DNA from: Firmicutes bacterium ASF500
Lineage (GTDB): Bacteria > Bacillota > Clostridia > Oscillospirales > Oscillospiraceae
Reading direction: 5' to 3'
Length of the DNA stretch: 64,000 nt
NCBI GenBank assembly: GCA_000492175.2
Contig: CP097573.1
Location: 310,001-374,000 of the forward strand
Below, piece after piece: positions 1-64,000 of the stretch (positions are counted from its first letter, which is position 1; every line of letters begins with the position of its first letter). A program made the position numbers and the translations under genes. The notes under the pieces are model-generated. The model did no database searches and was not told where the DNA came from. It saw only the letters and a list, made by a program, of their open reading frames with translations.

Positions 1-2
1 AC

Positions 3-422
3 TCGAAAGTGGAGGCAGAATGTAAAAAAGATGGCATTTCCTGCCTATCTGACATCTCCTGTGACACCCGGATCAATGTGCTGCACAACGGCAAACGTAT
101 CTCCTTCGGAGCCTATGGACAAAACCCGGAGATTGTGAACAGCCGAACTATGGTGCCGCTGCGCTCCATCTTTGAGGCCATGGGGGCTGATATTCAGTGG
201 GACGGAGCCACCCAGACTGTCACGGCCACCCGTGGGTCGAACAAGATTGTCATGACAGTGGGGCAGGCCGGCTATACGGTCAACGGTGCGGCCAAGACCA
301 TGGACACGCCGCCTATGATCCTCAATGACCGTACCATGGTTCCTGTCCGGGTGGTGGCGGAAAGTTTTGGCGCTGATGTGACTTGGCATGCCGCCTCTGG
401 AACTGTGCTGATTAGCGAATAA
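3..422 (+). CDS. Copper amine oxidase N-terminal-like (stalk) domain protein, C-terminal part
   Basis: The frame is open to the left edge of the window, so the N-terminus is missing. A GTG at 9 is only an internal candidate start. The visible 139 residues hold two tandem copies of the stalk-domain pattern (residues with 'SRTMVPLRSIFEAMGADIQW' and 'NDRTMVPVRVVAESFGADVTW'). These are known as Cu_amine_oxidN1 repeats and occur at the C-terminus of many secreted Firmicutes proteins, where they are thought to bind the cell wall or other surface ligands. The enzymatic or ligand domain, if any, lies outside the window. A strong terminator follows directly. Confidence 0.8.
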   Translation, partial: SKVEAECKKDGISCLSDISCDTRINVLHNGKRISFGAYGQNPEIVNSRTMVPLRSIFEAMGADIQWDGATQTVTATRGSNKIVMTVGQAGYTVNGAAKTMDTPPMILNDRTMVPVRVVAESFGADVTWHAASGTVLISE

Positions 423-434
423 TTGCGATATGCG

Positions 435-466
435 TTGACCCGCTCTATTTGGGGCGGGTCAATTTT
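435..466 (+). terminator. Rho-independent terminator
   Basis: A perfect 9-bp stem (TTGACCCGC / GCGGGTCAA) is followed by TTTT, 12 bases after the stop of the stalk-domain gene. It overlaps the last codon of the convergent ylmC-like gene by two bases, so it may also serve that strand. Confidence 0.8.
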
Positions 467-698
467 ATGTTTCCACCAAAATAATATCCTCCCCGAAGCG
501 CTTCACGGCGTTCCAGGGGATGATCTTGTCCTCCTCCCGGCCAAACAGGCCGAAGAACCGCCGCCGGCCGGGGACGATGAGGGCCTTCACCTGGCCGGTC
601 TCCAGGTCCACCTCCATGTCCCCCACGTAGCCGTACCGGGCTCCGTCCTCCACGCTGATGACCTCCTTATACCGCAGCTCCGCGATGCGAGTTTCCAT
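465..698 (-). CDS. YlmC/YmxH family PRC-barrel sporulation protein
   Basis: A 77-residue protein matching the YlmC/YmxH family. It is a single PRC-barrel domain with 'ELRYKEVISVEDGARYGYVGDMEVDL' at the N-terminus, a short Arg/Phe-rich loop ('RRRFFGLFGREEDKIIPW') and a C-terminal 'ILVET'. Family members are small soluble proteins found almost only in endospore-formers and associated with sporulation; the biochemical role is unknown. The ATG at 698 follows AAAGGAGCGATTC, a good ribosome binding site. It stands alone between two + strand genes. Confidence 0.85.
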   Translation of the reverse strand: METRIAELRYKEVISVEDGARYGYVGDMEVDLETGQVKALIVPGRRRFFGLFGREEDKIIPWNAVKRFGEDIILVET

Positions 699-834
699 TG
701 GAATCGCTCCTTTATGATGGCCTCCGGCCCGAACGCGGGAAGCCGGTTAGTACAGCCTATGCGGGGCCGGGCCTGTCCCATGTCTTTAAGAAAACCTTCA
801 TGAAATCTTAATTTTCCCCCTACGCCGTCCTTAA

Positions 835-853
835 CAATCCTCTGTTAGGATTG
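835..853 (+). other. Small hairpin in the glycosyltransferase leader
   Basis: CAATCCT and AGGATTG form a 7-bp stem with a 5-base loop about 30 bases before the glycosyltransferase start. There is no T-run directly after it. No gene is seen in 699-884 and no confident promoter could be assigned. Confidence 0.35.
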
Positions 854-884
854 CTTTGACAACAAGGAGAGGAGGCGCAGGGAT

Positions 885-2119
885 ATGACGGACTGGCTGT
901 TTCCCGCCGCGCTGGCCCTTACGGGCACAATGGGAGTATTGATGGGGCTTTGGGGACTGTGGTATCTGATCTCCGGGCTGGCCTGCGTGCGGAAGCCGCA
1001 GGACTACGGCCTTCACCCCGCCCAGACAAAGTTCGCGATCCTGATCGCCGCCCGGAATGAGGAGCTGGTAATCGGTCCGCTGATCAACAGCCTGCTCACC
1101 CAGAGCTACCCGGCGAAGCTGTACGACATCTGGGTCATCCCTAACAACTGCGCCGACAACACCGCCCTGGCGGCCCGGAGCTTCGGGGCCAAGGTGCTGG
1201 AGTGCACCGTGCCGGTGAAGAGCAAGGGGGAGGTCCTCCGCTTCGCCTACAACCGCCTCCGTGGCCGGCGGTACGACGCCTGGCTGGTCTTCGACGCGGA
1301 CAACGTGGTGGACCGGAATTTCCTGGCGGAGATGAACAACGTCCGGCTCACCGGCGTTCAGGCAGCTCAGGGCTATCGGGACAGCAAGAACCCCTACGAC
1401 ACCGCCCTGTCCGGCTGCTCCTCCATCTACTACTGGATGATGGACCGCTTCCACAACGGGGGAAAGGCGGGGCTGGGGCTGTCCGCCATGATCGGCGGCA
1501 CCGGCTTCATGGTGACGCAGAGCCTGCTGGACAAGCTGGGCGGCTGGCGCACCGAGACCATCAGCGAGGACATGGAGATCACTGTCCAGGCCCTTCTGGC
1601 GGGGGAGCGGGTGGCCTATGCCCCCAAGGCCATCACCTACGACGAACAGCCCCTGACCTGGGAGCAGTCCTTCAAGCAGCGCCGCCGCTGGACCAGCGGC
1701 ACCATCCAGGTTGCGGAGGCCTATCTGCCCGCCTTGGCTCAGGAGCTGGGGGAGCGGCCCCGGCTGGCCCTTCTGGACATGGGCTCCACCATGGTCCTGC
1801 CCGCCTATCAGCTGGCCGCCCTGGCGGGACTGATACCGCCGCGCTGGGCGGACGGACCCTGCTTCAGGCTGTGCTGCTGGGGCTGGCGGGGGCCTGCGGG
1901 AATATCGCCTGGGCGGCACTCACGGCCACCGCTGCCGCCGGGATCGTCATTACATTGGAGGGAAAATGGGACCGCCGTCTGTGGAAGGCACTGGGGACCT
2001 ATTGGTTTTTCCTCCTCACCTGGCTGCCCATTGCCGCGTTCAGCTTTTGGAAACGGACCACCGTCTGGGAGGAGATCCGCCACACCCGGACCATGGCCCC
2101 ACAGCTGCCCGGGAGATAA
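885..2119 (+). pseudogene. Family 2 processive glycosyltransferase, frameshifted
   Basis: An N-terminal membrane helix (residues 5-35) precedes a GT-A domain with the hallmarks of GT2 processive enzymes (cellulose/hyaluronan synthase type): 'IAARNEE', the DAD metal site (137-139), SED (227-229) and the QRRRW acceptor motif (265-269). The reading frame holds to about residue 316 (base 1832). The expected C-terminal membrane part ('ALGGRTLLQAVLLGL', then 'FWKRTTVWEEIRHTRTM') continues in the next frame to a stop at 2117-2119. One base appears to be missing in the run near 1833-1840. The start ATG follows GGAGAGGAGGCG. Either the gene is inactive (loss of the last membrane helices) or this is a sequencing error. 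The sugar substrate cannot be told. Confidence 0.8.
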
Positions 2120-2124
2120 ATAGG

Positions 2125-2154
2125 AACCGCCGTCCCGTAATGGGGCGGCGGTTT
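2125..2154. terminator. Bidirectional terminator
   Basis: AACCGCCGTCCC pairs with GGGGCGGCGGTT around a small loop. It sits between the convergent glycosyltransferase and flavorubredoxin genes, with T-rich sequence on the + side. Confidence 0.7.
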
Positions 2155-2160
2155 GTGATT

Positions 2161-3513
2161 TTATTGCACCGGCTCGAAGTCGGAGGCGGGACGGCGGCAG
2201 ATGGGGCAGGTGTAATCCTCGGGGAGGGTGTCGCTCTCATAGATGAAGCCGCAGATCTTGCAGACAAAGCCGCGGGGCTTATCCTGGGCGGGCTCCACCT
2301 CGGGGGCGGGCTCTTCGCCCTTCACCGACGCGGCCAGGGCCTGGGCCAGCGCCTCCAGCTCGCTCTCCTGACCGGGGGCCAGGGCGGACTTGAGGGTGAT
2401 GGGGGCCTCGAGCAGCTCCATATTCTTCATCTGGCTCAGAATTTCGGTCATCAGCTTGCCGCTGGCGGGGGCCCAGGAGCCGTTCTGAATGAGGGCCACT
2501 TTCCGGTTTTGCAGGTTGTGGTGGGCCAGGTCCCGGAGCAGGTGCTCCATGGGGTCGAAGATGCCGTTGTTGTAGGTGGGGCAGGCGAAGACGATGTGGC
2601 TGTATTTGAAGCAGTCGGACAGCACATAGGAGTAGTGGCTGGACGACACGTCATACATCTCCACCGGCACCCCCAGCTCAGCCAGGCGGCAGGCCAGGAT
2701 GCTGGCGGCGGTCTCGGTATTTCCATAGATGGAGGCGAAGGGAATCACAACACCCTGGACCTCGGGCTCATAGGAGGCCCACTTCACATACCGGTCAATG
2801 ATTTTTCCAAAATCCTTGCGCCAGATGGGGCCGTGGAGGGGGCAGATCATCTGGATGTCCAGCTTGGAGGCCTTGTTCAGCAGGGCCATGACCTGGGGAC
2901 CGTACTTGCCCACAATGTTGGTGTAGTACCGGCGGGCCTCGTCCAGCCAGTCCCGCTCCCAGTCGATCTCGTCGGCGAAGAGGACGCCGTTCAGCGCTCC
3001 GAAGGAGCCGAAGCCGTCGGCGGAGAAGAGGATCTTGTCGGTGGAGTCATAGCTGACCACCACCTCGGGCCAGTGGACCATGGGGGCGGCCACAAAGGTG
3101 AAATGATGGCGGCCGGTGGACAGAGTGTCCCCCTCGTTCACCAGGATGGCCCCTTTGGGGTCGGCGGCGTGGAACTGGCGGATCATGTTGACGGCCTTGC
3201 CGTTGCACACGATCTTCGCCTCGGGGTGGCGGAGCATCAGGTCGCCCAAGGTGGCGGCGTGGTCGGGCTCCATGTGGTGGACGAAGATATAGTCCAGCGC
3301 CCGGCCGTTCAGGGCGTGCTCCAGGTTCTCCATGAACTGGGTCTGAACCGCCCGGTCCACCGTGTCAAAGAGGACGGTTTTTTCGTCCAGCAGCAGATAG
3401 GAGTTGTAGGACATCCCCCGGGGGACAGGGTGAGCCGCCTCAAAAATGGGGTGCTGACGGTCGTTGGAGCCGATCCAGATGAGGTCGTCGGTAATTTTAC
3501 GGGTACAATACAT
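2161..3513 (-). CDS. Flavorubredoxin: A-type flavoprotein (FprA) with C-terminal rubredoxin domain
   Basis: Flavodiiron proteins reduce O2 to water or NO to N2O in the anaerobe cytoplasm. The metallo-beta-lactamase-like domain (1-250) has the diiron ligands HMEPDH (H80, E82, D84, H85), a further His in 'MVHWPE', Asp in 'SADGFGS' and His in 'CPLHGPIW'. A flavodoxin domain ('YGNTETAASILA') follows. The C-terminus has a rubredoxin-type iron site, CKICG...CPIC, with a short loop like the rubredoxin of rubrerythrins rather than the longer stand-alone type. The start at 3513 (MYCTRK) is chosen because GAGAGG lies 8 bases upstream; an ATG at 3549 would add 12 residues without a clear site. Fusion of the electron donor to the flavoprotein suggests oxidative or nitrosative stress defence. 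Confidence 0.9.
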   Translation of the reverse strand: MYCTRKITDDLIWIGSNDRQHPIFEAAHPVPRGMSYNSYLLLDEKTVLFDTVDRAVQTQFMENLEHALNGRALDYIFVHHMEPDHAATLGDLMLRHPEAKIVCNGKAVNMIRQFHAADPKGAILVNEGDTLSTGRHHFTFVAAPMVHWPEVVVSYDSTDKILFSADGFGSFGALNGVLFADEIDWERDWLDEARRYYTNIVGKYGPQVMALLNKASKLDIQMICPLHGPIWRKDFGKIIDRYVKWASYEPEVQGVVIPFASIYGNTETAASILACRLAELGVPVEMYDVSSSHYSYVLSDCFKYSHIVFACPTYNNGIFDPMEHLLRDLAHHNLQNRKVALIQNGSWAPASGKLMTEILSQMKNMELLEAPITLKSALAPGQESELEALAQALAASVKGEEPAPEVEPAQDKPRGFVCKICGFIYESDTLPEDYTCPICRRPASDFEPVQ

Positions 3514-3554
3514 GAGGAAAACCTCTCTTTCGTTCAGAAAATTTGTCATTAGAT

Positions 3555-3563
3555 ATTATAGCA
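3555..3563 (-). promoter_or_regulatory. Extended -10 promoter of the flavorubredoxin gene
   Basis: On the minus strand the sequence TGCTATAAT is an extended -10 element about 40 bases before the chosen start. No good -35 is seen. A weak palindrome (GCACA...TGTGC) covers 3561-3581. Confidence 0.5.
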
Positions 3564-3605
3564 CAATTTGATTGAATGTGCGATAGTATTTTTGTCTGGA
3601 ATCTG

Positions 3606-3634
3606 TTGCAAAAGGAAAATAAATCCCGTATAAT
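3606..3634 (+). promoter_or_regulatory. Sigma-A promoter of trmD
   Basis: TTGCAA (3606-3611), a 17-base spacer and TATAAT (3629-3634). The predicted transcript starts near 3641 and has a leader of about 90 bases. Confidence 0.75.
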
Positions 3635-3643
3635 ATTTCTTCA

Positions 3644-3705
3644 AACTGCTGTAGAGCGCGACGACCCGGCGCGCCGTTTCAAGGGATAGGGCGTGCCCAG
3701 CAGTT
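3644..3705 (+). promoter_or_regulatory. Structured leader in front of trmD
   Basis: AACTGCTG (3644-3651) pairs perfectly with CAGCAGTT (3698-3705) and closes a GC-rich fold containing GGCGCGCC and GGGCGTGCCC. The closing arm ends about 10 bases before the AAAGGAG ribosome binding site. It matches no riboswitch class known to me. It could be an autoregulatory leader. Confidence 0.45.
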
Positions 3706-3732
3706 ACGCCCCGCAAAAGGAGATTTGAAATC

Positions 3733-4488
3733 ATGTACCGTATCGACATTATGACATTATTCCCCGATGTGGTGGGAGATATGCTGTGTGAATCCGTGCT
3801 GGGCCGGGGGCAGGAGCGGGGGTATATCCGGGTGGAGTGCCACCAGATCCGGGATTACACCGTCAACAAGCAGAAGCAGGTGGACAACTACCCCTACGGC
3901 GGAGGCCGGGGGGCGGTGATGCAGGCCGATCCCCTTTACAGGTGCTGGGAGCACATCTGTCAGGAGGCGGGGGAGCGGGTCCACACCATCTACATGTCCC
4001 CGGCGGGCAGGACCTTCACCCAGTCCGACGCCCGGCGCTTAAAGGACGATTACCAGCGGCTTATCCTGGTCTGCGGCCACTACGAGGGCATCGACGAGCG
4101 CTTTATCGAGGAGTGCGTAGACGAGGAAATTTCCATCGGTGATTTCGTGATGACCGGCGGCGAGATCCCCGCTATGGCGGTGGCCGACGCGGTGTGCCGC
4201 CTGGTGCCCGGGGTGCTGTCCGACCCCTCCTGCTATGAGAACGAGAGCCACTGGAACGGCGCGCTGGAGGCCCCCCAGTACTCCCGGCCTGAGGTGTGGC
4301 ACGGCCGGGCGGTGCCCCCCGTCCTCCTGTCGGGCAACCACGCCAAGGTGGAGCAGTGGCGGCGGAAGCAGTCCATTCTCCGTACCCGCCGGCGCAGGCC
4401 CGACCTGTATGAACGGCTGGACCTGTCCTCCAAGGAGGACCAGAAGCTGCTCCGAGAGCTGAAGGAGGAGCTGGGCGCGGAGGAGTGA
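3733..4488 (+). CDS. trmD: tRNA (guanine(37)-N1)-methyltransferase
   Basis: TrmD methylates G37 next to the anticodon of several tRNAs with SAM, preventing +1 frameshifting. The 251-residue protein shows the family's SPOUT (trefoil-knot) motifs: 'YGGGRGAVMQADP', 'CGHYEGIDERF', 'SIGDFVMTGGEIPA' and 'ENESHWNGALEAPQYSRPEVW', then the C-terminal 'LLSGNHAKVEQWRRKQS' domain. Length is typical. The start ATG follows AAAGGAGATTTGAAATC. Unlike in many Firmicutes it is not next to rpsP, rimM or rplS here and has its own promoter and leader. Confidence 0.97.
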   Translation: MYRIDIMTLFPDVVGDMLCESVLGRGQERGYIRVECHQIRDYTVNKQKQVDNYPYGGGRGAVMQADPLYRCWEHICQEAGERVHTIYMSPAGRTFTQSDARRLKDDYQRLILVCGHYEGIDERFIEECVDEEISIGDFVMTGGEIPAMAVADAVCRLVPGVLSDPSCYENESHWNGALEAPQYSRPEVWHGRAVPPVLLSGNHAKVEQWRRKQSILRTRRRRPDLYERLDLSSKEDQKLLRELKEELGAEE

Positions 4489-4489
4489 T

Positions 4490-5095
4490 TTATGTATCGT
4501 CCGCCGCCAGAGACATGACCGACACCTCAAAGGCGGTGCGCTCCTGGGGCTGGCCGTCGATCTCCTTGGTGTAGGTCCGGCTCTGGAGCCGGCCCTCCAG
4601 GGACAGGCGGTCTCCCACCTCCATGGCCCCGCAGCGGTAGGCCAGACTGCCCCAGGCGATGCAGGGGAGATAGTCCGCCCGGCCATACCGGCGGTTGACC
4701 GCCAAAATCATGTCGCAGATGGTACGGCCCAGCGGGGTGGCCCGGAGGATGGGCGGTTTACATAAGGTCCCGGACAGCTCCAGCCGGTTTTCGTCCTCCC
4801 CCTCGTCCTGGGCGAGGGTCCGGGCAAAGACGCTGACCACCAGCCGGCTGCCCACCCCGCTGCGGTTGTTGAAGGTCCGCACCTCCCCATAGACGGAGAC
4901 AGGGCCGTCTCCGCAGAGGGAGAGCCGCTCCAGCTGTTCCCGGGAGGCGACGATGTTCAGCCGGTCCTCCGCCCCGGACAGCCGGCGCACCGCCAGGGGA
5001 AAGGTGAAATAGTCCACGCCGTGGTTGGCGTGGGAGAGGACGGGACGGGCGGCCATCCGCCCCCGGAGAAAAATTCGGTTGGTATTGGTCTGCAT
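4490..5095 (-). CDS. Single-stranded DNA-binding-like protein with two OB folds
   Basis: 201 residues resembling two diverged SSB/PriB-type OB-fold units: 1-105 ('NRIFLRGRMAARPVLSHANHGVDYFTFPLAVRR') and 110-200 ('NRLELSGTLCKPPILRATPLGRTICDMILAVNR', 'GRLQSRTYTK...RTAFEVSV'). Family proteins bind single-stranded DNA; the duplicated form is common in Oscillospiraceae and its role is not known. The start MQTNTN at 5095 has GGAG about 11 bases upstream. A longer N-terminal reading would be low-complexity and would cross the LytTR-like site, so it was not used. The convergent trmD ends one base away. The upstream 5196-5228 repeat suggests control by the LytTR regulator at 23.6 kb (inference). Confidence 0.8.
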   Translation of the reverse strand: MQTNTNRIFLRGRMAARPVLSHANHGVDYFTFPLAVRRLSGAEDRLNIVASREQLERLSLCGDGPVSVYGEVRTFNNRSGVGSRLVVSVFARTLAQDEGEDENRLELSGTLCKPPILRATPLGRTICDMILAVNRRYGRADYLPCIAWGSLAYRCGAMEVGDRLSLEGRLQSRTYTKEIDGQPQERTAFEVSVMSLAADDT

Positions 5096-5195
5096 GGAAG
5101 CAACAACTCCTTGTCTTATCCTGTGTCGCTTCCATCCTATGCGGGCCGGTGGGAGGGTATGTCCTATTTCTTCTTTGCTTTGCCCTGTAGGGGCT

Positions 5196-5228
5196 GACCG
5201 ACTATCCCAGAAAAACGACCACTTATCC
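5196..5228 (+). promoter_or_regulatory. LytTR-type direct repeat, second copy
   Basis: GACCGACTATCC begins at 5196 and GACCACTTATCC at 5217: two direct repeats exactly 21 bp apart with a shared AAAAAC linker. The same unit, spacing and linker occur at 23546/23567 in front of the LytTR regulator gene. The site lies about 100 bp upstream of the SSB-like gene and just past the ribU terminator. Confidence 0.65.
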
Positions 5229-5231
5229 GGC

Positions 5232-5266
5232 AAAAAAGCGGGACAGGCTGTACCTGTCCCGCTTTT
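5232..5266 (-). terminator. Terminator of ribU
   Basis: A 14-bp perfect stem (AAAAGCGGGACAGG / CCTGTCCCGCTTTT) around a 5-base loop. On the minus strand it is followed by a T-run (A-run 5232-5237). It lies 25 bases after the ribU stop. Confidence 0.85.
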
Positions 5267-5290
5267 GGTTAAGGGAGGACTGCTTGAGGC

Positions 5291-5917
5291 TTACTTGACG
5301 GAGCCGTGGAGAATGGGGGAGAGGGGCTTGTAGACCAGGAAGCAGAAAACGGTGGTCAAAAGTCCTTTCAGCAAAGTGAAGGGGGCGTTGAAGATGATAA
5401 GACACTCCATCAGTCCGTTGACGCCGGGGCGGATGGACTGATACATGGCGATGATCTTGTCAATGGCCATGAATTTGGTGTAAACGGGGTAGGAGATGTA
5501 GTAGTTGCAGGGGATGGAGAGCAGGGCCATGACCACAGCGCCAGCCAGTGCGCCGATGAGGGCGGTCTTACGGGACTTTTTGTAGTGGTAGATCACGCCG
5601 GCGGTGAAGGAGAAGGCGGCGCCCAGGATGAAGTTGCACAGTTCTCCAGCATAGGCGGTAGAGGTGCCCTTGATGATCACCTTGAGCAGGTTTTTCAGGA
5701 AGGTGACGACCACGCCGTACCAGGGCCCCAGGGAAAAGGCGGCCAGCAGCTCAGGCAGGTCGGAGATGTCCATTTTGACGAAGGTGGGGATCAGGAAGGG
5801 GATGGGGAAGTCGAACATGTTGAGCACGCAGGCCACCGCCGAAAGCATGGCGGTGACGGTGAGAGCCCGGGCAGAGATGGAACGTTTTGCTTTGGCAATG
5901 GTGGCTGGATTGGACAT
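5291..5917 (-). CDS. ribU: ECF transporter substrate-binding (S) component, riboflavin-type RibU
   Basis: RibU is the membrane S-component that binds riboflavin and docks on a shared EcfA-A'-T module. The 208-residue protein has about six membrane segments and the RibU signatures 'FDFPIPFLIPTFVKMDISDLPELLAAFSLGPWYG' and 'LKNLLKVIIKGTSTAYAGELCNF'. The ATG at 5917 follows AAAGGAGTGTTTTTT. An FMN riboswitch lies directly upstream, which supports the substrate. No energizing genes are adjacent; the ecfA1-A2-T module at 20.8-23.5 kb is the likely partner (group II ECF sharing). Confidence 0.92.
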   Translation of the reverse strand: MSNPATIAKAKRSISARALTVTAMLSAVACVLNMFDFPIPFLIPTFVKMDISDLPELLAAFSLGPWYGVVVTFLKNLLKVIIKGTSTAYAGELCNFILGAAFSFTAGVIYHYKKSRKTALIGALAGAVVMALLSIPCNYYISYPVYTKFMAIDKIIAMYQSIRPGVNGLMECLIIFNAPFTLLKGLLTTVFCFLVYKPLSPILHGSVK

Positions 5918-5937
5918 AAAAAACACTCCTTTTTTGA

Positions 5938-5976
5938 TTTTGACCGCTGAAAGACTATGCCTTCCAGGTGTCAAAA
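5938..5976 (-). promoter_or_regulatory. Hairpin between FMN riboswitch and ribU ribosome binding site
   Basis: TTTTGAC / GTCAAAA (7 bp) continues, after a two-base internal loop, with CTGGAAG / CTTTCAG (7 bp with one G-U) around a 7-base loop. It ends about 8 bases before AAGGAGTG. There is no T-run after it, so it is more likely part of the riboswitch expression platform (translation control) than a terminator. Confidence 0.5.
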
Positions 5977-6032
5977 CAAACAAGGAGGTGCACTTCACCC
6001 ACGCCGAAGCGGCGCGTGTTGTTTTATACACA

Positions 6033-6154
6033 TCTTCTTCCATCCGGACTATAACCGTTGGTCCCGGAGTTTCACCGGGTCAGCGGACACATTGCTGTGT
6101 CCGGTCGCGGACTGTACCGCCAGTGGGGAATTTCACCCCGCCCTGAAGACATCG
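6033..6154 (-). promoter_or_regulatory. FMN riboswitch (RFN element)
   Basis: Read on the minus strand the region carries the conserved RFN blocks in order: TCTTCAGGGCGGGGTGAAAT, TCCCCAC.GGCGGTA, AGTCCGCGACC, CCGGTGAAACTCCGGGACC, ACGGTTATAGTCCGGATGG and AAGAAG. The class binds FMN and represses riboflavin synthesis or uptake genes, here ribU. A sigma-A promoter precedes it. Confidence 0.97.
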
Positions 6155-6173
6155 TATTCAGTTGTCTGCGCCC

Positions 6174-6202
6174 ATTATACGCCGGGCGGAGGAAAAATGC
6201 AA
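6174..6202 (-). promoter_or_regulatory. Promoter of the riboswitch-ribU transcript
   Basis: On the minus strand: TTGCAT (6197-6202), a 17-base spacer and TATAAT (6174-6179), about 20 bases before the RFN element. Confidence 0.8.
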
Positions 6203-6209
6203 CCCCCAA

Positions 6210-6362
6210 TTTTCAGGGGGAAGTGTCCTATTGCGCATTTTATCGCGGTGCGATTTGTAGGGGCGGCCTGTGGCCGCCCGCAAATAAGGCTTTGTTTTGG
6301 AACGGGCGGCCACAGGCCGCCCCTACATGAAATCCGCAAATGGGACACTCCCTTTTCAGGGG
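6210..6362. repeat. MITE-like palindromic repeat with flanking direct repeats
   Basis: The centre is a perfect 25-bp inverted repeat (6256-6280 and 6303-6327, core GTAGGGGCGGCCTG) around 22 bases. Outside it the ends are again inverted (AAGTGTCCTATTGCG versus CGCAAATGGGACACT). The whole 133-bp unit (6220-6352) is flanked by the direct repeat TTTTCAGGGG (6210-6219 and 6353-6362), which looks like a target-site duplication. A related repeat lies at 22540. Confidence 0.75.
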
Positions 6363-6394
6363 CCCCGCAAGGAAGCGGGACCCCTGCCCTACGG

Positions 6395-7564
6395 TCAATA
6401 GCAGGCCCGGAAAATTTCCAGCACGTCCTCGTGGGTCAGATTTCCGTAGCCGCCGCCGGTGAGGGGGACGGAATTGGCGATCTCCTCCAGCTGGGTGTCC
6501 CCGGTGACGCCCAGCTCCCGGAGAGTTGTGGGCAGGCCAAGCTCCCGGATGAAGCCGGCAAGAGCCTCCACGCCGGCCAGGGCCAGCTCCTCCTGACTGC
6601 GGCCCTCCTGGGGGATGCCCCAGACCCGGACGGCGAACCGGGCGAACTTTACCGCCCCCTTTTGGCAGATTCTCCGGTAGTAAACCGGGTGAATCACCGC
6701 CAGGCCAGCGCCGTGGCTGCAATCGGTATAGGCCCCCAGCTGGTGCTCCATCATGTGGGCCATGAAGTCGGTCCGCTTGTTCAGCTTGATGATCCGGTTT
6801 TCCGCCATGGTGGACTCCCACATCAGGTTGCTCCGGGCGTTGTAGTCCAACGGGTCATGGGCCGCGGCCCGCAGATCCCGGATTACCCCCCGCATCAGGG
6901 CCTCGGCGATGTCGTCGGAGACGTTCTCCTCATCGGGACCGCTGAAATAGGTCTCCATGATGTGGGACAGAGCGTCGAAGCCGCCGTAGAGCATCTGGTT
7001 TCTGGGGACGCTGAGGGTATAGGTGGGGTCCATCAGGGCAAACCGGGGGTTGCACTGGGGGTAGTCCCGGTCGGTCTTGATCTTCACCGCCTCGTTGGTG
7101 ACCACCGCGCCGCCGTTGCACTCGCTTCCGGTGCCGCACATAGTCACAATGACCCCCAGGGGAAGAGGCTGGTGCCGGACCTCCCCCTTTTTGGCCCAAA
7201 AGCCCTCCCACACGTCGCCGTCATAGGGGACGGCCAAGGCGATGGCCTTGCCGCAGTCCATTACACTGCCGCCCCCCACCGCCAGCACCAGACTGACGCG
7301 CTCTCTCCGGGCCAGGTCCACGCCCTCCAGCACCTTGGTATAGGTGGGGTTGGGCATGACGCCGTGGAACTCCACCACCCGCTTGCCCGCCGAAGCCAGG
7401 ATGGACATGACCTGGTCATAGACGCCGTTGCTCTTAATGGACCCGCCGCCGTAGACCAGCAGTACCGTTTCGCCGTACTCCTTCAGCAGTACGCCCAGGT
7501 ACTGCTCCACACAGCCCTGGCCGAAAAATACCTTTGTGCTATTCTCAAAAACAAAATCCCGCAT
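6395..7564 (-). CDS. Iron-containing alcohol dehydrogenase (butanol dehydrogenase/YqhD-like)
   Basis: 389 residues of the group III metal-dependent alcohol dehydrogenases, which interconvert aldehydes or ketones and alcohols with NAD(P)H. The N-terminal Rossmann part has 'VYGGGSIKSNGVYDQV' and 'AVGGGSVMDCGKAIA'. The C-terminal part supplies the metal ligands: Asp and His in 'GGFDALSHIMETYFS' and His in 'MMEHQLGAYTDCSHGAGLAVIHP'. The Gly-Gly-Gly-Ser and downstream pattern resemble butanol dehydrogenases, whose usual cofactor is NADPH; the true substrate is unknown. ATG at 7564 follows AAAAGGAGTCGCGTC. Monocistronic. Confidence 0.92.
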   Translation of the reverse strand: MRDFVFENSTKVFFGQGCVEQYLGVLLKEYGETVLLVYGGGSIKSNGVYDQVMSILASAGKRVVEFHGVMPNPTYTKVLEGVDLARRERVSLVLAVGGGSVMDCGKAIALAVPYDGDVWEGFWAKKGEVRHQPLPLGVIVTMCGTGSECNGGAVVTNEAVKIKTDRDYPQCNPRFALMDPTYTLSVPRNQMLYGGFDALSHIMETYFSGPDEENVSDDIAEALMRGVIRDLRAAAHDPLDYNARSNLMWESTMAENRIIKLNKRTDFMAHMMEHQLGAYTDCSHGAGLAVIHPVYYRRICQKGAVKFARFAVRVWGIPQEGRSQEELALAGVEALAGFIRELGLPTTLRELGVTGDTQLEEIANSVPLTGGGYGNLTHEDVLEIFRACY

Positions 7565-7637
7565 GACGCGACTCCTTTTCTGTTAATGCTCCCTATTATA
7601 ACAGTTCCCGCCCGCCCTGGCAAGCTCGGTATGTCAT

Positions 7638-7743
7638 GTAGGGCAGGGGTTCTACCCCTGCCTATCCCCGAGGGGATAAAACGGGATCGGGATCAGGCAA
7701 GGGCAGAAACAGGGGAAGGCAAGGGCAGAGCCCTTGCCCTACT
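7638..7743. repeat. Short palindromic repeat pair
   Basis: Two self-complementary arms, one at 7638-7662 (GTAGGGCAGGGG...CCCCTGCC) and one at 7719-7743 (GGCAAGGGC...GCCCTTGCCCTAC), frame an 80-bp unit beginning and ending with GTAGGGC/GCCCTAC. It resembles the dispersed intergenic repeats of Oscillospiraceae. It lies in the 480-bp stretch 7565-8044, where no gene is seen. Confidence 0.55.
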
Positions 7744-7803
7744 TTCGGGGTGTCTCCTAATTCATGAGACAACCGTGTAGGGAGGGGAGGCCGGCGGGAT
7801 TTT

Positions 7804-7818
7804 GTTACAACCTGTAAC
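7804..7818. promoter_or_regulatory. Palindrome GTTACA-N3-TGTAAC
   Basis: A perfect 6-bp inverted repeat with 3-base spacing. The reverse arrangement (GTAACA-N4-TGTTAC, 7982-7997) lies inside the promoter at 7972-8000, so both may be sites for one regulator. Confidence 0.4.
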
Positions 7819-7971
7819 CTTTTTTCTCCGGGGGAAAGGGGAAAATGCGCTTTGCCTCGATACAGAGCTGAACTGTGACCGTGGTTTCTTTTTTTAAATC
7901 CTTCGGGAAAAGCGGTTTTTTGCCACGATTTAGGCAGGAAAAAATTTCTTAGAGAAAAATGCGGAAAAGGT

Positions 7972-8000
7972 TTGACAAGAGGTAACAAATATGTTACAAT
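7972..8000 (+). promoter_or_regulatory. Consensus promoter with operator-like palindrome
   Basis: TTGACA (7972-7977), a 17-base spacer and TACAAT (7995-8000), nearly perfect. The spacer and -10 contain the palindrome GTAACAAATATGTTAC (7982-7997), placed as a repressor operator would be. It drives the 96-residue protein and possibly the SH3/NlpC gene. Confidence 0.8.
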
Positions 8001-8044
8001 TCGGTTACAGTTTGAAAATCAATTTGCTTTTAGGAGACACAGCT

Positions 8045-8335
8045 ATGGCCAATGAGAAATTACCGCTTACCTATAAGGGACATCCCCTCCGTCGGAAGGA
8101 CAGCCTGATCTACTACGGTACCATGGCTGAGAAGTATATCATTATGCTTCAGGTCCTCTCCACCAAGACTGTGGGCGACATGCCCGTGGCGGATAAGGTG
8201 TCTGTTCAGCTTCAGCTCACCGACCCCGACCTGAAAAGCCGGGACCGGGTGGTGAAGAAGAGCGAGAAGGACAGCCTCTACGCCGCGATGGACGTGGCCT
8301 CCGTCTGGCTGGACCGGGCGCTGTCCGGCAAGTAA
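8045..8335 (+). CDS. Conserved small protein of unknown function
   Basis: 96 residues, hydrophilic, no signal peptide or membrane segment, charged C-terminal half ('DLKSRDRVVKKSEKDSLYAAMDVASVWLDRAL'). I do not recognise a family. The ATG at 8045 follows TTAGGAGACACAGCT; an in-frame ATG at 7991 would lie in the -10 box and was rejected. It comes 45 bp before the NlpC/P60 gene and probably shares its transcript. Confidence 0.75.
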   Translation: MANEKLPLTYKGHPLRRKDSLIYYGTMAEKYIIMLQVLSTKTVGDMPVADKVSVQLQLTDPDLKSRDRVVKKSEKDSLYAAMDVASVWLDRALSGK

Positions 8336-8380
8336 GTCAAACCGTACACAAGAGGATACAGAGATAAGGAGGACGTACTC

Positions 8381-9538
8381 ATGAAACATACCGCAGCCCG
8401 TCTGACCGCCGCCGTTCTTTTGGTCGGCACCATGATTACCACCCCCGCGTTCGCGCTCACCGGAACCGTCAATGACAACGGCGTGCGCCTGCGCGAGGAG
8501 GCCAGCACCAGCAGCACCGTTCTGAAGAGCCTGTCCAACGGGACCAAGGTGGAGATTACGGACACGCTGACCGACTGGTACAAGGTAAGCTACAACGGGA
8601 AGACGGGCTTTATCGCCAGCGATTACGTCACCATCAAGGATGACAGCACCTATGTTCAGGTCGCCGACGGCCCCTTGAACATCCGGGAGAAGCCCACCAC
8701 TGACAGCAAGAAGGTCGGCTCTCTGGGCAACGGCAAGGTGGTCAAGATTCTGAAGCTGATTGAAGCCAAGAGCGACGACGAGATCGCGTGGTATCAGACT
8801 GAGGAAGGCTACATCGCCGCGGAGTATGTCGTCCCCTGTGACGACCCCGACCGGAAGGGCTCCGCCGCCTACGTCAAGGTGGAGGAGGGTCCCCTGAACA
8901 TCCGCTCCGAGCCCGACACCAAGAGCGAGAAGGTGGGCACCGTCGCCGCCGGCAAGATCATTGAGGTCAACGGCATGACGGACGGCTGGTACAAGATCGG
9001 CGAGGGTTATATCTCCGCTGACTATGTGGTCCAGTCCAGCGCCGACGAGGCCAAGGCCCAGGAGAAGAAGGCCTCTGAGTCCAAGCATCAGGGCAGCTCC
9101 TCCTCCGACAGCCAGAGCAATAAGAGCACTACCTCTTCCGTGCCCGCTCCCCAGGGCTCCGGCGCGGGCCAGGATATTGCCAACTACGCCCTCCAGTTCG
9201 TGGGCTACCCCTATGTCTATGGCGGCAGCTCTCCCAAGGGCTTTGACTGCTCCGGCTTCACCAGCTATGTTTACAAGCAGTTTGGTTATGGCATCAGCCG
9301 CACCGCCTCCGGCCAGCTGGACAACGGCAGCTCCGTCTCCCGGGGCCAGCTTCAGCCCGGCGATCTGGTGATGTTCAAGAAGGGCGGCTCCAGCAAGCGG
9401 GCTTCCCACGTGGGCATCTACATCGGCGGCAATCAGTTTGTCCATGCCTCCACCAGCAAGACTGGCGTCATCATCTCCAGCATGGACTCCTCCTACTATG
9501 CCACCGGCTTCGTTGGCGCCCGCCGTCTCGCGGGCTGA
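8381..9538 (+). CDS. Secreted SH3-domain NlpC/P60 peptidoglycan hydrolase
   Basis: A signal peptide (1-25, 'LTAAVLLVGTMITTPAFA') is followed by three bacterial SH3 repeats ('VNDNGVRLREEASTSSTVLKSL', 'ADGPLNIREKPTTDSKKVGSL', 'EEGPLNIRSEPDTKSEKVGTV'). A Ser/Lys-rich linker leads to a C-terminal NlpC/P60 domain with catalytic Cys in 'GFDCSGFTSYVY' and His in 'ASHVGIYIGGNQFVHAS'. Such enzymes cut D-gamma-glutamyl-meso-DAP bonds in peptidoglycan outside the cell, and the SH3 repeats bind the wall. ATG at 8381 follows AAGGAGGACGTACTC. A terminator follows. Confidence 0.95.
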   Translation: MKHTAARLTAAVLLVGTMITTPAFALTGTVNDNGVRLREEASTSSTVLKSLSNGTKVEITDTLTDWYKVSYNGKTGFIASDYVTIKDDSTYVQVADGPLNIREKPTTDSKKVGSLGNGKVVKILKLIEAKSDDEIAWYQTEEGYIAAEYVVPCDDPDRKGSAAYVKVEEGPLNIRSEPDTKSEKVGTVAAGKIIEVNGMTDGWYKIGEGYISADYVVQSSADEAKAQEKKASESKHQGSSSSDSQSNKSTTSSVPAPQGSGAGQDIANYALQFVGYPYVYGGSSPKGFDCSGFTSYVYKQFGYGISRTASGQLDNGSSVSRGQLQPGDLVMFKKGGSSKRASHVGIYIGGNQFVHASTSKTGVIISSMDSSYYATGFVGARRLAG

Positions 9539-9560
9539 GCAAAAAGAATACATAACCGTC

Positions 9561-9598
9561 CGGCGGACGGCGCTGTAACGCGCCGTCCGCCGCTTTTT
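9561..9598 (+). terminator. Rho-independent terminator
   Basis: GGCGGACGGCGC / GCGCCGTCCGCC stem with a 6-base loop, then GCTTTTTG, 25 bases after the NlpC/P60 stop. Confidence 0.9.
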
Positions 9599-9672
9599 GT
9601 TTATTTTGGCACTGGACCGCCGGGGTCTGTTGTAGTAAGATAGCTTGGAGTGTGACGTTTGGAAGGGGAATT

Positions 9673-11082
9673 GTGAGCGTGAAAAAGCAACATAGCATAG
9701 ATATGTGCAGCGGGTCGATAGCGGATAAGCTCCTGCTGTTCGCCCTGCCGCTGATGGCCTCAAGCCTGCTTCAGCTGCTGTTCAACGCGGCGGACATCGT
9801 GGTGGTGGGTCAGTGCGCCGGGAAGGAGGCGCTGGCGGCGGTGGGGTCCAACACCTCGCTGATCAATCTGCTGATTAACCTGTTCGTTGGCCTGTCGGTG
9901 GGCACCAACGTGGTGGTGGCCCGGGACCTGGGCGCGGGCCGGCACGACAGAGTGGGGGAGAGCGTCCACACCGCCATGACGTTGGCCTTAGCCAGCGGCG
10001 CGGTGATGGCCCTGCTGGGCGTGGCGCTGGCCCGGCAGCTGCTGGAGTGGACCTCCTCGCCCACCGACGTTATCGACCTGGCCAGTGTGTATCTGCGGAT
10101 CTACTTTCTGGGCTTGCCCGCTAACTTTGTGTATAACTTTGGCGCGGCCATCCTCCGGGCCCAGGGGGACACCCAGAGGCCGCTGTATTTCCTCACCTTT
10201 GCCGGTGTGGTCAACGTGGGGCTCAATCTGCTGTTTGTCATCCCTCTGCAAATGAGCGTGGCCGGAGTGGCCTTGGCCACCATTATAGCCCAGTATATCT
10301 CCGCCGCGCTGGTGCTCCGGTGCATGATTCGGGAGCAGGGTCCCCTCCATCTGGACCTGAGAAAGCTGGGTCTGAACCGGAGGGTGGTGGGCCAGATCAT
10401 CCGGGTGGGCCTGCCCGCCGGATTCCAGGGGGTGGTGTTCTCCCTGTCCAACGTGGTAATCCAGTCCGCTTTAAATTCCTTCGACGATGCGGCGCTGGTG
10501 GCCGGCTCCTCCGCCAGCGCCAACATCGAGGGCTTCGTCTATGTCTCCATGAACGCCTTTTATCAGGCGGCCATCACCTTTGTGGGACAGAACTACGGCG
10601 CGGCCAAGTGCGACCGGGTGGACAAGGCAGCCCGTCAGTGCGTGGGCTTCGCGGTGGTGTTCGGACTGGTGATGGGAAACCTGGTCTACCTCTTCGGCGC
10701 GCCGCTGGCGGGCATCTACGCCCCAGGGGAGCCGGAGGTGATTCAACAGGCGCTGGTCCGAATGCTCTACATCTGCTGTCCCTACTTCATCTGCGGCGTG
10801 ATGGACACCCTGGTGGGCGTCCTGCGGGGTCTGGGCAGCTCGGTGATCCCCATGGTGGTGTCCATCATCGGGGCCTGCGGTCTGCGTCTGCTGTGGGTGG
10901 CCGTGGTGTTCCCGGTCTACCGAACCCCCGCCAGCCTCTATCTCTCCTATCCCATCACCTGGACGGTGACAGGATTTTTCCATTTTCTGTTCCTTATGGC
11001 AGTGGTGCGTAAGAGGGCCTTTGCCAAGGTCAGGCAGGACGGCCCCGCCTATCTGTCCGCCGAGGGACGGCATCCGGAGTGA
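9673..11082 (+). CDS. MATE family efflux transporter
   Basis: 469 residues with about 12 membrane segments arranged as two similar halves ('LLLFALPLMASSLLQLLFNAADIVVVGQ' and 'IRVGLPAGFQGVVFSLSNVVIQSALNSF'). This matches MATE cation antiporters of the DinF/NorM-like Clostridia group, which export drugs or metabolites using Na+ or H+. The GTG at 9673 is preferred because GGAAGGGG lies 4-11 bases upstream; the ATG at 9652 has no site. No linked regulator, so the substrate is unknown. Confidence 0.92.
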   Translation: MSVKKQHSIDMCSGSIADKLLLFALPLMASSLLQLLFNAADIVVVGQCAGKEALAAVGSNTSLINLLINLFVGLSVGTNVVVARDLGAGRHDRVGESVHTAMTLALASGAVMALLGVALARQLLEWTSSPTDVIDLASVYLRIYFLGLPANFVYNFGAAILRAQGDTQRPLYFLTFAGVVNVGLNLLFVIPLQMSVAGVALATIIAQYISAALVLRCMIREQGPLHLDLRKLGLNRRVVGQIIRVGLPAGFQGVVFSLSNVVIQSALNSFDDAALVAGSSASANIEGFVYVSMNAFYQAAITFVGQNYGAAKCDRVDKAARQCVGFAVVFGLVMGNLVYLFGAPLAGIYAPGEPEVIQQALVRMLYICCPYFICGVMDTLVGVLRGLGSSVIPMVVSIIGACGLRLLWVAVVFPVYRTPASLYLSYPITWTVTGFFHFLFLMAVVRKRAFAKVRQDGPAYLSAEGRHPE

Positions 11083-11164
11083 CCCGCTCAATGCCTGGGG
11101 CGCCTGGGCGGCCGGCCTTTGAAGGCTTTGAAGCATGGCTTCGTATATTCTGTCAAGAATCCCC

Positions 11165-11193
11165 TTGCATTTCTGCGCCTTTTTTGTTATAAT
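11165..11193 (+). promoter_or_regulatory. Promoter of the chemoreceptor gene
   Basis: TTGCAT (11165-11170), a 17-base spacer and TATAAT (11188-11193), about 90 bases before the start. The rest of 11083-11280 shows no gene. Confidence 0.7.
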
Positions 11194-11280
11194 TATGGAG
11201 TGTTGTACTGATTGTCCATTCGCGGTCCAGGCGGACGGTAAGCCCACGTGGATCAAATCACGACAAAAGAGGTAAGGGCT

Positions 11281-13287
11281 ATGAAGAAAGAGAAAGAAAA
11301 AACCGCGCGGTCCGCTTCGACCCGGAAGGGTTGGGGCATTACAGGGAAGCTTGCGTTGTCCATCGTGACCAGTGTGGTCATCGCGGTGGCGGTTCTGCTG
11401 GTGGTGGTCTATATGCAGATGTCCCGGACGCTGCTGGAAAAGAGCGAGGACCTGCTCCAAACCACCACCGACCGCACCGTTCAGGAGACAAAGGCCTGGA
11501 TGAACCGCACGCTGACCATGCTGGAGACCCAGCGGGATACCATTGAATATCAGGACATGAATGACGAGGAGATGAAGGCCTATGTCAAGCATACAGTGGG
11601 TCAAAACGACGCATATCCCGACGGGCTGTATGTGGGCCTCACCGACGGTTCCCTGTGCCACGCCACCTTCGTGGCCGGGCCGGACTATGACCCCACGGTC
11701 AAGAGCTGGTATCAGGACGGCCTGAACTCCGACTCCTTCATTTTGGGCGACGCCTATGTGGACGAAAACACCAACTCCTACGTAGTGGGCGCCTCCGGCG
11801 TACTGCGGACCCGGGGGGGCGCGGTGCGGGGTGTCGCCGCGGCGGATGTCTATCTGGACTCCATCTCCCAGATTGTCAGCCAGGTGACCATTGAGGACAC
11901 CGGCGGAATCTTCCTGGTGGACACCCGGACGGACACCATCATCGGCCACCGGGACTCCTCTGTTACCGGGAGGACCCTGAGTCAAATGACAGAAGGGATG
12001 TACGCCTACGCCAATCAGCAGATCAAAAGCGGAAGAATGGGGCTGTCCCTCTATGAGAATACTTACATCCAGGTGGCGAAGGTGCCGGGCAGCGACTGGA
12101 TGGCGGTGGCTTATGTCTCCCGGGGGGAGGTCCTCCATGAGCTGAGTCAGCTGACCATCAGTATGCTGGTGGTGGCGGTCCTGGCTGTGCTGCTCCTGAT
12201 CGCCCTGGTGGTGATTCAGGTCCGGCGGGTAATCGGCCGGCCGGTGAAGGAGCTGAGCCTGGTGGCCACCCGGATTGCCGAGGGAGAGCTGGACCAGGAG
12301 ATCAACTACCGCTCCAAGGATGAGCTGGGCATTTTGGCCAGCAACTTTAACCAGGTCACCCTCCGTCTGCGGGACTATGTCATCTACATCGACGAGGTCT
12401 CTGATACCCTACGGAAAATCGCGGCGGGGGACCTGACCTTCACCCTGAAAAACGACTATACCGGCGAATTTGAAAAGATCAAGGTCGCTCTGGACGAGAT
12501 ATCCTACGCCCTGAACAATACCATGGGCCAGATGTGGTCGGCGTCCCGGGACGTAGCCGCCGGGGCGGAGCAGGTCGCCAACGGCGCAACCACTCTGTCT
12601 CAGGGCTCCACCGAGCAGGCCGCTGAGGTGGAGGCGCTGGCGGGACACATCAACGCCGTATCTGAGAGCGTCCACAAGGTAGCCGCTGGGGCCCAGGAGG
12701 CCAGCCGCATCTCTCAGGAGGTCAAGGACGGCCTTCTGACCAGCAACGATAAGATGCAGAATATGACGGTGGTCATCCAGCGCATCAGCGACAAGTCCAC
12801 CGAGATCCACAAGATCGTCAAGACCATTGAAGACATTGCCTTCCAGACCAACATCCTGGCTCTGAACGCCGCCGTGGAGGCGGCTCGGGCCGGAGCCGCC
12901 GGCAAGGGCTTCGCGGTGGTGGCCGATGAGGTCCGGGCCCTGGCTGGGAAGTCCTCCGCCGCCGCCCAGGAGACCACAGTGCTGCTGCGCCAGACGGTGG
13001 ACTCCATGGACGAGGGCGTTCAAGCGGCCAAGGATACGGCGGACTCCATGCTCAAGGTGGTGGCCCAGGCCGACGAGATGAGCAAGCTGATCGACGGCAT
13101 CGCGGACTCCACCCAGCAGCAGGACGCCAACGCGGAGGAGATCACCCGGGGCATCGACCAGATCTCCACCGTGGTCCAGGTCAACGTCGCCACCGCGGAG
13201 GAGAGCGCAGCGGCCAGCGAGGAGCTGTCCGGTCAGGCCTCCATGCTGCGGGAGCTGGTGGCCAGGTTCCGCCTGCGGGGGCAGTGA
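11281..13287 (+). CDS. Methyl-accepting chemotaxis protein
   Basis: 668 residues. A membrane helix (about 20-45) is followed by an extracellular dCache-type sensor (to about 295), a second helix ('[23 protein letters not shown]'), HAMP ('[26 protein letters not shown]') and a long cytoplasmic coiled coil with the signalling hairpin tip '[20 protein letters not shown]'. It signals to CheA through CheW. The ligand is unknown; dCache sensors often bind amino acids or other small molecules. The ATG at 11281 with AGAGGTAAGGGCT is preferred over an upstream GTG at 11248. No che genes are nearby. Confidence 0.95.
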
Positions 13288-13318
13288 GTAAAAACAACTG
13301 TAAGAAGGAGGCTGCTTG

Positions 13319-14989
13319 ATGGAAGAGAAGAGAATGCTGAATGTGACCGTGGACGGAATCGCCTATTCCTATCCCTACGGAACGTCCTACCGCGCCATCG
13401 CGGCGGATTTTCAAGAGCGCTTTCCCCATGACATCCTGCTGGTCAACCGGGACGGAAAGCTGTGTGAGTTCCACAAGGTCCTGGACCGGGACTGCTCCCT
13501 GCGGATGATTACCGCCCAGGACAAGCCCGGCATCCAGACCTATGAGCGCAGCGCGGTTTTCCTGATGCTGAAGGCCTTTTACGACACGGTGGGGCAGGAC
13601 AGTGTGGAGCAGATCACTGTGGAGTACTCCCTGAGCAGCGCCCTCTTCATTCTGTCCAAGGGCGGCTTTACCCTGGACCAGCCCCTGCTGGACCGGGTGG
13701 AAGCCCGGATGCGGGAGCTGTCCGCCCAGGCCCTGCCCATCGAGAAGCGGTCCATCAACACGGACGACGCGGTGGAGCTGTTCCAGCGGGCCAAGCTGAT
13801 TCACAAAGCCAACCTCCTCAGCTTCCGGATTAACTCCCACGTCAATGTCTACTCCCTGGACGGCTTCGTTGACTATTTCTACGGCTATATGGTCCCGGAT
13901 ACCAGCTATCTGAAATGCTTTGGCCTGGAGCTGTTTGAAAACGGCTTTGTGCTCCGGCTGCCCACCCAGAAGGACCCGGCACACCTGGGGGAGTTCCGGC
14001 CCTCTGTCAAGGTCTTCCGGGAGCTGTATGAGTCCAATCTCCGCTCCGAGGCCCTGCACGCCGGCAACGTGGCCGAGCTGAACACCACCATCTCCCAGGG
14101 CGGGGCCACGCCTCTAATTCTGGCCCACGAGGCCATGATGGAGAAAAAGATCGGCGACATCGCCGCCGAGATCGCCAGCCGGAAGCAGGTCCGCTTTGTC
14201 ATGATCGCGGGACCATCCTCCTCCGGCAAGACCACCTTCTCCCACCGGCTGTCCACTCAGCTGCGGGCCTGCGGCCTGCGGCCCCACGCCATCGCCACCG
14301 ACAACTACTTCGTCAACCGGGACAAAACGCCCCTGGACGAGGACGGAAATCCCGACTTCGAGGGCCTGGGGGCTATGGACGTGGAACAGTTCAACACGGA
14401 CATGGTGCGGCTGTTGAATGGGGAGACGGTGGAAATTCCCTCCTTCAACTTCAAGAAGGGCCAGCGGGAGTACAACGGCAATTTCCTCACCCTGGGGGAG
14501 GGGGATGTGCTGGTTATCGAGGGAATCCACTGCCTCAACGACCAATTTACCCACTCCCTGCCCAAGGAGAGCAAGTACCGCATCTATATCAGCTGTCTCA
14601 CCACCCTGAATATTGACGACCACAACCGCATTCCCACCACTGACGCCCGTCTGCTCCGGCGGATTGAGCGGGACGCCCGCACCCGGGGCTACAGCGCTCA
14701 GGCCACCATCAAGATGTGGCCCTCTGTCCGCAGGGGGGAGGAGAACAACATTTTCCCCTTCCAGGACAGCGCGGATGTGATTTTCAACTCGGCTCTGATC
14801 TATGAGACGGCCCTGTTAAAGCCCTATATCCAGCCGTTGCTCTTCGGCGTCCCCCGGGACAGCGAGGAGTATATCGAGGCCAAGCGGCTGTTGAAATTCC
14901 TAAATTATTTCCTGCCCATCCCGGCGGACGATGTCCCCAAGACCTCCCTTATGCGGGAGTTCATCGGCGGGGGCTGCTACCAGGTATAA
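13319..14989 (+). CDS. Nucleoside (uridine-type) kinase with TGS/ThrRS-like N-terminal region
   Basis: 556 residues. An N-terminal TGS-like domain (1-65) and a region resembling the second domain of threonyl-tRNA synthetase precede a uridine-kinase-type P-loop domain. That domain has 'GPSSSGKTTFSHRLS' (Walker A), 'ATDNYFVNRDKTP' and 'VLVIEGIHCLN'. Proteins of this architecture are annotated as nucleoside kinases in Clostridia and presumably phosphorylate uridine or cytidine; the reason for the tRNA-synthetase-like front is unknown. ATG at 13319 follows AAGGAGGCTGCTTG. Starts 31 bp after the chemoreceptor, with a strong terminator behind. Confidence 0.9.
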   Translation: MEEKRMLNVTVDGIAYSYPYGTSYRAIAADFQERFPHDILLVNRDGKLCEFHKVLDRDCSLRMITAQDKPGIQTYERSAVFLMLKAFYDTVGQDSVEQITVEYSLSSALFILSKGGFTLDQPLLDRVEARMRELSAQALPIEKRSINTDDAVELFQRAKLIHKANLLSFRINSHVNVYSLDGFVDYFYGYMVPDTSYLKCFGLELFENGFVLRLPTQKDPAHLGEFRPSVKVFRELYESNLRSEALHAGNVAELNTTISQGGATPLILAHEAMMEKKIGDIAAEIASRKQVRFVMIAGPSSSGKTTFSHRLSTQLRACGLRPHAIATDNYFVNRDKTPLDEDGNPDFEGLGAMDVEQFNTDMVRLLNGETVEIPSFNFKKGQREYNGNFLTLGEGDVLVIEGIHCLNDQFTHSLPKESKYRIYISCLTTLNIDDHNRIPTTDARLLRRIERDARTRGYSAQATIKMWPSVRRGEENNIFPFQDSADVIFNSALIYETALLKPYIQPLLFGVPRDSEEYIEAKRLLKFLNYFLPIPADDVPKTSLMREFIGGGCYQV

Positions 14990-15034
14990 AAAAACTGGAC
15001 GGTACGATCAAAGGTCGTACCGTCCAGTTTTTTT
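14988..15034. terminator. Bidirectional terminator
   Basis: A long perfect stem (ACTGGACGGTACGA / TCGTACCGTCCAGT) flanked by A7 and T7 between two convergent genes. Confidence 0.95.
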
Positions 15035-17345
15035 ACATTGCCAAAAGCTCCAGTTCGTCGCCGTTGGAGACGGCTTTCAGCTGGGAGACCGGCTCCCGCC
15101 AGCCCTCGATGAGCCGGACGGCGATGGCATCCTCCAGCTCCTTCTGGATGAGGCGGCGCAGGTTTCGAGCGCCGTAGGTGGCGGAATAGGACTTTTTCAC
15201 CAGGTAATTGAGGAGGGTTTCGTCCCAGGTGAAGTTGATCTCCTTCTCCTTCAAGGTGCCCACCAGCTCCTTGAGCATGAGCACGGCGATGCCCTTGAAG
15301 TTGTCCTCGGACAGCTGGTTGAAGTAGACGATCTCGTCCACCCGGTTGATGAACTCGGGGCGGAGGAAGTCGTTCAGCGCCTTCATGGCCCGGTCCTTGC
15401 CCTGCTCGTTGGCGGTGCGGCCAAAGCCCACGGAACCCACCTTGGTGTTGCTCCCGGCGTTGGTGGTCATGACGATGACCGTGTTTTCAAAGTTTACCGT
15501 CCGGCCATGGGCGTCGGTAACCCGGCCGTCGTCCAGGATTTGCAGGAGGATGTTCAGCACGTCGGGGTGGGCCTTCTCGATCTCGTCAAAGAGGACGACG
15601 GAGTAGGGCTTTCTCCTGATTTTCTCCGTCAGCTGGCCCGCCTCGTCGTAGCCCACATAGCCCGGGGGAGAGCCGATAATCCGGGAGACGGCGTGCTTTT
15701 CCATAAACTCGGACATGTCCAGCCGTATCAGGGCCTCGGGGGAGTCGAAGAGGTCGGCGGCCAGCTGCTTGACCAGCTCGGTCTTGCCCACGCCGGTGGA
15801 GCCCACGAAGATGAAGGATACCGGCTTGCGCTTGGGGGAGATGCCCACCCGGCCCCGGCGGATGGCGGCGGAGACGGCCTTCACCGCCTCGTCCTGACCG
15901 ATGACGTGCTCCTCCAGCCGCTCCTCCAGCTTGGCAAGACGCTGGAACTCCTGCTCCTGAATGCGGCTGGCGGGGATGTTGGTCCACAGCTCGATGACAT
16001 TGGCTAGATGCTCCTGGGTGAGGGAGGGGTGGGCCTCGTTTTCCAGGCCGGATTTCTCCTCCTCCAGCCGAAGCTCCATGCTCTTGATGGCGGCCAGCCG
16101 CTCATAGGACTCCTCCGTCCCGGCGGCCATCATGACCTCCTTCTCCTTAGCAAGGTCGGCCAGCTCCTTGTTCACCGCGTTGAGGCGGGCCAGGGCCTTG
16201 TTGTGGAGATTCACGTTAGAGCAGGCCTCGTCGATGAGGTCGATGGCCTTGTCGGGGAGGTAGCGGTCGGTGATATACCGCTCGCTCATGGTGACGGCCA
16301 GGCGGCACATGGCGGGGGAGACCTCCACCTGATGGAAGGACTCGTAGTAGGGGACGATGCCCTCAATGACCTTCACGCTATCCTCAATGGAGGGCTCCTT
16401 CACAATGATGGGCTGGAACCGCCGCTCCAGGGCGGTGTCCTTCTCAATGTGCTTGCGGTACTCGTTGAGGGTGGTGGCCCCAATGACCTGGACCTCTCCC
16501 CGGGAGAGGGCGGGCTTGAGGATGTTGGCAGCGTTCATGGAGCCCTCGGCATCGCCGGCCCCCACGATGGTATGGACCTCGTCAATGACCAGAATGATGT
16601 TGCCCAGCTTGCGGATCTCCTCAATCAGGCCCTTCATCCGGCTCTCAAACTGGCCCCGGAACTGGGTGCCCGCCACCAGGGAGGTGAGGTCCAGCAGATA
16701 GACCTCCTTCTCCAGCAGCTTGTAGGGCACATCCTTGTTGGCGATGCGCTGGGCCAGACCCTCGGCGATGGCTGTCTTGCCCACGCCGGGCTCGCCGATG
16801 AGGCAGGGGTTGTTCTTCTGCCGGCGGTTCAGAATCTGGATTACCCGCTCCAGCTCCCGCTCCCGGCCGATGAGCTTATCCAGCTTGCCCTCCTGGGCCC
16901 GCTGGGTGAGGGAGATACAGTAGCTGTCCAGGAATTTCCGCTTGGCGGGCTTGGCCTGCCCCTTTTCGCTCCGGGGCGGGGGGGTGGAGCCTTCGCCGGA
17001 GGCGGGCTTCTCCGGAGAGGAGGAGCTGCCGCCGAAAAGCTGGTTGAGGAAGGGGAAGGTGGCGGTACGGCCGTCGTCCTCCTCGTCGTCCTCGTCCTTG
17101 GCGGGGGACATCATGCCCTCCAGGCCCTCCGCGCCGCCAAAGGCGGACATCATTTCAGAGGTCAGATTGTCCAGGTCCTCGTCGCTGATGCCCATCTTCT
17201 TCATCATGTCGTCGATGGGCTTTATGCCGATCTCCCGGGCGCACTTGAGGCACAGCCCCTCGTTTTTTGAGGAGCCGCCCTCCAGTTTGGTAATGAAGAT
17301 CACCGCCACATTCTTGCCGCAGCGGCTGCACATGGTAGGCTGCAT
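15033..17345 (-). CDS. ClpE/ClpC-like ATP-dependent Clp protease ATPase subunit
   Basis: 770 residues. A Hsp100 unfoldase for ClpP. The N-terminus has a four-Cys zinc ribbon (CSRCGK at 6-9, CLKC at 32-35) in place of the usual Clp_N repeats, then an acidic/Ser-Pro linker, as in ClpE. AAA+ domain 1 has 'GEPGVGKT' and '[12 protein letters not shown]'; a middle coiled region has '[15 protein letters not shown]'; AAA+ domain 2 has 'GSTGVGKTE' and '[12 protein letters not shown]'. The C-terminus is the ClpB D2-small domain. RBS AAGGAG lies 11 bases before ATG 17345. No CtsR-type operator could be identified by eye. clpC is the alternative symbol. Confidence 0.93.
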
Positions 17346-17442
17346 AGTTGAAGCACTCCTTTTTGGAAACGTTCATGTTTTGGGGAGATGGTACACCAAA
17401 ATTATGAACTAGGTATGAATTTTCGGGTGAGAAATACAGGGT

Positions 17443-18141
17443 TTACAGGAAAAAAGACAGGGGGCTGACGGTGCAGAAGAACCTTAGCAGATGGGTTTGC
17501 TCCACCGCCTCCTGGGGGATATAGCTGTCCCGGAGGAGCCAGACGGCGATAAAGACGATCAGCGCGCCCTTCACCAGGCCCACCGCGCCGCCGCCCCAGG
17601 CGTTGACTGTGCTGAGCACGGGCAGCTTGGCTACCAGGTCCAGGGTGTGGCTGAGGATGGACCAGACGATGAGCACCGCGAAGAAAGCGATAGAAAAAAT
17701 GACCGTCCGGGCGATCTGCACCGCCGCAAAGTGAGCCAGGGCCTGAGCGGCATGGGCTGCGGCGTCGGCTACACCGTCGTCCACCGCCTTCTGGAAGGCG
17801 TCGGCAAGGCCCTTGAACGCGGAGGACTCCCTCAGCGGCTCCAGGAGCTCGTCGACGGGGAGCTGGGCCAGCCAGTCGGCTACCTCCTGAGAGCCTGTTC
17901 CCGACTCCGGGGACTGCTGGTAGTAGCTGATTACCATGTCGTGGATACTGCTGGACACCACTGGCTCAATGGCCTTTGCCACGGGCTCGGCCAGGACGTT
18001 GGACAGGATAGAGGCCCCGATGAGGGCCACAAAGACGGCAAGCAGAGAGCACAGCGTTAGCACAAAGCCCTTGACATAGCCCCGCCAGAGAAAAAAGAGC
18101 AGGACAGCGGCGATTATCACATCATAAAAAATGTAATTCAT
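17443..18141 (-). CDS. CvpA family membrane protein
   Basis: 232 residues with four to five membrane segments ('YDVIIAAVLLFFLWRGYVKGFVLTLCSLLAVFVALIGA' at the N-terminus; 'GGGAVGLVKGALIVFIAVWLL' near the end). This pattern is typical of CvpA/colicin V production-like proteins, whose role in Gram-positives is unclear. The ATG at 18141 follows GGAGGTGCCC. The preceding gene stops 17 bp upstream, so they form an operon with the DUF5711 protein and truA. Confidence 0.85.
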   Translation of the reverse strand: MNYIFYDVIIAAVLLFFLWRGYVKGFVLTLCSLLAVFVALIGASILSNVLAEPVAKAIEPVVSSSIHDMVISYYQQSPESGTGSQEVADWLAQLPVDELLEPLRESSAFKGLADAFQKAVDDGVADAAAHAAQALAHFAAVQIARTVIFSIAFFAVLIVWSILSHTLDLVAKLPVLSTVNAWGGGAVGLVKGALIVFIAVWLLRDSYIPQEAVEQTHLLRFFCTVSPLSFFL

Positions 18142-18157
18142 GGGCACCTCCAAAAAT

Positions 18158-19330
18158 TTACTGGGGAATGTACAGCCACGCCTTCTGGTCGTTGGCCAGA
18201 AGGGCGGAGCCGTTGGGGGAGAGGTCCAGATTTCGGGCCCCCTGGGGGTTATCCAAGGTGGCGTACACCTTCAGGTTCAGGTCGTAGAGGAGCAGCCGGC
18301 TTCCGGACAGAAGACCGAAATATTTCCCGGCGGCGGCGTAATCCAAAACCTGGTTGGACAGGGGCAGGGACTGGAGGACCTGCCCGTCCTTGCCGATGAT
18401 GAGCGCCTGGGTAGCGCCGCCCGAGCGGTAGCGCCCGGTGAGCAGAAGGGCGAAGCCGTCCCCCTCCAGGGAACAGCCCTTGAGATAGCTGGGGCTGATG
18501 TGATAGGTCTGGACCGTTTCCCCGTCCGGGGTAACGGTGAGCAGCCGGTCCTCGCACAGCACCCACAGCACCCCGTCCTCATAATCCATGTCCAACACGT
18601 TGATACTGCCCAGATTCACCTGGGCGGAGGGCTCCTCCTGGGTGACGGGGAAGAAGAGCAGGCGGCTGAAAAAGGAGCCGTTCTCCTGCCCCATGGTGAC
18701 CACCGCCACCGTTCTGCCGTCGGGGGAGAGGGCGGCGTCCACCGCGAACACGGAGGACAGGCTGATCTGGATGATCTCCTTCCCGTGGCTGTTGTAGACG
18801 GTGACCGCCCCCTTATAGCCGCTCTGCTGGGCGGTGACGGCCAGCGCGCCGCTGTCATTTGCCCGGGCGGAGAGCAGGTCCGCGCTGCTGTCCAGAGAGA
18901 GGGAGAAGTACTCCTCCCCGCCCCGGAAGGCGAACAGGGCTTGACTGCCCGCGTCGTAGGCCACCGCCGTGGTGCCGGAGGTGGACAGCACCGGGTTATC
19001 CATGTTCAGCACCCGGTTGACAAACGCCACGCCGTCCAGGCCGTAGTAGTGGGCCCCGGCGGCGGAGGCGGTGACCACGCCGCTGTCCAGATAGGCGATG
19101 GACAGCTTGTCGCCCCCGGCGTGGGTGAAGGGGATGGACTCGCCGGTTTCGCTGGTGACCATGTTCTGGTAGGCCAGCCACCGGCGCACCGCCCCCGGCG
19201 TGAGCTGGTCCCGGTAGACCACTGCGGCCAGCGCCCCCAGGACCAGGGCTGCGGTGACGAGCAGGGCCAGAATGCGGGCAAAAATATTCGGTTTTTTCAG
19301 CCGTTTGGGCTCCTGTGCGTTTTCTTTCAT
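18158..19330 (-). CDS. DUF5711 family protein (membrane-anchored beta-propeller)
   Basis: 390 residues: a short basic cytoplasmic tail, one membrane helix ('ILALLVTAALVLGALAAVVY', 20-40) and a large extracellular region of repeated beta blades ('GSINVLDMDYEDGVLWVLCEDRLLTVTPDGETV', 'LDLSPNGSALLANDQKAWLY'). This matches the DUF5711 family common in Oscillospiraceae and Lachnospiraceae; its function is unknown. Starts 7 bp after truA and is probably co-transcribed with it. Confidence 0.8.
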   Translation of the reverse strand: MKENAQEPKRLKKPNIFARILALLVTAALVLGALAAVVYRDQLTPGAVRRWLAYQNMVTSETGESIPFTHAGGDKLSIAYLDSGVVTASAAGAHYYGLDGVAFVNRVLNMDNPVLSTSGTTAVAYDAGSQALFAFRGGEEYFSLSLDSSADLLSARANDSGALAVTAQQSGYKGAVTVYNSHGKEIIQISLSSVFAVDAALSPDGRTVAVVTMGQENGSFFSRLLFFPVTQEEPSAQVNLGSINVLDMDYEDGVLWVLCEDRLLTVTPDGETVQTYHISPSYLKGCSLEGDGFALLLTGRYRSGGATQALIIGKDGQVLQSLPLSNQVLDYAAAGKYFGLLSGSRLLLYDLNLKVYATLDNPQGARNLDLSPNGSALLANDQKAWLYIPQ

Positions 19331-19336
19331 ACCGAT

Positions 19337-20089
19337 TTATAAAATATCCTCTTCATACCACAGCTTCGTCATGTACAGTCCCCCCGGCGGCACGGTGGGA
19401 CCGGCCAGGGTCCGGTTGCCTGAGTCCAGAATAGCAGGGATATCCTCCGGGGCCAGCTTGCCCTCGGCGGCGTAGACCACGGTGCCCACCATAGCCCGGA
19501 CCATATTGTATAGGAAGCCGTTGGCGCACACCCGGCACTTGATCAGGTCGCCCTGGCGCTCCACATCAAAGTAATAGACCGTCCGCACGGTGGTTTTGGT
19601 CTCCGTCCCCACCGAGCGCACCGCCCGAAAATCATGGGTGCCCACAAACTGCGCCGCCGCCCGGGCCATGACCGCCTCGTCCAGGCGCTTGGGGTAGAAC
19701 CAGGCCCGGTTGACATAAAACGGATTACCCAGCCGGGAGTTGTAGATACGGTAGGTATACTCCTTCCGCTGGCAAGACCCGATGGCGTTGAACCCCTCCG
19801 GGACGTGGGTGGCCTTGACCACCACAATGTCCTCCGGGAGGCGGGTGTTTACCGCCAGGGGCAGCTTATCCAGAGGAATCCGGGAGGTGGTGCGGAAGTT
19901 GGCGATGTAGGTCTCCGCGTGGACCCCGGCGTCCGTCCGGCCGGCCCCGGTACACTTGACAGGGTGGCCCACCGTGGCCGCCAGCGCCTTTTCCAGGGTC
20001 TCCGCCACGGTCACAGCGTTTTTCTGCACCTGCCACCCGTGGTAGGCCGTGCCGTTGTACATCAGCTTTAGAGCTACGTTTCGTTCCAT
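19337..20089 (-). CDS. truA: tRNA pseudouridine(38-40) synthase
   Basis: 250 residues. TruA isomerizes uridines 38-40 of the anticodon arm. The catalytic Asp is in 'GAGRTDAGVHA'; other family motifs are 'YNGTAYHGWQVQ', 'RKEYTYRIYN' and 'GFLYNMVRAMVGTVV'. The ATG at 20089 (MERNVALKL) follows GAAAGGTTTTTGTG; longer readings cross the upstream repeat. Unlike in many Firmicutes it is not next to ecfT here, but the ECF operon lies less than 1 kb upstream. Confidence 0.95.
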   Translation of the reverse strand: MERNVALKLMYNGTAYHGWQVQKNAVTVAETLEKALAATVGHPVKCTGAGRTDAGVHAETYIANFRTTSRIPLDKLPLAVNTRLPEDIVVVKATHVPEGFNAIGSCQRKEYTYRIYNSRLGNPFYVNRAWFYPKRLDEAVMARAAAQFVGTHDFRAVRSVGTETKTTVRTVYYFDVERQGDLIKCRVCANGFLYNMVRAMVGTVVYAAEGKLAPEDIPAILDSGNRTLAGPTVPPGGLYMTKLWYEEDIL

Positions 20090-20116
20090 CACAAAAACCT
20101 TTCGTCCCGCCCGCAG

Positions 20117-20257
20117 GCGATAAGCCTCCCTTGCCAAAGGGAGGGGGACCGCCGGGCGAAGCCCGGTGGTGGAGGGATTCCGTTGGCAGGAAGCCTTGGG
20201 AAGAATCCCCCCGCCCCCTGCGGGGGCACCCCCCTTTCGCAAGGGGGGCTTTGGGTG
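20117..20257. repeat. Dispersed GC-rich intergenic repeat
   Basis: The stretch is made of nested palindromes: CCTCCCTTGCC / AAAGGGAGG, CCGCCGGGC / GCCCGGTGG, and CCCCGCCCCCTGCGGGGGC next to CCCCCCTTTCGCAAGGGGGG. No coding potential. This composite looks like the intergenic repeats common in Oscillospiraceae genomes. Confidence 0.6.
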
Positions 20258-20479
20258 CTATCTGTTGACTTCCCGTTTATCCGTCAGTCCCAGCAGGTAG
20301 TCGGTGCTGACGTTGAAGAACTTGGCGATTTGAATCAGGCCGGGGACTTCGGGATAGTGCCTCCCGTACTCATAGCCCTGATAACTGCGCAGCTTAATTC
20401 CGCAGATTTCGGCCATTTCCCGCTGTTTCAAGCCGCGTTCTTTTCGGAGTTCTCTCATTCGTTCAGAAAAAATTTGCAT
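20258..20479 (-). CDS. Small XRE-family helix-turn-helix regulator
   Basis: 73 residues that are almost entirely a cro/C1-type HTH domain ('MRELRKERGLKQREMAEICGIKLRSYQGYEYGRHYPEVPGLIQIAKFFNVSTDYLLGLTDKRE'). The ATG at 20479 follows AGGGGGAAAT. It is divergent from the 90-residue protein at 20562 with only 82 bp between them, so it may control the shared promoter region. The pair looks like a small acquired module inserted between truA and ecfT. Confidence 0.85.
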   Translation of the reverse strand: MQIFSERMRELRKERGLKQREMAEICGIKLRSYQGYEYGRHYPEVPGLIQIAKFFNVSTDYLLGLTDKREVNR

Positions 20480-20495
20480 ATTTCCCCCTGAGCTA

Positions 20496-20524
20496 TTGAC
20501 ACGCAACTTAAAGCGGTATAAAAT
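20496..20524 (+). promoter_or_regulatory. Promoter of the 90-residue protein
   Basis: TTGACA (20496-20501), a 17-base spacer and TAAAAT (20519-20524), in the short space between the divergent XRE gene and the small protein. Confidence 0.75.
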
Positions 20525-20561
20525 AGAGGCGTAACTAAAAGATACAAAAGGAGCTGTTACC

Positions 20562-20834
20562 ATGAATGAAAACTTGAAAGTGCTTTTTGTAGACAATCCC
20601 TACATTGCGGAGCAAGTTTGCGCCTTTTGCAACGCACTTCCGGAGTTTCGGGAAACGGAGCAGGAGTTTAACGCTATCAGCGAACAAATTGCAGAAAAGC
20701 TGGGCCAAGACCAGTACTTCGATTTTGAGAACGCTCAATCCCGGTACATGGCAAAACTGGTCAACGCCTATTATCTCTTCGGATTGGGGTTACGTCAAGA
20801 GATAATATCCGCCTTACAGCCCAAAGTGTCCTAA
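20562..20834 (+). CDS. Small helical protein of unknown function
   Basis: 90 residues, acidic, predicted helical, no signal or membrane segment ('EFNAISEQIAEKLGQDQYFDFENAQSRYMAKLVNAYYLFGLGLRQEI'). It resembles small accessory-region proteins of Clostridia (possibly DUF6809-like, uncertain). ATG follows AAAAGGAGCTGTTACC. Its last 21 bp overlap the 3' end of ecfT on the other strand. Base composition is lower in GC than its neighbours, as expected for a transferred gene. Confidence 0.7.
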   Translation: MNENLKVLFVDNPYIAEQVCAFCNALPEFRETEQEFNAISEQIAEKLGQDQYFDFENAQSRYMAKLVNAYYLFGLGLRQEIISALQPKVS

Positions 20835-21623
20835 CACGCCCACGCCCACGGTGACGGCGAGGAAGAGGAACAGGGTCACATAGTCGGCGGTTTTGTATTT
20901 CAGCTGACGCAGGCGGGTGCGGCCCTCGCCGCCGTGGTAACAGCGGCATTCCATCGCGGTAGCCAGCTCGTCAGCCCGGCGGAAGGCGGAGATAAACAGG
21001 GGCACCAGCAGGGGCAGCAGGGCCTTGGCCCGCTGGATGAGACTGCCGCTCTCGAAGTCGGCCCCCCGGGCCCGCTGGGCGGACATGATCTTGTCGGTCT
21101 CCTCGATGAGAGTGGGGATAAACCGCAGGGCGATAGACATCATCATAGCCAGCTCGTGGACGGGCACCCGCACCCTTTTCAGCGGTCCCAGCAGGGATTC
21201 CAGCCCGTCGGTGAGCAGGATGGGGGAGGTGGTGTAGGTGAGCAGGAAGGTCCCGGAAATGAGCATCATGATCCGAACGACCATGAAGAAGGCCCGCTCA
21301 ACGCCCTCCAGGGTGACGGTGAAGATCCAGAACTGAGCCAGCACATGGGGCCCCGGGGTGTAGAAGACGTTCAGCACGGCGGTGACCACCACAATGAACA
21401 GCACCGGCTTCAAGCCCCGAAAGACGGACTTGGGCGGGACCTTGGACAAATGGATGGACCCGGCCAGCACCAGGAGCATAACGGCGTAGGTGAAAAACCA
21501 GTTGGCCAGAAACAGCGCCACAATATAGAGGACCACGCAGATCAGCTTGGTCCGGGGGTCCAGGCGGTGGACGACGGAGTTCCCGGGGAAAAACTGGCCC
21601 AGGGTAATGTCCTTCAACGCCAA
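20814..21623 (-). CDS. ecfT: ECF transporter transmembrane (T) component
   Basis: 269 residues with about five membrane segments. EcfT scaffolds the energy-coupling module and couples ATP hydrolysis to vitamin-binding S-components. The coupling helices show both conserved Ala-Arg-Gly/Glu-type motifs: 'KIMSAQRARGADFESG' and 'ELATAMECRCYHGGEGR'. The start is TTG at 21623, directly after the TAA of ecfA2, with AAAGGGGG upstream inside ecfA2; this tight junction implies translational coupling. Confidence 0.93.
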   Translation of the reverse strand: MALKDITLGQFFPGNSVVHRLDPRTKLICVVLYIVALFLANWFFTYAVMLLVLAGSIHLSKVPPKSVFRGLKPVLFIVVVTAVLNVFYTPGPHVLAQFWIFTVTLEGVERAFFMVVRIMMLISGTFLLTYTTSPILLTDGLESLLGPLKRVRVPVHELAMMMSIALRFIPTLIEETDKIMSAQRARGADFESGSLIQRAKALLPLLVPLFISAFRRADELATAMECRCYHGGEGRTRLRQLKYKTADYVTLFLFLAVTVGVGVLGHFGL

Positions 21624-22487
21624 TTACACCGCCCCCTTTCCCAATTTTTCTAGGATTGCGGCCTTGGCCTGGTCCAGGGTGTAGACCGAGGGGTCAATAT
21701 CGACCCCCATAGCGTTCAGCCGGTGGAACACCCGGGTGAGCTGAGGGACGCCCAGGCCCATTTTCTCCAGCTCCTCCCCGTGGCGAAAGACCTCCCGTGG
21801 GGCGCCCTGGAAGGGGATTTTTCCGTCGTTGACGGCCACCAGCCGGTCCACCGACCGGGCCACCTCCTCCATGGAGTGGGAGACCAGAATGATGGTGGCG
21901 TTGTGGGCCTGATGGTACTCCCGGATGTTGCCCAGAATGGACTCCACCCCCTCCGGGTCCAGGCCGGCGGTGGGCTCGTCCAGAATGAGCACCTTGGGCT
22001 CCATAGCGATCACCCCCGCAATTGCCACCCGGCGCTTCTGTCCGCCCGACAGCTCAAAGGGGGATTTTTCCAGCTGATCGTCCCGCAGTCCCACAAAGTA
22101 GGCCGCCGACCGCACCCGGCGGTCGATTTCTTTTTCATCCAGCCCCATGTTCTTGGGGCCAAAGGAGATGTCTTTATATACGGTCTCCTCAAAGAGCTGG
22201 TACTCCGGGTACTGGAACACCAGCCCCACCTGGAACCGGGTCCGCTTGGTGACCTTGGGGTCGGACCAGATGTCGGTGTCCTGAAACAGCACCGTCCCGG
22301 ATGTGGGCTTGAGCAGGGCGTTCAGGTGCTGAATCAGGGTGGACTTGCCTGAGCCAGTGTGGCCGATGATGCCCAGGTATTCCCCGGGATAGGCGCAGAA
22401 ATCCACGCTGTCCAGCGCCGTGTGCTCAAAGGGCGTCCCGGCGGAGTAGGTGTGCGTGAGGTTTTTGGTTTCAATAATAGGCTGCAT
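21624..22487 (-). CDS. ecfA2: ECF transporter ATPase EcfA2
   Basis: 287 residues. ABC ATPase of the energy-coupling module: Walker A 'GHTGSGKST', Q-loop 'VFQYPEYQLFEETV', signature 'LSGGQKRR', Walker B 'VLILDEPTAGLDPEG' and the switch His in 'VSHSMEEV'. The C-terminal extension is typical for ECF ATPases. Second gene of ecfA1-A2-T; a palindromic repeat lies in the 118-bp gap to ecfA1. Confidence 0.95.
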   Translation of the reverse strand: MQPIIETKNLTHTYSAGTPFEHTALDSVDFCAYPGEYLGIIGHTGSGKSTLIQHLNALLKPTSGTVLFQDTDIWSDPKVTKRTRFQVGLVFQYPEYQLFEETVYKDISFGPKNMGLDEKEIDRRVRSAAYFVGLRDDQLEKSPFELSGGQKRRVAIAGVIAMEPKVLILDEPTAGLDPEGVESILGNIREYHQAHNATIILVSHSMEEVARSVDRLVAVNDGKIPFQGAPREVFRHGEELEKMGLGVPQLTRVFHRLNAMGVDIDPSVYTLDQAKAAILEKLGKGAV

Positions 22488-22539
22488 AGAGATACATCCT
22501 TATTTGTAGTGGTACACGCCTATTGAATTGGTCGCGTCC

Positions 22540-22610
22540 GTAGGGGCGGCCTGTGGCCGCCCGAAACATCAAACGGAAATTGGGACGGGCGGATGATATC
22601 CGCCCCTACA
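22540..22610. repeat. Palindromic repeat related to the one at 6210, inside the ecf operon
   Basis: The left arm (22540-22563) is identical to the core at 6257-6280 (GTAGGGGCGGCCTG...). The right arm (22586-22610) has a different centre (GATGATATC) but the same ends. The final bases supply the TAG stop codon of ecfA1 (22606-22608), so the element has set the end of that protein. Confidence 0.75.
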
Positions 22611-23454
22611 CAGATTGCAGCAGTTGATACAGCGCCTGAGCGCACTCTTCGTCGGACAGGGCGTCCAGGGGGACATCACAGCCCGCCTGGCGCAGCTCCC
22701 AGAGAAGCTGGGTCGTCTGGGGGACGGTGAGCCCCACCCTTTGCAGCTCCTCCACCTGGGAAAAGACCTCCTTCGGCGCGCCGTCGGCCACCACTCTGCC
22801 TTTTGCCATAACGATGAGCCGTCCGGCCTGGGCGGCCTCGTCCATGTGGTGGGTGATGAGGACTACCGTAACCCCCCGCTTCTGATTCAGCTCCTTGATG
22901 GTGCGCAGAACGTCCTTCCGCCCAATGGGGTCCAGCATGGCGGTGGGCTCGTCCAGGACGATGCACCGGGGCCGCATGGCGATAACGCCGGCGATGGCAA
23001 CCCGCTGCTTCTGTCCGCCGGACAGAAGGTGAGGGGCGTGCTCCCTATAGTGGTACATCCCCACCGCCTTCAGGGCATCGTCCACCCGCTGGCGGATCTC
23101 GTCGGGGGGGACCCCCAGGTTCTCCGGGGCAAAGGCCACGTCCTCCTCCACCACGTTGGCTACGATCTGGTTGTCCGGGTTCTGAAAGACCATCCCCACC
23201 GCCCGGCGGATGTCCAAAAGCCGGTTCTCGTCGGCGGTGTCGATGCTGTCCACATAGACAGTCCCCCCGGAGGGCAGGAGGATGGCGTTCATGTGCTTGG
23301 CTAAGGTGGACTTGCCGCAGCCGTTGTGGCCCAGCACGGCCACGAAGGAGCCCTCCTCAATTTCCAGAGAGACCCCGTCCAGCACCGCGGGGGTGGCGCC
23401 CTCAACGGCGGGGTAGGCGAAGCGCAAGTCGTTGGTTTGAATAATGGTGGACAT
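22606..23454 (-). CDS. ecfA1: ECF transporter ATPase EcfA1
   Basis: 282 residues. Walker A 'GHNGCGKST', Q-loop '[26 protein letters not shown]', signature 'LSGGQKQR', Walker B '[16 protein letters not shown]', switch His in 'ITHHMDEA'. It pairs with EcfA2 as the ATPase heterodimer. The promoter at 23489-23518 starts the operon. The last codons run into the palindromic repeat, which contributes the stop. Confidence 0.95.
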
Positions 23455-23488
23455 GGCGGTCCCTCCGCGTCTTTGAAAGTAACGGCAT

Positions 23489-23518
23489 ATTATAACATTT
23501 CACCAGCGCCTGCGTCAA
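23489..23518 (-). promoter_or_regulatory. Promoter of the ecfA1-A2-T operon
   Basis: On the minus strand: TTGACG (23513-23518), an 18-base spacer and TATAAT (23489-23494), about 35 bases before the ecfA1 start. Confidence 0.75.
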
Positions 23519-23545
23519 TGAAAAAGAAGAGAAAAAATAGGTTTT

Positions 23546-23577
23546 GACCGACTATCTGTGAAAAACGACCGACTATC
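23546..23577 (+). promoter_or_regulatory. LytTR-type direct repeat upstream of the regulator gene
   Basis: GACCGACTATC occurs at 23546 and again at 23567, exactly 21 bp apart (two helical turns), the classical layout of LytTR-domain binding sites. A -10-like TATACT (23610-23615) follows 32 bp downstream without a good -35, as expected for an activated promoter. The start of the LytTR gene is 26 bp further on, suggesting autoregulation. Confidence 0.75.
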
Positions 23578-23640
23578 CCAAACCGGTAGACAGAACAGGG
23601 GAGAGGGGCTATACTGGAGGCACGAGAGGGGGGAACGGCT

Positions 23641-24108
23641 TTGGAGGTGGAGATCAGGCTGGAGTCCGGTCGAAAGGAGCCGAAGGTCGTCATACTGGCC
23701 GGGGAGGACAGCGGAGAGCTGCGCCGTCTGGCGGAGAGCCTGTCCCGGCTGTCCCTGGGTCCCATCCCGGTGAGCGGGGGAGAGGAGAAGCTCCTCCTGC
23801 CCCAGGGAGAATTTCTGCGGTTCTATACCGACGGCAAGGGGGTGTCCGCCCAGACGGGGTCGGGCACCTACGGGGTCCCTCTGCGGCTGTATGAGCTGGA
23901 GGAGCGGCTGGACGCCGCCCGTTTCGTCCGCATCTCCAACGGGGAGATCGTCAATCTGGACCGGGTCACCGCCGTGGATCTGTCTCTGTCGGGGACCATC
24001 TGCATGACGCTGGACGGAAGCGTCCGCGCCTATGTGTCCCGGCGGTATATGAAAAAAATCAAGGAAACGCTGAATCTTGGAAGGAGGAATGGATATGAAA
24101 ACAAGTAA
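23641..24108 (+). CDS. LytTR DNA-binding domain regulator
   Basis: 155 residues without a receiver domain. An N-terminal region (1-65, 'IRLESGRKEPKVVILAGEDSGELRRLAESL') is followed by a LytTR domain (about 66-150) with 'LRLYELEERLDAARFVRISNGEIVNLDRVTAVD' and 'VRAYVSRRYMKKIKETL'. Stand-alone LytTR regulators of this type in Firmicutes are often paired with a membrane protein that modulates them, as here. The start is TTG at 23641 behind GAGGGGGG. It overlaps the next gene by 14 bp. Confidence 0.88.
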   Translation: MEVEIRLESGRKEPKVVILAGEDSGELRRLAESLSRLSLGPIPVSGGEEKLLLPQGEFLRFYTDGKGVSAQTGSGTYGVPLRLYELEERLDAARFVRISNGEIVNLDRVTAVDLSLSGTICMTLDGSVRAYVSRRYMKKIKETLNLGRRNGYENK

Positions 24109-24859
24109 GGGAGGATGGATCGCCCGGGTTATCCTTGGCGCGGCGCTGGGCGTGCTGTCCAGCGTGGTGCTGGCCTCTTATCTGGCGGAGAGCCGGGGGC
24201 CGACGCTGGCGGTCAGCCTGCTGTGCGCCGGCCTGGGCGGCGTGCTGAGCGCCGCTACCCTGCCCTTCGCCGACGACGGGAGGTCCCTGCTGCTTCACTC
24301 TGCGGTCCATTTTGGGGCCACGGCCCTCCTGTTCGGCCTGCTGATGGCCCAGCTCGGGGCCAGAGGGGCGGAGCTGCTGGCCTGGGAGGCCATCCTTTTT
24401 CTGCTCTACGCCGTGGTCTGGCTGGGCCGGTGGATCGGCTGGTATGTGGAGGTGATGCAGCTGCGGACCATGCTGGGGCTGGCACCCGGGCCGTCCCCTC
24501 TGAAATGGAGGGAGACCCTGCCCTATCTGGCCTTCGCGCTGCTGCTCTGCGATGTGCTGCCCATACTGCTGTTTTGGGCCGACCACGCCGTGTCGGCGGA
24601 CGTGCCCGTGCTGTCCGGGCTGCTCCTGCCTTACCTCCTCCTGCCTGTGGCGGGCTTCTCCTCCGGGATGTCCCTGGGCAAGCGGCAGGGGGTGTGCCCC
24701 CTGTACCCGGCGGCCTGCTTTGTGTGCTACCTGCCCATGGTGTTTTTGCTGTTCAACTATACCGCCATGTTTCACTGCTTTATGGTGGCCGTCCCCGCCC
24801 TGGCGGGCAATGTGACCGGATGGCTGTACCGCCGGGCGGCTGCGAAGAGAGGAGTTTAA
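24095..24859 (+). CDS. Multi-pass membrane protein paired with LytTR regulator (DUF3021-like)
   Basis: 254 residues, about eight membrane segments. The first half ('VILGAALGVLSSVVLASYLA', 'LAVSLLCAGLGGVLSAATL', 'SAVHFGATALLFGLLMAQLG', 'AILFLLYAVVWLGRWIGWYVEVMQLR') has the four-helix topology of DUF3021 proteins, the usual partners encoded after LytTR genes. The second half adds about four more. In such pairs the membrane protein is thought to hold the regulator inactive (LytTR regulatory systems); here that is inference from arrangement. The ATG at 24095, inside the end of the regulator gene, has AAGGAGG 7 bases upstream. Confidence 0.7.
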   Translation: MKTSKGGWIARVILGAALGVLSSVVLASYLAESRGPTLAVSLLCAGLGGVLSAATLPFADDGRSLLLHSAVHFGATALLFGLLMAQLGARGAELLAWEAILFLLYAVVWLGRWIGWYVEVMQLRTMLGLAPGPSPLKWRETLPYLAFALLLCDVLPILLFWADHAVSADVPVLSGLLLPYLLLPVAGFSSGMSLGKRQGVCPLYPAACFVCYLPMVFLLFNYTAMFHCFMVAVPALAGNVTGWLYRRAAAKRGV

Positions 24860-24867
24860 AAAGATGA

Positions 24868-24897
24868 CGGGGACGCGTGAAGCGTCCCCGCTGTTTT
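24868..24897 (+). terminator. Rho-independent terminator
   Basis: CGGGGACGC / GCGTCCCCG with a 5-base loop followed by TGTTTTCT, just after the membrane protein gene. Confidence 0.85.
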
Positions 24898-24900
24898 CTC

Positions 24901-25464
24901 TCAGACCGCCTGTATCCGTCTGACGATATCGGACAGGATGTCCAGCGACTCATCATCCTGGCCCTTTTGGGCCAGGATACTCTCCAGCCAGCGGACCAGG
25001 TCGCCGTCCGCATCCTCCAGCGATTGGGGCGGCTGACTGCCGCCGCTGGTGACCCGGGCCGAGCCGCACCCGCCGCCGGAGGCGAACGCTCCCGGGCTGA
25101 CATCCAGGATACGCCACCCGTGGTGGCCCAGCCGCATGGCGTCGAACCGGGACAGCGCCCCCGCGTCAATCAGGTCGTCCAGCAGCGCGTCGTACTGCTC
25201 CCTGGTCATATTTTTGGGGTCGTACTTGCCGGCCAGGGCGGCGACCTCCTGGTCGGACAGCTTGGTCCGGCAGGGCTGCTCCCGCTCAAACGTGTCGCGG
25301 TTTGGGGACTGAGCCGCGCCGCTTTTGCTGGCGTCGCGGGTATCCTTCAGAATGTCGTCGAAATTTTTCGCGTGCCAGCTCCCGTCGGGCCGCTGGGTCA
25401 GATTCAGCTCTGTCTGCACCGGCACGCCGCCCTGAAAGGCCACGGCCTTTAATGTAATGTCCAT
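24901..25464 (-). CDS. Hypothetical protein downstream of XRE regulator
   Basis: 187 residues, soluble, acidic, no signal peptide. A central segment has 'KLSDQEVAALAGKYDPKNMTREQYDALLDDLIDAGALSRFDAMRLGHHG', an EF-hand-free helical pattern seen in uncharacterized Clostridia proteins, then a Gly/Ser-rich loop and a C-terminal helix. No function can be assigned. The ATG at 25464 follows AAGGAG by 9 bases; an alternative ATG at 25509 overlaps the stop of the XRE gene (ATGA) and cannot be excluded. Same operon as the XRE regulator. Confidence 0.7.
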   Translation of the reverse strand: MDITLKAVAFQGGVPVQTELNLTQRPDGSWHAKNFDDILKDTRDASKSGAAQSPNRDTFEREQPCRTKLSDQEVAALAGKYDPKNMTREQYDALLDDLIDAGALSRFDAMRLGHHGWRILDVSPGAFASGGGCGSARVTSGGSQPPQSLEDADGDLVRWLESILAQKGQDDESLDILSDIVRRIQAV

Positions 25465-25505
25465 TATTTGATACTCCTTTTCGAATTGAGGCTTGCAGTT
25501 GTTGT

Positions 25506-26054
25506 TCATCCGTTATTTGATTGATCCAGCATGGAACGAAATTCGTCCAGCAGAGAGTATTCCTCAAAGGTCCCATCTGGGTTTAATCTGTAGGAGCGGG
25601 GCCCGTCCGGGCGTTGCTGGAATTGTTCGGGGTTGTCCGTGATGATGAAGCTCGGACTGGGTAAATCGTCAAAATATACAATCTCCAAGCGGTCCACAGC
25701 CCTCCGCACCTGATGAAAGTCGTACAGCCTGAGGGCGGTCGTAGCGGCGAGAGCGCCCACAGCGATGAGGCACAGGGCCAGCACCGCCCGCCTGACGAGG
25801 CTCCGGAGCTTCTCTTTTTGAGGCGCGGCCTTCTCCATTCCAGCCGGAGGCTGTTCCATCTCGTCGTGGACCAGGTAGTCCAGCGGGACGCCGTACAGTC
25901 CGCTCAGGCTCACCAGATTATCCAGCGCGGGGACCGCCGTTCCCACCTCCCATCTTGATACCGCCTGGCGGGAGACGTTCAGCGCCTCCGCCAGCTCCAG
26001 CTGAGTCAGTCCCTGTTCCTTCCGAAGCCGGGACAGCTTTTCCTTCAATTCCAT
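25506..26054 (-). CDS. XRE-family regulator with membrane anchor
   Basis: 182 residues. An N-terminal HTH ('LSRLRKEQGLTQLELAEALNVSRQAVSRWEVGTAVPALDNLVSLSGLYGVPLDYLV') is followed by a single membrane helix ('AVLALCLIAVGALAATTALRLY', about 93-115) and a short extracytoplasmic domain. This architecture suggests a membrane-tethered sensor-repressor. The leader contains two palindromes downstream of a good promoter, probable autoregulatory operators. Confidence 0.85.
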   Translation of the reverse strand: MELKEKLSRLRKEQGLTQLELAEALNVSRQAVSRWEVGTAVPALDNLVSLSGLYGVPLDYLVHDEMEQPPAGMEKAAPQKEKLRSLVRRAVLALCLIAVGALAATTALRLYDFHQVRRAVDRLEIVYFDDLPSPSFIITDNPEQFQQRPDGPRSYRLNPDGTFEEYSLLDEFRSMLDQSNNG

Positions 26055-26102
26055 CTACGTTCACCTCGTCAAGTCTAAGAGGGGAGGGTCAAAAAGTAAA
26101 CC

Positions 26103-26147
26103 GCAACCCCGTTGCATTGTAAAAAATTGAGGGCAACCGGCGGTTGC
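26103..26147. promoter_or_regulatory. Two operator-like palindromes (GCAAC-N-GTTGC)
   Basis: GCAACCCCGTTGC (26103-26115) and GCAACCGGCGGTTGC (26133-26147) have centres 31 bp apart, about three helical turns. They lie between the minus-strand promoter at 26166-26194 and the XRE gene, so binding would block that transcript. Confidence 0.6.
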
Positions 26148-26165
26148 GCGGGGACGTTTTACTTG

Positions 26166-26194
26166 ATTATACCGAAGAAAACGTCATTTCGCAA
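26166..26194 (-). promoter_or_regulatory. Promoter of the XRE-hypothetical operon
   Basis: On the minus strand: TTGCGA (26189-26194), a 17-base spacer and TATAAT (26166-26171). The leader to the ATG at 26054 is about 100 bases and holds the two palindromes. Confidence 0.75.
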
Positions 26195-26255
26195 GCGGCC
26201 CGCGGTTTTTCGAAAGAATTTCAAATTGGGTCTTTTCTTTTTGTATATTCATGTA

Positions 26256-26261
26256 TATAAT
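26256..26261 (+). promoter_or_regulatory. -10 element of the nusB operon
   Basis: TATAAT in an AT-rich stretch about 40 bases before nusB, with only a poor -35 (TTTTCT, 17 bases upstream). It would start the transcript of nusB through recN. Confidence 0.5.
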
Positions 26262-26301
26262 ACTATAGGAAGTTTTGGACCGACATTAGGAGGCTGCACC
26301 T

Positions 26302-26820
26302 ATGACAAGAAGCAACGCGAGAGAGATCGCCGTGCATATCATTTTTACCCTGGGCTTCGACACCCGAAGCGCCCAAGAGATTTTAGACGCCGAGCTCACC
26401 CGGGAGCGGTTCCAGGAGTTGGCGGAGGAGCTGCCCCTGTATGAGCAGTTCCCCAACGAGAAGCAGGAGCGCTACATACGGGAGCTGGTCCAGGGGGTAT
26501 TCGCCCACGGGCCGGAGCTGGACGACTGCATCAGCCGCTATTCGGTGGGCTGGTCCTTTGCCCGCATCCCCCGTATGGCGGCGGCGGTGATGCGTACCGC
26601 CATGTATGAGGTGCTCTACATGTCCGATATCCCCAACGCCGCCGCAATCAACGAGGCGGTGGAGATCGCCAAGAGGTACGAGCCGGCGGAGGTGGTGTCC
26701 TTCCTCAACGGGATTTTGGGCACCTTCGTTCGGACGGAGTGCGAGGACGCCCCTCCCAAGCCGGAGAAGAAGGCCCCGGAGGAGAGTCCGGAGGGAGAGC
26801 CTGCGGAGGAGGAGGCCTGA
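26302..26820 (+). CDS. nusB: Transcription antitermination factor NusB
   Basis: 172 residues. NusB with NusE binds boxA RNA and supports rRNA antitermination. The family core ends with 'INEAVEIAKRYEPAEVVSFLNGILGTFVR', and the N-terminus 'TRSNAREIAVHIIFTLGFD' fits. A charged Pro/Glu tail (about 145-172) extends past the usual end. ATG follows AGGAGGCTGCACCT. Its stop overlaps the next start (TGATG). First gene of the cluster up to recN. Confidence 0.95.
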   Translation: MTRSNAREIAVHIIFTLGFDTRSAQEILDAELTRERFQELAEELPLYEQFPNEKQERYIRELVQGVFAHGPELDDCISRYSVGWSFARIPRMAAAVMRTAMYEVLYMSDIPNAAAINEAVEIAKRYEPAEVVSFLNGILGTFVRTECEDAPPKPEKKAPEESPEGEPAEEEA

Positions 26821-27752
26821 TGTCCGTCCTGGGTCTGGATACCAGCAACTATACCACCTCCGCCGCCACATTTGACGGACAGCGGGGGGAGAACGTTGGC
26901 CGTCTGCTGGATGTGCGCCCCGGCGAGCTGGGCCTGCGGCAGAGCGATGCCCTGTTTCAGCATGTGAAGCGTCTGCCTCCGCTTCTGGAGGAGCTTTTGG
27001 GGGAGGGGCGGACCCTCCAGGCCGTGGGGGCCTCCACCCGCCCCAGGGCGGTGGAGGGCTCCTATATGCCCTGCTTCCTGGCTGGAGAGGGCCAGGGCCG
27101 GGGAATCGCCGCCGCCCTGGGTGTCCCCTTTTACGCCCACTCCCACCAACAGGGGCACCTGGCCGCCGCCGCCTGGTCCGCCGGACGGCTAGATGTGCTG
27201 GACGCCCCGTTCCTGGCTTGGCACCTGTCAGGGGGGACTACCGAACTACTCCTTGTAAAGCCAGAAGGCTTTACGGTTGCAGCCGAGATTATCGGCGGCA
27301 CCAGCGATCTGTCCGCCGGTCAGCTCATCGACCGCACCGGCGTGCTTCTGGGACTGCAATTCCCGGCGGGGAAGGCGCTGGACGAGCTGTATCACCAGTC
27401 GGATGCCTGCCATAAGCCGAGGGTAAAGCTGAAAGACCTTACATTTTCCCTGTCTGGGATGGAGAACCAGATCAAGGCCCTGGCGGAGCGGGGCGAGGAA
27501 AAAGCCAGCGTTGCCCGCTTTGCCATCGACGCGGTAGCCGATGTGGTTCTCCGGGCCACGGAGGAGGCCCGAGCGCGGTACCCCGGTCTGCCGGTGCTGT
27601 GCTCCGGCGGAGTGGCCTCCAACAGCCGCCTGCGGGCGGTGCTGACGGCGATGGAGGACGTCCTCTTCGCCGAGCCCCGGTATTCTACTGACAACGCCAT
27701 GGGGACGGCCATCCTCACCTGGCGGGCGCTGAACGTGGAGGCGGAGCGATGA
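26820..27752 (+). CDS. TsaD/Kae1-like protein (peptidase M22 paralog)
   Basis: 310 residues of the ASKHA-fold glycoprotease family. 'VLGLDTSNYTTSAA' is the N-terminal phosphate loop, 'HSHQQGHLAAA' the metal-binding HxxxH pair, 'AWHLSGGTTELL' a nucleotide loop and 'STDNAMGTAIL' the C-terminal Asp. True TsaD makes t6A37 in tRNA; this shorter clostridial paralog is regularly found between nusB and xseA and its role is not established. Starts in the TGATG overlap with nusB and ends in an ATGA overlap with xseA. Confidence 0.85.
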   Translation: MSVLGLDTSNYTTSAATFDGQRGENVGRLLDVRPGELGLRQSDALFQHVKRLPPLLEELLGEGRTLQAVGASTRPRAVEGSYMPCFLAGEGQGRGIAAALGVPFYAHSHQQGHLAAAAWSAGRLDVLDAPFLAWHLSGGTTELLLVKPEGFTVAAEIIGGTSDLSAGQLIDRTGVLLGLQFPAGKALDELYHQSDACHKPRVKLKDLTFSLSGMENQIKALAERGEEKASVARFAIDAVADVVLRATEEARARYPGLPVLCSGGVASNSRLRAVLTAMEDVLFAEPRYSTDNAMGTAILTWRALNVEAER

Positions 27753-29020
27753 GAGAGGACGCCATTCTGAGCCCCAGCCAGGTGGGCCAGTATTTGAAAA
27801 CTATGATGGACCGGGACCATCTCCTATCCCGGCTGCTGGTGCGGGGGGAGCTGTCCAACTACAAGATGTACCCCTCGGGGCACCACTATTTTACTCTCAA
27901 GGACGGGGAGGGGGCCCTGCGGTGCGTTATGTTCCGCAGTGACGCTGTTTCCCTCCGGTTCCGCCCGGAAAACGGGATGCAGGTCATCGCTGCCGGACGG
28001 GTGACCGTCTTTCCCCGGGACGGACAGTATCAGATGTACTGCGCCCGCCTCACCCCCGAGGGGGTGGGGGACCTGGCCCTGGCCTTTGAGCAGCTGAAGG
28101 AGAAGCTGGCCCGAGAGGGCCTGTTCGACCTGGGGCACAAGAAGGAAATTCCGGCCTTTCCCGGGAAAATTGCCCTTATTACCTCGCCCGCCGGAGCGGC
28201 GGTGCGGGATATGATCCGTATTTTAGGGGCCCGCTGGCCCCTGTCCGAGGTCAAGGTGATTCCTGTCCGGGTTCAGGGGGCGGAGGCCCCCCAGGAGATC
28301 GCCGCCGCGATTCAGTGGGTCAACTGGCACGGCCTGGCCGACCTGATTATCACCGGGCGGGGGGGCGGTTCCATGGAGGACCTGTGGGCCTTCAACGAGG
28401 AGGCGGTGGCCCGGGCCATTTACCGCTCGGAGGTCCCTGTGATTTCCGCCGTGGGTCACGAGCCCGATGTGACCATTGCCGACTTTGCGGCCGACCTGCG
28501 GGCGTCCACCCCCTCCAACGCCGCCGAGCTGGCGGTGCCCGACCAGAATGAGATCTACGCCGCCCTCCTGGGGGCGGGGGAGCGGCTGGAGGGGAGCACA
28601 GCCGCCCGGCTGGCCCGGTACCGTCAGGCGCTGGACCGGCTGGCCAACAGCCGCCCCATGACGGAGCCCGCCGCCTATTTTCGGGAGAAGCGCCTGCTGC
28701 TGGACTATCAGAGCAGCCGTCTGGCCCACGGCCTCCAACGGAACGCCGCCGCCCAGCGGGAGCGGCTGGGCCGGCTGACCCAGTCCCTTCCGAACAGCGC
28801 CGCCCGAACGATGACCAAGCGCCGGGAGCGTCTCAACGCCCTGGCCGCCTCTCTGGACGCTTTGAGCCCCTTAAAGGTTCTGGGCCGGGGCTACTCCATC
28901 GCCCAGCGGGAGGACGGGAGGGCGCTTACCTCTGTGAAGGACGTGAGCGCGGGGGACACACTGAAGCTTACACTGTCAGACGGCAATATTGATTGCCAGG
29001 TGCTGGATAAAGGAGATTGA
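27749..29020 (+). CDS. xseA: Exodeoxyribonuclease VII large subunit
   Basis: 423 residues. N-terminal OB fold ('VGQYLKTMMDRDHLLSRLLVRGELSNYKMYPSGHHYFTLKD'), then the nuclease domain with 'IALITSPAGAAVRDMIRIL', 'LIITGRGGGSMEDLWAFNEE' and 'ISAVGHEPDVTIADFAADLRASTPSNAAEL', and a C-terminal coiled coil. With XseB it degrades single-stranded DNA in both directions. Overlaps the previous gene (ATGA). Confidence 0.97.
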   Translation: MREDAILSPSQVGQYLKTMMDRDHLLSRLLVRGELSNYKMYPSGHHYFTLKDGEGALRCVMFRSDAVSLRFRPENGMQVIAAGRVTVFPRDGQYQMYCARLTPEGVGDLALAFEQLKEKLAREGLFDLGHKKEIPAFPGKIALITSPAGAAVRDMIRILGARWPLSEVKVIPVRVQGAEAPQEIAAAIQWVNWHGLADLIITGRGGGSMEDLWAFNEEAVARAIYRSEVPVISAVGHEPDVTIADFAADLRASTPSNAAELAVPDQNEIYAALLGAGERLEGSTAARLARYRQALDRLANSRPMTEPAAYFREKRLLLDYQSSRLAHGLQRNAAAQRERLGRLTQSLPNSAARTMTKRRERLNALAASLDALSPLKVLGRGYSIAQREDGRALTSVKDVSAGDTLKLTLSDGNIDCQVLDKGD

Positions 29021-29022
29021 CG

Positions 29023-29259
29023 ATGGCCGCGAAAAAGAAGCTGAATTTTGAGGGCTCCATGGCCCGGCTGGAGGAGATCGTGTCCCTGCTGGAGCGGGGA
29101 GACGCCCCCCTGGACCAGGCAATGGCCCTCTTTGAGGAGGGGGCCAAGCTGCTGCGGGAGTGTACCAGGCAGCTGGACGAGGCGGAGCAGAGGGTCACCC
29201 TGCTGACCGCAGGAAAAGACGGAGAAATTGTGGAGGAGCCCTTCGCGGGCAGTGGCTGA
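29023..29259 (+). CDS. xseB: Exodeoxyribonuclease VII small subunit
   Basis: 78 residues, the usual size: 'LNFEGSMARLEEIVSLLERGDAPLDQAMALFEEGAKLLRECTRQLDEAEQRV'. ATG at 29023 with AAAGGAGATTGACG, two bases after the xseA stop. Several XseB copies coat the XseA coiled coil. Confidence 0.95.
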   Translation: MAAKKKLNFEGSMARLEEIVSLLERGDAPLDQAMALFEEGAKLLRECTRQLDEAEQRVTLLTAGKDGEIVEEPFAGSG

Positions 29260-29260
29260 C

Positions 29261-30139
29261 ATGGAAAAAGACTTTACAGAGAGAATGGAACAGGACCGGG
29301 CCCTGATTGAGGATTATCTGTCCAAGGCCTTCGCATCGGAGCCCCGGTACGCCGACCTGCAGGAGGCGATGGAGTACTCCCTGCTGGCCGGAGGCAAGCG
29401 GGTCAGGCCGGTGCTCGCGCTGGAGACCTGCCGTCTGTGCGGCGGGGACCCGATGACGGCCCTGCCCTTCGCCTGCGCCGTGGAGATGGTTCACACCTAT
29501 TCCCTGATCCACGACGACCTGCCCGCTATGGACGACGACGAGCTGCGCCGGGGCCGGCCCACGAACCACGTGGTCTACGGGGAGGCCACCGCCATTCTGG
29601 CGGGGGACGCCCTGCTCACCGCCGCCTTCTGCCACCTGACCCGGGCCCAGCTCACCGCCGGACAGGTAGCGGCGGCGGTGGCCTGCTTGGCCCAGGCCGC
29701 CGGCTCCGCCGGAATGGTGGGCGGACAGGCCCTGGATATGGCCGGGGAGGGCCGCGCGCTGGACCGGGAGGAGCTGGAGCTGCTCCAGAGCTTGAAGACG
29801 GGGGCGCTGATCTGCGCCGCCGCCGAGCTGGGCTGTATCGCCGCCGGAGGCAGCGGGGAGCAGCGCAAGCAGGTCCGCATCTATGCCCAGGCTCTGGGCC
29901 GGGCCTTCCAGGTCCGGGACGATATGCTGGATGTCACCAGTTCGGAAGCCGCCTTGGGCAAACCGGTGGGCTCCGACCAGATCAACGAGAAGAGCACCTT
30001 CGTCACCGCTCTGGGGCTGGACGGCTGCGCCAAGCTGGTGGACCGGCTCACCCAGCAGGGGGTCGAGGCGCTGGAGTCCTTCCAGGAGCCCGATTTCCAT
30101 ATCTGGCTGGCCAACCAGCTGGCCCGCCGGGACAAATGA
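29261..30139 (+). CDS. ispA: Polyprenyl (farnesyl/geranylgeranyl) diphosphate synthase
   Basis: 292 residues. Trans-prenyltransferase that condenses IPP with DMAPP/GPP. First Asp-rich motif 'LIHDDLPAMDDDELRRG' and second 'FQVRDDMLDVTSS', plus 'LLAGGKRVRPVL'. Placement between xseB and dxs matches the IspA-type farnesyl diphosphate synthase of Firmicutes. The ATG lies one base after the xseB stop; chain length is inferred, not shown. Confidence 0.93.
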   Translation: MEKDFTERMEQDRALIEDYLSKAFASEPRYADLQEAMEYSLLAGGKRVRPVLALETCRLCGGDPMTALPFACAVEMVHTYSLIHDDLPAMDDDELRRGRPTNHVVYGEATAILAGDALLTAAFCHLTRAQLTAGQVAAAVACLAQAAGSAGMVGGQALDMAGEGRALDREELELLQSLKTGALICAAAELGCIAAGGSGEQRKQVRIYAQALGRAFQVRDDMLDVTSSEAALGKPVGSDQINEKSTFVTALGLDGCAKLVDRLTQQGVEALESFQEPDFHIWLANQLARRDK

Positions 30140-30158
30140 CCGGGATGGGGGAATTACC

Positions 30159-32018
30159 TTGACCACACCCAAACAATATGAGCCCGTCCTCGCCCGCCTG
30201 ACCGATCAGGAGGGGGAGGTCCTGTGCGCCCAGCTGCGTCGGGAGCTGGTGGAGGATGTGTCCAAAACCGGCGGGCATCTGGGCTCCAATCTGGGGGCAG
30301 TGGAGCTGACGGTGGCCCTACACCGGGTCTTCGACACCTCGGTGGACCGGCTGGTTTTTGACGTGGGTCACCAGTGCTACCCCCACAAGATGCTCACCGG
30401 GCGGCGGGAGGCCATGTCCACCCTGCGGCAGTACGGCGGCATCGCCGGCTTCCCCAAGCCCAACGAGAGCGTCCACGACGCCTTTATCGCCGGGCACGCC
30501 TCCAACTCGGTGGCGGTGGCCCTGGGGATGGCCCGGGCCAGGACAATGCTGGAGGAGGATTACAAGGTAATCGCCCTCATCGGCGACGGCGCTCTCACCG
30601 GCGGACTGGCCTATGAGGGGCTGTCCAACGCGGGGAAGTGCGGCCAGCAGATTCTGGTGATTCTCAACGACAACGGCATGTCCATCACCCCCAATGTAGG
30701 CGGGGTGGCTGACCACCTGGCCAAACAGCGCCTCAAGCCCCAATACCTCACGTTTAAAAAGCACTACCGCCGGATTATGAACAAAACCAGGCCCGGCCGG
30801 GCGGTCTATGGGGTGACCCACCGGATCAAGCAGGCCTTGAAGCAGTCTCTGCTTCCGTGCAGTATGTTTGAGAACATGGGCTTTCGCTACCTGGGGCCGG
30901 TGAACGGCCACGACCTGCCCATGCTGACCAAAATTTTGCAGTACGCCAAGGACATGGACGAGCCGGTCCTGCTCCACGTCAAGACTGTAAAGGGAAAGGG
31001 CTTTCTTCCTGCGGAGGAAAATCCAGACGCCTTTCACGGAGTTTCTCCCTTTGATCCCCTGACGGGAAAGCCCAAAAAGGAGCCGTCGGACAACTTCTCC
31101 GCCGTTTTTGGCCGGACACTGACCCGGCTGGCCAAGAAGGACAGACGGGTGTGCGCCATCACCGCCGCTATGACGGGGGGGACGGGGCTGGAGCGCTTCG
31201 CCCAGACTTTCCCCGACCGCTTTTTCGACGTGGGAATCGCGGAGGGCTGTGCCGCCGCTATGGCTGCGGGGATGGCAAAACAGCGGGCGATTCCTGTCTT
31301 CGCGGTGTACTCCACCTTCCTCCAGCGGGCCTACGACATGCTCCTTCACGACGCGGCCATTGACAATCTCCACGTTGTGCTGGGGGTGGACCGGGCCGGG
31401 CTGGTAGGGGACGACGGCGAGACCCACCACGGCCTGTTTGACGCCGCTTTTCTGGACACCGTCCCCAACATGACGGTGCTGGCTCCCTCCAGCTTTGCCG
31501 AGCTGGAGGTCATGCTGGAGCGGGCCCTCTTTCAAATCCAGGGCCCGGTGGCCGTCCGATACCCCAGGGGGGGCGAGGGCAAATACCTGGGCACCGGCGG
31601 CGACGGACCGGCGGAGATCCTGCGGTGGGGGAGCGACATCACACTGGTGAGCTACGGCATGTCCATCAACGACGTGCTGGAGGCCGCCCAGCTCCTGGAG
31701 GGCCGGGGCGTCCAGGCGGAGGTTGTAAAGCTGAATCAGCTTACACCACTTGCGCCAGAATTGGTTGAGCTGTCCGTACGCAAGACGGGGGTCCTGCTGA
31801 TGGCGGAGGAGCAGTCTGCCCGGGGTTGTGTCGGCCAGCGGCTGGCCTCCCGGCTGGAGCAGGCCGGGCTTCCGGCCAAAACGGTCCTGCTCAACTGCGG
31901 GACGGGCTTTGTGCCCCACGGAGCCGCCAATTTGCTGAAACGTGACCTGTCCCTGGACGGGGAAGGAATTTTTAAAAAAGCGCTGGAGGTGTTGGGACGT
32001 GGCGAAACAGCGCCTTGA
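30159..32018 (+). CDS. dxs: 1-deoxy-D-xylulose-5-phosphate synthase
   Basis: 619 residues. Thiamine-diphosphate enzyme that joins pyruvate and glyceraldehyde 3-phosphate, the first step of the MEP isoprenoid pathway. ThDP/Mg site 'IGDGALTGGLAYEGLSNAG...VILNDN'; catalytic His region 'GHQCYPHKMLTGR'; 'FDVGIAEG' carries the conserved Glu; the transketolase C-domain follows. No ATG fits the frame; TTG at 30159 behind GGGGGAATTACC is the best start. The 3' end overlaps tlyA by 20 bp. Confidence 0.95.
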   Translation: MTTPKQYEPVLARLTDQEGEVLCAQLRRELVEDVSKTGGHLGSNLGAVELTVALHRVFDTSVDRLVFDVGHQCYPHKMLTGRREAMSTLRQYGGIAGFPKPNESVHDAFIAGHASNSVAVALGMARARTMLEEDYKVIALIGDGALTGGLAYEGLSNAGKCGQQILVILNDNGMSITPNVGGVADHLAKQRLKPQYLTFKKHYRRIMNKTRPGRAVYGVTHRIKQALKQSLLPCSMFENMGFRYLGPVNGHDLPMLTKILQYAKDMDEPVLLHVKTVKGKGFLPAEENPDAFHGVSPFDPLTGKPKKEPSDNFSAVFGRTLTRLAKKDRRVCAITAAMTGGTGLERFAQTFPDRFFDVGIAEGCAAAMAAGMAKQRAIPVFAVYSTFLQRAYDMLLHDAAIDNLHVVLGVDRAGLVGDDGETHHGLFDAAFLDTVPNMTVLAPSSFAELEVMLERALFQIQGPVAVRYPRGGEGKYLGTGGDGPAEILRWGSDITLVSYGMSINDVLEAAQLLEGRGVQAEVVKLNQLTPLAPELVELSVRKTGVLLMAEEQSARGCVGQRLASRLEQAGLPAKTVLLNCGTGFVPHGAANLLKRDLSLDGEGIFKKALEVLGRGETAP

Positions 32019-32811
32019 TGTTGCCCTGGTCGGGCTGGGCCTGGTGGAGAGCCGGCAAAAGGCCCAGGCCCTGATTATGGCCGGAGAGGTCTATGTCAAC
32101 GGGCAGAAGCAGCTGAAAGCCGGGGCGGCGGTGGCGGAGGACGACGCCATTGAGGTCCGGGAAAAGAAACCCCTGCGCTATGTGAGCCGGGGCGGCTTGA
32201 AGCTGGAGAAGGCCATGCGGCTGTGGCCCATCCACCTGGACGGAAAGACCTGCGCTGACATCGGCGCCTCCACCGGCGGCTTCACCGACTGTATGCTTCA
32301 AAACGGGGCGAAGCTGGTGTACGCGGTGGACGTGGGCTACAACCAGCTGGACTGGCGGCTGCGCACCCACCCGCAGGTGGTGTGCATGGAGCGGACCAAC
32401 GCCCGGTATCTGACCCGGGAGCACATCCCCGAGCCTCTGGATTTCTTTTCCATGGACGTGTCCTTCATCTCCCTCAGCCTGATTCTGCCCGCCCTGCGGC
32501 CGCTGATGAGGGAGAACGGCCAAGCGGTCTGTCTCATTAAGCCCCAGTTTGAGGCCGGGAAGGATAAGGTGGGCAAAAAGGGGGTCGTCCGGGACCCGGC
32601 GGTCCATCTGGAGGTGCTGGAGCGCTTTCTGGAATACGCCCCCCGGGCCGGTTACACAGTGCGGGACCTTACATTTTCTCCCATCAAGGGCCCGGAGGGG
32701 AACATCGAATATCTGGGCTGTCTCCAGGCGGGGGAGGGCCCCGCCTACGGGGGAGACCTGAGCGCTCTGGTGGAGCAGTCCCACAGCGCCTGGAAGGAGG
32801 AACAGCCATGA
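31999..32811 (+). CDS. tlyA: TlyA family rRNA (cytidine-2'-O)-methyltransferase
   Basis: 270 residues: N-terminal S4 RNA-binding domain ('KQRLDVALVGLGLVESRQKAQALIMAGEVYVNG') and FtsJ-like SAM domain ('CADIGASTGGFTDCMLQNGAKLVYAVDVGYNQLDWRLR', 'DFFSMDVSFISL', 'LIKPQFEAGK'). TlyA methylates cytidines of 16S and/or 23S rRNA. GTG at 31999 with GGAGGTG seven bases upstream, inside the dxs end. ATGA overlap with nadK. Confidence 0.92.
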   Translation: MAKQRLDVALVGLGLVESRQKAQALIMAGEVYVNGQKQLKAGAAVAEDDAIEVREKKPLRYVSRGGLKLEKAMRLWPIHLDGKTCADIGASTGGFTDCMLQNGAKLVYAVDVGYNQLDWRLRTHPQVVCMERTNARYLTREHIPEPLDFFSMDVSFISLSLILPALRPLMRENGQAVCLIKPQFEAGKDKVGKKGVVRDPAVHLEVLERFLEYAPRAGYTVRDLTFSPIKGPEGNIEYLGCLQAGEGPAYGGDLSALVEQSHSAWKEEQP

Positions 32812-33680
32812 AGATCGTGCTCAGCGCCAACCCCTACCGGGACAAAGGGATGCGGGCGGCTCTGGAGGCCAGACGCATTCTGGAGCACGCCGGGGCCCAG
32901 ACCGCTCTGTGCCTGCCCTTCCAGCCCAAGAAGGGGGACCGGCTGGACCTGCCCCGGCACGTCACGCTGTCCACCATGGAGGAGGAGCTGCCTGGGGCGG
33001 ACCTGCTGGTCTGCTTTGGAGGGGACGGCACCATCCTCCACGCCGCCCGGGACGCCACCCGCTGCGGAGTGCCCATCCTGGGGGTGAACATGGGCAGTGT
33101 GGGCTTTATGGCCGAGCTGGAGCGGGGTGAGCTGCCTCTGCTGGCCCCGCTGGCCCAGGGGATGTACACCGTGGAGGACCGGATGATGCTGGATATCCAG
33201 GTGCTCCGGGGAAACAAGGTGATCCATGAGGACTCCGCCCTGAACGACGCCGTGATCTCCAAGGGTTCTATGGCCCGGGTGGCGGAGATGGAGGTGCTGG
33301 CAGACCGTGTAAAGGTAACTACCATTATAGGAGATGGCGTCATTGTAGCCACCCCCACCGGTTCCACCGCATACTCCATGTCGGCGGGAGGGCCCATTGT
33401 GGAGCCCACCTCCAGCTGTATCCTGGTCACCCCGGTCTGCGCCCATCAGCTGACGGCCCGGGCCATGGTGCTGGCTCCGGAGCGTATCGTCACAGTCCAG
33501 CTCCCCAGAGGGAACCGCAAGTATTTATACTTGTCAATTGACGGGGGAAAGGCCGTTCGGCTGACCGGAGGGGACCGGGTGGAGATCCGCCGCAGTGACC
33601 GGCCTACCCGGCTGGTCCGGCTGGCTGACCGCAGTTTTTATCAGGTGATTAACCAGAAATTGGGAGGGCTGACACAATGA
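32808..33680 (+). CDS. nadK: NAD kinase
   Basis: 290 residues. Phosphorylates NAD to NADP. Family motifs: 'CFGGDGTILHAAR' (GGDGT), 'GVNMGSVGFMAEL', 'ALNDAVISKG' (NE/ND motif) and 'TPTGSTAYSMSAGGPIV'. ATGA overlaps on both sides (tlyA before, argR after). Confidence 0.96.
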   Translation: MKIVLSANPYRDKGMRAALEARRILEHAGAQTALCLPFQPKKGDRLDLPRHVTLSTMEEELPGADLLVCFGGDGTILHAARDATRCGVPILGVNMGSVGFMAELERGELPLLAPLAQGMYTVEDRMMLDIQVLRGNKVIHEDSALNDAVISKGSMARVAEMEVLADRVKVTTIIGDGVIVATPTGSTAYSMSAGGPIVEPTSSCILVTPVCAHQLTARAMVLAPERIVTVQLPRGNRKYLYLSIDGGKAVRLTGGDRVEIRRSDRPTRLVRLADRSFYQVINQKLGGLTQ

Positions 33681-34129
33681 AGAGTGTACGACAGAGAGCA
33701 ATTTTAGACATCATACAATCCAGGGATATCGACACTCAGGAGCAGCTTCTGGAGGAGCTGCGGGCTCAGGGCTTCACCACCACTCAGGCCACCATTTCCC
33801 GGGACATCAAGGACCTGCGCCTGGTGAAGGAGCTCACCGGCACGGGCAGCTACCGCTACGCCCTGTCCGACCGGAAGTCCTCCGCCGCCTCGGACACCCG
33901 CCTGCGGAACATCTTCAAGGAGGGAGTGGTCTCGGTGGACGTGGCCCAAAACATCGTAGTGGTCCGCACCATGCCTGGACTGGCCTCCGCCGCCTGCTCC
34001 GCCCTGGACAACATGGAGATCGACGGCGTGGTGGGCACGCTGGCCGGGGATGACACCGGCATTTTGATTATGCGGGACAGCGCCTCCGCCCAGCAGTTCA
34101 ACGGCGAGGTACACAAGCTCCTGCGTTGA
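33677..34129 (+). CDS. argR: Arginine repressor
   Basis: 150 residues. N-terminal winged helix ('RQRAILDIIQSRDIDTQEQLLEELRAQGFTTTQATISRDIKDLRLVKE') and C-terminal arginine-binding, hexamerization domain ('MPGLASAACSALDNMEIDGVVGTLAGDDTGILIMRD'). Represses arginine synthesis and may activate catabolism. Classical neighbour of recN in Firmicutes. Confidence 0.96.
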   Translation: MKSVRQRAILDIIQSRDIDTQEQLLEELRAQGFTTTQATISRDIKDLRLVKELTGTGSYRYALSDRKSSAASDTRLRNIFKEGVVSVDVAQNIVVVRTMPGLASAACSALDNMEIDGVVGTLAGDDTGILIMRDSASAQQFNGEVHKLLR

Positions 34130-34147
34130 CGGGAGGAGGATACGGCT

Positions 34148-35833
34148 ATGCTCTCATTGCTTCACATCGAAAACATCGCCATTATCGAGTCGGCGGACAT
34201 CAGCTTTGACCGGGGCTTTAACGTCCTGACCGGCGAGACGGGGGCGGGTAAATCCATCGTCATCGATGCCATCAGCGCCGTCCTGGGGGAGCGGACCAGC
34301 CGGGAGCTGATCCGCACCGGGGCCAAATCGGCGCTGGTCAACGCGGTGTTCACCGGCTCTCTGCCCTTGAAGTGGCTGGAGGACAACGGCTTTTCCCAGG
34401 ACGGGGAGGAGCTGATGCTCCAGCGGGAGATTCAGGGGGACGGGCGCAACGCCTGCCGGGTCAATGGCCGGCCTCTGACAGTGGCTCAGCTCCGGGAGCT
34501 GGGGCGTCAGCTCCTCAACATCCACGGCCAGCACGACGGACAGCAGCTTCTGGACCCGGACTGCCACCTGGGCTATCTGGACAGCTTCGGCAAGACGGTC
34601 CCTCTTCTGGAGAACTATCAGTCCGCCCACCGCTCACTGTCCGACCTGCGCAAGCGGATCGCCGCCCTGGAGATGGACGAGGCGGAGCGCTCCCGCCGGG
34701 TGGACACCCTGGAGTACCAGATCAAGGAGCTGGAGCGGGCCGAGCTGCGCCCCGGGGAGGATGAGGAGCTGGACGCCCGAAAGACCCTTCTGCGCAGCTC
34801 CGGCAAGCTGATGGAGGCCCTCCAGGAGGCCCAGTTTGCCCTGTCCGGCGGGGAGGACAGCCGGGGGGCCTGCGATTTAATCAGCGAGGCGGAGGGGGCT
34901 GTCCGCTCCGTCACCCGGCTGGGGCCTCAGCTGGAGGAGCTGGGGGAGAAGCTGACCAGTCTGCGCTGTGCCGCCGACGACGCGGCGGAGGTCCTGCGGG
35001 ACTTTGCCGACGAGTTCGATTTCTCTCCCGACGAGCTGGACCAGCTGGAGAGCCGATTGGACGTGATTTACCGGCTGAAAAAGAAATATGGCCCCACCGT
35101 GGCCGATATGCTGGACTACCTGGAGCGGTGCAAAGGGGAGCTGGAGCAGATTCAGGACGCCGACGACACCATCCAGCGGCTGGAGAAGGAGCTGGAGAAG
35201 GCGAAAACGGAAGCGGTCAAGCGGGGCGAGGCCCTGACCAAGGCCCGGAAAAAGGCGGCGGTGAGCCTCCAGAAGCGGGTACAGGAGGAGCTGCGCCAGC
35301 TGGATATGCCCAAGGTGCAGTTCGTCACCGACTTCGCCCCCAGCCCCGGCCAGGACGGCATGGACGACACGGGGATGGATCAGGTGCAGTTCCTCATGTC
35401 CGCCAACCTAGGGGAGGCCCTCAAGCCCATTCAAAAGGTGGCCTCCGGCGGCGAGCTGGCCCGGATTATGCTGGCCCTGAAAAATGTGCTGGCCGAGGAC
35501 GACGGCATCGGCAGTCTGGTCTTTGACGAGGTGGACACCGGCGTGTCCGGCCGTGCGGCCCAGAAGGTGGCGGAGAAGATGGCCGACGTGGCCCGGCGCA
35601 AGCAGGTGCTGTGCGTCACCCATCTGCCCCAGATCGCCGCTATGGCGGACACCCACTTCTCAGTAGAGAAGGGGGAGAAGAAGGGCCGCACCTTCACCAA
35701 CGTGGAGCGTCTGGACCGGCAGGGCAGGGTGGACGAGCTGGCCCGCCTCATCGGCGGGGCTACCGTCACCGACGTTCTGCGTCAGAGCGCCTCGGAGCTC
35801 CTGGAGCAGGCGGACGCCTATCATAAACAGTAA
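34148..35833 (+). CDS. recN: DNA repair protein RecN
   Basis: 561 residues. SMC-like ATPase for double-strand-break repair. Walker A in 'TGETGAGKSIVIDAI', QHDGQQLL Q-loop region, central coiled coil, then signature 'KVASGGELARIMLAL', Walker B 'VFDEVDTGVSG' and 'VTHLPQIAAMAD'. ATG follows GGGAGGAGGATACGGCT. Last gene of the nusB cluster. Confidence 0.96.
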   Translation: MLSLLHIENIAIIESADISFDRGFNVLTGETGAGKSIVIDAISAVLGERTSRELIRTGAKSALVNAVFTGSLPLKWLEDNGFSQDGEELMLQREIQGDGRNACRVNGRPLTVAQLRELGRQLLNIHGQHDGQQLLDPDCHLGYLDSFGKTVPLLENYQSAHRSLSDLRKRIAALEMDEAERSRRVDTLEYQIKELERAELRPGEDEELDARKTLLRSSGKLMEALQEAQFALSGGEDSRGACDLISEAEGAVRSVTRLGPQLEELGEKLTSLRCAADDAAEVLRDFADEFDFSPDELDQLESRLDVIYRLKKKYGPTVADMLDYLERCKGELEQIQDADDTIQRLEKELEKAKTEAVKRGEALTKARKKAAVSLQKRVQEELRQLDMPKVQFVTDFAPSPGQDGMDDTGMDQVQFLMSANLGEALKPIQKVASGGELARIMLALKNVLAEDDGIGSLVFDEVDTGVSGRAAQKVAEKMADVARRKQVLCVTHLPQIAAMADTHFSVEKGEKKGRTFTNVERLDRQGRVDELARLIGGATVTDVLRQSASELLEQADAYHKQ

Positions 35834-35867
35834 AAAACGGGGCGTGCGGCTTAGTTGCCGCACGCCC
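35832..35867 (-). terminator. Terminator of the sodium symporter gene
   Basis: A perfect 11-bp stem (GGGCGTGCGGC / GCCGCACGCCC). On the minus strand it is followed by TTTTTT (A-run at 35832-35837). On the + side no T-run follows, so it mainly serves the minus strand but could also stop recN transcripts. Confidence 0.8.
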
Positions 35868-35884
35868 GCTGTATTGTGGACAGC

Positions 35885-37315
35885 TTACTGACTGACTGTA
35901 AAGAACTGGACAATCTGCCCATAGAGGATGAACGCCATACCCAGCGGGGCAATGAACTTGATGCAGACATTGAAGAAGGTGTACAGACTGCCGTTCATTT
36001 TGTGGCCCTCCATATTTACCTCGTCCCGAATCACCTTGGGGCCCACGAACCAGCCCAGCCAGATGGACATGAGCAGGGCGCCCAGAGGCATAGCGATGCC
36101 CTCGGAGACGGAGTCCATGAAGTCCAGCCAGGTGCTGGAGAAGGGCAGGCCGGTCTCCTGGAAGGGAATCCACAGGCCGTTTTTGCCCAGGCCGTCGGCG
36201 GCCACCAGGGCGGCCTCGATAAAGATCACGACACAGACGATGGTGACCAGCTTTGCCCGGTTGGGAATCTTACCCTTGAGGGCGATGCGGTCGGACAGGA
36301 AGGTGACCAGCACCTCCAGCAGAGCGATCGAGGAGGTGATAGCGGCCAGAATGACCAGCAGGTAGAAGATCACGCCGAACAGGGGGCCGGCGGTACCCAT
36401 AGCGTTGAACACGTCCTGAAGGGTGATGAACAGCAGGGCGGGCCCCTGCTTTCCGGCACCCTCTCCGCCCAGGGCGAAGGCGGCGGGCAGGACGGCCATA
36501 CCGGCCAGAATGGCCACGATGGTGTCAGAGACGATGATAATCAGGGAGTTCTTTACCAAACTCTCCTTCTTGCTCAGGTAGGAGCCGTAGGTGACGGTGA
36601 TGCCCATAGCCAGAGAGAGGGAGAAGAACATCTGTCCGCCCGCGGCGGAGAGCACTTTGAGGAAATTCTCTTTAAAGGGGGCAAAGTTAGGGGTGAACAT
36701 GAACGCCAGACCCTCGCCGGCCCCGGGCAGGGTGACGGCCCGGATAATGACCACCAGCAGCATAATGAACAGGGCGGGCATACCGATTTTGTTGAACTTC
36801 TCGATACCGTCCTTGATGCCGCCCCGGATGATAAGGAAGCAGATGAAGATGAAAATAAAGGTGAAGGCCACCGCACCGAACTGGTTGACCCGCACCGCCT
36901 CGAAGGAGTCGCCGCCGGACAGGCCCGCCAGAGCAGACACGCTGAAGGCCAGGTCGGCCAGATTCAGAGACATGTACTCCACGCAGTAAGCGCCCAGCAC
37001 GGTGTAGAAGCTCAGAATCAGGAAGGGGGAGAGCATCGCCAGGAAGCCCAGGAAGGTGCCCATTTTGCCGCCCAGCTGCTGATAGCTCACCAGTACGCTC
37101 CGGCCCGCCCGCCGGCCGATCGCCAGCTCGCACAGCATTATACTGAAGCCCACGGTGGCGGCCAGAATCAGATAGACAATCAGGAAGGCGAAGCCTCCGT
37201 TGTCACCCATCTTATAGGGAAAGCCCCAGATGTTGCCCAGGCCCACGGCGGAGCCCACGGCGGCCATCAGGAATCCGAAGTTGCTGCCCCATTCTCCTCT
37301 GTGATGTTGTTCCAT
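35885..37315 (-). CDS. Neurotransmitter:sodium symporter (SNF) family transporter
   Basis: 476 residues, 11-12 membrane segments of the LeuT fold. The N-terminal helix 1 pattern 'FGFLMAAVGSAVGLGNIWGFPYKMGDNGGFAFLIVYL' includes the unwound substrate/Na+ site, and helix 6 is in 'GGQMFFSLSLAMGITVTYGSYL'. Bacterial members import amino acids with Na+; the particular amino acid is unknown. ATG follows AGGAGGAACATT. Own promoter and terminator. Confidence 0.93.
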   Translation of the reverse strand: MEQHHRGEWGSNFGFLMAAVGSAVGLGNIWGFPYKMGDNGGFAFLIVYLILAATVGFSIMLCELAIGRRAGRSVLVSYQQLGGKMGTFLGFLAMLSPFLILSFYTVLGAYCVEYMSLNLADLAFSVSALAGLSGGDSFEAVRVNQFGAVAFTFIFIFICFLIIRGGIKDGIEKFNKIGMPALFIMLLVVIIRAVTLPGAGEGLAFMFTPNFAPFKENFLKVLSAAGGQMFFSLSLAMGITVTYGSYLSKKESLVKNSLIIIVSDTIVAILAGMAVLPAAFALGGEGAGKQGPALLFITLQDVFNAMGTAGPLFGVIFYLLVILAAITSSIALLEVLVTFLSDRIALKGKIPNRAKLVTIVCVVIFIEAALVAADGLGKNGLWIPFQETGLPFSSTWLDFMDSVSEGIAMPLGALLMSIWLGWFVGPKVIRDEVNMEGHKMNGSLYTFFNVCIKFIAPLGMAFILYGQIVQFFTVSQ

Positions 37316-37366
37316 AATGTTCCTCCTGTTTACAATTTATTCACACTGAAATGTCAGTTAAACGTC

Positions 37367-37395
37367 ATTTTACCAGAAACAGCTGTGTCAGTCAA
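37367..37395 (-). promoter_or_regulatory. Promoter of the sodium symporter gene
   Basis: On the minus strand: TTGACT (37390-37395), a 17-base spacer and TAAAAT (37367-37372), about 50 bases before the start. Confidence 0.75.
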
Positions 37396-37479
37396 CGGTG
37401 AAACTGATAAAATCGGAGGGGAAAAGCCGTAATATGTGAGGAAAAAGCCGAGAAACAGGCAAAAAATCAAGGCCGCCTA

Positions 37480-37507
37480 TTGCGCTTTTTCCAGAGTTTA
37501 GTATAAT
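37480..37507 (+). promoter_or_regulatory. Promoter of the ABM/DHFR-like pair
   Basis: TTGCGC (37480-37485), a 16-base spacer and TATAAT (37502-37507), 49 bases before the GTG start. Confidence 0.65.
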
Positions 37508-37555
37508 AGGTTCAATGGAAGCTATAGGCAAGCTATGGAGCAAGGGGGCGTTGGT

Positions 37556-37927
37556 GTGTTTCACGAAATTTGTATTTATGAGGCGAAAATTGATAAGCAG
37601 GATGAGATCGAGGCGCTGATGGAGGAGGTCGCCGGGTTCTACCGCGCCCAGCCTGGCGTTGTTGACGTTAGGTATATCAAGCGTACGCACCGGCAGGAGG
37701 ACTTTAACGCCGTCAAGGAGGGAAAGCCGCCCATTCGATTGACAAAATGGGTGGGTAAGGTCACATATGTGCTGCACTGGACGCTGGAGGACGAGGAGAC
37801 CCACGCCCGTGTTTCAAAGCTGGGATTGGAGCGATTCTATAAGAGATGGAACCGCTGTCTGACCACGATGCCCAAAATCATATTGGGCGAGGATGTCGTA
37901 CGGCACACAGGGAAGGAGAGGACATGA
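37556..37927 (+). CDS. Small dimeric alpha/beta-barrel (ABM-like) protein
   Basis: 123 residues. 'FHEICIYEAKIDKQDEIEALMEEVAGFYRAQPGVVDVRYIKRTHR' has the beta-alpha-beta pattern of antibiotic-biosynthesis-monooxygenase-type ferredoxin-like barrels, with a charged C-terminal half. No catalytic residues can be pointed to. GTG at 37556 with AAGGGGG upstream is preferred; an ATG at 37535 would add seven residues. ATGA overlap with the next gene suggests a functional pair. Confidence 0.7.
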   Translation: MFHEICIYEAKIDKQDEIEALMEEVAGFYRAQPGVVDVRYIKRTHRQEDFNAVKEGKPPIRLTKWVGKVTYVLHWTLEDEETHARVSKLGLERFYKRWNRCLTTMPKIILGEDVVRHTGKERT

Positions 37928-38472
37928 GCGTATTTTTCTATGGCTGTATCACCCTGGACGGCTATCTGGCCGACAAAAATCACGGGCTGACCTGGCTCCA
38001 TGAGACGGGCAGTCCAGAGGAGACGGACTGCGACAACTTCTACGCGGCGATGGACATCACCGTGATGGGCCGGCAGACCTTCGACGAGATCGCCCGGCTG
38101 GAGGACGCCGCCAGTTTTTACCCCACCACGGAGAACTATGTGTTTACCCACGCCGAAAGCCTGCCTCAGAAGGGATTTACCCCGGTGAGCGGAGACCCGG
38201 CGGAGTTTGTGGCGGGGCTGGGGCCGGACAAAAATATCTGGATCATCGGCGGGAATACCATCCTGGCCCCGCTCCTGGAGCGGGACATGGTGGACCACCT
38301 GATTGTCCAGGTTGCCCCTGTTCTGCTGGGGGAGGGCATTCCGTTGTTCACCCAGAAGGAGGGAAAGATGCGGTTCCGCCTGGACGAGGTCAAGCAATAC
38401 GGGCAGTTTGCGGAGCTGATTTACAGCAAAAATGGGGCAAGTCCCTGTGAATTTCTGGTTGACAACAGGTAA
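37924..38472 (+). CDS. Dihydrofolate reductase family (RibD C-terminal-like) protein
   Basis: 182 residues: 'FYGCITLDGYLADKNHGLTWLHE' is the N-terminal signature, 'DITVMGRQTFDEI' and 'IWIIGGNTILAPLLERDMVDHLIVQVAPVLLGEGIPLF' form the NADPH-binding and core strands of the RibD_C/DHFR fold. Such YyaP/YwjB-type proteins are reductases of unknown substrate, not necessarily folate enzymes. Starts in an ATGA overlap with the ABM-like gene. The promoter of the downstream T-box overlaps its stop. Confidence 0.88.
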   Translation: MSVFFYGCITLDGYLADKNHGLTWLHETGSPEETDCDNFYAAMDITVMGRQTFDEIARLEDAASFYPTTENYVFTHAESLPQKGFTPVSGDPAEFVAGLGPDKNIWIIGGNTILAPLLERDMVDHLIVQVAPVLLGEGIPLFTQKEGKMRFRLDEVKQYGQFAELIYSKNGASPCEFLVDNR

Positions 38473-38487
38473 AATCTGTGGTAGAGT
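38459..38487 (+). promoter_or_regulatory. Promoter of the T-box leader
   Basis: TTGACA (38459-38464), a 17-base spacer and TAGAGT (38482-38487). The -35 lies inside the end of the reductase gene. Confidence 0.7.
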
Positions 38488-38494
38488 GTGACCA

Positions 38495-38757
38495 CTGCGA
38501 CGAAAAGGACAAGTAGCGCGGCGATTTCCCGCACAGAGAGCCCCTGATTTGGTGGAACAGGGGAGGGGAGCGCCCTGTGAATACCCCTTGGAGCAGCCGC
38601 CTGAACCGCGTGAGCGCAGTAGGGGACAGGCCGGGCCGCGCCCGTTACCGCGCCGGAGCTTCACGCTCCACGAGGTCCGTTCCGCGAGGGACGGACGAAC
38701 CAGAGGTGGTACCGCGTTATGACGCCCTCTGTCCGAGCTTCGGACAGAGGGCTTTTT
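38495..38757 (+). promoter_or_regulatory. T-box leader, tyrosine specifier (UAC)
   Basis: The conserved T-box sequence AGAGGTGGTACCGCG is at 38703-38717. The 3' side of Stem I reads GUGAAUACCCCUUGGAGC, which places UAC (Tyr, 38582-38584) as specifier codon after the usual GAA. The terminator stem (GCCCTCTGTCCGA / TCGGACAGAGGGC, 38724-38752) with T5 follows. Uncharged tRNA-Tyr would stabilise the antiterminator and turn on the EamA transporter and tyrS downstream. This explains the 302-bp stretch without a gene. Confidence 0.92.
38724..38757 (+). terminator. T-box terminator
   Basis: A 13-bp stem with loop GCT followed by TTTTT. It ends about 17 bases before the EamA start and is the off-state of the tyrosine T-box. 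Confidence 0.9.
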
Positions 38758-38774
38758 GCAAGGAAGTGATTGTT

Positions 38775-39623
38775 ATGTCAGCGCGCAGGAGGGGGACGCT
38801 TTTCGTCTTCATTGCCGCTGTCCTGTACAGCATCGGGGGACTGTGCATCAAATTTATCCCCTGGAGCGGACTGGCCATCAACGGTGGACGAACCGCCATC
38901 GCGGCGGTGGTGGTGGGGCTGTATCTCGTCGTCACCCGCCACCGGCCCCGGCTGAACCGCTGGATATTTCTAGGGGCGCTGTGCGTCTTCTTCGCCCACA
39001 CCCTCTTCGCCATCGCCAACAAGATGACCACCGCCACCAACGCGATTGTGCTCCAGTTCACCGCGCCGGTGTTTGTGATCCTGTTCTCCATCCTCTGTTT
39101 TCACAAACGGCCCAGCCGTCTGGACCTGACCGCCTGCGCGGCGGTGATGGGGGGTATCCTGTTCTTCTTTGTGGACAAGATATCCCCGGGGGCGATGATG
39201 GGCAACGCCCTTGCGCTGGCCTCCGGGGTGGCTTACGCCGGGGTGTTTCTCCTGCGGGAGATGCCCAACAGCGACGCCATCTCCTCCGTGTTCTGGGGGG
39301 ATGTCCTCAGCGCGGCGGTGGGCCTGCCCTTCCTGTTCCTGGAGACGGAATTTACCCAGACCGCGGTGTTCAGCCTGGTAATTTTAGGCGTGTTTCAGGT
39401 GGCGATTGCCTACATCCTGATGACCGAGGGCCTGAAAACCACCCCGCCCGTCACGGCCAGCCTGGTTTCCGGCATTGAGCCGGTGCTCAGCCCTATCCTG
39501 GTGGCCCTCTTCTACGGCGAGCGGGTCAGCCTGATGGCCCTGACCGGCGCGGCCATTGTCGTGGTCAGCGTCGTCATCTATAATGTGATCTTGGCCCGCC
39601 AGCCTGTGGCGGACTGTCAATAA
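38775..39623 (+). CDS. EamA/DMT family transporter under tyrosine T-box control
   Basis: 282 residues, ten membrane segments in two EamA repeats ('GTLFVFIAAVLYSIGGLCIKFIPW...' and 'MGNALALASGVAYAGVFLL...'; C-terminal 'PPVTASLVSGIEPVLSPILVALFYGERVS'). Members move amino acids and other metabolites, often outward. Its position between a Tyr T-box and tyrS suggests uptake of tyrosine or a precursor when tRNA-Tyr is uncharged; this is inference. ATG 38775 follows AAGGAAGTGATTGTT. Confidence 0.88.
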   Translation: MSARRRGTLFVFIAAVLYSIGGLCIKFIPWSGLAINGGRTAIAAVVVGLYLVVTRHRPRLNRWIFLGALCVFFAHTLFAIANKMTTATNAIVLQFTAPVFVILFSILCFHKRPSRLDLTACAAVMGGILFFFVDKISPGAMMGNALALASGVAYAGVFLLREMPNSDAISSVFWGDVLSAAVGLPFLFLETEFTQTAVFSLVILGVFQVAIAYILMTEGLKTTPPVTASLVSGIEPVLSPILVALFYGERVSLMALTGAAIVVVSVVIYNVILARQPVADCQ

Positions 39624-39638
39624 AAAGGAGAGAAAGCT

Positions 39639-40862
39639 ATGACCTGTTATGAAGAATTGAAGGCCCGGGGCCTCATCGCCCAGGTGACCAACGAAGAGGA
39701 AATTTCCAAAATGGTGAACGAGGGGAAGGCGGTGTTTTACATCGGCTTCGACCCCACCGCCGACTCCCTCCATGTGGGCCACTTCATGGCCCTGTGCCTG
39801 ATGAAGCGCCTGCAAATGGCCGGCAACCGGCCCATCGCCCTCATCGGCGGGGGCACCGGCATGATCGGCGACCCCTCCGGCCGCACCGACATGCGCTCCA
39901 TGATGACCACCGAGACCATCCAGCACAACTGCGACTGCTTCAAGAAGCAGATGGAGCGGTTCATTGAGTTCGGCGAGGGCAAGGCCAGGATGATTAACAA
40001 CGCCGACTGGCTGCTCAAGCTGAACTACGTGGAGCTGCTGCGGGAGGTGGGCGCCTGCTTCTCGGTGAACAACATGCTCCGGGCCGAGTGCTACAAGCAG
40101 CGGATGGAGAAGGGACTGTCCTTCCTGGAGTTCAACTATATGATTATGCAGTCCTACGACTTCTACTACCTGTTCCAGAATTACGGCTGCAACATGCAGT
40201 TCGGCGGCGACGACCAGTGGTCCAACATGCTGGGGGGCACCGAGCTCATCCGCCGGAAGCTGGGCAAGGACGCCCACGCCATGACCATCACCCTGCTGCT
40301 CAACTCCGAGGGCAAGAAGATGGGCAAGACCGCCAAGGGCGCGGTGTGGCTGGACCCCAACAAGACCTCCCCCTACGAGTTCTACCAGTACTGGCGCAAT
40401 GTGGGCGACGGCGATGTGCTCAAGTGCCTGCGGATGCTCACCTTCCTGCCTCTGGAGCAGATCGACGAGATGGACAAGTGGGAGGGCAGTCAGCTGAACA
40501 CCGCCAAAGAGGTCCTGGCCTTTGAGCTGACCAAGCTGGTCCACGGGGAGGAGGAGGCCGTCAAGGCTCAGGAGGCCGCCAAGGCTCTGTTCGTGGGGGG
40601 CGGCGATATGTCCAACGTGCCCGCCACCCAGCTCACCGAGGCCGACCTCACCGATGGGGCCATCGGCGTGCTGGACCTGATGGTCAAGTGCAAGCTGGCT
40701 CCCTCCAAGAAGGAGGCCCGCCGCCTGGTGGAACAGGGCGGGGTGGAGGTCAACGGCGAGAAGGTGGTCTCCGCCACCGTGAGCTATACCGCCGGTGACC
40801 TGTCCAACGACGGCCTGATGGTGAAGAAGGGCAAAAAGGTGTATCACAAAGCCCATATGTAA
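39639..40862 (+). CDS. tyrS: Tyrosine-tRNA ligase
   Basis: 407 residues. Class I synthetase: HIGH-like '[14 protein letters not shown]', tyrosine pocket '[12 protein letters not shown]', KMSKS-like '[14 protein letters not shown]' and C-terminal S4 domain ('[14 protein letters not shown]'). This is the TyrRS type with GKT in the mobile loop. ATG follows AAAAGGAGAGAAAGCT, 15 bp after the transporter stop, so the T-box controls both. A terminator follows. Confidence 0.97.
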
Positions 40863-40872
40863 AGCTGCACGT

Positions 40873-40903
40873 AAACGGAGATGGGGAAACTCCATCTCCG
40901 TTT
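40873..40903 (+). terminator. Terminator of tyrS
   Basis: AAACGGAGATGG / CCATCTCCGTTT, 12-bp stem with a 7-base loop, followed by GTCTGTTTTT. Confidence 0.9.
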
Positions 40904-41004
40904 GTCTGTTTTTACGCACAAATGGCGGGAGTATGAAAAAATAATTGTGATTGGATATCCAGGGGCAGGGAGGTATTTGAGGAATTTAGGTCAAGAAAAC
41001 AAAA

Positions 41005-41115
41005 CTTTTGTTGACCGCACCCTCCCGGAAAGCGTCGGTTTGGGCCCATGTTAACTTTGGTTGACAGATTTCCAGGGCTTTTTGGTTGACTGCGCAGGGG
41101 TACGTCTGCTATGTT
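41005..41115 (+). promoter_or_regulatory. Promoter with three direct repeats before the HTH gene
   Basis: The motif CTTTTGTTGAC / CTTTGGTTGAC / TTTTTGGTTGAC occurs at 41005, 41055 and 41079. The last copy contains the -35 TTGACT (41086-41091); with an 18-base spacer the -10 is TATGTT (41110-41115). The repeats could be autoregulatory sites of the HTH protein encoded behind them. Confidence 0.55.
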
Positions 41116-41140
41116 GAGGGCAGAAAAGGAGGTTTTCTTT

Positions 41141-41935
41141 ATGAGCTTCGCGGAAAATTTGATGGCCCTGCGTAAGCAGCGGGGCTGGTCACAGGAGGAG
41201 CTGGGCAATCAGATCGGCGTGACCCGTCAGACGGTGTCCAAGTGGGAGATGGGGCAGAGCACCCCGGAGCTGGAGAAGCTGATTGAGCTGTCCCGGCTCT
41301 TCGGTCTGTCCATCGACCGGCTGGTAGGACTGGAGGAAGGGGAGGACACGCCCCCGTTTCAGAGCGTCCATGAGAGGATGCCAAGCGGACGGAACTGCGG
41401 CGTTTTCTATGAGTACATCAGCCCTGTAAAGGTATTTAGCCTGCCGCTGGTTCACATCCGGTTTGGCTTCGGCCCCAAGCTGGCGAAGGGCATTATCGCC
41501 ATCGGAAACTGCGCTGTAGGTGTGGTAGCCATTGGGGGCTGTGCCCTGGGGGTGATCTCTCTGGGCGGCGTCTGTCTGGGTCTGCTTCTGGCCCTGGGCG
41601 GGGTCAGCTTTGGACTGGCCGCGCTGGGCGGACTGGCTGTGGGCGGCTTCGCCGTAGGCGGGGGCGCCGTGGGACAGTGGCTTGCCATTGGCGGCGGGGC
41701 CTGCTCCAACTACTTAGCCATCGGCGGGGGAGCCATTTCGAAAGGGCTGGCAATCGGCGGCTCCGCCCAGGGGCATATCGCGGTGGCACGGGAGTCGGCG
41801 TTGGGGACCTACACCTTTGTCCGGGAGCTGGGCGGAACCGTGAGCGGAGCGGAGCTCTGGCCCCTCATTAAGAGGGAGTTCCCCCACATGTGGGACTGGG
41901 TCAAAAACGTGATCCTGTGGATGGTGGTAAAGTGA
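41141..41935 (+). CDS. XRE-family regulator with glycine-rich hydrophobic repeats
   Basis: 264 residues. N-terminal HTH ('LRKQRGWSQEELGNQIGVTRQTVSKWEMGQSTPELEKLIELSRLFGLSIDRLVG', 8-65). A central region of about 120 residues is built of six-residue-periodic units such as 'AIGNCAVGVVAIGGCALGVISLGG' and 'LAIGGGACSNYLAIGGGAISKG', hydrophobic and glycine-rich, suggesting a membrane-associated beta-solenoid or packed helices. A short globular C-terminus ends in a hydrophobic helix. Such HTH proteins are common in Clostridia; the signal is unknown. ATG 41141 follows AAAGGAGGTTTTCTTT. Confidence 0.8.
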   Translation: MSFAENLMALRKQRGWSQEELGNQIGVTRQTVSKWEMGQSTPELEKLIELSRLFGLSIDRLVGLEEGEDTPPFQSVHERMPSGRNCGVFYEYISPVKVFSLPLVHIRFGFGPKLAKGIIAIGNCAVGVVAIGGCALGVISLGGVCLGLLLALGGVSFGLAALGGLAVGGFAVGGGAVGQWLAIGGGACSNYLAIGGGAISKGLAIGGSAQGHIAVARESALGTYTFVRELGGTVSGAELWPLIKREFPHMWDWVKNVILWMVVK

Positions 41936-41988
41936 CAGGCACAATAGCTTGTCAGCCCGCATAGCATAGGGGAAAGGAGGTTTTCCCT

Positions 41989-42486
41989 ATGACGCTGCGG
42001 CCCTATGACAGGCAGGCGGCGGTGGAGTACGCCCACCGCTGGGCCTATTTTCGAAACCCAAACTACTATAACTTCGATGAGCTGGGGGGCGACTGCACCA
42101 ACTTCGCCTCCCAGTGTCTTTATGCCGGGGCGGGGGTGATGAATTTCACCCCCACCTTTGGCTGGTACTACGTAAACGTGAACAACCGAGCCCCGGCCTG
42201 GACGGGAGTGCGTTTTTTTTACGACTTCCTCACCCGGAGTAAGGAGAGCCCCGGTCCCGTCGGGAAGGAGGTGCCGGCGGACCAGGTCCAGCCCGGGGAC
42301 TTCGCCCAGCTCAGCTTTGCCGAGGGGGTGTTCAGCCACAACCCGGTGATCGTGGCGGTGGGCGGTCCGCCCTGCCTGGACAACATCCTGGTGGCCGCTC
42401 ACACGCAGGACGCCGACTGCCGCCCGCTGAGCAGTTACCCCGCCCGGGCGGTCCGGTTTCTCCATATCCTGGGGGTGTACAGTTGA
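41989..42486 (+). CDS. Putative amidase domain protein (Amidase_6, Cys-His fold)
   Basis: 165 residues made up of one putative amidase domain: 'YDRQAAVEYAHRWAYFRNPNYYNFDELGGDCTNFASQCLYAGAG' (catalytic Cys in GDCTNFASQ) and later 'FSHNPVIVAVG' and 'NILVAAHTQDADCRPLSSY' (His). No signal peptide is visible, so it may act inside the cell or spore. The family is often linked with sporulation or cell-wall turnover. ATG follows AAAGGAGGTTTTCCCT. Confidence 0.88.
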   Translation: MTLRPYDRQAAVEYAHRWAYFRNPNYYNFDELGGDCTNFASQCLYAGAGVMNFTPTFGWYYVNVNNRAPAWTGVRFFYDFLTRSKESPGPVGKEVPADQVQPGDFAQLSFAEGVFSHNPVIVAVGGPPCLDNILVAAHTQDADCRPLSSYPARAVRFLHILGVYS

Positions 42487-42512
42487 CCGCCGCCGTCGGA
42501 CTGTGGTAAGAT
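42483..42512 (+). promoter_or_regulatory. Promoter of the radical SAM gene
   Basis: TTGACC (42483-42488), an 18-base spacer and TAAGAT (42507-42512), 21 bases before the GTG start. Confidence 0.6.
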
Positions 42513-42533
42513 AGAGAGAAAGGGGGCGAGGCT

Positions 42534-43382
42534 GTGCTGAAAAAGGCGTATCTGGAGATTACCAACGTGTGCAATCTGTCCTGCGCCTTCTGCCCTGGTA
42601 CCCGGCGGGAGAAGGGATTTCTGACCCAGGAGGGCTTCAGCCTCCTGGCCGGGAAGTTGCGGCCCCACACGGAATACCTCTACCTCCACCTGATGGGGGA
42701 GCCTCTGCTGCACCCTCAGCTCGGGGAGATCCTGGCTCGAGCGGAGGCCCTGGGCTTCCGGGTGATGGTCACCACCAACGGGACCCTGCTGGAGGAACGG
42801 GGCGGCCTGCTGCTGGACAGCCCGGCGGTGGAACGGGTAAGCGTCTCCCTCCAGTCCTTCGAGGGCAGCGGGGGCGAGAGGCCGGAGGCCTATGCCGCCT
42901 CCTGCGCCGCCTTTGCCCAGGCCGCCGCCTCCGCCGGGAAGCGGTGTGCCCTGCGCCTTTGGAACTTGGACGGGGCGGACACCCGAGGGGCCAACGCCCT
43001 CAACAGCGCTATTCTGGCCCAGCTGGAACGGACCTTCCCCAAGCCCTGGCGGGAGGGCTGGCAGGGGACCACTCTGGCCCCCAACGTATTTTTGGAGTGG
43101 GGGGAGCGGTTTGACTGGCCCGACCTGTCCGCCTCCGACGGCGCGCCCCCCAGCTTCTGCCACGGCCTGCGGGACCAGATCGGGGTCCTGTGGGACGGGA
43201 CGGTGGTGCCCTGCTGTCTGGACCACGAGGGGGACGTCCCCCTGGGGAACCTGTATACGCAAGAGCTGGACCACATCCTGAACAGTCCCCGGGCCCGAGC
43301 GATCTACGACGGCTTTTCCCAGGGCCGGGCCGCAGAGGAGCTGTGCCGCCGGTGCGGCTTCGCGAGGCGGTTTTCCCGATAA
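42534..43382 (+). CDS. Radical SAM/SPASM-type protein
   Basis: 282 residues. The 4Fe-4S motif CNLSCAFC (Cys 15, 19, 22) binds SAM; 'HLMGEPLLHPQLGEIL' and 'VMVTTNGTLL' are typical of the radical SAM barrel. The C-terminus has additional Cys ('VVPCCLDHEGDVPLGNLYT', 'LCRRCGF') like a SPASM auxiliary cluster site. Such proteins modify peptides or proteins, but no precursor peptide gene is evident nearby. GTG start at 42534 behind GAAAGGGGGCGAGGCT. Confidence 0.88.
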   Translation: MLKKAYLEITNVCNLSCAFCPGTRREKGFLTQEGFSLLAGKLRPHTEYLYLHLMGEPLLHPQLGEILARAEALGFRVMVTTNGTLLEERGGLLLDSPAVERVSVSLQSFEGSGGERPEAYAASCAAFAQAAASAGKRCALRLWNLDGADTRGANALNSAILAQLERTFPKPWREGWQGTTLAPNVFLEWGERFDWPDLSASDGAPPSFCHGLRDQIGVLWDGTVVPCCLDHEGDVPLGNLYTQELDHILNSPRARAIYDGFSQGRAAEELCRRCGFARRFSR

Positions 43383-43413
43383 AAACACCTTCCCAACACC
43401 GGGAAGATGTTTT
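43382..43413. terminator. Bidirectional terminator
   Basis: AAAACACCTTCCC and GGGAAGATGTTTT pair with one mismatch around a 6-base loop between the convergent radical SAM and LysR genes. Confidence 0.75.
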
Positions 43414-43416
43414 GCT

Positions 43417-44325
43417 TTACAGTTCAAGCAGTGAGTGGACTTCCGGCCTCCGCGCCAACTCCCGGTTCAGACAGGCGAGGAAATCCCGGACAAGCGCCTC
43501 CTTTCGCCGGGGGCCCTGGAGGTAATAGATGATCTCATCGGTGGGGCCGCTCTCCAGCGTTCGGATGGTAAGTCCCAGCTTTTTTGCCAGAGGGACGGCC
43601 ACCACCGCCGGAGCGACAGCCCAGCTGTCCCACCAGCTGTCCTGCCAGGAAAAAAACTCCTCCAGCAGGGACATCTGGTCCAGTACCGCCCGGGGGGCGG
43701 CGGAGGAGCTGAACCAGAAGGAGTGCCACAGATCATACTCCGGATTCCAGGGCAGGCGCAGCTCCCGGGAGGGGTCCAGGGCGGAAGGGTGGACCGTCTC
43801 CGCCCAATCCAGCCCAGGCCCGGTGAGCAGAACCATGCGGGAGCGGAAGGCGGGGATAGTCTCCACCTGGGTGTGATACATATGGTCGGAAATGAGGGCG
43901 ATGTCCGCCAGCCCCTGGGCCACATAGTCATAGGCCTCCCGGGAGTGATAATTGTGAAAGGTGAAGGTCCGGCCCGGTGCCTCCTCCAGGAAGGCGCGGA
44001 ACACCGGGGGCAGGAGGTAGGAGGCCAGACTGCCCACCGAGGCCGCCCGGAGGGTCTGCGTTCTGTCCCGCCCGGACACCTCCCGGGCCTCCTGCCACAG
44101 AAGGAGCCACTTCTCCGCCACCTGAACGAAGTCCCGGCCCTGGCTGGTGAGCTCCGTCCGCCGCTGGCCCCGCCCCCGGACTACCAGGGCACAGCCCAGA
44201 TCCTCCTCCAGGGCCCGCAGATGCCGGCTCACCGCCGGCTGGGTGATGTACAGCGCACGCGCCGCCGCCGAGACGCTCTCCAGCCGCGCTACTGCCAGAA
44301 ATACCTCAATGCTCTGCTGTGTCAT
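43417..44325 (-). CDS. LysR family transcriptional regulator
   Basis: 302 residues. N-terminal winged HTH ('IEVFLAVARLESVSAAARALYITQPAVSRHLRALEEDLGCALVVRG') and a periplasmic-binding-like effector domain. Divergent from a MATE transporter with a 10-bp perfect palindrome in the shared 117-bp region, so it probably controls that pump and itself. Confidence 0.93.
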   Translation of the reverse strand: MTQQSIEVFLAVARLESVSAAARALYITQPAVSRHLRALEEDLGCALVVRGRGQRRTELTSQGRDFVQVAEKWLLLWQEAREVSGRDRTQTLRAASVGSLASYLLPPVFRAFLEEAPGRTFTFHNYHSREAYDYVAQGLADIALISDHMYHTQVETIPAFRSRMVLLTGPGLDWAETVHPSALDPSRELRLPWNPEYDLWHSFWFSSSAAPRAVLDQMSLLEEFFSWQDSWWDSWAVAPAVVAVPLAKKLGLTIRTLESGPTDEIIYYLQGPRRKEALVRDFLACLNRELARRPEVHSLLEL

Positions 44326-44342
44326 GGCTTCTCTCCCCTCAA

Positions 44343-44367
44343 ATATAATATATAAGTTATATTATAT
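44343..44367. promoter_or_regulatory. LysR-type operator palindrome
   Basis: ATATAATATA (44343-44352) and TATATTATAT (44358-44367) form a perfect 10-bp inverted repeat with a 5-base centre. It is the only strongly AT-rich sequence in the region and sits 17 bp upstream of the lysR start. Confidence 0.65.
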
Positions 44368-44442
44368 CAGAGAAATCAGCATTTTACAAGGTAAGTGCGG
44401 ACTGCTATACTGGGGCGGAACACAGATAAGGGGGAGCGCTCC

Positions 44443-45762
44443 ATGAGTCAAACACAGCTTACCCGAGGCAAAATCAGCCGCCAGTTGATCGCTCTGTCCA
44501 CGCCGCTTCTGGTGGGAAATATCCTGCAACAGCTGTATAACACAGTGGACGCCGTCATTGTGGGCCGGTATGTGGGGGAGAGGGCCTTCGGCGCGGTAGG
44601 GGTGGCCGGGTCGGTCATGAACCTGTTTCTGTTCCTAATAAGCGGCGGCTGCGACGGGGTGGGGACTCTGCTGGCCCAGTTTTACGGAGGGGACGACGGC
44701 CCCCGGTTTCGCCGGGAATTTTACCTGTCCGGCCTGTTCGGCGCGGGGGCATCGGCGGCGCTGACCCTCCTGGGGCTGCTGGTTTTGGAGCCTCTGCTTG
44801 TCCTCCTTCGGACCCCGGACAGCGTGGCCGTCTACGCCGCCGAATATCTAAAAATTATTTTTCTGGGCTTTCCCGCCGCCTTTGCGTACCATCTGGTGTC
44901 CGGCGTACTCCGGGCGGTGGGAAATACCAGGGCCGCGCTCTTTTTCCTGTCCCTGTCCATGGGCGTAAACCTCATTCTGGACCTGGTCTTTGTGGCCGGC
45001 CTGTCCATGGGCGTGGCGGGGGTGGCTTTGGCCACCACCCTGGCTCAGGCCCTGGCCGCTGTGCTGTGTGCGGGCTTCCTGCGTGACCGGTTTCCCCAGT
45101 TGATGTTCCACCGGGCGGACATGGTGCTGGACCGGCCTCTGCTCCGGCAGACCGCCCATTTCAGCTTCGTATCCGCGCTGCATATGTGCAGTCTGTACAT
45201 CGGGAAGCTGCTGGTTCAGGGGACGGTAAACACCCTGGGGGAGGATGCCATCAACGCCTTTACCGCGGCCACCAGGGTGGAGGGCTTCGCCAATTCCTTT
45301 GGAGACAGCGGCTCGGCGGCGGTGGCCGTCTTTGTGGCGCAAAACACCGGCGCGGGGGAGAACGCCCGGGTGAAGGAGGGCTTCCGCACCGGACAGAGAC
45401 TGCTGGAGGGCCTTGGCCTGTTCATGTCCCTGGTGATGCTCGCGGGGGCGGAGCCCTGTCTGCGGCTGGTCCTGCCCGCCGGGGATGCGGCAGCGCTGGG
45501 ACCGGCTGTGGGCTATCTGAGGCTGGTGGCCTGCTTCTACCTGTTCAATTTCCTGGGCAGCGGACAGGCGGGGTATTTTCGGGGCCGGGGCCGGGTCAAC
45601 ATCCCGGTGATTGGCGCCACGGGGCATATCTCCCTGCGGGCGGTGTTGTCCTTCCTGCTGGCCCCCGGGATGGGACTGCCCGCCGTGGCTCTGGCAACCG
45701 GCCTGGGCTGGATCGGTGTGGCCACCTTCTGGGGCATTTTGACCCAGCGTGACCAGCCGTAA
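44443..45762 (+). CDS. MATE family efflux transporter, LysR-linked
   Basis: 439 residues, about 12 membrane segments; 'LIALSTPLLVGNILQQLYNTVDAVIVGRYVGERAFGAVGVAGS' is the typical MATE helix 1-2 region of the clostridial group. ATG at 44443 follows GGGGGAGCGCTCC. Likely regulated by the divergent LysR; substrate unknown. The other MATE gene at 9.7 kb belongs to a different subgroup by sequence. Confidence 0.92.
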   Translation: MSQTQLTRGKISRQLIALSTPLLVGNILQQLYNTVDAVIVGRYVGERAFGAVGVAGSVMNLFLFLISGGCDGVGTLLAQFYGGDDGPRFRREFYLSGLFGAGASAALTLLGLLVLEPLLVLLRTPDSVAVYAAEYLKIIFLGFPAAFAYHLVSGVLRAVGNTRAALFFLSLSMGVNLILDLVFVAGLSMGVAGVALATTLAQALAAVLCAGFLRDRFPQLMFHRADMVLDRPLLRQTAHFSFVSALHMCSLYIGKLLVQGTVNTLGEDAINAFTAATRVEGFANSFGDSGSAAVAVFVAQNTGAGENARVKEGFRTGQRLLEGLGLFMSLVMLAGAEPCLRLVLPAGDAAALGPAVGYLRLVACFYLFNFLGSGQAGYFRGRGRVNIPVIGATGHISLRAVLSFLLAPGMGLPAVALATGLGWIGVATFWGILTQRDQP

Positions 45763-45853
45763 TTTTCCTGCTTTTCAAATTGACAAGCATCAGCCATCTC
45801 TGTGTACTATCCATAACCGCTTCCGAGGGAGAAGGGAATATGTGAAATGTATC

Positions 45854-45891
45854 GGGGCGGGGATCGAACATTGCAGTCCGATCCCCGCCCC
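45854..45891 (-). terminator. Terminator-like hairpin after cotJC
   Basis: A perfect 13-bp stem (GGGGCGGGGATCG / CGATCCCCGCCCC) around a 12-base loop, 7 bp past the stop of the cotJC 3' fragment. No long T-run follows on either strand. Confidence 0.6.
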
Positions 45892-45897
45892 CTTGCC

Positions 45898-46104
45898 TCA
45901 GTTTCTGGGCTGGACCTTGTCGAATGCTGGATTGGTGAGATAGACGTTTCTGGCGTCCATACGATCCTTGCACAGGCGCAGGCATTCACCGAACCGCTGG
46001 AAATGGACAATTTCCCGCTCCCGCAGGAAGCGGATCACATTGTTCACATCCGGGTCGTCGGACAAGCGCAGGATATTGTCATAGGTGAGGCGGGCCTTTT
46101 GCTC
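45898..46104 (-). pseudogene. cotJC: cotJC 3' fragment (spore coat Mn-catalase, C-terminal part), separated by the element
   Basis: The minus frame reads EQKARLTYDNILRLSDDP, then a conserved 'FLREREIVHFQRFGE' segment and the C-terminal end, stopping with TGA at 45898-45900. This is the conserved C-terminal part of CotJC manganese-catalase-type spore coat proteins. It lacks a start. Joined to the 5' part at 58949-59358 across the shared TC core (46103-46104 = 58949-58950), the codon GA|G and the frame are restored, giving 204 residues. Thus the gene is split, not decayed. Confidence 0.85.
46103..46104. mobile_element. Left attachment core of the integrative element
   Basis: Core TC (GA on the coding strand) inside cotJC. 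The cotJC-side arm is to the left; element sequence begins to the right (a short palindrome AAAGT-ACA-ACTTT lies at 46118-46130). Large serine recombinases typically exchange at a 2-bp core with little other identity, as seen here. Confidence 0.6.
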
Positions 46105-46156
46105 TGGTGCAATCTCAAAAGTACAACTTTATGGCCGAAAATGGCGAAAAATCAAG

Positions 46157-46351
46157 TCAAATGGTGTCCGCAATGCGGTCGATTTTGTGTTGAAGGCGTT
46201 CCAGCGTCTTTTGCAGCGCGGCCCGGTCTGCGTTCAAATCGCTGGCGGACAGGCGGGCCAAGGTCAGCATTTGCTCCAGAGTGCGCTCAATCTCGTCCAG
46301 GGCTTGGTCGATGGATTGGACAGACTTTTCAAATTCTTCTTTGGGTGGCAT
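46157..46351 (-). CDS. Small coiled-coil protein downstream of recombinase
   Basis: 64 residues with heptad-like pattern ('FEKSVQSIDQALDEIERTLEQMLTLARLSASDLNADRAALQKTLERLQHKIDRIADTI'). Not a family I recognise. ATG preceded by AAGGAGCATAGACCC. It follows the recombinase by 13 bp and is the element's outermost gene, so it may help excision or be a recombinase partner (inference). Confidence 0.7.
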   Translation of the reverse strand: MPPKEEFEKSVQSIDQALDEIERTLEQMLTLARLSASDLNADRAALQKTLERLQHKIDRIADTI

Positions 46352-46364
46352 GGGTCTATGCTCC

Positions 46365-47918
46365 TTAAAAGTTCCAGTGGATTTCTATGGGAACGTCCTT
46401 TGTTCCAGGGATGCGTTTTCCAACAGTGATGTGGTCAATGAGAATTTCCACGATTTCTCGTGTTAAGTGTTCCAGGTTTACATACCGCTCCACCAAAGAC
46501 TTTCGGTTGTCTCCAACGGCAATTCTGTCCTCCAGTTCCGCAAGCTGCCGTTGTCCGTCCAGCAGGACGCGCTCCAGCCGGGATTTCTCGGAGGAAAACT
46601 CTTTAGAAAGGGCGGAGAAGTCGCTGTCGTTGAGCAGGCCCTTGACCTTATCCATGTATAAATCCCGCAGACCCTTGGCGTACTCGGCGATTCGTTTCTC
46701 ATAGGCGGCGTGGGTGTCCAGAAGCTGCTTTTTCTGCCCTTGCAGATTTTCGCAAAACTCAATGTTCCGCTCCAGCTCGTCCTTGTCCAGATATGCCGCC
46801 GCCAGCCGGTTCAGCTCGTCAATGACCATCCGCTCCAGCTTTTCCACCGAAATGAAGGAGCCGATGCAGGCGTCCTTTGCCACATGGCGGTTAGAGCATT
46901 GGAGATAGTGCCGCCCATGATTTTTAGAAGAACGCATGGTGTAGCCACAGTTGGCGCACCGGGCTTTCCGGGCGAATAGCCCCACAGTACCGCAATCAAA
47001 AGGCTTGGCCCGTTCCGCAACCATGGACTGAACCCGGTTCCAGAGGGGGCGGTCGATGATGGCCTCATGGGTTCCCTCTACACGATACCACTCACTTTGG
47101 GGGCGGGGCTTGTTTTGCTTGGTCTTGTAGGACACGCTGCCATATTTGCCTTGTACCATGTTACCAATATAAATCTCGTTGGTGAGCATATCAGAGATAG
47201 CAAAATACTTCCAGAGAGTGCTGTTTTTCCGCTTGGGCTGCTGGTAGCGCAGGCCGTGGAGACGCTTGTACTCGGTGGGGTTGGGGATGCCACGGTCGTT
47301 GAGCATCCGGGCGATGGCCGTTTTACCATAGCCTTGGGAAAAGAGGGTGAACACCTCCCGGACAACGGCAGCGGCTTCCTCGTCAATAAGCAGATGGCCT
47401 TTTTGGTCGGGGTCCTTCTTGTAGCCATAGAGGGCAAAGGCCCCAATATGAAAACCATTCTGCCGCCGGTTGGTGAGAACGCTGCGGATGTTCTCCGACA
47501 TATCCTCCAGATACCACTCGTTCACCAGCCCATTGATCTGCCGGGACTTCTTATTGCCCTTGTTGGCGGTGTCGGCGTTGTCCACGATGCTGACAAAGCG
47601 GATGCCCCAAATAGGGAAGAGGCCGTGGATGTACTTTTCTACCAGCTCCAACTCACGGGTAAAGCGGGATTGTGTCTTGCAGAGAACGATGTCAAAGCGG
47701 TGAGCCTTGGCATCCTCCAGCAAGCGGTTAAATTCGGGCCGTCTGCGGTCTGAACCTGTGTAATCATCATCACTGTAAAGGTTATAAACTTCCCACCCCT
47801 GTTCCATCGCATATTGCAGCAGCATGGCCTTTTGGTTCTGGATGCTGTTGCTGTCATCGGTTTCAAATTGCTTGTTTCTATCTTCCTCGGATAAACGGCA
47901 GTAGATCGCTGCTTTCAT
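46365..47918 (-). CDS. Large serine recombinase (element integrase)
   Basis: 517 residues. Resolvase catalytic domain with nucleophile Ser10 ('IYCRLSEEDRN'), 'YSDDDYTGSDRRRPEFNRLLEDA' and 'LCKTQSRFTRE'; recombinase domain (160-290, 'GFALYGYKKDPDQKG' type); zinc ribbon with CANCG...C (about 325-355); and a C-terminal coiled coil. Such TndX/TnpX-like enzymes catalyse integration and excision of ICE/IMEs. The second ATG (47918) is favoured since GAGGAG lies 8 bases upstream. It faces outward to the left junction. Its promoter contains a 14-bp inverted repeat. Confidence 0.95.
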   Translation of the reverse strand: MKAAIYCRLSEEDRNKQFETDDSNSIQNQKAMLLQYAMEQGWEVYNLYSDDDYTGSDRRRPEFNRLLEDAKAHRFDIVLCKTQSRFTRELELVEKYIHGLFPIWGIRFVSIVDNADTANKGNKKSRQINGLVNEWYLEDMSENIRSVLTNRRQNGFHIGAFALYGYKKDPDQKGHLLIDEEAAAVVREVFTLFSQGYGKTAIARMLNDRGIPNPTEYKRLHGLRYQQPKRKNSTLWKYFAISDMLTNEIYIGNMVQGKYGSVSYKTKQNKPRPQSEWYRVEGTHEAIIDRPLWNRVQSMVAERAKPFDCGTVGLFARKARCANCGYTMRSSKNHGRHYLQCSNRHVAKDACIGSFISVEKLERMVIDELNRLAAAYLDKDELERNIEFCENLQGQKKQLLDTHAAYEKRIAEYAKGLRDLYMDKVKGLLNDSDFSALSKEFSSEKSRLERVLLDGQRQLAELEDRIAVGDNRKSLVERYVNLEHLTREIVEILIDHITVGKRIPGTKDVPIEIHWNF

Positions 47919-47940
47919 AGTCATATCTCCTCAGAGATAG

Positions 47941-47990
47941 GACAAGCTGTTTCCTGCTTACAGTATAGCACAGAGGAAACAGCTTGTCAC
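47941..47990 (-). promoter_or_regulatory. Recombinase promoter with flanking 14-bp inverted repeat
   Basis: On the minus strand: GTGACA (47985-47990), a 17-base spacer and TATACT (47962-47967). GACAAGCTGTTTCC (47941-47954) and GGAAACAGCTTGTC (47975-47988) are perfect inverted copies bracketing the -10 and covering the start site and spacer, an ideal repressor operator. A further exact copy lies at 58818 near the other end of the element. Confidence 0.75.
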
Positions 47991-47991
47991 A

Positions 47992-48132
47992 TTATTTTTG
48001 CTCGATGGCCTGTTTTCCCTTTTCAAGCTGATTGATTAGCTCGGTCAGCTTGTGCGTGAAATTTTCACGGGTGGTTTCTGTGGTCCCGTCTTTGAAAATG
48101 CTTTTGCATAGCTCCTGTGTCTGCAAATACAT
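47992..48132 (-). CDS. Small hypothetical protein
   Basis: 46 residues starting MYLQTQELCKSIF and ending LINQLEKGKQAIEQK; soluble, C-terminal helix. ATG at 48132 is preceded by GAAAGGCTGGGTG. It fills the gap between the DnaC-like gene and the recombinase promoter. Small proteins with the pattern 'TRENF...LTELINQLEKGK' recur next to serine recombinases of Clostridia elements (impression, not searched). Confidence 0.6.
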   Translation of the reverse strand: MYLQTQELCKSIFKDGTTETTRENFTHKLTELINQLEKGKQAIEQK

Positions 48133-48174
48133 CACCCAGCCTTTCACAACAGACTATGCGAAATTGTTTGTCCA

Positions 48175-49031
48175 TTAGTCATCTGCGGCAGGGGAGTGGG
48201 TGGGCGGTTCCATCAGATTTTTCAGACGTGCCAGCTTGTCCTGCGCTGTGGCTTTACGAAAATTCTCGCCGGAAAAACGGATAGGGGCGCACATTTCCAG
48301 TAAGCGGTCATAGATGCGGGCGTGAGCGGTGTCCTGGGGGTGCTGTAAATCTTGCAGGGACAGGTTGGTGGTGACGATCAGCGGCCTGCGGCTGCGGTAA
48401 CGGCTGTCAACCACGTTGTAGACCTGTTCCAAACCGTACTCCGTCCCACGCTCCATTCCAAAATCGTCAGTATCAGCAGAGGGGCGCGGCAGAGGTGGGT
48501 TATGTACTCGTTCCGGCCCTCGAAGCTGGCGGTCAGGTCGTTCAGTATCAGGGCAAAGTTTGTCATGCGGACGGCCACCTCCTGTTCCATCAGAGCGTTG
48601 GCGATGCAACCGGCGAAATAGCTCTTGCCAGTTCCCACACCTCCCCAGAGCAGATAGCCGATGTTTTCCTCCTGCATGGCCGGCCAGTTCTCAACGTAAA
48701 AGCGGGCATGTTTCATCTGCGGGCATTTGCCGTTGTCGTTGGCAAACGTCCACTCCCGCATAGCCGGGTCGGTAAAGCCCCGGCGTTTCAAGTCGGCCAC
48801 GGTCTGACGGTGACGGCGGGCCTCCTGCTCCGCCGCCTCCCGGTCAAGGCGCTCCTGCTCACAGCGGCAGGGATGGGGGAGCAAGCGGCCCTCCATCGGC
48901 GGGGCCTCCATGCGGAATTGCTTCGGAGTGCGGCACTTGCCACAGTACAAAAGCCCGTCCTCGCCGGTATAGTCCCCCGGTTCCAGCCGGGTCACGGTGA
49001 TACGCTTGATGATGCTGTCAAAATCGTTCAT
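48175..49031 (-). pseudogene. DnaC/IstB-like ATP-binding replication protein, frameshifted
   Basis: The N-terminal part has a Cys cluster ('YCGKCRTPKQF', 'HPCRCEQERLDREA') and then a P-loop 'WGGVGTGKSYFAGCIANALM'. The frame breaks at the Walker B motif: 'APLLIL' continues in the next frame as 'DDFGMERGTEYGLEQVYNVVDSRYRSRRPLIVTTNLSL' to 'PAADD'. One base (C on + near 48468) seems to be missing. Intact homologs load or assist helicase. Start ATG 49031 overlaps the rep stop (ATGA) with AAGGAG upstream. Either inactive or a sequencing error. Confidence 0.85.
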
Positions 49032-49741
49032 AGGCTCTCGCTCTCCTTGCACGAATAGTCAGATATGCCGCCCTTGCGCCTGTCCGCTTTGGCCCAGCGG
49101 CGAATGGTGGCGGCGTGGCTCTTGTAGTTCTTTCCGGTGGAGGCCATATATTCAGACAAACGCTCGATGTACTCCTGCCAGACGGCGGGGAAGTCGGCTT
49201 GCAGTTCGGCAACCTCGGCCTCCGTCAGAAAGACATTCTCATAACGGCCCCGCGCTGGCGGGCGCTCACTCACTCCACTCAAGTTACTAATTCTCAAGTT
49301 ATTATTACTCATGTTATTAGGGGACAGTTTTCTGTCCGTCATAGGGACAACTTTTTGTCCATCAGTGGGACAAGTTTCTTTCCCTCTATGGGACAATTTT
49401 TTGTCCGTCAGTAGGACAATATCTCGTCCATCTGGTATCTTCACATAAATGCGATTGGGCTGGGAAAATCCTTGCCTCCTGCGCTCAATCAGCCCAACCG
49501 TTTCCAGTTCAGTCAATGCGTTCTTCACAGTCATGGGGCTGCGGTCAACCGCATTAGCGATTTTGCAGACGGGAAAGACGATATAGATTTGCCCCTCATC
49601 GTCCTGCCAGCCATTGGCAAGGGAGAGGTTAGCCCTGTCCAGCAGGACGGCGTACAGCAGCTTGGCAAACTGCGTCAAATCCGCCTCCATCAGAAAGCGG
49701 GGATAGGGCAGGTAAGGCGGTAATTTGGTGTCGGCGGTCAT
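49028..49741 (-). CDS. Replication initiator protein A-like (RepA_N type)
   Basis: 237 residues. N-terminal winged-helix domain ('FLMEADLTQFAKLLYAVLLDRANLSLANGWQDDEGQIYIVFPVCKIANAVDRSPMTVKNALTELETVGLIERRRQGFSQPNRIYV') typical of RepA_N initiators of low-GC plasmids and ICEs. A variable linker is encoded by the 23-bp iterons; a C-terminal helical region follows ('AELQADFPAVWQEYIERLSEYMASTGKNYKSHAATIRRW'). ATG 49741 is taken; a GTG at 49762 would sit on its own Shine-Dalgarno. Indicates the excised circle can replicate. Confidence 0.85.
   Translation of the reverse strand: MTADTKLPPYLPYPRFLMEADLTQFAKLLYAVLLDRANLSLANGWQDDEGQIYIVFPVCKIANAVDRSPMTVKNALTELETVGLIERRRQGFSQPNRIYVKIPDGRDIVLLTDKKLSHRGKETCPTDGQKVVPMTDRKLSPNNMSNNNLRISNLSGVSERPPARGRYENVFLTEAEVAELQADFPAVWQEYIERLSEYMASTGKNYKSHAATIRRWAKADRRKGGISDYSCKESESL
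49322..49436. repeat. Five 23-bp iteron-like repeats inside the rep gene (putative origin)
   Basis: GGACA-starting units begin at 49322, 49345, 49368, 49391 and 49414, exactly 23 bp apart (consensus GGACAANTTTTTGTCC plus NTCAGTG). Each unit is itself a partial palindrome (GGACAA...TTGTCC). Since 23 is not a multiple of three, the repeat is conserved as DNA, not as peptide. RepA_N replicons are known to carry the origin as repeats within rep. Confidence 0.8.
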
Positions 49742-49880
49742 GTAATCGGCAATCGTGTTCACCTCCCGTTTGTAACGGCTTAGAGGGCCGTTTTAGGGCC
49801 TCGGAATGATAACATACAGCCCCCCTATCGACCACGCCCAGAAAGTCCCGTAATATCAAGGCTTTTTGGGGCCTAAAGCG

Positions 49881-50219
49881 TTACATACCAGCCCTATGTC
49901 GGCGCACTCGCTCACGGGTCTTTCTCCGCCGCTCCTGTTCGGCACAATCAGGGCAGTATTTGGCTCGGTTCGACTTGGGGATGTACCAGCCGCCGCACAG
50001 GACGCATTTCTTCATGTCCTCCCGATGGAGCAGAGCGGCACACAGACTTTCATCCTGCGGCAGCACAGTGGCCCGGAACCATCGGCAGATCAGCGAATAG
50101 GAAATAGCCTGCGGGCAGACACATTCCTCCCCATCGTCCAGTAGGAGGCAGTTGCCGTCCTGGTAGTTGCAACAGCTATGTACCAGCCGCCGGACGGCAC
50201 GATATTGCTGATAGGTCAT
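49881..50219 (-). CDS. Cysteine-rich VLP domain protein
   Basis: 112 residues with the family's Cys pattern: 'LVHSCCNYQDGNCLLLDDGEECVCPQAISYSLICRWFRATVLPQDESLCAALL' and a second zinc-ribbon-like 'KKCVLCGGWYIPKSNRAKYCPDCA' with basic tail. Found regularly beside MobQ relaxases in Firmicutes mobilizable elements; probably DNA-binding, role unknown. Overlaps the relaxase stop (ATGA). Confidence 0.85.
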   Translation of the reverse strand: MTYQQYRAVRRLVHSCCNYQDGNCLLLDDGEECVCPQAISYSLICRWFRATVLPQDESLCAALLHREDMKKCVLCGGWYIPKSNRAKYCPDCAEQERRRKTRERVRRHRAGM

Positions 50220-51646
50220 CGCTCCTGTTCCTCCCAGTGCTGGGTCTGGCTCTCCCTGGCAAGACGCTCGGCGGTCTTTTTCAAGGTTTCCACCGCTTTG
50301 ATGTCCTCACGCATGGCCCGCATTTTCAGATAATCGGCCTCCTTCTCGGCGGTCAGTTTTTGGGCCTCTCCCCTCCACGCCTTGGGGGTGATGGCCTCGC
50401 CGGATGCTTTCAGCGTGTCCAAATAGCGGACGGCGGCATCGAACAGGGCAAGGTCGGCGCTGTGCCGCTGCTTAAATTGCTCCCGCTTGGCCGGGACAAC
50501 CTTGTCCAGCTTTTGGCGGGCAGGCTTGTATTTCTGGTACTGCGCCCACATTTCCAGCCGTTCAGTCAGAGCGGAAATGCGCCGCTCCTTACTCACGATT
50601 TTGCTGCGTAAGTCGTAATAATCGCTGTTCATGGCGGCAACCTTGTCAAATAATTCCGGCATGGATTTGATGCCGTTCTCCATCAGAAAATTGAAAAGTT
50701 TTGCGTCCGCTTTGAGCGACTTGACCTTGGCATATTGGGAAGTTGGGGCGGTGCCCTGCCTCGCCTGGAAAAGAAAATCCATGATGCTCTCCCGGCCCTG
50801 GGGCTGGGCAGATTGCTCCTTGCTCCAGTTGTAAAGTCGAGTAATGCGGGCTTTGATTTCTTTCAGCAACTTGTTGTCGGCGGCGATTTCCCGGTTGATG
50901 TTGCCTTTCACTGTGGCGATGCCGCGCCGCTCCATTTGGCAGGCGGCAGGCCCCATGTGGACGCTGGGAATAATGTCAACGCCCTGGCGCTTATAGCTGC
51001 GGTGGTCGATGCGCTCCGGCCTGCCTGCGGCCTCTAATGCCCTGTTGGTGTAAGTGGCCCATAGCGCCCGCCATTTCTCGGCGTTCTCTCGCCGGTTCCA
51101 GTCGGTGGTGTCCTCCCGATGGTTCTTCCAGCCGCCTTTGCCATCCGGGATGCGCTGGCCCTGGCCGTTCAAATCGTACACCTTGCGGCATTTTGCTCCC
51201 CACTTGCCGTCCTCTCGAATGGGGCGGATGGTGAGCATGATATGGGCGTGAGGGTTGCCGGTTCCTTTATCGTGGATGGCAAAGTCGGCGCACATTCCAG
51301 CATCCACAAAATTTTCCTTGACGAACGCTCGGACAAGGGCAAGCTGCTCCGCCCTGGACAACTCAACCGGCAAGGCCACTTCAATTTCCCTGGCAAGCTG
51401 GGCGGTGCTGGATTTTTCGATTTCCTCCACACTGTTCCAGAGGGTGGAGCGGTCTGCGAACGCTGGCGGGGCGTGGGCGGGCAGCATGATTTCTGTATGG
51501 ACAACACCGCCCTTGCGGGTGTAGTCGTGGGTCATGCCGTCCCACTCGTTTACCAGCTTTTCGCCGCTCCGATAGGCGGCAGCGGCCACAGCGGACTTGC
51601 CCTGGCTCCGCTGGATAATTTGGATGGGACAATGGAAAATTGCCGT
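50216..51646 (-). CDS. MobQ (MobA/MobL) family relaxase with ACG at the start position
   Basis: 476 residues if read from 51646. The relaxase nicks oriT and pilots the strand. N-terminus 'AIFHCPIQIIQRSQGKSAVAAAAYRSGE' is the family start, normally preceded by Met; here the codon is ACG (51644-51646) with GGAGG 9 bases upstream. The nucleophile is probably Tyr25; the metal triad is at H125, H133 and H135 ('FAIHDKGTGNPHAHIML'). A long helical C-terminus follows. The first standard start in frame is GTG 51589, which would cut off 19 residues before the Tyr. Either a rare non-AUG start or a start-codon mutation. Confidence 0.88.
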   Translation of the reverse strand, partial: TAIFHCPIQIIQRSQGKSAVAAAAYRSGEKLVNEWDGMTHDYTRKGGVVHTEIMLPAHAPPAFADRSTLWNSVEEIEKSSTAQLAREIEVALPVELSRAEQLALVRAFVKENFVDAGMCADFAIHDKGTGNPHAHIMLTIRPIREDGKWGAKCRKVYDLNGQGQRIPDGKGGWKNHREDTTDWNRRENAEKWRALWATYTNRALEAAGRPERIDHRSYKRQGVDIIPSVHMGPAACQMERRGIATVKGNINREIAADNKLLKEIKARITRLYNWSKEQSAQPQGRESIMDFLFQARQGTAPTSQYAKVKSLKADAKLFNFLMENGIKSMPELFDKVAAMNSDYYDLRSKIVSKERRISALTERLEMWAQYQKYKPARQKLDKVVPAKREQFKQRHSADLALFDAAVRYLDTLKASGEAITPKAWRGEAQKLTAEKEADYLKMRAMREDIKAVETLKKTAERLARESQTQHWEEQER

Positions 51647-51680
51647 AAAAACGCACCTCCTACCGGCAACGGATATTGGC

Positions 51681-51830
51681 CCCGCCGGAAAGTGACAGAC
51701 GCGAAGCGGGTGTCACTTTCCGGCGGGGGTGCGGGGGTTTGGGGGTGTCAACCCCCATCGCGTCCGTAGGACGCAACAGCCCCCGGCAGGGCGCACGACA
51801 CCGGCCACGGTGTATAAGTGCGCCATTCGG
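51681..51830 (+). other. Origin of transfer (oriT) of MobQ type
   Basis: A 17-bp perfect inverted repeat (51681-51697 / 51711-51727) and two small hairpins (TGGGGGT/ACCCCCA, GCGTCC/GGACGC) precede ACACCG-N4-CGGTGT (51798-51813). Directly after this is ATAAGTGCGCC (51814-51824), the nic-region consensus of MobQ origins such as pSK41/pGO1 and close to RSF1010. It lies directly upstream of the relaxase gene, as in other MobQ systems. This covers the 190-bp space without genes. Confidence 0.85.
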
Positions 51831-51838
51831 ACTAAGGA

Positions 51839-52108
51839 TTACTCCGCAACCTCGTTTTTGGACGCTTTTTCCGCCAACTTCTGTGCTCCTGGCAGGCGTG
51901 AGAGGGCAATCAAAAACGCCTTGACTTCCTCGCCCTCCATGTTGACAACGGCGGGGAAAATGCCCTCTAAAATGGCCCCACGGCCAATCAGCCGGTGCGT
52001 CCTGGCCCTGCGTTCTTCGCTGCGCTTTTTGTTCAGCAAAATCTTCTGGCGGTTCTGCAACTGGCCGATTTTCTTCTCAACCTCCTGGGGCTTGTCCACG
52101 GCTATCAA
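51839..52108 (-). CDS. Small mobilization-region protein (DUF3847-like)
   Basis: 89 residues, basic helical: 'VEKKIGQLQNRQKILLNKKRSEERRARTHRLIGRGAILEGIFPAVVNMEGEEVKAFLIALSRLPGAQKLAEK'. The 'KRSEERRARTHRL' stretch fits DUF3847 proteins found beside relaxases. Possibly a nicking accessory factor. Ends 9 bp before the oriT nic sequence. ATGA-type overlap with the sigma-like gene upstream. Confidence 0.75.
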   Translation of the reverse strand: MIAVDKPQEVEKKIGQLQNRQKILLNKKRSEERRARTHRLIGRGAILEGIFPAVVNMEGEEVKAFLIALSRLPGAQKLAEKASKNEVAE

Positions 52109-52566
52109 TCCTCCTTTTCCAGCCAGCCATTTTTGGCAAAAATCTTCTGTAATTTTTTGAGTGCGCCGGTCACGCTGTCACAGGCACAGCTCCCGCTGAT
52201 GCCCTCATCCGCCGCAATCTCTCGAAACTTTTTCTCCAAGGAAAACCGGGCATGGAGCCGCCTCGCCTGGGTGGGGGATAGCTGGGAGATGGCCTCCGCC
52301 AAATGCTCCAACAGCAATTCTTCAGCGGCCTCGTCAATCTCTCGAATAATCAAATCCTCCGGGGACTGTACCAGGAACATGGCATGGTTCTCAATGCCGG
52401 GGCTGCAATCCATGGAGTAAACATGATAGTAACTTTTCCGGCCCTCCTGCCGGTTCTCGTAGAGCCGACATTCCTCCATGGCGGCGGCAACCTCGTCCGG
52501 CACTTCAATGAACGTGTCCTTTGTGTAGAGCGGGTAATAGTGCTTTCGCAAATTGATGATTGCCAT
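52105..52566 (-). CDS. Sigma factor-like regulator, paralog 1
   Basis: 153 residues. N-terminal 'AIINLRKHYYPLYTKDTFIEVPDEVAAAMEECR' is shared with the neighbouring paralog. The C-terminal part ('ISQLSPTQARRLHARFSLEKKFREIAADEGISGSCACDSVTGALKKLQKIF') has the layout of sigma-70 region 4, a helix-turn-helix. Such proteins occur in ICE/IME regulatory modules of Clostridia. ATG 52566. The target promoters are unknown. Confidence 0.8.
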   Translation of the reverse strand: MAIINLRKHYYPLYTKDTFIEVPDEVAAAMEECRLYENRQEGRKSYYHVYSMDCSPGIENHAMFLVQSPEDLIIREIDEAAEELLLEHLAEAISQLSPTQARRLHARFSLEKKFREIAADEGISGSCACDSVTGALKKLQKIFAKNGWLEKED

Positions 52567-52573
52567 GCCGCCC

Positions 52574-53026
52574 TCACTTCCCCTGGGGGTGGTCTGCGTA
52601 ATAGCGGCGGAGATTGCACAGGCCACGGCGGATGGACAGACACACGTTGCTGTTGTGGACGCGCTCACGGTCTGCGATCTGCTGCTGGGTCAGCCCGCCC
52701 AGATAGTAGGCACAGACACGGCGGGCCTGGGTGGGGGTGGCGTAGGCCAGGGCCTCCCGCAAGGCAGCGGCCAGCCGGTCACGCTCGGCCTGTTCCTCCG
52801 CCAGCATGACAAGCTGCTCCGGGGACGGGCTGTGTTCCAAGGCATAGTTCTCCGTCCAGTCGAAAGCGTCCAGCGAGTAGAACGCTCGATGATACCGCTT
52901 GCGGCGCTCATAGTTCCGCATTTCCCTGACGGACTGGCACAGCACGTCAAAGACTTCCTCGCTGACCTCCACCAGCTTGTCCTGCTGACAGTGGGGGTAG
53001 TGGAGCCGTAGGTTGATGATTTTCAT
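52574..53026 (-). CDS. Sigma factor-like regulator, paralog 2
   Basis: 150 residues. 'KIINLRLHYPHCQQDKLVEVSEEVFDVLCQSVREMRNYERRKRYHRAFYSLDAFDWTENYALEHSPSPEQLVMLAEEQ' and region-4-like 'YATPTQARRVCAYYLGGLTQQQIADRERVHNSNVCLSIRRGLCNLRRYY'. ATG follows TAGGAGGTCAAA. Seven bp before paralog 1. Confidence 0.82.
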   Translation of the reverse strand: MKIINLRLHYPHCQQDKLVEVSEEVFDVLCQSVREMRNYERRKRYHRAFYSLDAFDWTENYALEHSPSPEQLVMLAEEQAERDRLAAALREALAYATPTQARRVCAYYLGGLTQQQIADRERVHNSNVCLSIRRGLCNLRRYYADHPQGK

Positions 53027-53045
53027 TTTGACCTCCTAAATGACA

Positions 53046-53079
53046 GGAGGGACAAGCAGCCGAAACTGCTTGTCCCTCC
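53046..53079 (-). terminator. Intercistronic hairpin between sigma-like genes
   Basis: A perfect 14-bp stem (GGAGGGACAAGCAG / CTGCTTGTCCCTCC) with a 6-base loop between paralogs 3 and 2. No T-run, so it may be a processing or attenuating structure. Confidence 0.5.
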
Positions 53080-53136
53080 CGGTAATGGAGCAAATGCCCC
53101 TCACCTGGTAGCCACTTAGGGGGTCTATCGTACACC

Positions 53137-53529
53137 CTATTTCCAAAATTTCTTGAAAATATTTTTGACACCGCTGACAGACTTTTCAACTGCGCTCTTG
53201 GAGCAACCGCACATCTTGGCAATCTCCGCATAGCTGAAATCATGCAGGGCATAGAGCAAGAACCGCTCCCGCTGGGTGGGAGTGCAGAGGGCCAACACCG
53301 CCAGAATTTCATCCAGTGTTTCCTGCTGGCAGACCAATTCCTCCGGGGTCGCGCAATAGGGCAAGCGGCCCTCGGTGTTGATTATGTACTCGTCAAACTC
53401 TCGCCCGTCCCAATGCCGCCGTTGTTCATGGGCAAGGTTCTCCGCCTTGTGGTCGGCCTGGGTGAGATATTCGTAGACCTCCACCGAAACGGACACGGCC
53501 TGCCCATAGTAGTTGATGGTAATTTTCAT
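53137..53529 (-). CDS. Sigma factor-like regulator, paralog 3
   Basis: 130 residues. 'KITINYYGQAVSVSVEVYEYLTQADHKAENLAHEQRRHWDGREFDEYII' and region-4-like C-terminus 'ALCTPTQRERFLLYALHDFSYAEIAKMCGCSKSAVEKSVSGVKNIFKKFWK'. ATG 53529 follows GGAGGAAAGGACG. First of three tandem paralogs that share the plan beta-hairpin N-terminus, acidic middle and region-4-like HTH. Confidence 0.85.
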   Translation of the reverse strand: MKITINYYGQAVSVSVEVYEYLTQADHKAENLAHEQRRHWDGREFDEYIINTEGRLPYCATPEELVCQQETLDEILAVLALCTPTQRERFLLYALHDFSYAEIAKMCGCSKSAVEKSVSGVKNIFKKFWK

Positions 53530-53722
53530 CGTCCTTTCCTCCGTTGAGATTTTTGGGGTCTGAACGGAGGGGGCGGGGATCGGCAGCGAAGCAGGCATCG
53601 CTGGCCCAAAAACAGAAAAGCACCCGCATGGTGCAAGACCATTCGGGCGCGGGACATAGTATTATGAGCCGTCAGAAAACGACTATTTTCGCATACTTGG
53701 GTAGGGGATGCCGCTGTGGATG

Positions 53723-53764
53723 TCAGGCTTTTTTTGACAAGTGCCTATCTACCTGTAATCGCAT
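53723..53764 (-). CDS. Possible 13-residue leader peptide with SD in a hairpin loop
   Basis: MRLQVDRHLSKKA, ATG 53764, behind AGGAGGTCGCCGCC. TGGCGGC and GCCGCCA (53764-53770 / 53782-53788) form a stem whose loop presents the ribosome binding site and whose arm includes part of the start codon. It lies in the 387-bp stretch 53530-53916, where no larger gene is seen. Confidence 0.35.
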   Translation of the reverse strand: MRLQVDRHLSKKA

Positions 53765-53862
53765 GGCGGCGACCTCCTGTTGCCGCCAACTGAGCATAGA
53801 AAATCGACGGCTTTGAATAGTCAAAACCGCCGACAGAAATAGTTTTTGGACACAGAAAATTG

Positions 53863-53906
53863 ATCTGCCCAGCAGCGGTTTTTTTCTTTTCTGCCGCTGG
53901 GCAGAT
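53863..53906. terminator. Terminator-like hairpin after the ABC operon
   Basis: ATCTGCCCAGC / GCTGGGCAGAT, 11-bp perfect stem with T-rich loop, 11 bases after the stop of the last ABC permease gene; GTTTTTCTG follows on the + strand. Confidence 0.65.
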
Positions 53907-53916
53907 GTTTTTCTGA

Positions 53917-54930
53917 TTATAGAGTTACTTGCCTTTTATGATTGGCGGAAATCAAAACATAGAGTGCAAACCACACAATACAGTGGACAGCCAAAATACC
54001 AACGTCCTTTACCGCCGTTCCCATGTTCCCAGCAGACAGGGCCATAATGCCGTCAAAGGCAGGATGGGATGGAACGATATTGCAGATGACCGCCAACGGC
54101 CCGCTCGCCCCAATCAGACCGCATAAAATGGGTACTGCCAGGAACAGCAGCATGACGATCTTGATATAGACCACGCCGATCATCAGACCCTCGGAGAGCT
54201 TACCGATAAACAGGCCAATCAGTGCAGCCACAAAGGACGACAGCACAATCAGCGCCAGCAGCAGCCCGAAATTTTGCCAAGACAATCGGAAACAGATACA
54301 CGCCGTTACAATAGAGGACAGACTGCCAAAGAGAAAGCCCACTACGACTTTCTGAAAAATGTACTGGCTGGGTGTCATAGGAAGGATTTCGTTGATGAAA
54401 GCTACGCCGTCCTCTTTTTCGGAAATGATGTTCATGGCATTGAACGTACAGCCCATAAACATAGCCACGATCAGCACGGCGGGGATGAAAATGTCTTGAA
54501 AACTTTCCAGAATGTCAGGGCGTTCCATCGTCAAAACTTTCACCAGCTCCGCTTCTCCCCGCTGTTCATAGAGAGCCGGGAGTGTAGCCGCCGCCTGCTG
54601 AAAAATGTCCAGCTCGTCCCCGCTGATTGAAGTTTTGATGCTGTCCCCGTTTGCGTTCACGCCAATGACATTGGTAGACGGTTCTTTGATGGCGGCGGTC
54701 AGTTCTTCCGGCGTTTGGTAGGCCATCACCGGGCCGTACCGCTCCAACCATGTGACTGTCTGCGGGGAGAGGTCGTTTTCCAGTACGCCGAAGTGCAGTT
54801 CCCCCAAGGTGGACAGATCAATGGAACCCATAAAATTCAATGCCACAGCCACCAGGATGGGCAGCAGGAACGTCATCAAGCAGAATTTATCCCGCAAAAC
54901 ACTTTTCAGCTGATATTTTAATCCCTTCAC
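53917..54930 (-). CDS. ABC-2 type transporter permease
   Basis: 337 residues, about six membrane segments: one near the N-terminus ('FCLMTFLLPILVAVALNFMG'), an extracellular loop of about 120 residues, then five ('IFIPAVLIVAMFMGCTFNAMNIISEKEDGVAFINEILPMTPSQYIF...'). Third gene of the cargo ABC operon; the large extracellular domain resembles antimicrobial-peptide/lantibiotic exporters. Substrate unknown. Confidence 0.85.
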   Translation of the reverse strand: MKGLKYQLKSVLRDKFCLMTFLLPILVAVALNFMGSIDLSTLGELHFGVLENDLSPQTVTWLERYGPVMAYQTPEELTAAIKEPSTNVIGVNANGDSIKTSISGDELDIFQQAAATLPALYEQRGEAELVKVLTMERPDILESFQDIFIPAVLIVAMFMGCTFNAMNIISEKEDGVAFINEILPMTPSQYIFQKVVVGFLFGSLSSIVTACICFRLSWQNFGLLLALIVLSSFVAALIGLFIGKLSEGLMIGVVYIKIVMLLFLAVPILCGLIGASGPLAVICNIVPSHPAFDGIMALSAGNMGTAVKDVGILAVHCIVWFALYVLISANHKRQVTL

Positions 54931-54933
54931 GCA

Positions 54934-55926
54934 TCACCCCTCCTTTCCAATCTCCCGGTGAAATGCAAGCCGCACCACCAGGAACAGCAGCATAATCGCA
55001 CACACGGCACCGATGTAGTAAACAGGCGAAACAGACATTCTGAAATAGGCGTTTTTCAGGCCCATATAGACGTGATAGAACGGATGATAACCAATCCAGT
55101 CAAATTTGATTGATGTATTGGCGGATAAAAATACGGGGGTCGCGGCAAAAATGGCAATCACCAGATAGGCCAGCGTAAATTGCCGAAAATCTTTCAGCAG
55201 CAGGGCGCAAAGCAGCCCCACCAAGGCCATCATCAGCGACAGGATGGCTGTCTGGAGCAGGATAGCGGGCAGTACCGCCGCCCCGTCGGCAAGCCCTACG
55301 TTCAGCAGGGTAAGCAGCACCGCAAAGGCCAGATCAGAGAGCAGGAACACCGCCAGCTTGGACAGGAGGAACAAGTCTTTTCGCGCTGGGAGAATGGCGT
55401 GGACACGAATGACCCCCATGCCCTTTTCCTTGAACAGTACGGCGGCGATGCCCAAAAATCCCACAGCGGCCAGCTCAAAAAACAGCAGCTCGCAGGTGAT
55501 CTCTTTCCTTGCCTTTTGTTCCGGCGTATTTGCGCCAAGTACCTCCGGGGCAGGGCTGGCCGAGGGCCACAGCAGGGACAGGGCGTAGTCCGCCCGGTGG
55601 CGGTCAACGTGTTCCGCTCCTTTGTAGAGTACCACCCGCACCTCCCCGGCGCTGGCATCCAGCCCCACGCCGTTGGCATCGGAGAGCAAGGCGGTGTCCA
55701 TTTCCTCCATAGAGGAAACAATCTGTACCAGGGGCGATTTTTCCGTCTGTGTCCCGGTGGGGTCGTACAGATACACATTATAGGGCGGCATCTGCATGAA
55801 GCGGATATAGCCCAAGTTCACATAGGCTGTATAAAGGACAAGAAACCCTATTGCCATCAAGAAAAATTTCCCCGATACCAGCATCCGGCAGTCTTTTTTG
55901 AACAGGGCGCAAAAGCCTTTTCCCAT
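54934..55926 (-). CDS. ABC transporter permease
   Basis: 330 residues, about six membrane segments with a large extracytoplasmic region after the first helix (35-160). 'VLFKEKGMGVIRVHAILPARKDLFLLSKLAVFLLSDLAFAVLL' is typical of ABC-2 permeases. Overlaps the ATPase stop by one base and is followed three bases later by the second permease. Confidence 0.83.
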   Translation of the reverse strand: MGKGFCALFKKDCRMLVSGKFFLMAIGFLVLYTAYVNLGYIRFMQMPPYNVYLYDPTGTQTEKSPLVQIVSSMEEMDTALLSDANGVGLDASAGEVRVVLYKGAEHVDRHRADYALSLLWPSASPAPEVLGANTPEQKARKEITCELLFFELAAVGFLGIAAVLFKEKGMGVIRVHAILPARKDLFLLSKLAVFLLSDLAFAVLLTLLNVGLADGAAVLPAILLQTAILSLMMALVGLLCALLLKDFRQFTLAYLVIAIFAATPVFLSANTSIKFDWIGYHPFYHVYMGLKNAYFRMSVSPVYYIGAVCAIMLLFLVVRLAFHREIGKEG

Positions 55927-56774
55927 CAGGACAGCCCCCTCCCCGTGTACTGGATGAACATATCCTCCAAGGTCGGCTCCTGGGAGTGGATGCTGATGAT
56001 TTCGTCGTGGGCAAAGGGGATGCCCGCTTCCAGCTCCGGGGCCTCTATGGTTTTCGCTTCCCGCTGTCCCTGATACAGATAGTCGATCACGACCCGGTGA
56101 TTACTGTTTTTCTCTTTCAGACGCTTAGGCGTATCCAGGGCTACCAAATTTCCATTGGAGATAAAGGCCACCCGGTCACACAGTAAATCGGCGTCCACCA
56201 TGTTATGGGTGGTGACAAAAACCGTCGTTCCCTTTTTGCGCTCCTGCTCAATGATCTTTCGGAACAGTACCGCTCCGGAGGGGTCAAGGCCGCTGGTGGG
56301 TTCGTCCAGGAACAGCAGCCGGGGATTGCTCACCAGCGCACGCGCCATGCTTACCCGCTGGCGCATCCCCTTGGAGTAGGAGGACACCGGCTTTTTCAGA
56401 AAGTCCGGCTTAAATTCCAGCGCATCCAGCAGTTCCCCCACATCCCGCCGTTGCTCCCTGGGATAGAACGAGGCAAAGTAGTTCAGATTGTCCACGGCAC
56501 TCAAATTGGCGTACAGGTAGGGAAACTCAAACAGGACGCCGATTTTCTGAAAAAATTCCTGGCCGTGGGCGGCGGAAATATCCTGCCCGAACAGGGAGAC
56601 TTTTCCACCGTGACCTTTTAATATCCCGGTGAGTATCTTTTGCGTTGTGGACTTCCCGGAGCCATTTGGCCCCAGGAAGCCGAAGATTTCCCCGTCCTCC
56701 ACGGTGAAGTCCAGACCGTGGAGGGCCTGCTTGTCTTTGCTGTAGGAGAATGTCAGGTTCTTGACCTCAATCAT
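55926..56774 (-). CDS. ABC transporter ATP-binding protein
   Basis: 282 residues. Walker A 'GPNGSGKST', Q-loop 'LFEFPYLYANLS', signature 'YSKGMRQRVSMARALV', Walker B 'LLFLDEPTSGLDPSG', switch His 'TTHNMVD', plus a C-terminal extension as in drug/bacteriocin-immunity exporters. ATGA overlap with the small membrane protein upstream. Confidence 0.93.
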   Translation of the reverse strand: MIEVKNLTFSYSKDKQALHGLDFTVEDGEIFGFLGPNGSGKSTTQKILTGILKGHGGKVSLFGQDISAAHGQEFFQKIGVLFEFPYLYANLSAVDNLNYFASFYPREQRRDVGELLDALEFKPDFLKKPVSSYSKGMRQRVSMARALVSNPRLLFLDEPTSGLDPSGAVLFRKIIEQERKKGTTVFVTTHNMVDADLLCDRVAFISNGNLVALDTPKRLKEKNSNHRVVIDYLYQGQREAKTIEAPELEAGIPFAHDEIISIHSQEPTLEDMFIQYTGRGLS

Positions 56775-56917
56775 TCGTCGTCACCCCATTTCCCACGCTT
56801 ATTTCTCTCCTGCTGGCGCTTGCTCCACCACTTCATAAACTTGACCTTGAACGGGATAGAGATAATCAGCGCCGCAGCGATCACCAGCCACCAGTACCAC
56901 GCTAAACCTAAGAACAT
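56771..56917 (-). CDS. Small membrane protein of the ABC operon
   Basis: 48 residues: one N-terminal membrane helix (FLGLAWYWWLVIAAALIISI) and a basic tail (KFMKWWSKRQQERNKRGKW) ending in Asp-Asp-Glu. ATG 56917 follows AAGGAGGGTTTTTT. The stop overlaps the ATPase start (ATGA). First gene of the regulated operon; likely a transporter accessory subunit or a regulator of the kinase (inference). Confidence 0.75.
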   Translation of the reverse strand: MFLGLAWYWWLVIAAALIISIPFKVKFMKWWSKRQQERNKRGKWGDDE

Positions 56918-56925
56918 AAAAAACC

Positions 56926-56946
56926 CTCCTTATTTGTGATAAGGAG
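56926..56946 (-). promoter_or_regulatory. Hairpin that includes the ribosome binding site
   Basis: CTCCTTAT and ATAAGGAG form an 8-bp stem with loop CACAA on the minus strand, then GGGTTTTTT and ATG. The 3' arm is the Shine-Dalgarno of the 48-residue gene. The hairpin plus T6 also resembles a terminator, so it could attenuate the operon. Confidence 0.5.
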
Positions 56947-56961
56947 AGTTTAGGGTTGCGG

Positions 56962-57001
56962 TGTGAAATTGGTGTGATGCCGCTGTGAAATCCGTGTGAA
57001 A
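56962..57001 (-). promoter_or_regulatory. Response-regulator binding array: four repeats at 11-bp phase
   Basis: On the + strand TGTGAAA, TGTGATG, TGTGAAA and TGTGAAA start at 56962, 56973, 56984 and 56995, exactly one helical turn apart. OmpR/PhoB-type regulators bind such tandem sites. The array ends at the stop of the kinase gene and precedes the ABC operon, so the operon's response regulator is the obvious candidate. Confidence 0.75.
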
Positions 57002-58072
57002 TTATTCTTTGACAGGGATGGAGAAATAGAACCGCACCCCACCCGCTTGGTTTTCTGCACCGTAGGGTAAATTTTGCATGGATAGGATTTGTGCCACAAT
57101 GGACAGCCCCAGCCCGGAGCCGCTGTACTCTGCGCCGCTGTCCCGGTAGAATTTTGTCCATATTTTGGACAGATCACTTTCCGGAATGGGTCGGCCCTGA
57201 TTGAAGATGGAGAAATGCAACACACCATCATCCACTGTCAGTTCCAGCCGCAGAGCGCCGCCAGGATACACATTTTTCTTGGCGTTGACGATCAGGTTGC
57301 CCAAGACCTGCTCCATGCGCCGCCGGTCAGTTTCCACAAAAACCTTTTGCTCCGGCAGCTCATATTGCAGCTCAAAGTCGGTGTCCGGGGCATCGATCAG
57401 AAGCCGTCCGGCTACTGTTTCCACCAGCTCCACAAAGTCAAAGCGGGTGACATCCAAGTCTGCGGCCCCGCTCTCTAATGCTGACAGATCCAACAAAGTC
57501 ACGATCAGATCGTTCATGCGCTCTACTTCGGAAACAATGACTTGGGCGTATTTCTGCTTTTTGGCCTCGTCCGCTTCGTCCTGCAAGCCCTCGGCGTAGG
57601 CCCGGATGATACCCAGCGGGGTTTTCATCTCATGGGATAGGCTGTCCACCAGCTCTTTGCGCTCAAACAGGAGAAGCCGCTCCTTTTCCACGTCCTTTTC
57701 AAGCTGCGTGTTTGCGCCCTCCAACCGGGCAAGGGCCTGTTGCAGATTTTCAGCCATTGTGTTCAGGCTGGCAGACAGTTCTCCAAATTCATCGGTTGAA
57801 ACGAGATTGCAGGGGGTGGAAAAGTCCAGCCCCGCCATACGCTTTGCGGAGGCGTTCAGTTTGTCAATCGGTTTCGTGATAAAGCGGCCCATAAAAAGGT
57901 CAATCCCAATAATCAGCAGAAAAACAAACCCCAGCCAGATTAGAAAAGAAGTATCTTCGCTGACCGGCAGGCCGGTAGAGAGGACGTAGGAAAAAATCAG
58001 CGCAACCCCCGCCAGCTTAGAGAGCATCAAGATCTTTTTCCGAACAGTATGGAGGGAAAACAGCTCTTTCAT
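57002..58072 (-). CDS. Sensor histidine kinase
   Basis: 356 residues. Two membrane helices (about 14-32 and 44-62) with only a short extracytoplasmic loop between, HAMP-like linker (63-118), dimerization box with His147 ('DSLSHEMKTPLG') and ATPase domain (N box 'NLIVNAKKNV', G2 'GSGLGLSIV'). The minimal sensor loop is typical of intramembrane-sensing kinases that respond to cell-envelope antimicrobials via the transporter. ATGA overlap with the regulator gene. Confidence 0.93.
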   Translation of the reverse strand: MKELFSLHTVRKKILMLSKLAGVALIFSYVLSTGLPVSEDTSFLIWLGFVFLLIIGIDLFMGRFITKPIDKLNASAKRMAGLDFSTPCNLVSTDEFGELSASLNTMAENLQQALARLEGANTQLEKDVEKERLLLFERKELVDSLSHEMKTPLGIIRAYAEGLQDEADEAKKQKYAQVIVSEVERMNDLIVTLLDLSALESGAADLDVTRFDFVELVETVAGRLLIDAPDTDFELQYELPEQKVFVETDRRRMEQVLGNLIVNAKKNVYPGGALRLELTVDDGVLHFSIFNQGRPIPESDLSKIWTKFYRDSGAEYSGSGLGLSIVAQILSMQNLPYGAENQAGGVRFYFSIPVKE

Positions 58073-58737
58073 ACCACTACCTCGAATTTATAGCCGGAGC
58101 GGATCAGCGTGACAATATGCCGCCCCTCGTCCCCCAGCTTTTGCCGCAGGGTCTTGATGTGGGTGTCCACGGTTCGGGTCGTCCCTTCAAAGTCATAACC
58201 CCAAACACGGTTTAGAAGCTGCTCCCGATTGAATATCTGCCCAGGGTTTGCCATCAGAAAGGCGAGTAACTCATACTCCTTATGGGTCAAGGTGATCTCC
58301 TGCCCGTCAAGATAGACCTTGTGCGCGTTGGAGTGGAGCATGATTTTCCCGGCGGTGATCGCTCCGACAGAAGCGGGGGAGGAACGGCGCAGGAGTGCGT
58401 TCACCTTTGCCAGTAGCAGCTTGGGGCTGAATGGCTTTGTCATATAGTCGTCCGCACCATAGTCATAGCCTTTCAGTTTATCGTCCTCCGCACTCTTAGC
58501 GGTCAACATGATAATGGGCATATCGCTCATTTCCCGCGCCATCTTGCAGACAGAAAAACCGTCCAAATGGGGCATCATCACATCCAAGATCATCAAATCC
58601 ATAGGATGATTTTTCAGCGTGACAAGGGCATCTATACCATCGTCGGCAGTAAAGCAGGTATGTCCGCCCTTTCGCATATAGTCCACAATAATGTCCTGCA
58701 TGGCTTTTTCATCTTCGACAATCAGAATATTTGCCAC
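58069..58737 (-). CDS. OmpR-family response regulator
   Basis: 222 residues. Receiver domain with Asp52 as phosphoacceptor ('DLMILDVMMPHLDG'), acidic pair 'VEDE', Lys in 'TKPFSPK'; C-terminal winged helix ('EITLTHKEYELLAFLMANPGQIFNREQLLNRVWGYDFEGTTRTVDTHIKTLRQKLG'). GTG start at 58737 behind AAGAGGTGATTTTT. Own promoter at 58763-58791. Probably binds the 11-bp array before the ABC operon. Confidence 0.94.
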   Translation of the reverse strand: MANILIVEDEKAMQDIIVDYMRKGGHTCFTADDGIDALVTLKNHPMDLMILDVMMPHLDGFSVCKMAREMSDMPIIMLTAKSAEDDKLKGYDYGADDYMTKPFSPKLLLAKVNALLRRSSPASVGAITAGKIMLHSNAHKVYLDGQEITLTHKEYELLAFLMANPGQIFNREQLLNRVWGYDFEGTTRTVDTHIKTLRQKLGDEGRHIVTLIRSGYKFEVVV

Positions 58738-58762
58738 AAAAATCACCTCTTTCCCATAAAGC

Positions 58763-58791
58763 ATTATAATTCTGTCCAAGCGAGAATACAA
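58763..58791 (-). promoter_or_regulatory. Promoter of the two-component system
   Basis: On the minus strand: TTGTAT (58786-58791), a 17-base spacer and TATAAT (58763-58768). Confidence 0.7.
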
Positions 58792-58817
58792 GCGGCAAAA
58801 TCAGAGGGGGAGGGGTT

Positions 58818-58890
58818 GGAAACAGCTTGTCCCATCGAAAATTTTAACAGGTTGTCCTTACACCATCGCCGCCGGAAAAGGCTTGTCCCA
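58818..58890 (+). repeat. Three related repeats near the right end of the element
   Basis: GGAAACAGCTTGTCCCA (58818-58834), AACAGGTTGTCC (58846-58857) and GGAAAAGGCTTGTCCCA (58874-58890). The first contains the exact 14-mer of the recombinase operator at 47975-47988. Placed 60-130 bp inside the right junction they could be accessory sites for excision or a shared repressor. Confidence 0.6.
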
Positions 58891-59358
58891 CCAACGATTC
58901 AGTGGTTTCAACGGTTTCCGGCCACGTTGTTCTTGTATGGTTGCCCCATCCGCTGCCAAGTCCTCTGTCAGGTCGGCGATGGGGTCGCCGGTGGACTGGA
59001 TCGAGCCGGCGCTCCAGGGGAAGCCGGAAGCGGCGGTGGGATAGACGCCGGTGGTGTGGTCCACGAAGTAGGGGGCGAAGGCGGGGTTGGCCTGAACCTC
59101 CTCGTCAGTGAGGTTTCGGGTCAGCTGGTGGACAACAGCCGCCACCATTTCCATGTGGCCCAGCTCCTCAGTCCCGATATCGGTGAGCAGCCCTTTGGCC
59201 TCCGGGTAGGGCATGGAGTAGCGCTGGGATAGGTAGCGCATGGAGGCGCCTAATTCGCCGTCCGGACCACCGTACTGACTGATAATAAAAGAAGCCAGCT
59301 TGGGGTTTGGTGTGGCGATTTTTACTGGGAATTGCAGCTTTTTTTCATAGTGGAACAT
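58858..59358 (-). pseudogene. cotJC: cotJC 5' fragment (spore coat Mn-catalase, N-terminal part) running into the element
   Basis: Residues 1-136 are genuine CotJC ('MFHYEKKLQFPVKIATPNPKLASFIISQYGGPDGELGASMRYLSQRYSMPYPEAKGLLTDIGTEELGHMEM', metal ligands in EELGHME). After 'DPIADLTEDLAA' the frame enters element DNA at 58949-58950 and continues for 30 foreign residues to a stop. The conserved 'EQKAR...' C-terminal part is at 45898-46104. Starts two bases after cotJA/B. Without excision the product lacks about one third, including a helix of the four-helix bundle. Confidence 0.9.
58949..58950. mobile_element. Right attachment core of the integrative element
   Basis: Core TC equivalent to 46103-46104. 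Codon 137 of cotJC (GA-) is split here. Little other identity exists between the two junctions, as expected for attL/attR of a serine recombinase. Confidence 0.6.
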
Positions 59359-59359
59359 C

Positions 59360-59830
59360 TTATTTCACCTCATTCTGCGCATAATTCCAGGGCCAGGGGT
59401 CGGACAGCCACCGGTAACTGCCGCAGGTGGCGGCGGTCTCCTTGGTAATGGGGCCGTATTTCGACTCATAGGCCGCCTTAGCCGCCTTCTCCATGGCGGA
59501 GAACTGCTGAAACAGCTTAAAGGCCTCGGCGTCGTCCTTGTGGGTATCCAAATAGATGCCCAGCTCCAGCACCACAAACTCCAAAGCCTGGAGCTCGGCC
59601 AAGGGGGTGTTGGGCAGGGTGGAGCCCTCCACCGCCAGGCGGAAGGGCAGATTCAGGCCGGGGAAGAGTGTGCCGTTGCTCAGCGCCTCGGACTGGGAGT
59701 ACTTTTGCGGATTATTCTGCTGAAAGGGTACATAGGGCACGGCCAGCCCTGCGCAGGACGGCAGGGTGCCGCTGCTATCTGGACAGCCGGTCTGGGCCGT
59801 GGCCCGGGCGGCATTATTTTCGATCAACAA
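59360..59830 (-). CDS. CotJA-CotJB fusion spore coat protein
   Basis: 156 residues. The first half (25-70, 'GLAVPYVPFQQNNPQKYSQSEALSNGTLFPGLNLPF') is CotJA-like and the second (75-150, 'ALEFVVLELGIYLDTHKDDAEAFKLFQQFSAMEKAAKAAYESKYGPITKETAATCGSYRWLSDPWPWN') is CotJB-like; in most genomes these are separate genes of the cotJABC operon. TTG start at 59830 behind AAGGAGGGAATTTCCC. CATAGAAT (59884-59891, minus strand) resembles a mother-cell sigma-E/K -10. Directly followed by the interrupted cotJC. Confidence 0.88.
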   Translation of the reverse strand: MLIENNAARATAQTGCPDSSGTLPSCAGLAVPYVPFQQNNPQKYSQSEALSNGTLFPGLNLPFRLAVEGSTLPNTPLAELQALEFVVLELGIYLDTHKDDAEAFKLFQQFSAMEKAAKAAYESKYGPITKETAATCGSYRWLSDPWPWNYAQNEVK

Positions 59831-59960
59831 GGGAAATTCCCTCCTTCATTCAATGGCAGGGGATCGCAGGTTCCCCTTAGACCATTCTATGCGCCGCTCC
59901 GGCGGCGGGTCACGCATACGGGACCGGCTGTATCCATAGGATAGGGGGGAGGTGGTCAGA

Positions 59961-60659
59961 ATGAAGAAGGGGCTGATTTTAGTTGGCCTTACAGCACTGA
60001 TTTTAATGATGATGGCGGCTACACTGGCCCAGCTGAACGAGCTGATGCAGCCGGCTATGGAGCCGGTGGCGCTGGGACGGTGCCGCGCGCTGATCCTGGA
60101 CGCGGGCCACGGGGGAGAGGACGGCGGCGCGGTGTCCATCACCGGCGTCCCCGAGAGCCAGATCAACCTGGCTATCGTGCTCAAGCTGCGGGATGTGCTG
60201 GGGCTGTACGGTGTGGACCCCGTTGTCCTGCGGGAGGAGGACATTTCTCTCCACGACAACGAGGCCGGTACCCTGCGGGAGAAGAAGCGGTCCGACCTGA
60301 AAAACCGGGTGGCCCTGGTGGAGGAGGTGGAGGGCGGTACCCTCCTCAGCATCCACCAGAACACCTACCCCGGCAGCCGCTACCACGGGACCCATGTGTT
60401 TTACGCCCCCACGGAGGGCTCTCAGAAGCTGGCGGAGCATTTTCAAAACAGCATCAAAACCGCCCTCCAGCCGGACAACGAGCGGGCTATAAAGCAAATT
60501 CCCGATACAGTCTATATCATGAACCACGTCACCTGTCCCGCCATCCTCATTGAGTGCGGTTTCCTCACAAACCCAGGGGAAGAGGCCCTCCTCCGGGATG
60601 AGGACTACCAGCGCAAGCTGTCCGCCGTCATCGCCGCCGCCTGGATGACTGCCCCTTGA
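59961..60659 (+). CDS. cwlD: N-acetylmuramoyl-L-alanine amidase, CwlD-like
   Basis: 232 residues. An N-terminal signal anchor ('GLILVGLTALILMMMAATLA') precedes an Amidase_3 domain with zinc ligands in 'LILDAGHGGEDGGAV' (His), 'ESQINLAIVLKL' (Glu) and 'LLSIHQNTYP' (His), and catalytic Glu in 'AILIECGFLTN'. CwlD cleaves peptides from cortex peptidoglycan so that muramic-delta-lactam can form, needed for germination. ATG at 59961 follows GGGGGGAGGTGGTCAGA. Divergent from the cotJ genes. Confidence 0.9.
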   Translation: MKKGLILVGLTALILMMMAATLAQLNELMQPAMEPVALGRCRALILDAGHGGEDGGAVSITGVPESQINLAIVLKLRDVLGLYGVDPVVLREEDISLHDNEAGTLREKKRSDLKNRVALVEEVEGGTLLSIHQNTYPGSRYHGTHVFYAPTEGSQKLAEHFQNSIKTALQPDNERAIKQIPDTVYIMNHVTCPAILIECGFLTNPGEEALLRDEDYQRKLSAVIAAAWMTAP

Positions 60660-60684
60660 ATCCGGGATGGTTCTGTGATAAAAT
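60656..60684 (+). promoter_or_regulatory. Promoter of the AT-rich membrane protein gene
   Basis: TTGAAT (60656-60661, overlapping the cwlD stop), a 17-base spacer and TAAAAT (60679-60684). The same bases form a hairpin GGTTCTG / CAGAACC (60669-60692), perhaps the cwlD terminator or an operator. Confidence 0.6.
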
Positions 60685-60720
60685 CAGAACCATAAATCGG
60701 AATTTATGGAGAGGGCTTAG

Positions 60721-61179
60721 ATGAAAAAGAAAAACTTCATTTTGAAAGTGACACTGATTCATGTAGTTACGTATATTGTATGTGGTATGTTGTCAATGAC
60801 GTTGTTTGACTATCAATCATCAGTTGAACAAATAGGAATGAGGGACACGAATAGCTTAATTGTCGGTTTGGCTCCATTATTCCAAATTTTCAGAGGGTTT
60901 TTGTTTGGTATAGTCTTGTGGATGATACGAGATGTCTTCATATCAAAGAAAAATGGATGGTTAATGATATGGATCATTATTCTGATTCTGGGAGTATTCA
61001 ATACCCCGGCGACAGCTCCTTGTTCGATTGAATATTTTATATATTGTGAACCTGTTTCGGGAGCGGCAAAAGTAGTGTTTGGCGGGTTGATAGAAATTCT
61101 GATACAGACATTTTTGTTTAGTATTATATCTTTTTATGCGATAAAGCATGGAGAAAAAGAGCTTAGCAAATTCCATTGA
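60721..61179 (+). CDS. AT-rich multi-pass membrane protein of unknown function
   Basis: 152 residues, four membrane helices ('FILKVTLIHVVTYIVCGMLSMTLF', 'IVGLAPLFQIFRGFLFGIVLWMI', 'WLMIWIIILILGVFNTPA', 'VVFGGLIEILIQTFLFSIISFYAI'). No family recognised. Codon use is strongly AT-biased compared with all neighbours, suggesting recent transfer. No good Shine-Dalgarno, only GGAGAGGGCTTAG. It lies between cwlD and radA. Confidence 0.75.
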   Translation: MKKKNFILKVTLIHVVTYIVCGMLSMTLFDYQSSVEQIGMRDTNSLIVGLAPLFQIFRGFLFGIVLWMIRDVFISKKNGWLMIWIIILILGVFNTPATAPCSIEYFIYCEPVSGAAKVVFGGLIEILIQTFLFSIISFYAIKHGEKELSKFH

Positions 61180-61196
61180 ACAAAGGAGAACAGGGC

Positions 61197-62567
61197 ATGA
61201 AAGCAAAGACCCTATTTTACTGCACCGACTGCGGCAACGAGCTGCCCAAGTGGGCGGGGCAGTGTCCGGCGTGCAGGGCGTGGAACACCATTGTGGAGCA
61301 GCCGGCGGAGAAGCCTGCCAAGCGGTCTGCGCCGGTGAAGGGCGGCTCCGTGACGGGGGTGGCCGTAAACCGTCCCCGCCCCATGAAGGAGATCGAGACC
61401 ACCGACGGGCTGCGCTTTGCCACCGGGATGGGAGAGCTGGACCGGGTGCTGGGAGGCGGTGCGGTGAAGGGCTCTCTGGTGCTGGTGGGCGGCGCGCCGG
61501 GCATCGGAAAATCCACCCTGATGCTGCAAATCTGCGATAACCTGTGCCGCTTCGCCAAGGTGCTGTATGTATCCGGCGAGGAGTCCGAGCGGCAGATCAA
61601 GCTGCGGGCGGAACGGCTGAAGGTGAGGGGGGAGGAGCTCTACCTGCTGGCGGAGACCAATCTGGAGAACCTGGTGGACGCCGTCCACCAGCTCCAGCCC
61701 GATGTGCTCATTGTGGACTCCATTCAGACCCTGTACCACGGGGACGTGACCTCCGCTCCAGGAAGTGTAAGCCAGGTAAAGGAATGTACCTTGACACTGA
61801 TGCAGCTGGCCAAGGGGGAGAGTATCACCGTTTTTGTCATCGGCCACGTGAATAAGGAGGGCTCCATCGCCGGGCCCAAGGTGCTGGAGCACATGGTGGA
61901 CTGCGTCCTCTACTTCGAGGGGGAGCGGCACATGGCCTACCGCATCCTCCGCGCGGCGAAAAACCGTTTCGGAGCCACCAACGAGATCGGCGTCTTTGAG
62001 ATGGAGGAGGGGGGGCTGGCGGAGGTGCCCAATCCCTCGGAGGCCATGCTGGCCGGACGGCCCGCCAACGCTCCCGGCACCTGCGTCACCTGCGTGATGG
62101 AGGGAGCCCGTCCGGTGCTGGCGGAAATTCAGGCCCTGGTTGTTCCCTCCAGCCTGGGAAATCCCCGTCGGGTGAGCAACGGCATTGACTACAGCCGCTC
62201 CATGCTGCTGCTGGCGGTGTTGGAGAAGCGGGGCGGTCTGATGGTGGGCGGCTGTGACGCCTATCTCAACGTCATCGGCGGGCTGTATCTGGAGGAGCCC
62301 GCCGCCGACCTGGCCGCTATTCTGGCCCTGGTCTCCAGCTTCCGGGACAAGCCGCTGCCCTACGACCTGGCGGCCATTGGAGAGGTGGGCCTCACCGGGG
62401 AGCTCCGGGCGGCCAGCGCCCTGGGACAGCGGCTCTCAGAGGTAAAGCGATTAGGCTTTACAAAGTGTATGATTCCAAAGCGCACCCAGGGGAAGCTCAC
62501 CGCCCCCGCCGGGTTAGAGCTCATCCAGGTTTCCAACATCCGGGAGGCGATGGCCGCTCTGCTCTGA
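61197..62567 (+). CDS. radA: DNA repair protein RadA
   Basis: 456 residues. N-terminal zinc finger (Cys 9, 12, 23, 26: YCTDCG...CPAC), RecA-like ATPase ('VLVGGAPGIGKSTLM'), RadA-specific 'KNRFGATNEIGVFEM' and a C-terminal Lon-protease-like domain ('AAIGEVGLTGELRAASALGQRLSEVKRLGFTKCMIP'). It promotes branch migration in recombination. ATG 61197 follows AAGGAGAACAGGGC. Confidence 0.96.
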   Translation: MKAKTLFYCTDCGNELPKWAGQCPACRAWNTIVEQPAEKPAKRSAPVKGGSVTGVAVNRPRPMKEIETTDGLRFATGMGELDRVLGGGAVKGSLVLVGGAPGIGKSTLMLQICDNLCRFAKVLYVSGEESERQIKLRAERLKVRGEELYLLAETNLENLVDAVHQLQPDVLIVDSIQTLYHGDVTSAPGSVSQVKECTLTLMQLAKGESITVFVIGHVNKEGSIAGPKVLEHMVDCVLYFEGERHMAYRILRAAKNRFGATNEIGVFEMEEGGLAEVPNPSEAMLAGRPANAPGTCVTCVMEGARPVLAEIQALVVPSSLGNPRRVSNGIDYSRSMLLLAVLEKRGGLMVGGCDAYLNVIGGLYLEEPAADLAAILALVSSFRDKPLPYDLAAIGEVGLTGELRAASALGQRLSEVKRLGFTKCMIPKRTQGKLTAPAGLELIQVSNIREAMAALL

Positions 62568-62693
62568 GGGCTGGATGGGCACGAAATTGACGCATTTGGA
62601 CCGTCCCGGTTCCCCGCTGGAGGCCGCCCGGGACAGGGAGCAGCAGCCGTCCTTCTGATACACGCAGGGGTCGGTGCAGGCAATGAGGCTCAT
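62514..62693 (-). CDS. Cysteine-rich small protein
   Basis: 59 residues beginning MSLIACTDPCVYQKDGCCSL with four N-terminal Cys and one later (KCVNFVP). The pattern 'CxxxCxYQKDGxC' recurs in short, often misannotated clostridial proteins and looks like a metal-binding knuckle; the function is unknown. ATG 62693 has a strong site, GAGGAGGAATATT. Its last 54 bp overlap radA on the other strand. Confidence 0.7.
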   Translation of the reverse strand: MSLIACTDPCVYQKDGCCSLSRAASSGEPGRSKCVNFVPIQPSEQSGHRLPDVGNLDEL

Positions 62694-62748
62694 AATATTC
62701 CTCCTCTTCAAAACGGGGGTAGTATCTCCGAAAACAGGGGAAACCATG

Positions 62749-62786
62749 CAAAAAGAGTGCCGGTCACAGGGACTAGCACTCTTTTC
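62749..62786 (-). terminator. Terminator of the ThiF-family gene
   Basis: AAAAGAGTGC (62751-62760) pairs with GCACTCTTTT (62776-62785). On the minus strand it ends in TTTTTGC. It lies directly after the stop at 62789. Confidence 0.8.
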
Positions 62787-62788
62787 TT

Positions 62789-63532
62789 CTAAAATCCACC
62801 CAGCTCCCGGACCACCGCTGAGGCCAGCAGAAGTCCGGCGGCGGCGGGGACAAAGGGCATAGACCCTGGGGTGTCCCGGCGGGCGGTGGAGCCGGGGCGG
62901 GTGTCGGAGGTCTCCGGCGGCTCGAAATCCGCGGGGCGCAGGGGAGAGGTGGGCAGCTCGGTGGAGTAGACCACCTTGAGATGGTGGACGCCCCGCTTGC
63001 GCAGCTCCTTGCGCATGGTCCGGGCCAGAGGACAGCCCTGGGTCTTGGAGATGTCGGTGACGACAAAGGCGGAGGGGTCAAACTTGTTCCCCGTACCCAT
63101 AGCGGAGATGATTTTTACCTGTAAGGCGGTACACCTTGTCACCAACTCCAGCTTGGCGGTTACGGTATCGATGCAGTCCACCACGTAGTCGTACTGGGAC
63201 AGGTCCACCTGATCCGCATTCTGGGGGAGGTAAAACATCCGAAATGCCTCCACTTGACAGTTCGGATTGATATCCCGCACTCGCCGGGCCATCACCTCCG
63301 CCTTGGGCTGGCCCAGGGTGGAGTGGAGGGCGGCGAGCTGACGGTTCAGGTTGCTTTCAGACACGGTGTCGTCGTCATAGAGGTGTAAAGTGCCTACGCC
63401 TGACCGTGCCAGCGTCTCGACGGCGTAGCCCCCTACGCCGCCCACACCGAAGACGGCAATTTTAGCATTTTTCAACCGCTCCAGCGGCTCGTCCCCAATG
63501 AGCAGACGGGTGCGGATCAGTTGGTCGGACAT
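62789..63532 (-). CDS. tcdA: tRNA threonylcarbamoyladenosine dehydratase (TcdA/CsdL-like, ThiF family)
   Basis: 247 residues. E1-like fold: nucleotide loop 'AVFGVGGVGGYAVETLARSGVGTLHLYDDDTVSESNLNRQLAALHSTLGQPKAEVMA', then 'DYVVDCIDTVTAKLEL' and 'ISAMGTGNKFDPS'. TcdA cyclizes t6A37 in tRNA to ct6A. The end 'FVPAAAGLLLASAVVREL' is the family's amphipathic C-terminus. Fits next to a genome with TsaD-like proteins, but the gene here stands alone. Confidence 0.9.
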   Translation of the reverse strand: MSDQLIRTRLLIGDEPLERLKNAKIAVFGVGGVGGYAVETLARSGVGTLHLYDDDTVSESNLNRQLAALHSTLGQPKAEVMARRVRDINPNCQVEAFRMFYLPQNADQVDLSQYDYVVDCIDTVTAKLELVTRCTALQVKIISAMGTGNKFDPSAFVVTDISKTQGCPLARTMRKELRKRGVHHLKVVYSTELPTSPLRPADFEPPETSDTRPGSTARRDTPGSMPFVPAAAGLLLASAVVRELGGF

Positions 63533-63545
63533 GGTGCGTCGCTCC

Positions 63546-64000
63546 TTAAATGATTTGCCGGAACAGCCCGTGTTTGGTACAGTACCACAGCAGAATCCCG
63601 TGGCCGAAGGCGGGGATGCGAGTTTGCAGGTCCCACTCGGGGTAGAGGCGGCGGAGGAACAGGGTGTCTCCAGTGAGCAGGGCCGCGAAGGAGACGTAAT
63701 GCTCCTTGGTCATGGGGTGGGGGGAGGAAATGAACCAGCTGTCGTCGATTTTCTCCACGGACAGCGGCTCCTCCGGTTTTTGGGGCTCCAGCGGGAGCAG
63801 CGTCCTGCCGCAGCAGGACACGCCCGCCTCGGCGGCGGCGGTGATGAGGTTGCCGCAGTCGGGGCAGACGTAAAAATTCAATTTCTTCATATTTCCTCTT
63901 TCCTGGTCGTTGGCGTCTATCTGGCCGGAGAGCAGTGCCTCCAGCCCGACGCCCAAAACCCTTGATAATTCCGGGAGGAGGGACACGTCCGGGCACCCCA
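63546..64000 (-). CDS. XRE-type regulator with zinc-ribbon C-terminal domain, truncated by the window edge
   Basis: The minus frame is open to position 64000; the first visible residues 'GCPDVSLLPELSRVLGVGLEALLSGQID' are the end of a cro/C1 HTH domain. After a linker ('ANDQERGN') comes 'KLNFYVCPDCGNLITAAAEAGVSCCGRTLLPLEP', a four-Cys desulfoferrodoxin-like zinc/iron knuckle, and 'FISSPHPMTKEHYVSFAALLTGDTLFLRRLYPEWDLQTRIP...HGILLWYCTKHGLFRQII'. This architecture occurs in Clostridia XRE proteins of unknown signal; metal or redox sensing is a guess. Confidence 0.75.
   Translation of the reverse strand, partial: GCPDVSLLPELSRVLGVGLEALLSGQIDANDQERGNMKKLNFYVCPDCGNLITAAAEAGVSCCGRTLLPLEPQKPEEPLSVEKIDDSWFISSPHPMTKEHYVSFAALLTGDTLFLRRLYPEWDLQTRIPAFGHGILLWYCTKHGLFRQII

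Follow-up and report, generated by a model that had tools for sequence, protein, structure and literature searches.

The window, the 64,000-nucleotide stretch of Firmicutes bacterium ASF500 DNA that was analysed, holds a minus-strand cotJC gene broken at 58949/58950 and at 46103/46104 by an element of 12,846 bp (Table 1). The 5' part has its Mn-catalase profile match at 1-155, and its open reading frame extends 30 codons inside the element, ending at 58858. The original prediction, that two minus-strand fragments with breakpoints at 46104 and 58949 make up one CotJC protein which excision would restore exactly, is borne out: scripted joining of the flanks gives, in silico, a 204-residue CotJC reading ...EDLAAEQKAR..., there is a GA core at both ends, and the comparison proposed at the time, with uninterrupted cotJC genes of relatives, finds the junction spanned as GA[GA]CA[AG]AA in the aligned intact copies. 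The clean reading frame had also been taken as a hint of regulation, and this argument was discarded, given that insertion by a serine integrase is conservative and any such insertion yields frame restoration automatically. Among the aligned pieces selected from the genus, the break falls at the same GA in 17/17 N-sides and 19/19 C-sides, the insertion point being the codon for Glu137, a predicted metal ligand of CotJC. Together the two element arms make a palindrome, which in the cleanest copies reads GATTGCACCA-GA-TGGTGCAATC. Two joined arm pairs of the attP type were found in tandem arrays, one at locus L195, between two copies of the recombinase, and one at L189, where the piece positions suggest that the arrangement is likewise a tandem array. 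An exact attP pattern searched across 64 genomes of the genus matched one attL only and gave no excision product; in viral contigs at least 120 stretches match the attP pattern, by pattern alone.

Table 1. Features of the interrupted cotJC locus, in window coordinates.
Feature	Position	Strand	Remarks
cotJC 5' part	58949..59358	-	codons 1-136 + GA of codon 137
cotJC 3' part	45898..46104	-	codon 137 through stop at 45898
Intervening element	46103..58950	-	12,846 bp; 2-bp core GA at each end
attL	58930..58970	-	host GCAGCGGA to element arm TGGGGCAACC; core at 58949-58950
attR	46085..46125	-	element arm GATTGCACCAGA to host GCAAAAGG; core at 46103-46104
64-aa helical ORF	46157..46351	-	between recombinase and attR
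Large serine recombinase, 519 aa	46365..47924	-	Resolvase, Recombinase, Zn ribbon, DUF4368 domains
SigmaA-type promoter	47941..47990	-	GTGACA-N17-TATACT inside inverted repeat upstream of recombinase
Small ORF, candidate directionality factor	47992..48147	-	51 aa as listed; likely start ATG near 48132
SigmaE-like block GACTAATGGACAAACAATTTCGCATAGTCT	48151..48180	-	-35 is CTA instead of usual ATA
DnaC/IstB-like ATPase	48175..49052	-	two overlapping frames: broken or sequencing error
RepA_N replication initiator	49028..49762	-	
MobA/MobL (MobQ) relaxase	50216..51589	-	
Cargo, ABC-2 type exporter	53917..56774	-	two permeases + ATPase
Cargo, histidine kinase + response regulator	57002..58791	-	

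The gene content agrees with the earlier description of a mobilizable element bearing its own large serine recombinase in the orientation of cotJC: relaxase, RepA and recombinase are all present, and the pairing of a relaxase with a site-specific recombinase is that of an integrative mobilizable element. No conjugation machinery of its own was found among the ORFs of the element scanned with Pfam. Rfam gave three sub-threshold matches, and the plasmid search returned a single match, at 7% coverage. The 64-aa ORF next to attR was excluded as a directionality factor and is not a conserved part of the element family, since the gap between recombinase and cotJC is about 24 bp in some relatives, too small to hold it.

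The target site and the mobility of the element can be read from the sequences of its relatives. Among the 80 closest recombinases retained from named genomes, 75 have at their locus a cotJC piece broken off near codon 137, and within the genus all 15 near-full-length recombinase matches of at least 60% identity stand on a contig with a codon-137 cotJC piece, a partial match in G053 (61%, 188 residues) belonging to another group and being left out of this count. cotJC appears to be a recurrent target in Oscillospiraceae, Lachnospiraceae and others: by our reading 36/56 cotJC-bearing genomes of the genus have a piece with its end at one of four sites, the interruptions involve several recombinase families, the gene lies in three or four pieces in some genomes, and up to three elements occur within one gene. 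In Blautia sp. An249 three cotJC pieces stand on a single contig. Carriers deposited as strains include Flintibacter muris DSM 110149 (L179), with the same split as the window, and Anaerotignum lactatifermentans DSM 14214 (L184). Site-3 elements measure about 3 to 29 kb. In a survey of six small elements, whose ORFs were read and in part run through Pfam, the recombinase and the small ORF are retained in L248 (about 3.2 kb), L199 and L246, which have no recognised relaxase or phage gene. The recombinase is intact in 85/85 loci, a biased figure as loci were picked by full matches and L195, with a broken match, was left out. In G076 a partial recombinase match of 90% adjoins cotJC. The recombinases of L232 and L234, from Diplocloster and Clostridium fessum, differ by a pS of 0 and a pN of 0.001, with a cotJC pS of 0.84, and such near-identity in distant hosts shows recent transfer; of the 11 least diverged recombinase pairs in the genus (pS <0.45), 10 have a lower pS for the recombinase than for cotJC and one has equal values. 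Judged by this divergence in relatives, members of the family of the window element appear to move between hosts.

Across the element family an ORF of about 48 residues adjoins the recombinase. The small ORF of the window element has no Pfam or NCBIfam match and, together with three other copies, is unmatched by PF14202 (TnpW); it evolves fast (pN/pS 0.515) and is considered a candidate recombination directionality factor. In 92 upstream regions the small ORF was recognised in 59 with a strict pattern and in 80 with a looser one, and 66 elements remained after removal of near-duplicates. A strict sigmaE-type ATA-N17-CATA block precedes the small ORF in 48 of these 66, which are related elements so that the counts are non-independent, compared with 47/1950 random windows from the same loci and 0/30 PF14202 controls of the genus taken at exact ORF positions (27 of the 30 above the Pfam cut-off, 22 non-redundant). 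Inner columns of the block outside its anchors are also conserved, such as C at -12 in 86% of 65, and the clade of the window element itself has CTA rather than ATA at -35. A SpoIIID site overlapping the promoter was dropped, WWRRACARNY being matched in just 6/65 blocks. Upstream of the recombinase a strict sigmaA-type pattern is found in 26/75 regions (shuffles 3/3750), the other 49 lacking it, and a sigmaK-type AC-N16/17-CATANNNT stands before the cotJ operon in 16/19 cases (shuffles 28/1900). In C. difficile the -35 element is reported as ATA in sigmaE promoters and AC in sigmaK promoters, and the cotJB2-cotD operon as down in a sigK mutant (PMC3789822). cotJC of B. subtilis is given as a sigmaE gene (PMC3416734); in that species excision and transcription would then no longer be separated in time. 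That the element interrupts a sporulation gene is indicated by the cotJC profile match and the CATA-type promoter before the operon, the sporulation role of cotJC being taken from literature on relatives of the window organism.

The PF05067 (Mn-catalase) profile matches only the two halves in the single-contig genome, and the second intact cotJC that was to speak against the original prediction is thus not seen at the sensitivity of this profile. Among 46 searched carrier genomes of the 80, 44 have cotJC pieces and 40 both codon-137 halves; an additional full-length Mn-catalase gene is present in 6 and four more weak partial matches occur in 4. The pN/pS of the cotJC 5' part is similar in the two groups compared, at 0.095 in split species (n=13, with G065, G066 and G055 left out) and 0.086 in an 'intact' set (n=16) that includes G005 and G053, split at site 4, and G009, which runs to a contig edge. 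The pair G000/G071, with an equal pS of 0.216, was rejected as proof of selection while split, as the att flanks and the recombinase-attR gaps differ.

It is considered probable, if far from assured, that the element belongs to a widespread integrative mobilizable family with one site in cotJC that is excised in the mother cell by means of a sigmaE-made directionality factor. The sequences support the target, the att sites, transfer between hosts, the promoter signatures and the sole copy; it is inferred that the small ORF acts as the factor, that excision occurs and that it is specific to the mother cell. During growth the element would reside in cotJC at codon 137 and be capable of passing from one species to another. 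Mother-cell RNA polymerase with sigmaE would then transcribe the small ORF beside the recombinase, the product of this ORF would work as the directionality factor, and the recombinase, whose own promoter is of the sigmaA type, would cut the element out, leaving an uninterrupted cotJC by the time the later cotJ promoter becomes active. The spore chromosome would retain the element. The helper may be unneeded, given that a title cited by PMC11222575 describes TndX, of the DUF4368-bearing group, as required and sufficient for excision. The suggestion of regulated excision in the original prediction loses its clean-frame reasoning, but draws support from the sole-copy cotJC, the unbroken halves, the small elements keeping an intact recombinase and the sigmaE-type signature on the conserved small ORF. 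More tentative, at somewhat less than even confidence, is the wider proposal that many gut Clostridia carry cotJC in pieces and rebuild it in the mother cell, where up to three independent elements, targeted to codons surrounding the metal-ligand motifs, would all have to leave to yield one enzyme, small proteins of a new family, made under sigmaE, would give direction, excision (sigmaE) would precede transcription (sigmaK), and still-mobile elements would thereby occupy a conserved gene with little penalty.

Alternatively, this may be an ordinary mobile element for which cotJC is a landing site, breaking a dispensable coat gene and soon lost, without developmental control. The unbroken halves could then reflect young insertions, as the recent transfer in L232/L234 and the lower recombinase pS in 10/11 closest pairs would allow, and the relaxase and RepA of the window element also fit. 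Pressure to rebuild cotJC may also be weak, and the gene may be dispensable, given that the coat defect of C. difficile cotCB and cotD mutants is reported as not significant (PMC11222575) and that coat assembly is described as independent of CotJC catalase activity (PMC3533761). Nevertheless, three observations make this explanation unlikely: first, the sigmaE-type signature in 48/66 elements against 0/30 controls; second, the retention of the recombinase by small elements without recognised mobility genes; and third, the absence of relaxation in the cotJC 5' part even though 36/56 genomes of the genus are split. A further scenario, in which random low-rate excision in growing cells gives a mixed population that supplies whole cotJC and the CATA block serves the small ORF otherwise, would agree with the sigmaA-type promoter before the recombinase in 26/75 and with the yin element of C. 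botulinum, reported from a single culture in integrated as well as excised form (PMC10747680); it is improbable, as the excised form is absent from the 64 genus assemblies searched with one exact pattern and the sigmaE-type block is left unexplained. That an assembly join error, which the original prediction had named as a refuter, or a second gene supplying cotJC function accounts for the data can hardly be credited, despite the other full-length family member in 6/46 carrier genomes: misassembly is very unlikely because the genome is one contig and the identical break recurs in many other assemblies, and PF05067 finds no second copy in the window genome.

Elements excised from sporulation genes have been reported for sigK, spsM, gerE, spoVFB, spoVR and yabG (PMC4191935, PMC5595907, PMC10747680, PMC6957869, PMC5025042), and no report of a cotJC interruption was found in the literature searched, from which most subscription papers were missing. 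Here a single coat gene appears to be a recurrent target, with four insertion sites used by recombinases of several families. If excision is developmental, this would be an unusually widespread case, in which a mobilizable element uses the gene-rebuilding trick, several excisions are required for one protein, candidate directionality factors of a new family are supplied and a site-specific recombinase comes out of a clade thought to be multi-targeting.

With its own recombinase between att sites and a frame restored in silico on removal, the element resembles the skin type in these respects. In the skin element of C. difficile, within sigK, the recombinase CD1231 is expressed from a sigmaA promoter and the directionality factor CD1234 under sigmaE (PMC5025042). 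Both systems have a split mother-cell gene, a serine recombinase and a small factor or a candidate for one, and removal restores the gene or would do so; however, the target there is a sigma factor and here a coat enzyme, CD1234 also needs SpoIIID whereas a SpoIIID-like pattern is confined here to 6/65 blocks, and the window element has a relaxase, RepA and a small ORF without family match. In SPbeta of B. subtilis (spsM; SprA/SprB) the integrase is under sigmaA and the factor under a sigmaE/K promoter (PMC6957869). It is an active element and likewise lies inside a sporulation gene. SPbeta is, however, a phage and far larger than the site-3 elements of about 3 to 29 kb, and up to three elements share one gene here. 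The gin element of some B. cereus-group strains (gerE; GirC/GirX) is likewise a non-phage intervening element with a serine recombinase, accompanied there by an extra factor, but it lies in a different gene and has three recombinase genes (PMC5595907). Phage phi027 of C. difficile R20291 is reported beside, not inside, a CotJC-like catalase gene (PMC11222575/PMC3416734/PMC3533761). Among NCBIfam models, XisF of the cyanobacterial nif/fdxN elements matches the window recombinase below threshold (90 bits against 375). In those elements gene joining is tied to development, in heterocysts rather than spores. The window recombinase shares its Resolvase, Recombinase, Zn ribbon and DUF4368 domains with the TnpX/TndX-type clade, which is reported to be multi-targeting, DUF4368 occurring in 0.73% of site-specific enzymes (PMC10083194); the cotJC group, in contrast, is strongly bound to one site. 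A small ORF with a sigmaE-type promoter signature and a cotJ operon with a sigmaK-type one follow the same logic as the C. difficile skin element and SPbeta.

Both halves of cotJC were present where the original prediction had placed them, and the 2-bp core that it had proposed for the two element ends was confirmed as GA. The element measures 12,846 bp, and joining its flanks in silico gave a 204-residue CotJC, bearing out the claim that its removal restores the gene. The genome is a single contig of 3.67 Mb, in which a search for an intact second cotJC with the Mn-catalase profile matched just the two halves.

Features of the element, its genome and related loci (window coordinates unless a locus or genome handle is given)
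Feature	Location	Remark
GA core at the two element ends	58949-58950 and 46103-46104	
DnaC/IstB-like ATPase of the element	48175-49052	two overlapping frames (broken or sequencing error)
SQ2397 (cis-regulator of HTH factor), Rfam match	53785-53953 (-)	sub-threshold, 52.3 bits (gathering score 100)
Cargo: ABC-2 exporter and two-component system	53917-58791	resembles peptide-antibiotic response modules
Recombinase group at ~45% identity by PRK06851-like ATPase gene, in the window's own genome	L268:17781-18029; G000:C1 about 3079780-3081759	
Group recombinase adjoining a carboxypeptidase-like ORF	L207:6112-6800	ORF named by eye
Joined attP	L195:11598	between two recombinase copies
Joined attP	L189:1580	inferred tandem array

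A search with the 5' part of cotJC as query found the gene running into the same element end in several species of the genus, and the GA of codon 137 was the break point in 17/17 N-sides and 19/19 C-sides aligned. All 15 near-full-length recombinase matches of at least 60% identity in the genus have a cotJC piece on the same contig. Among relatives from named genomes, for which the best 80 of at least 566 were kept (76-98% identity), 75 loci contained a cotJC piece with its break close to codon 137, as judged from tblastn boundaries, the recombinase being directed to the 5' part and not the 3' part in 13 of these; hosts among the best 80 include Flintibacter, Pseudoflavonifractor, Anaerotignum, Blautia, Roseburia, Anaerotruncus, Parablautia, Diplocloster and Oscillibacter. 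A cotJC piece was also found in 6 of 15 IMG/VR loci. As for the five exceptions, two loci (L241, L247) stop at a contig end, the contig of L189, which seems to be a tandem array, holds the cotJC 3' part just past the fetched stretch, the genome of L207 gave no PF05067 matches, and L188 is the fifth without a codon-137 piece assigned. The joined attP sites in L195 and L189 agree with the reading of the att sites. From sequence comparison, the target, the insertion mechanism and transfer of the element are well supported.

A recombinase group at about 45% identity adjoins another gene in the genus, lying next to where a PRK06851-like ATPase gene begins in all nine genus loci examined (L078-L086) and in the window's own genome, and this is possibly a second gene split in the same way. 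An ATA-N16/18-CATA block lies within 700 bp upstream in 7 of these 9 loci, a wide window in which AT-rich controls also gave chance matches.

An intact CotJC query matched 56 of 64 genus genomes; when the resulting table was read by eye, cotJC was in one full-length piece in 17 of the 56, in 36 a piece stopped at one of four sites, several of these being draft genomes showing one piece only, and three (G009, G058, G073) were placed in neither class. The four sites lie near codons 32, 62-66, 137 and 176, with one site-2 case (L142) breaking about 10 codons earlier. In an alignment to the Mn-catalase 1jku they fall at or within 5 residues of positions matching E35, E66/H69, E148 and H181, the metal ligands of that enzyme, codon 137 itself aligning with E148. 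A crude pattern identified other serine recombinases in elements at other sites in six loci (L137, L141, L142, L152, L166, L226) and had no match in L134, L138, L140, L143, L144 and L151; several of these loci contain the element incompletely.

In 46 carrier genomes, chosen by us from the 80 best relatives, cotJC pieces were found in 44 and both halves of the codon-137 split in 40, with three or more pieces in 12; a single contig of Blautia sp. An249 carries three in order, and in G108 four are spread over four contigs. Six carriers have an extra full-length family member (G091, G100, G102, G103, G118, G120), and G091, G099, G104 and G116 each have a further match, weak and partial, within a long ORF. 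Stop codons lie inside three profile matches: in G093 and G122 the match apparently extends beyond the joint or gene end, and in G103 the stop may be real.

Over the first 136 cotJC codons, pN/pS was 0.095 among 13 split genes (78 pairs), 0.086 among 16 genes lacking this split (120 pairs) and 0.089 between split and unsplit genes (208 pairs). The recombinases are strongly constrained (pN/pS 0.04-0.06 among G000, G003, G021, G066 and G071) and stop-free in 85/85 of a biased set. Purifying selection while split is nevertheless not proven, given that, of the 11 closest pairs in the genus, 10 have a lower pS for the recombinase than for cotJC and that the L232 and L234 recombinases are nearly identical, both of which count against long residence. 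G009 has a decayed, split cotJC copy (C54, L102) whose recombinase holds two TGA codons, and a further copy that is intact as far as a contig edge; this may be the look of decay where a spare exists.

Ahead of the recombinase, a strict pattern recovered a sigmaA-type promoter in 26 of 75 cases against 3 of 3750 shuffles, and the surrounding region is strongly folded, with a mean of -25.8 kcal/mol compared with -14.6 kcal/mol in shuffled sequence. An ORF of about 48 residues precedes this promoter; among 92 upstream regions, a strict pattern recognised it in 59 and a looser one in 80. It is retained in an element of about 3.2 kb (L248) and had no informative match in Pfam or NCBIfam. Upstream of it, among 66 elements related by descent, KMATA...CATA scored at least 12 in 54 (5.3% of shuffles) and strict ATA-N17-CATA occurred in 48 (47 of 1950 random windows), the latter being found in 0 of 30 control regions upstream of TnpW-family matches. 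Spacing and both boxes are maintained in these blocks though much of the intervening sequence varies; the -35 is CTA in the window's clade. Before cotJ operons, AC-N16/17-CATANNNT was found in 16 of 19 cases against 28 of 1900 shuffles.

In C. difficile, a -35 of ATA versus AC separates sigmaE from sigmaK promoters and the cotJB2-cotD operon is sigmaK-dependent (PMC3789822); for B. subtilis, PMC3416734 lists cotJC under sigmaE. We infer an order in which sigmaE-stage excision would come first and sigmaK transcription of cotJ would follow. That the element is excised in the mother cell by way of the small ORF is considered likely. No published report of such cotJC elements was found in a literature coverage that was limited and mostly of titles. 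For both skin(Cd) (PMC5025042) and SPbeta (PMC6957869), a sigmaA-driven recombinase and a directionality factor driven in the mother cell have been described. The element described here would work alike; unlike skin and SPbeta, it is mobilizable, and it differs also in its target, its spread and the multiple splitting of the gene.
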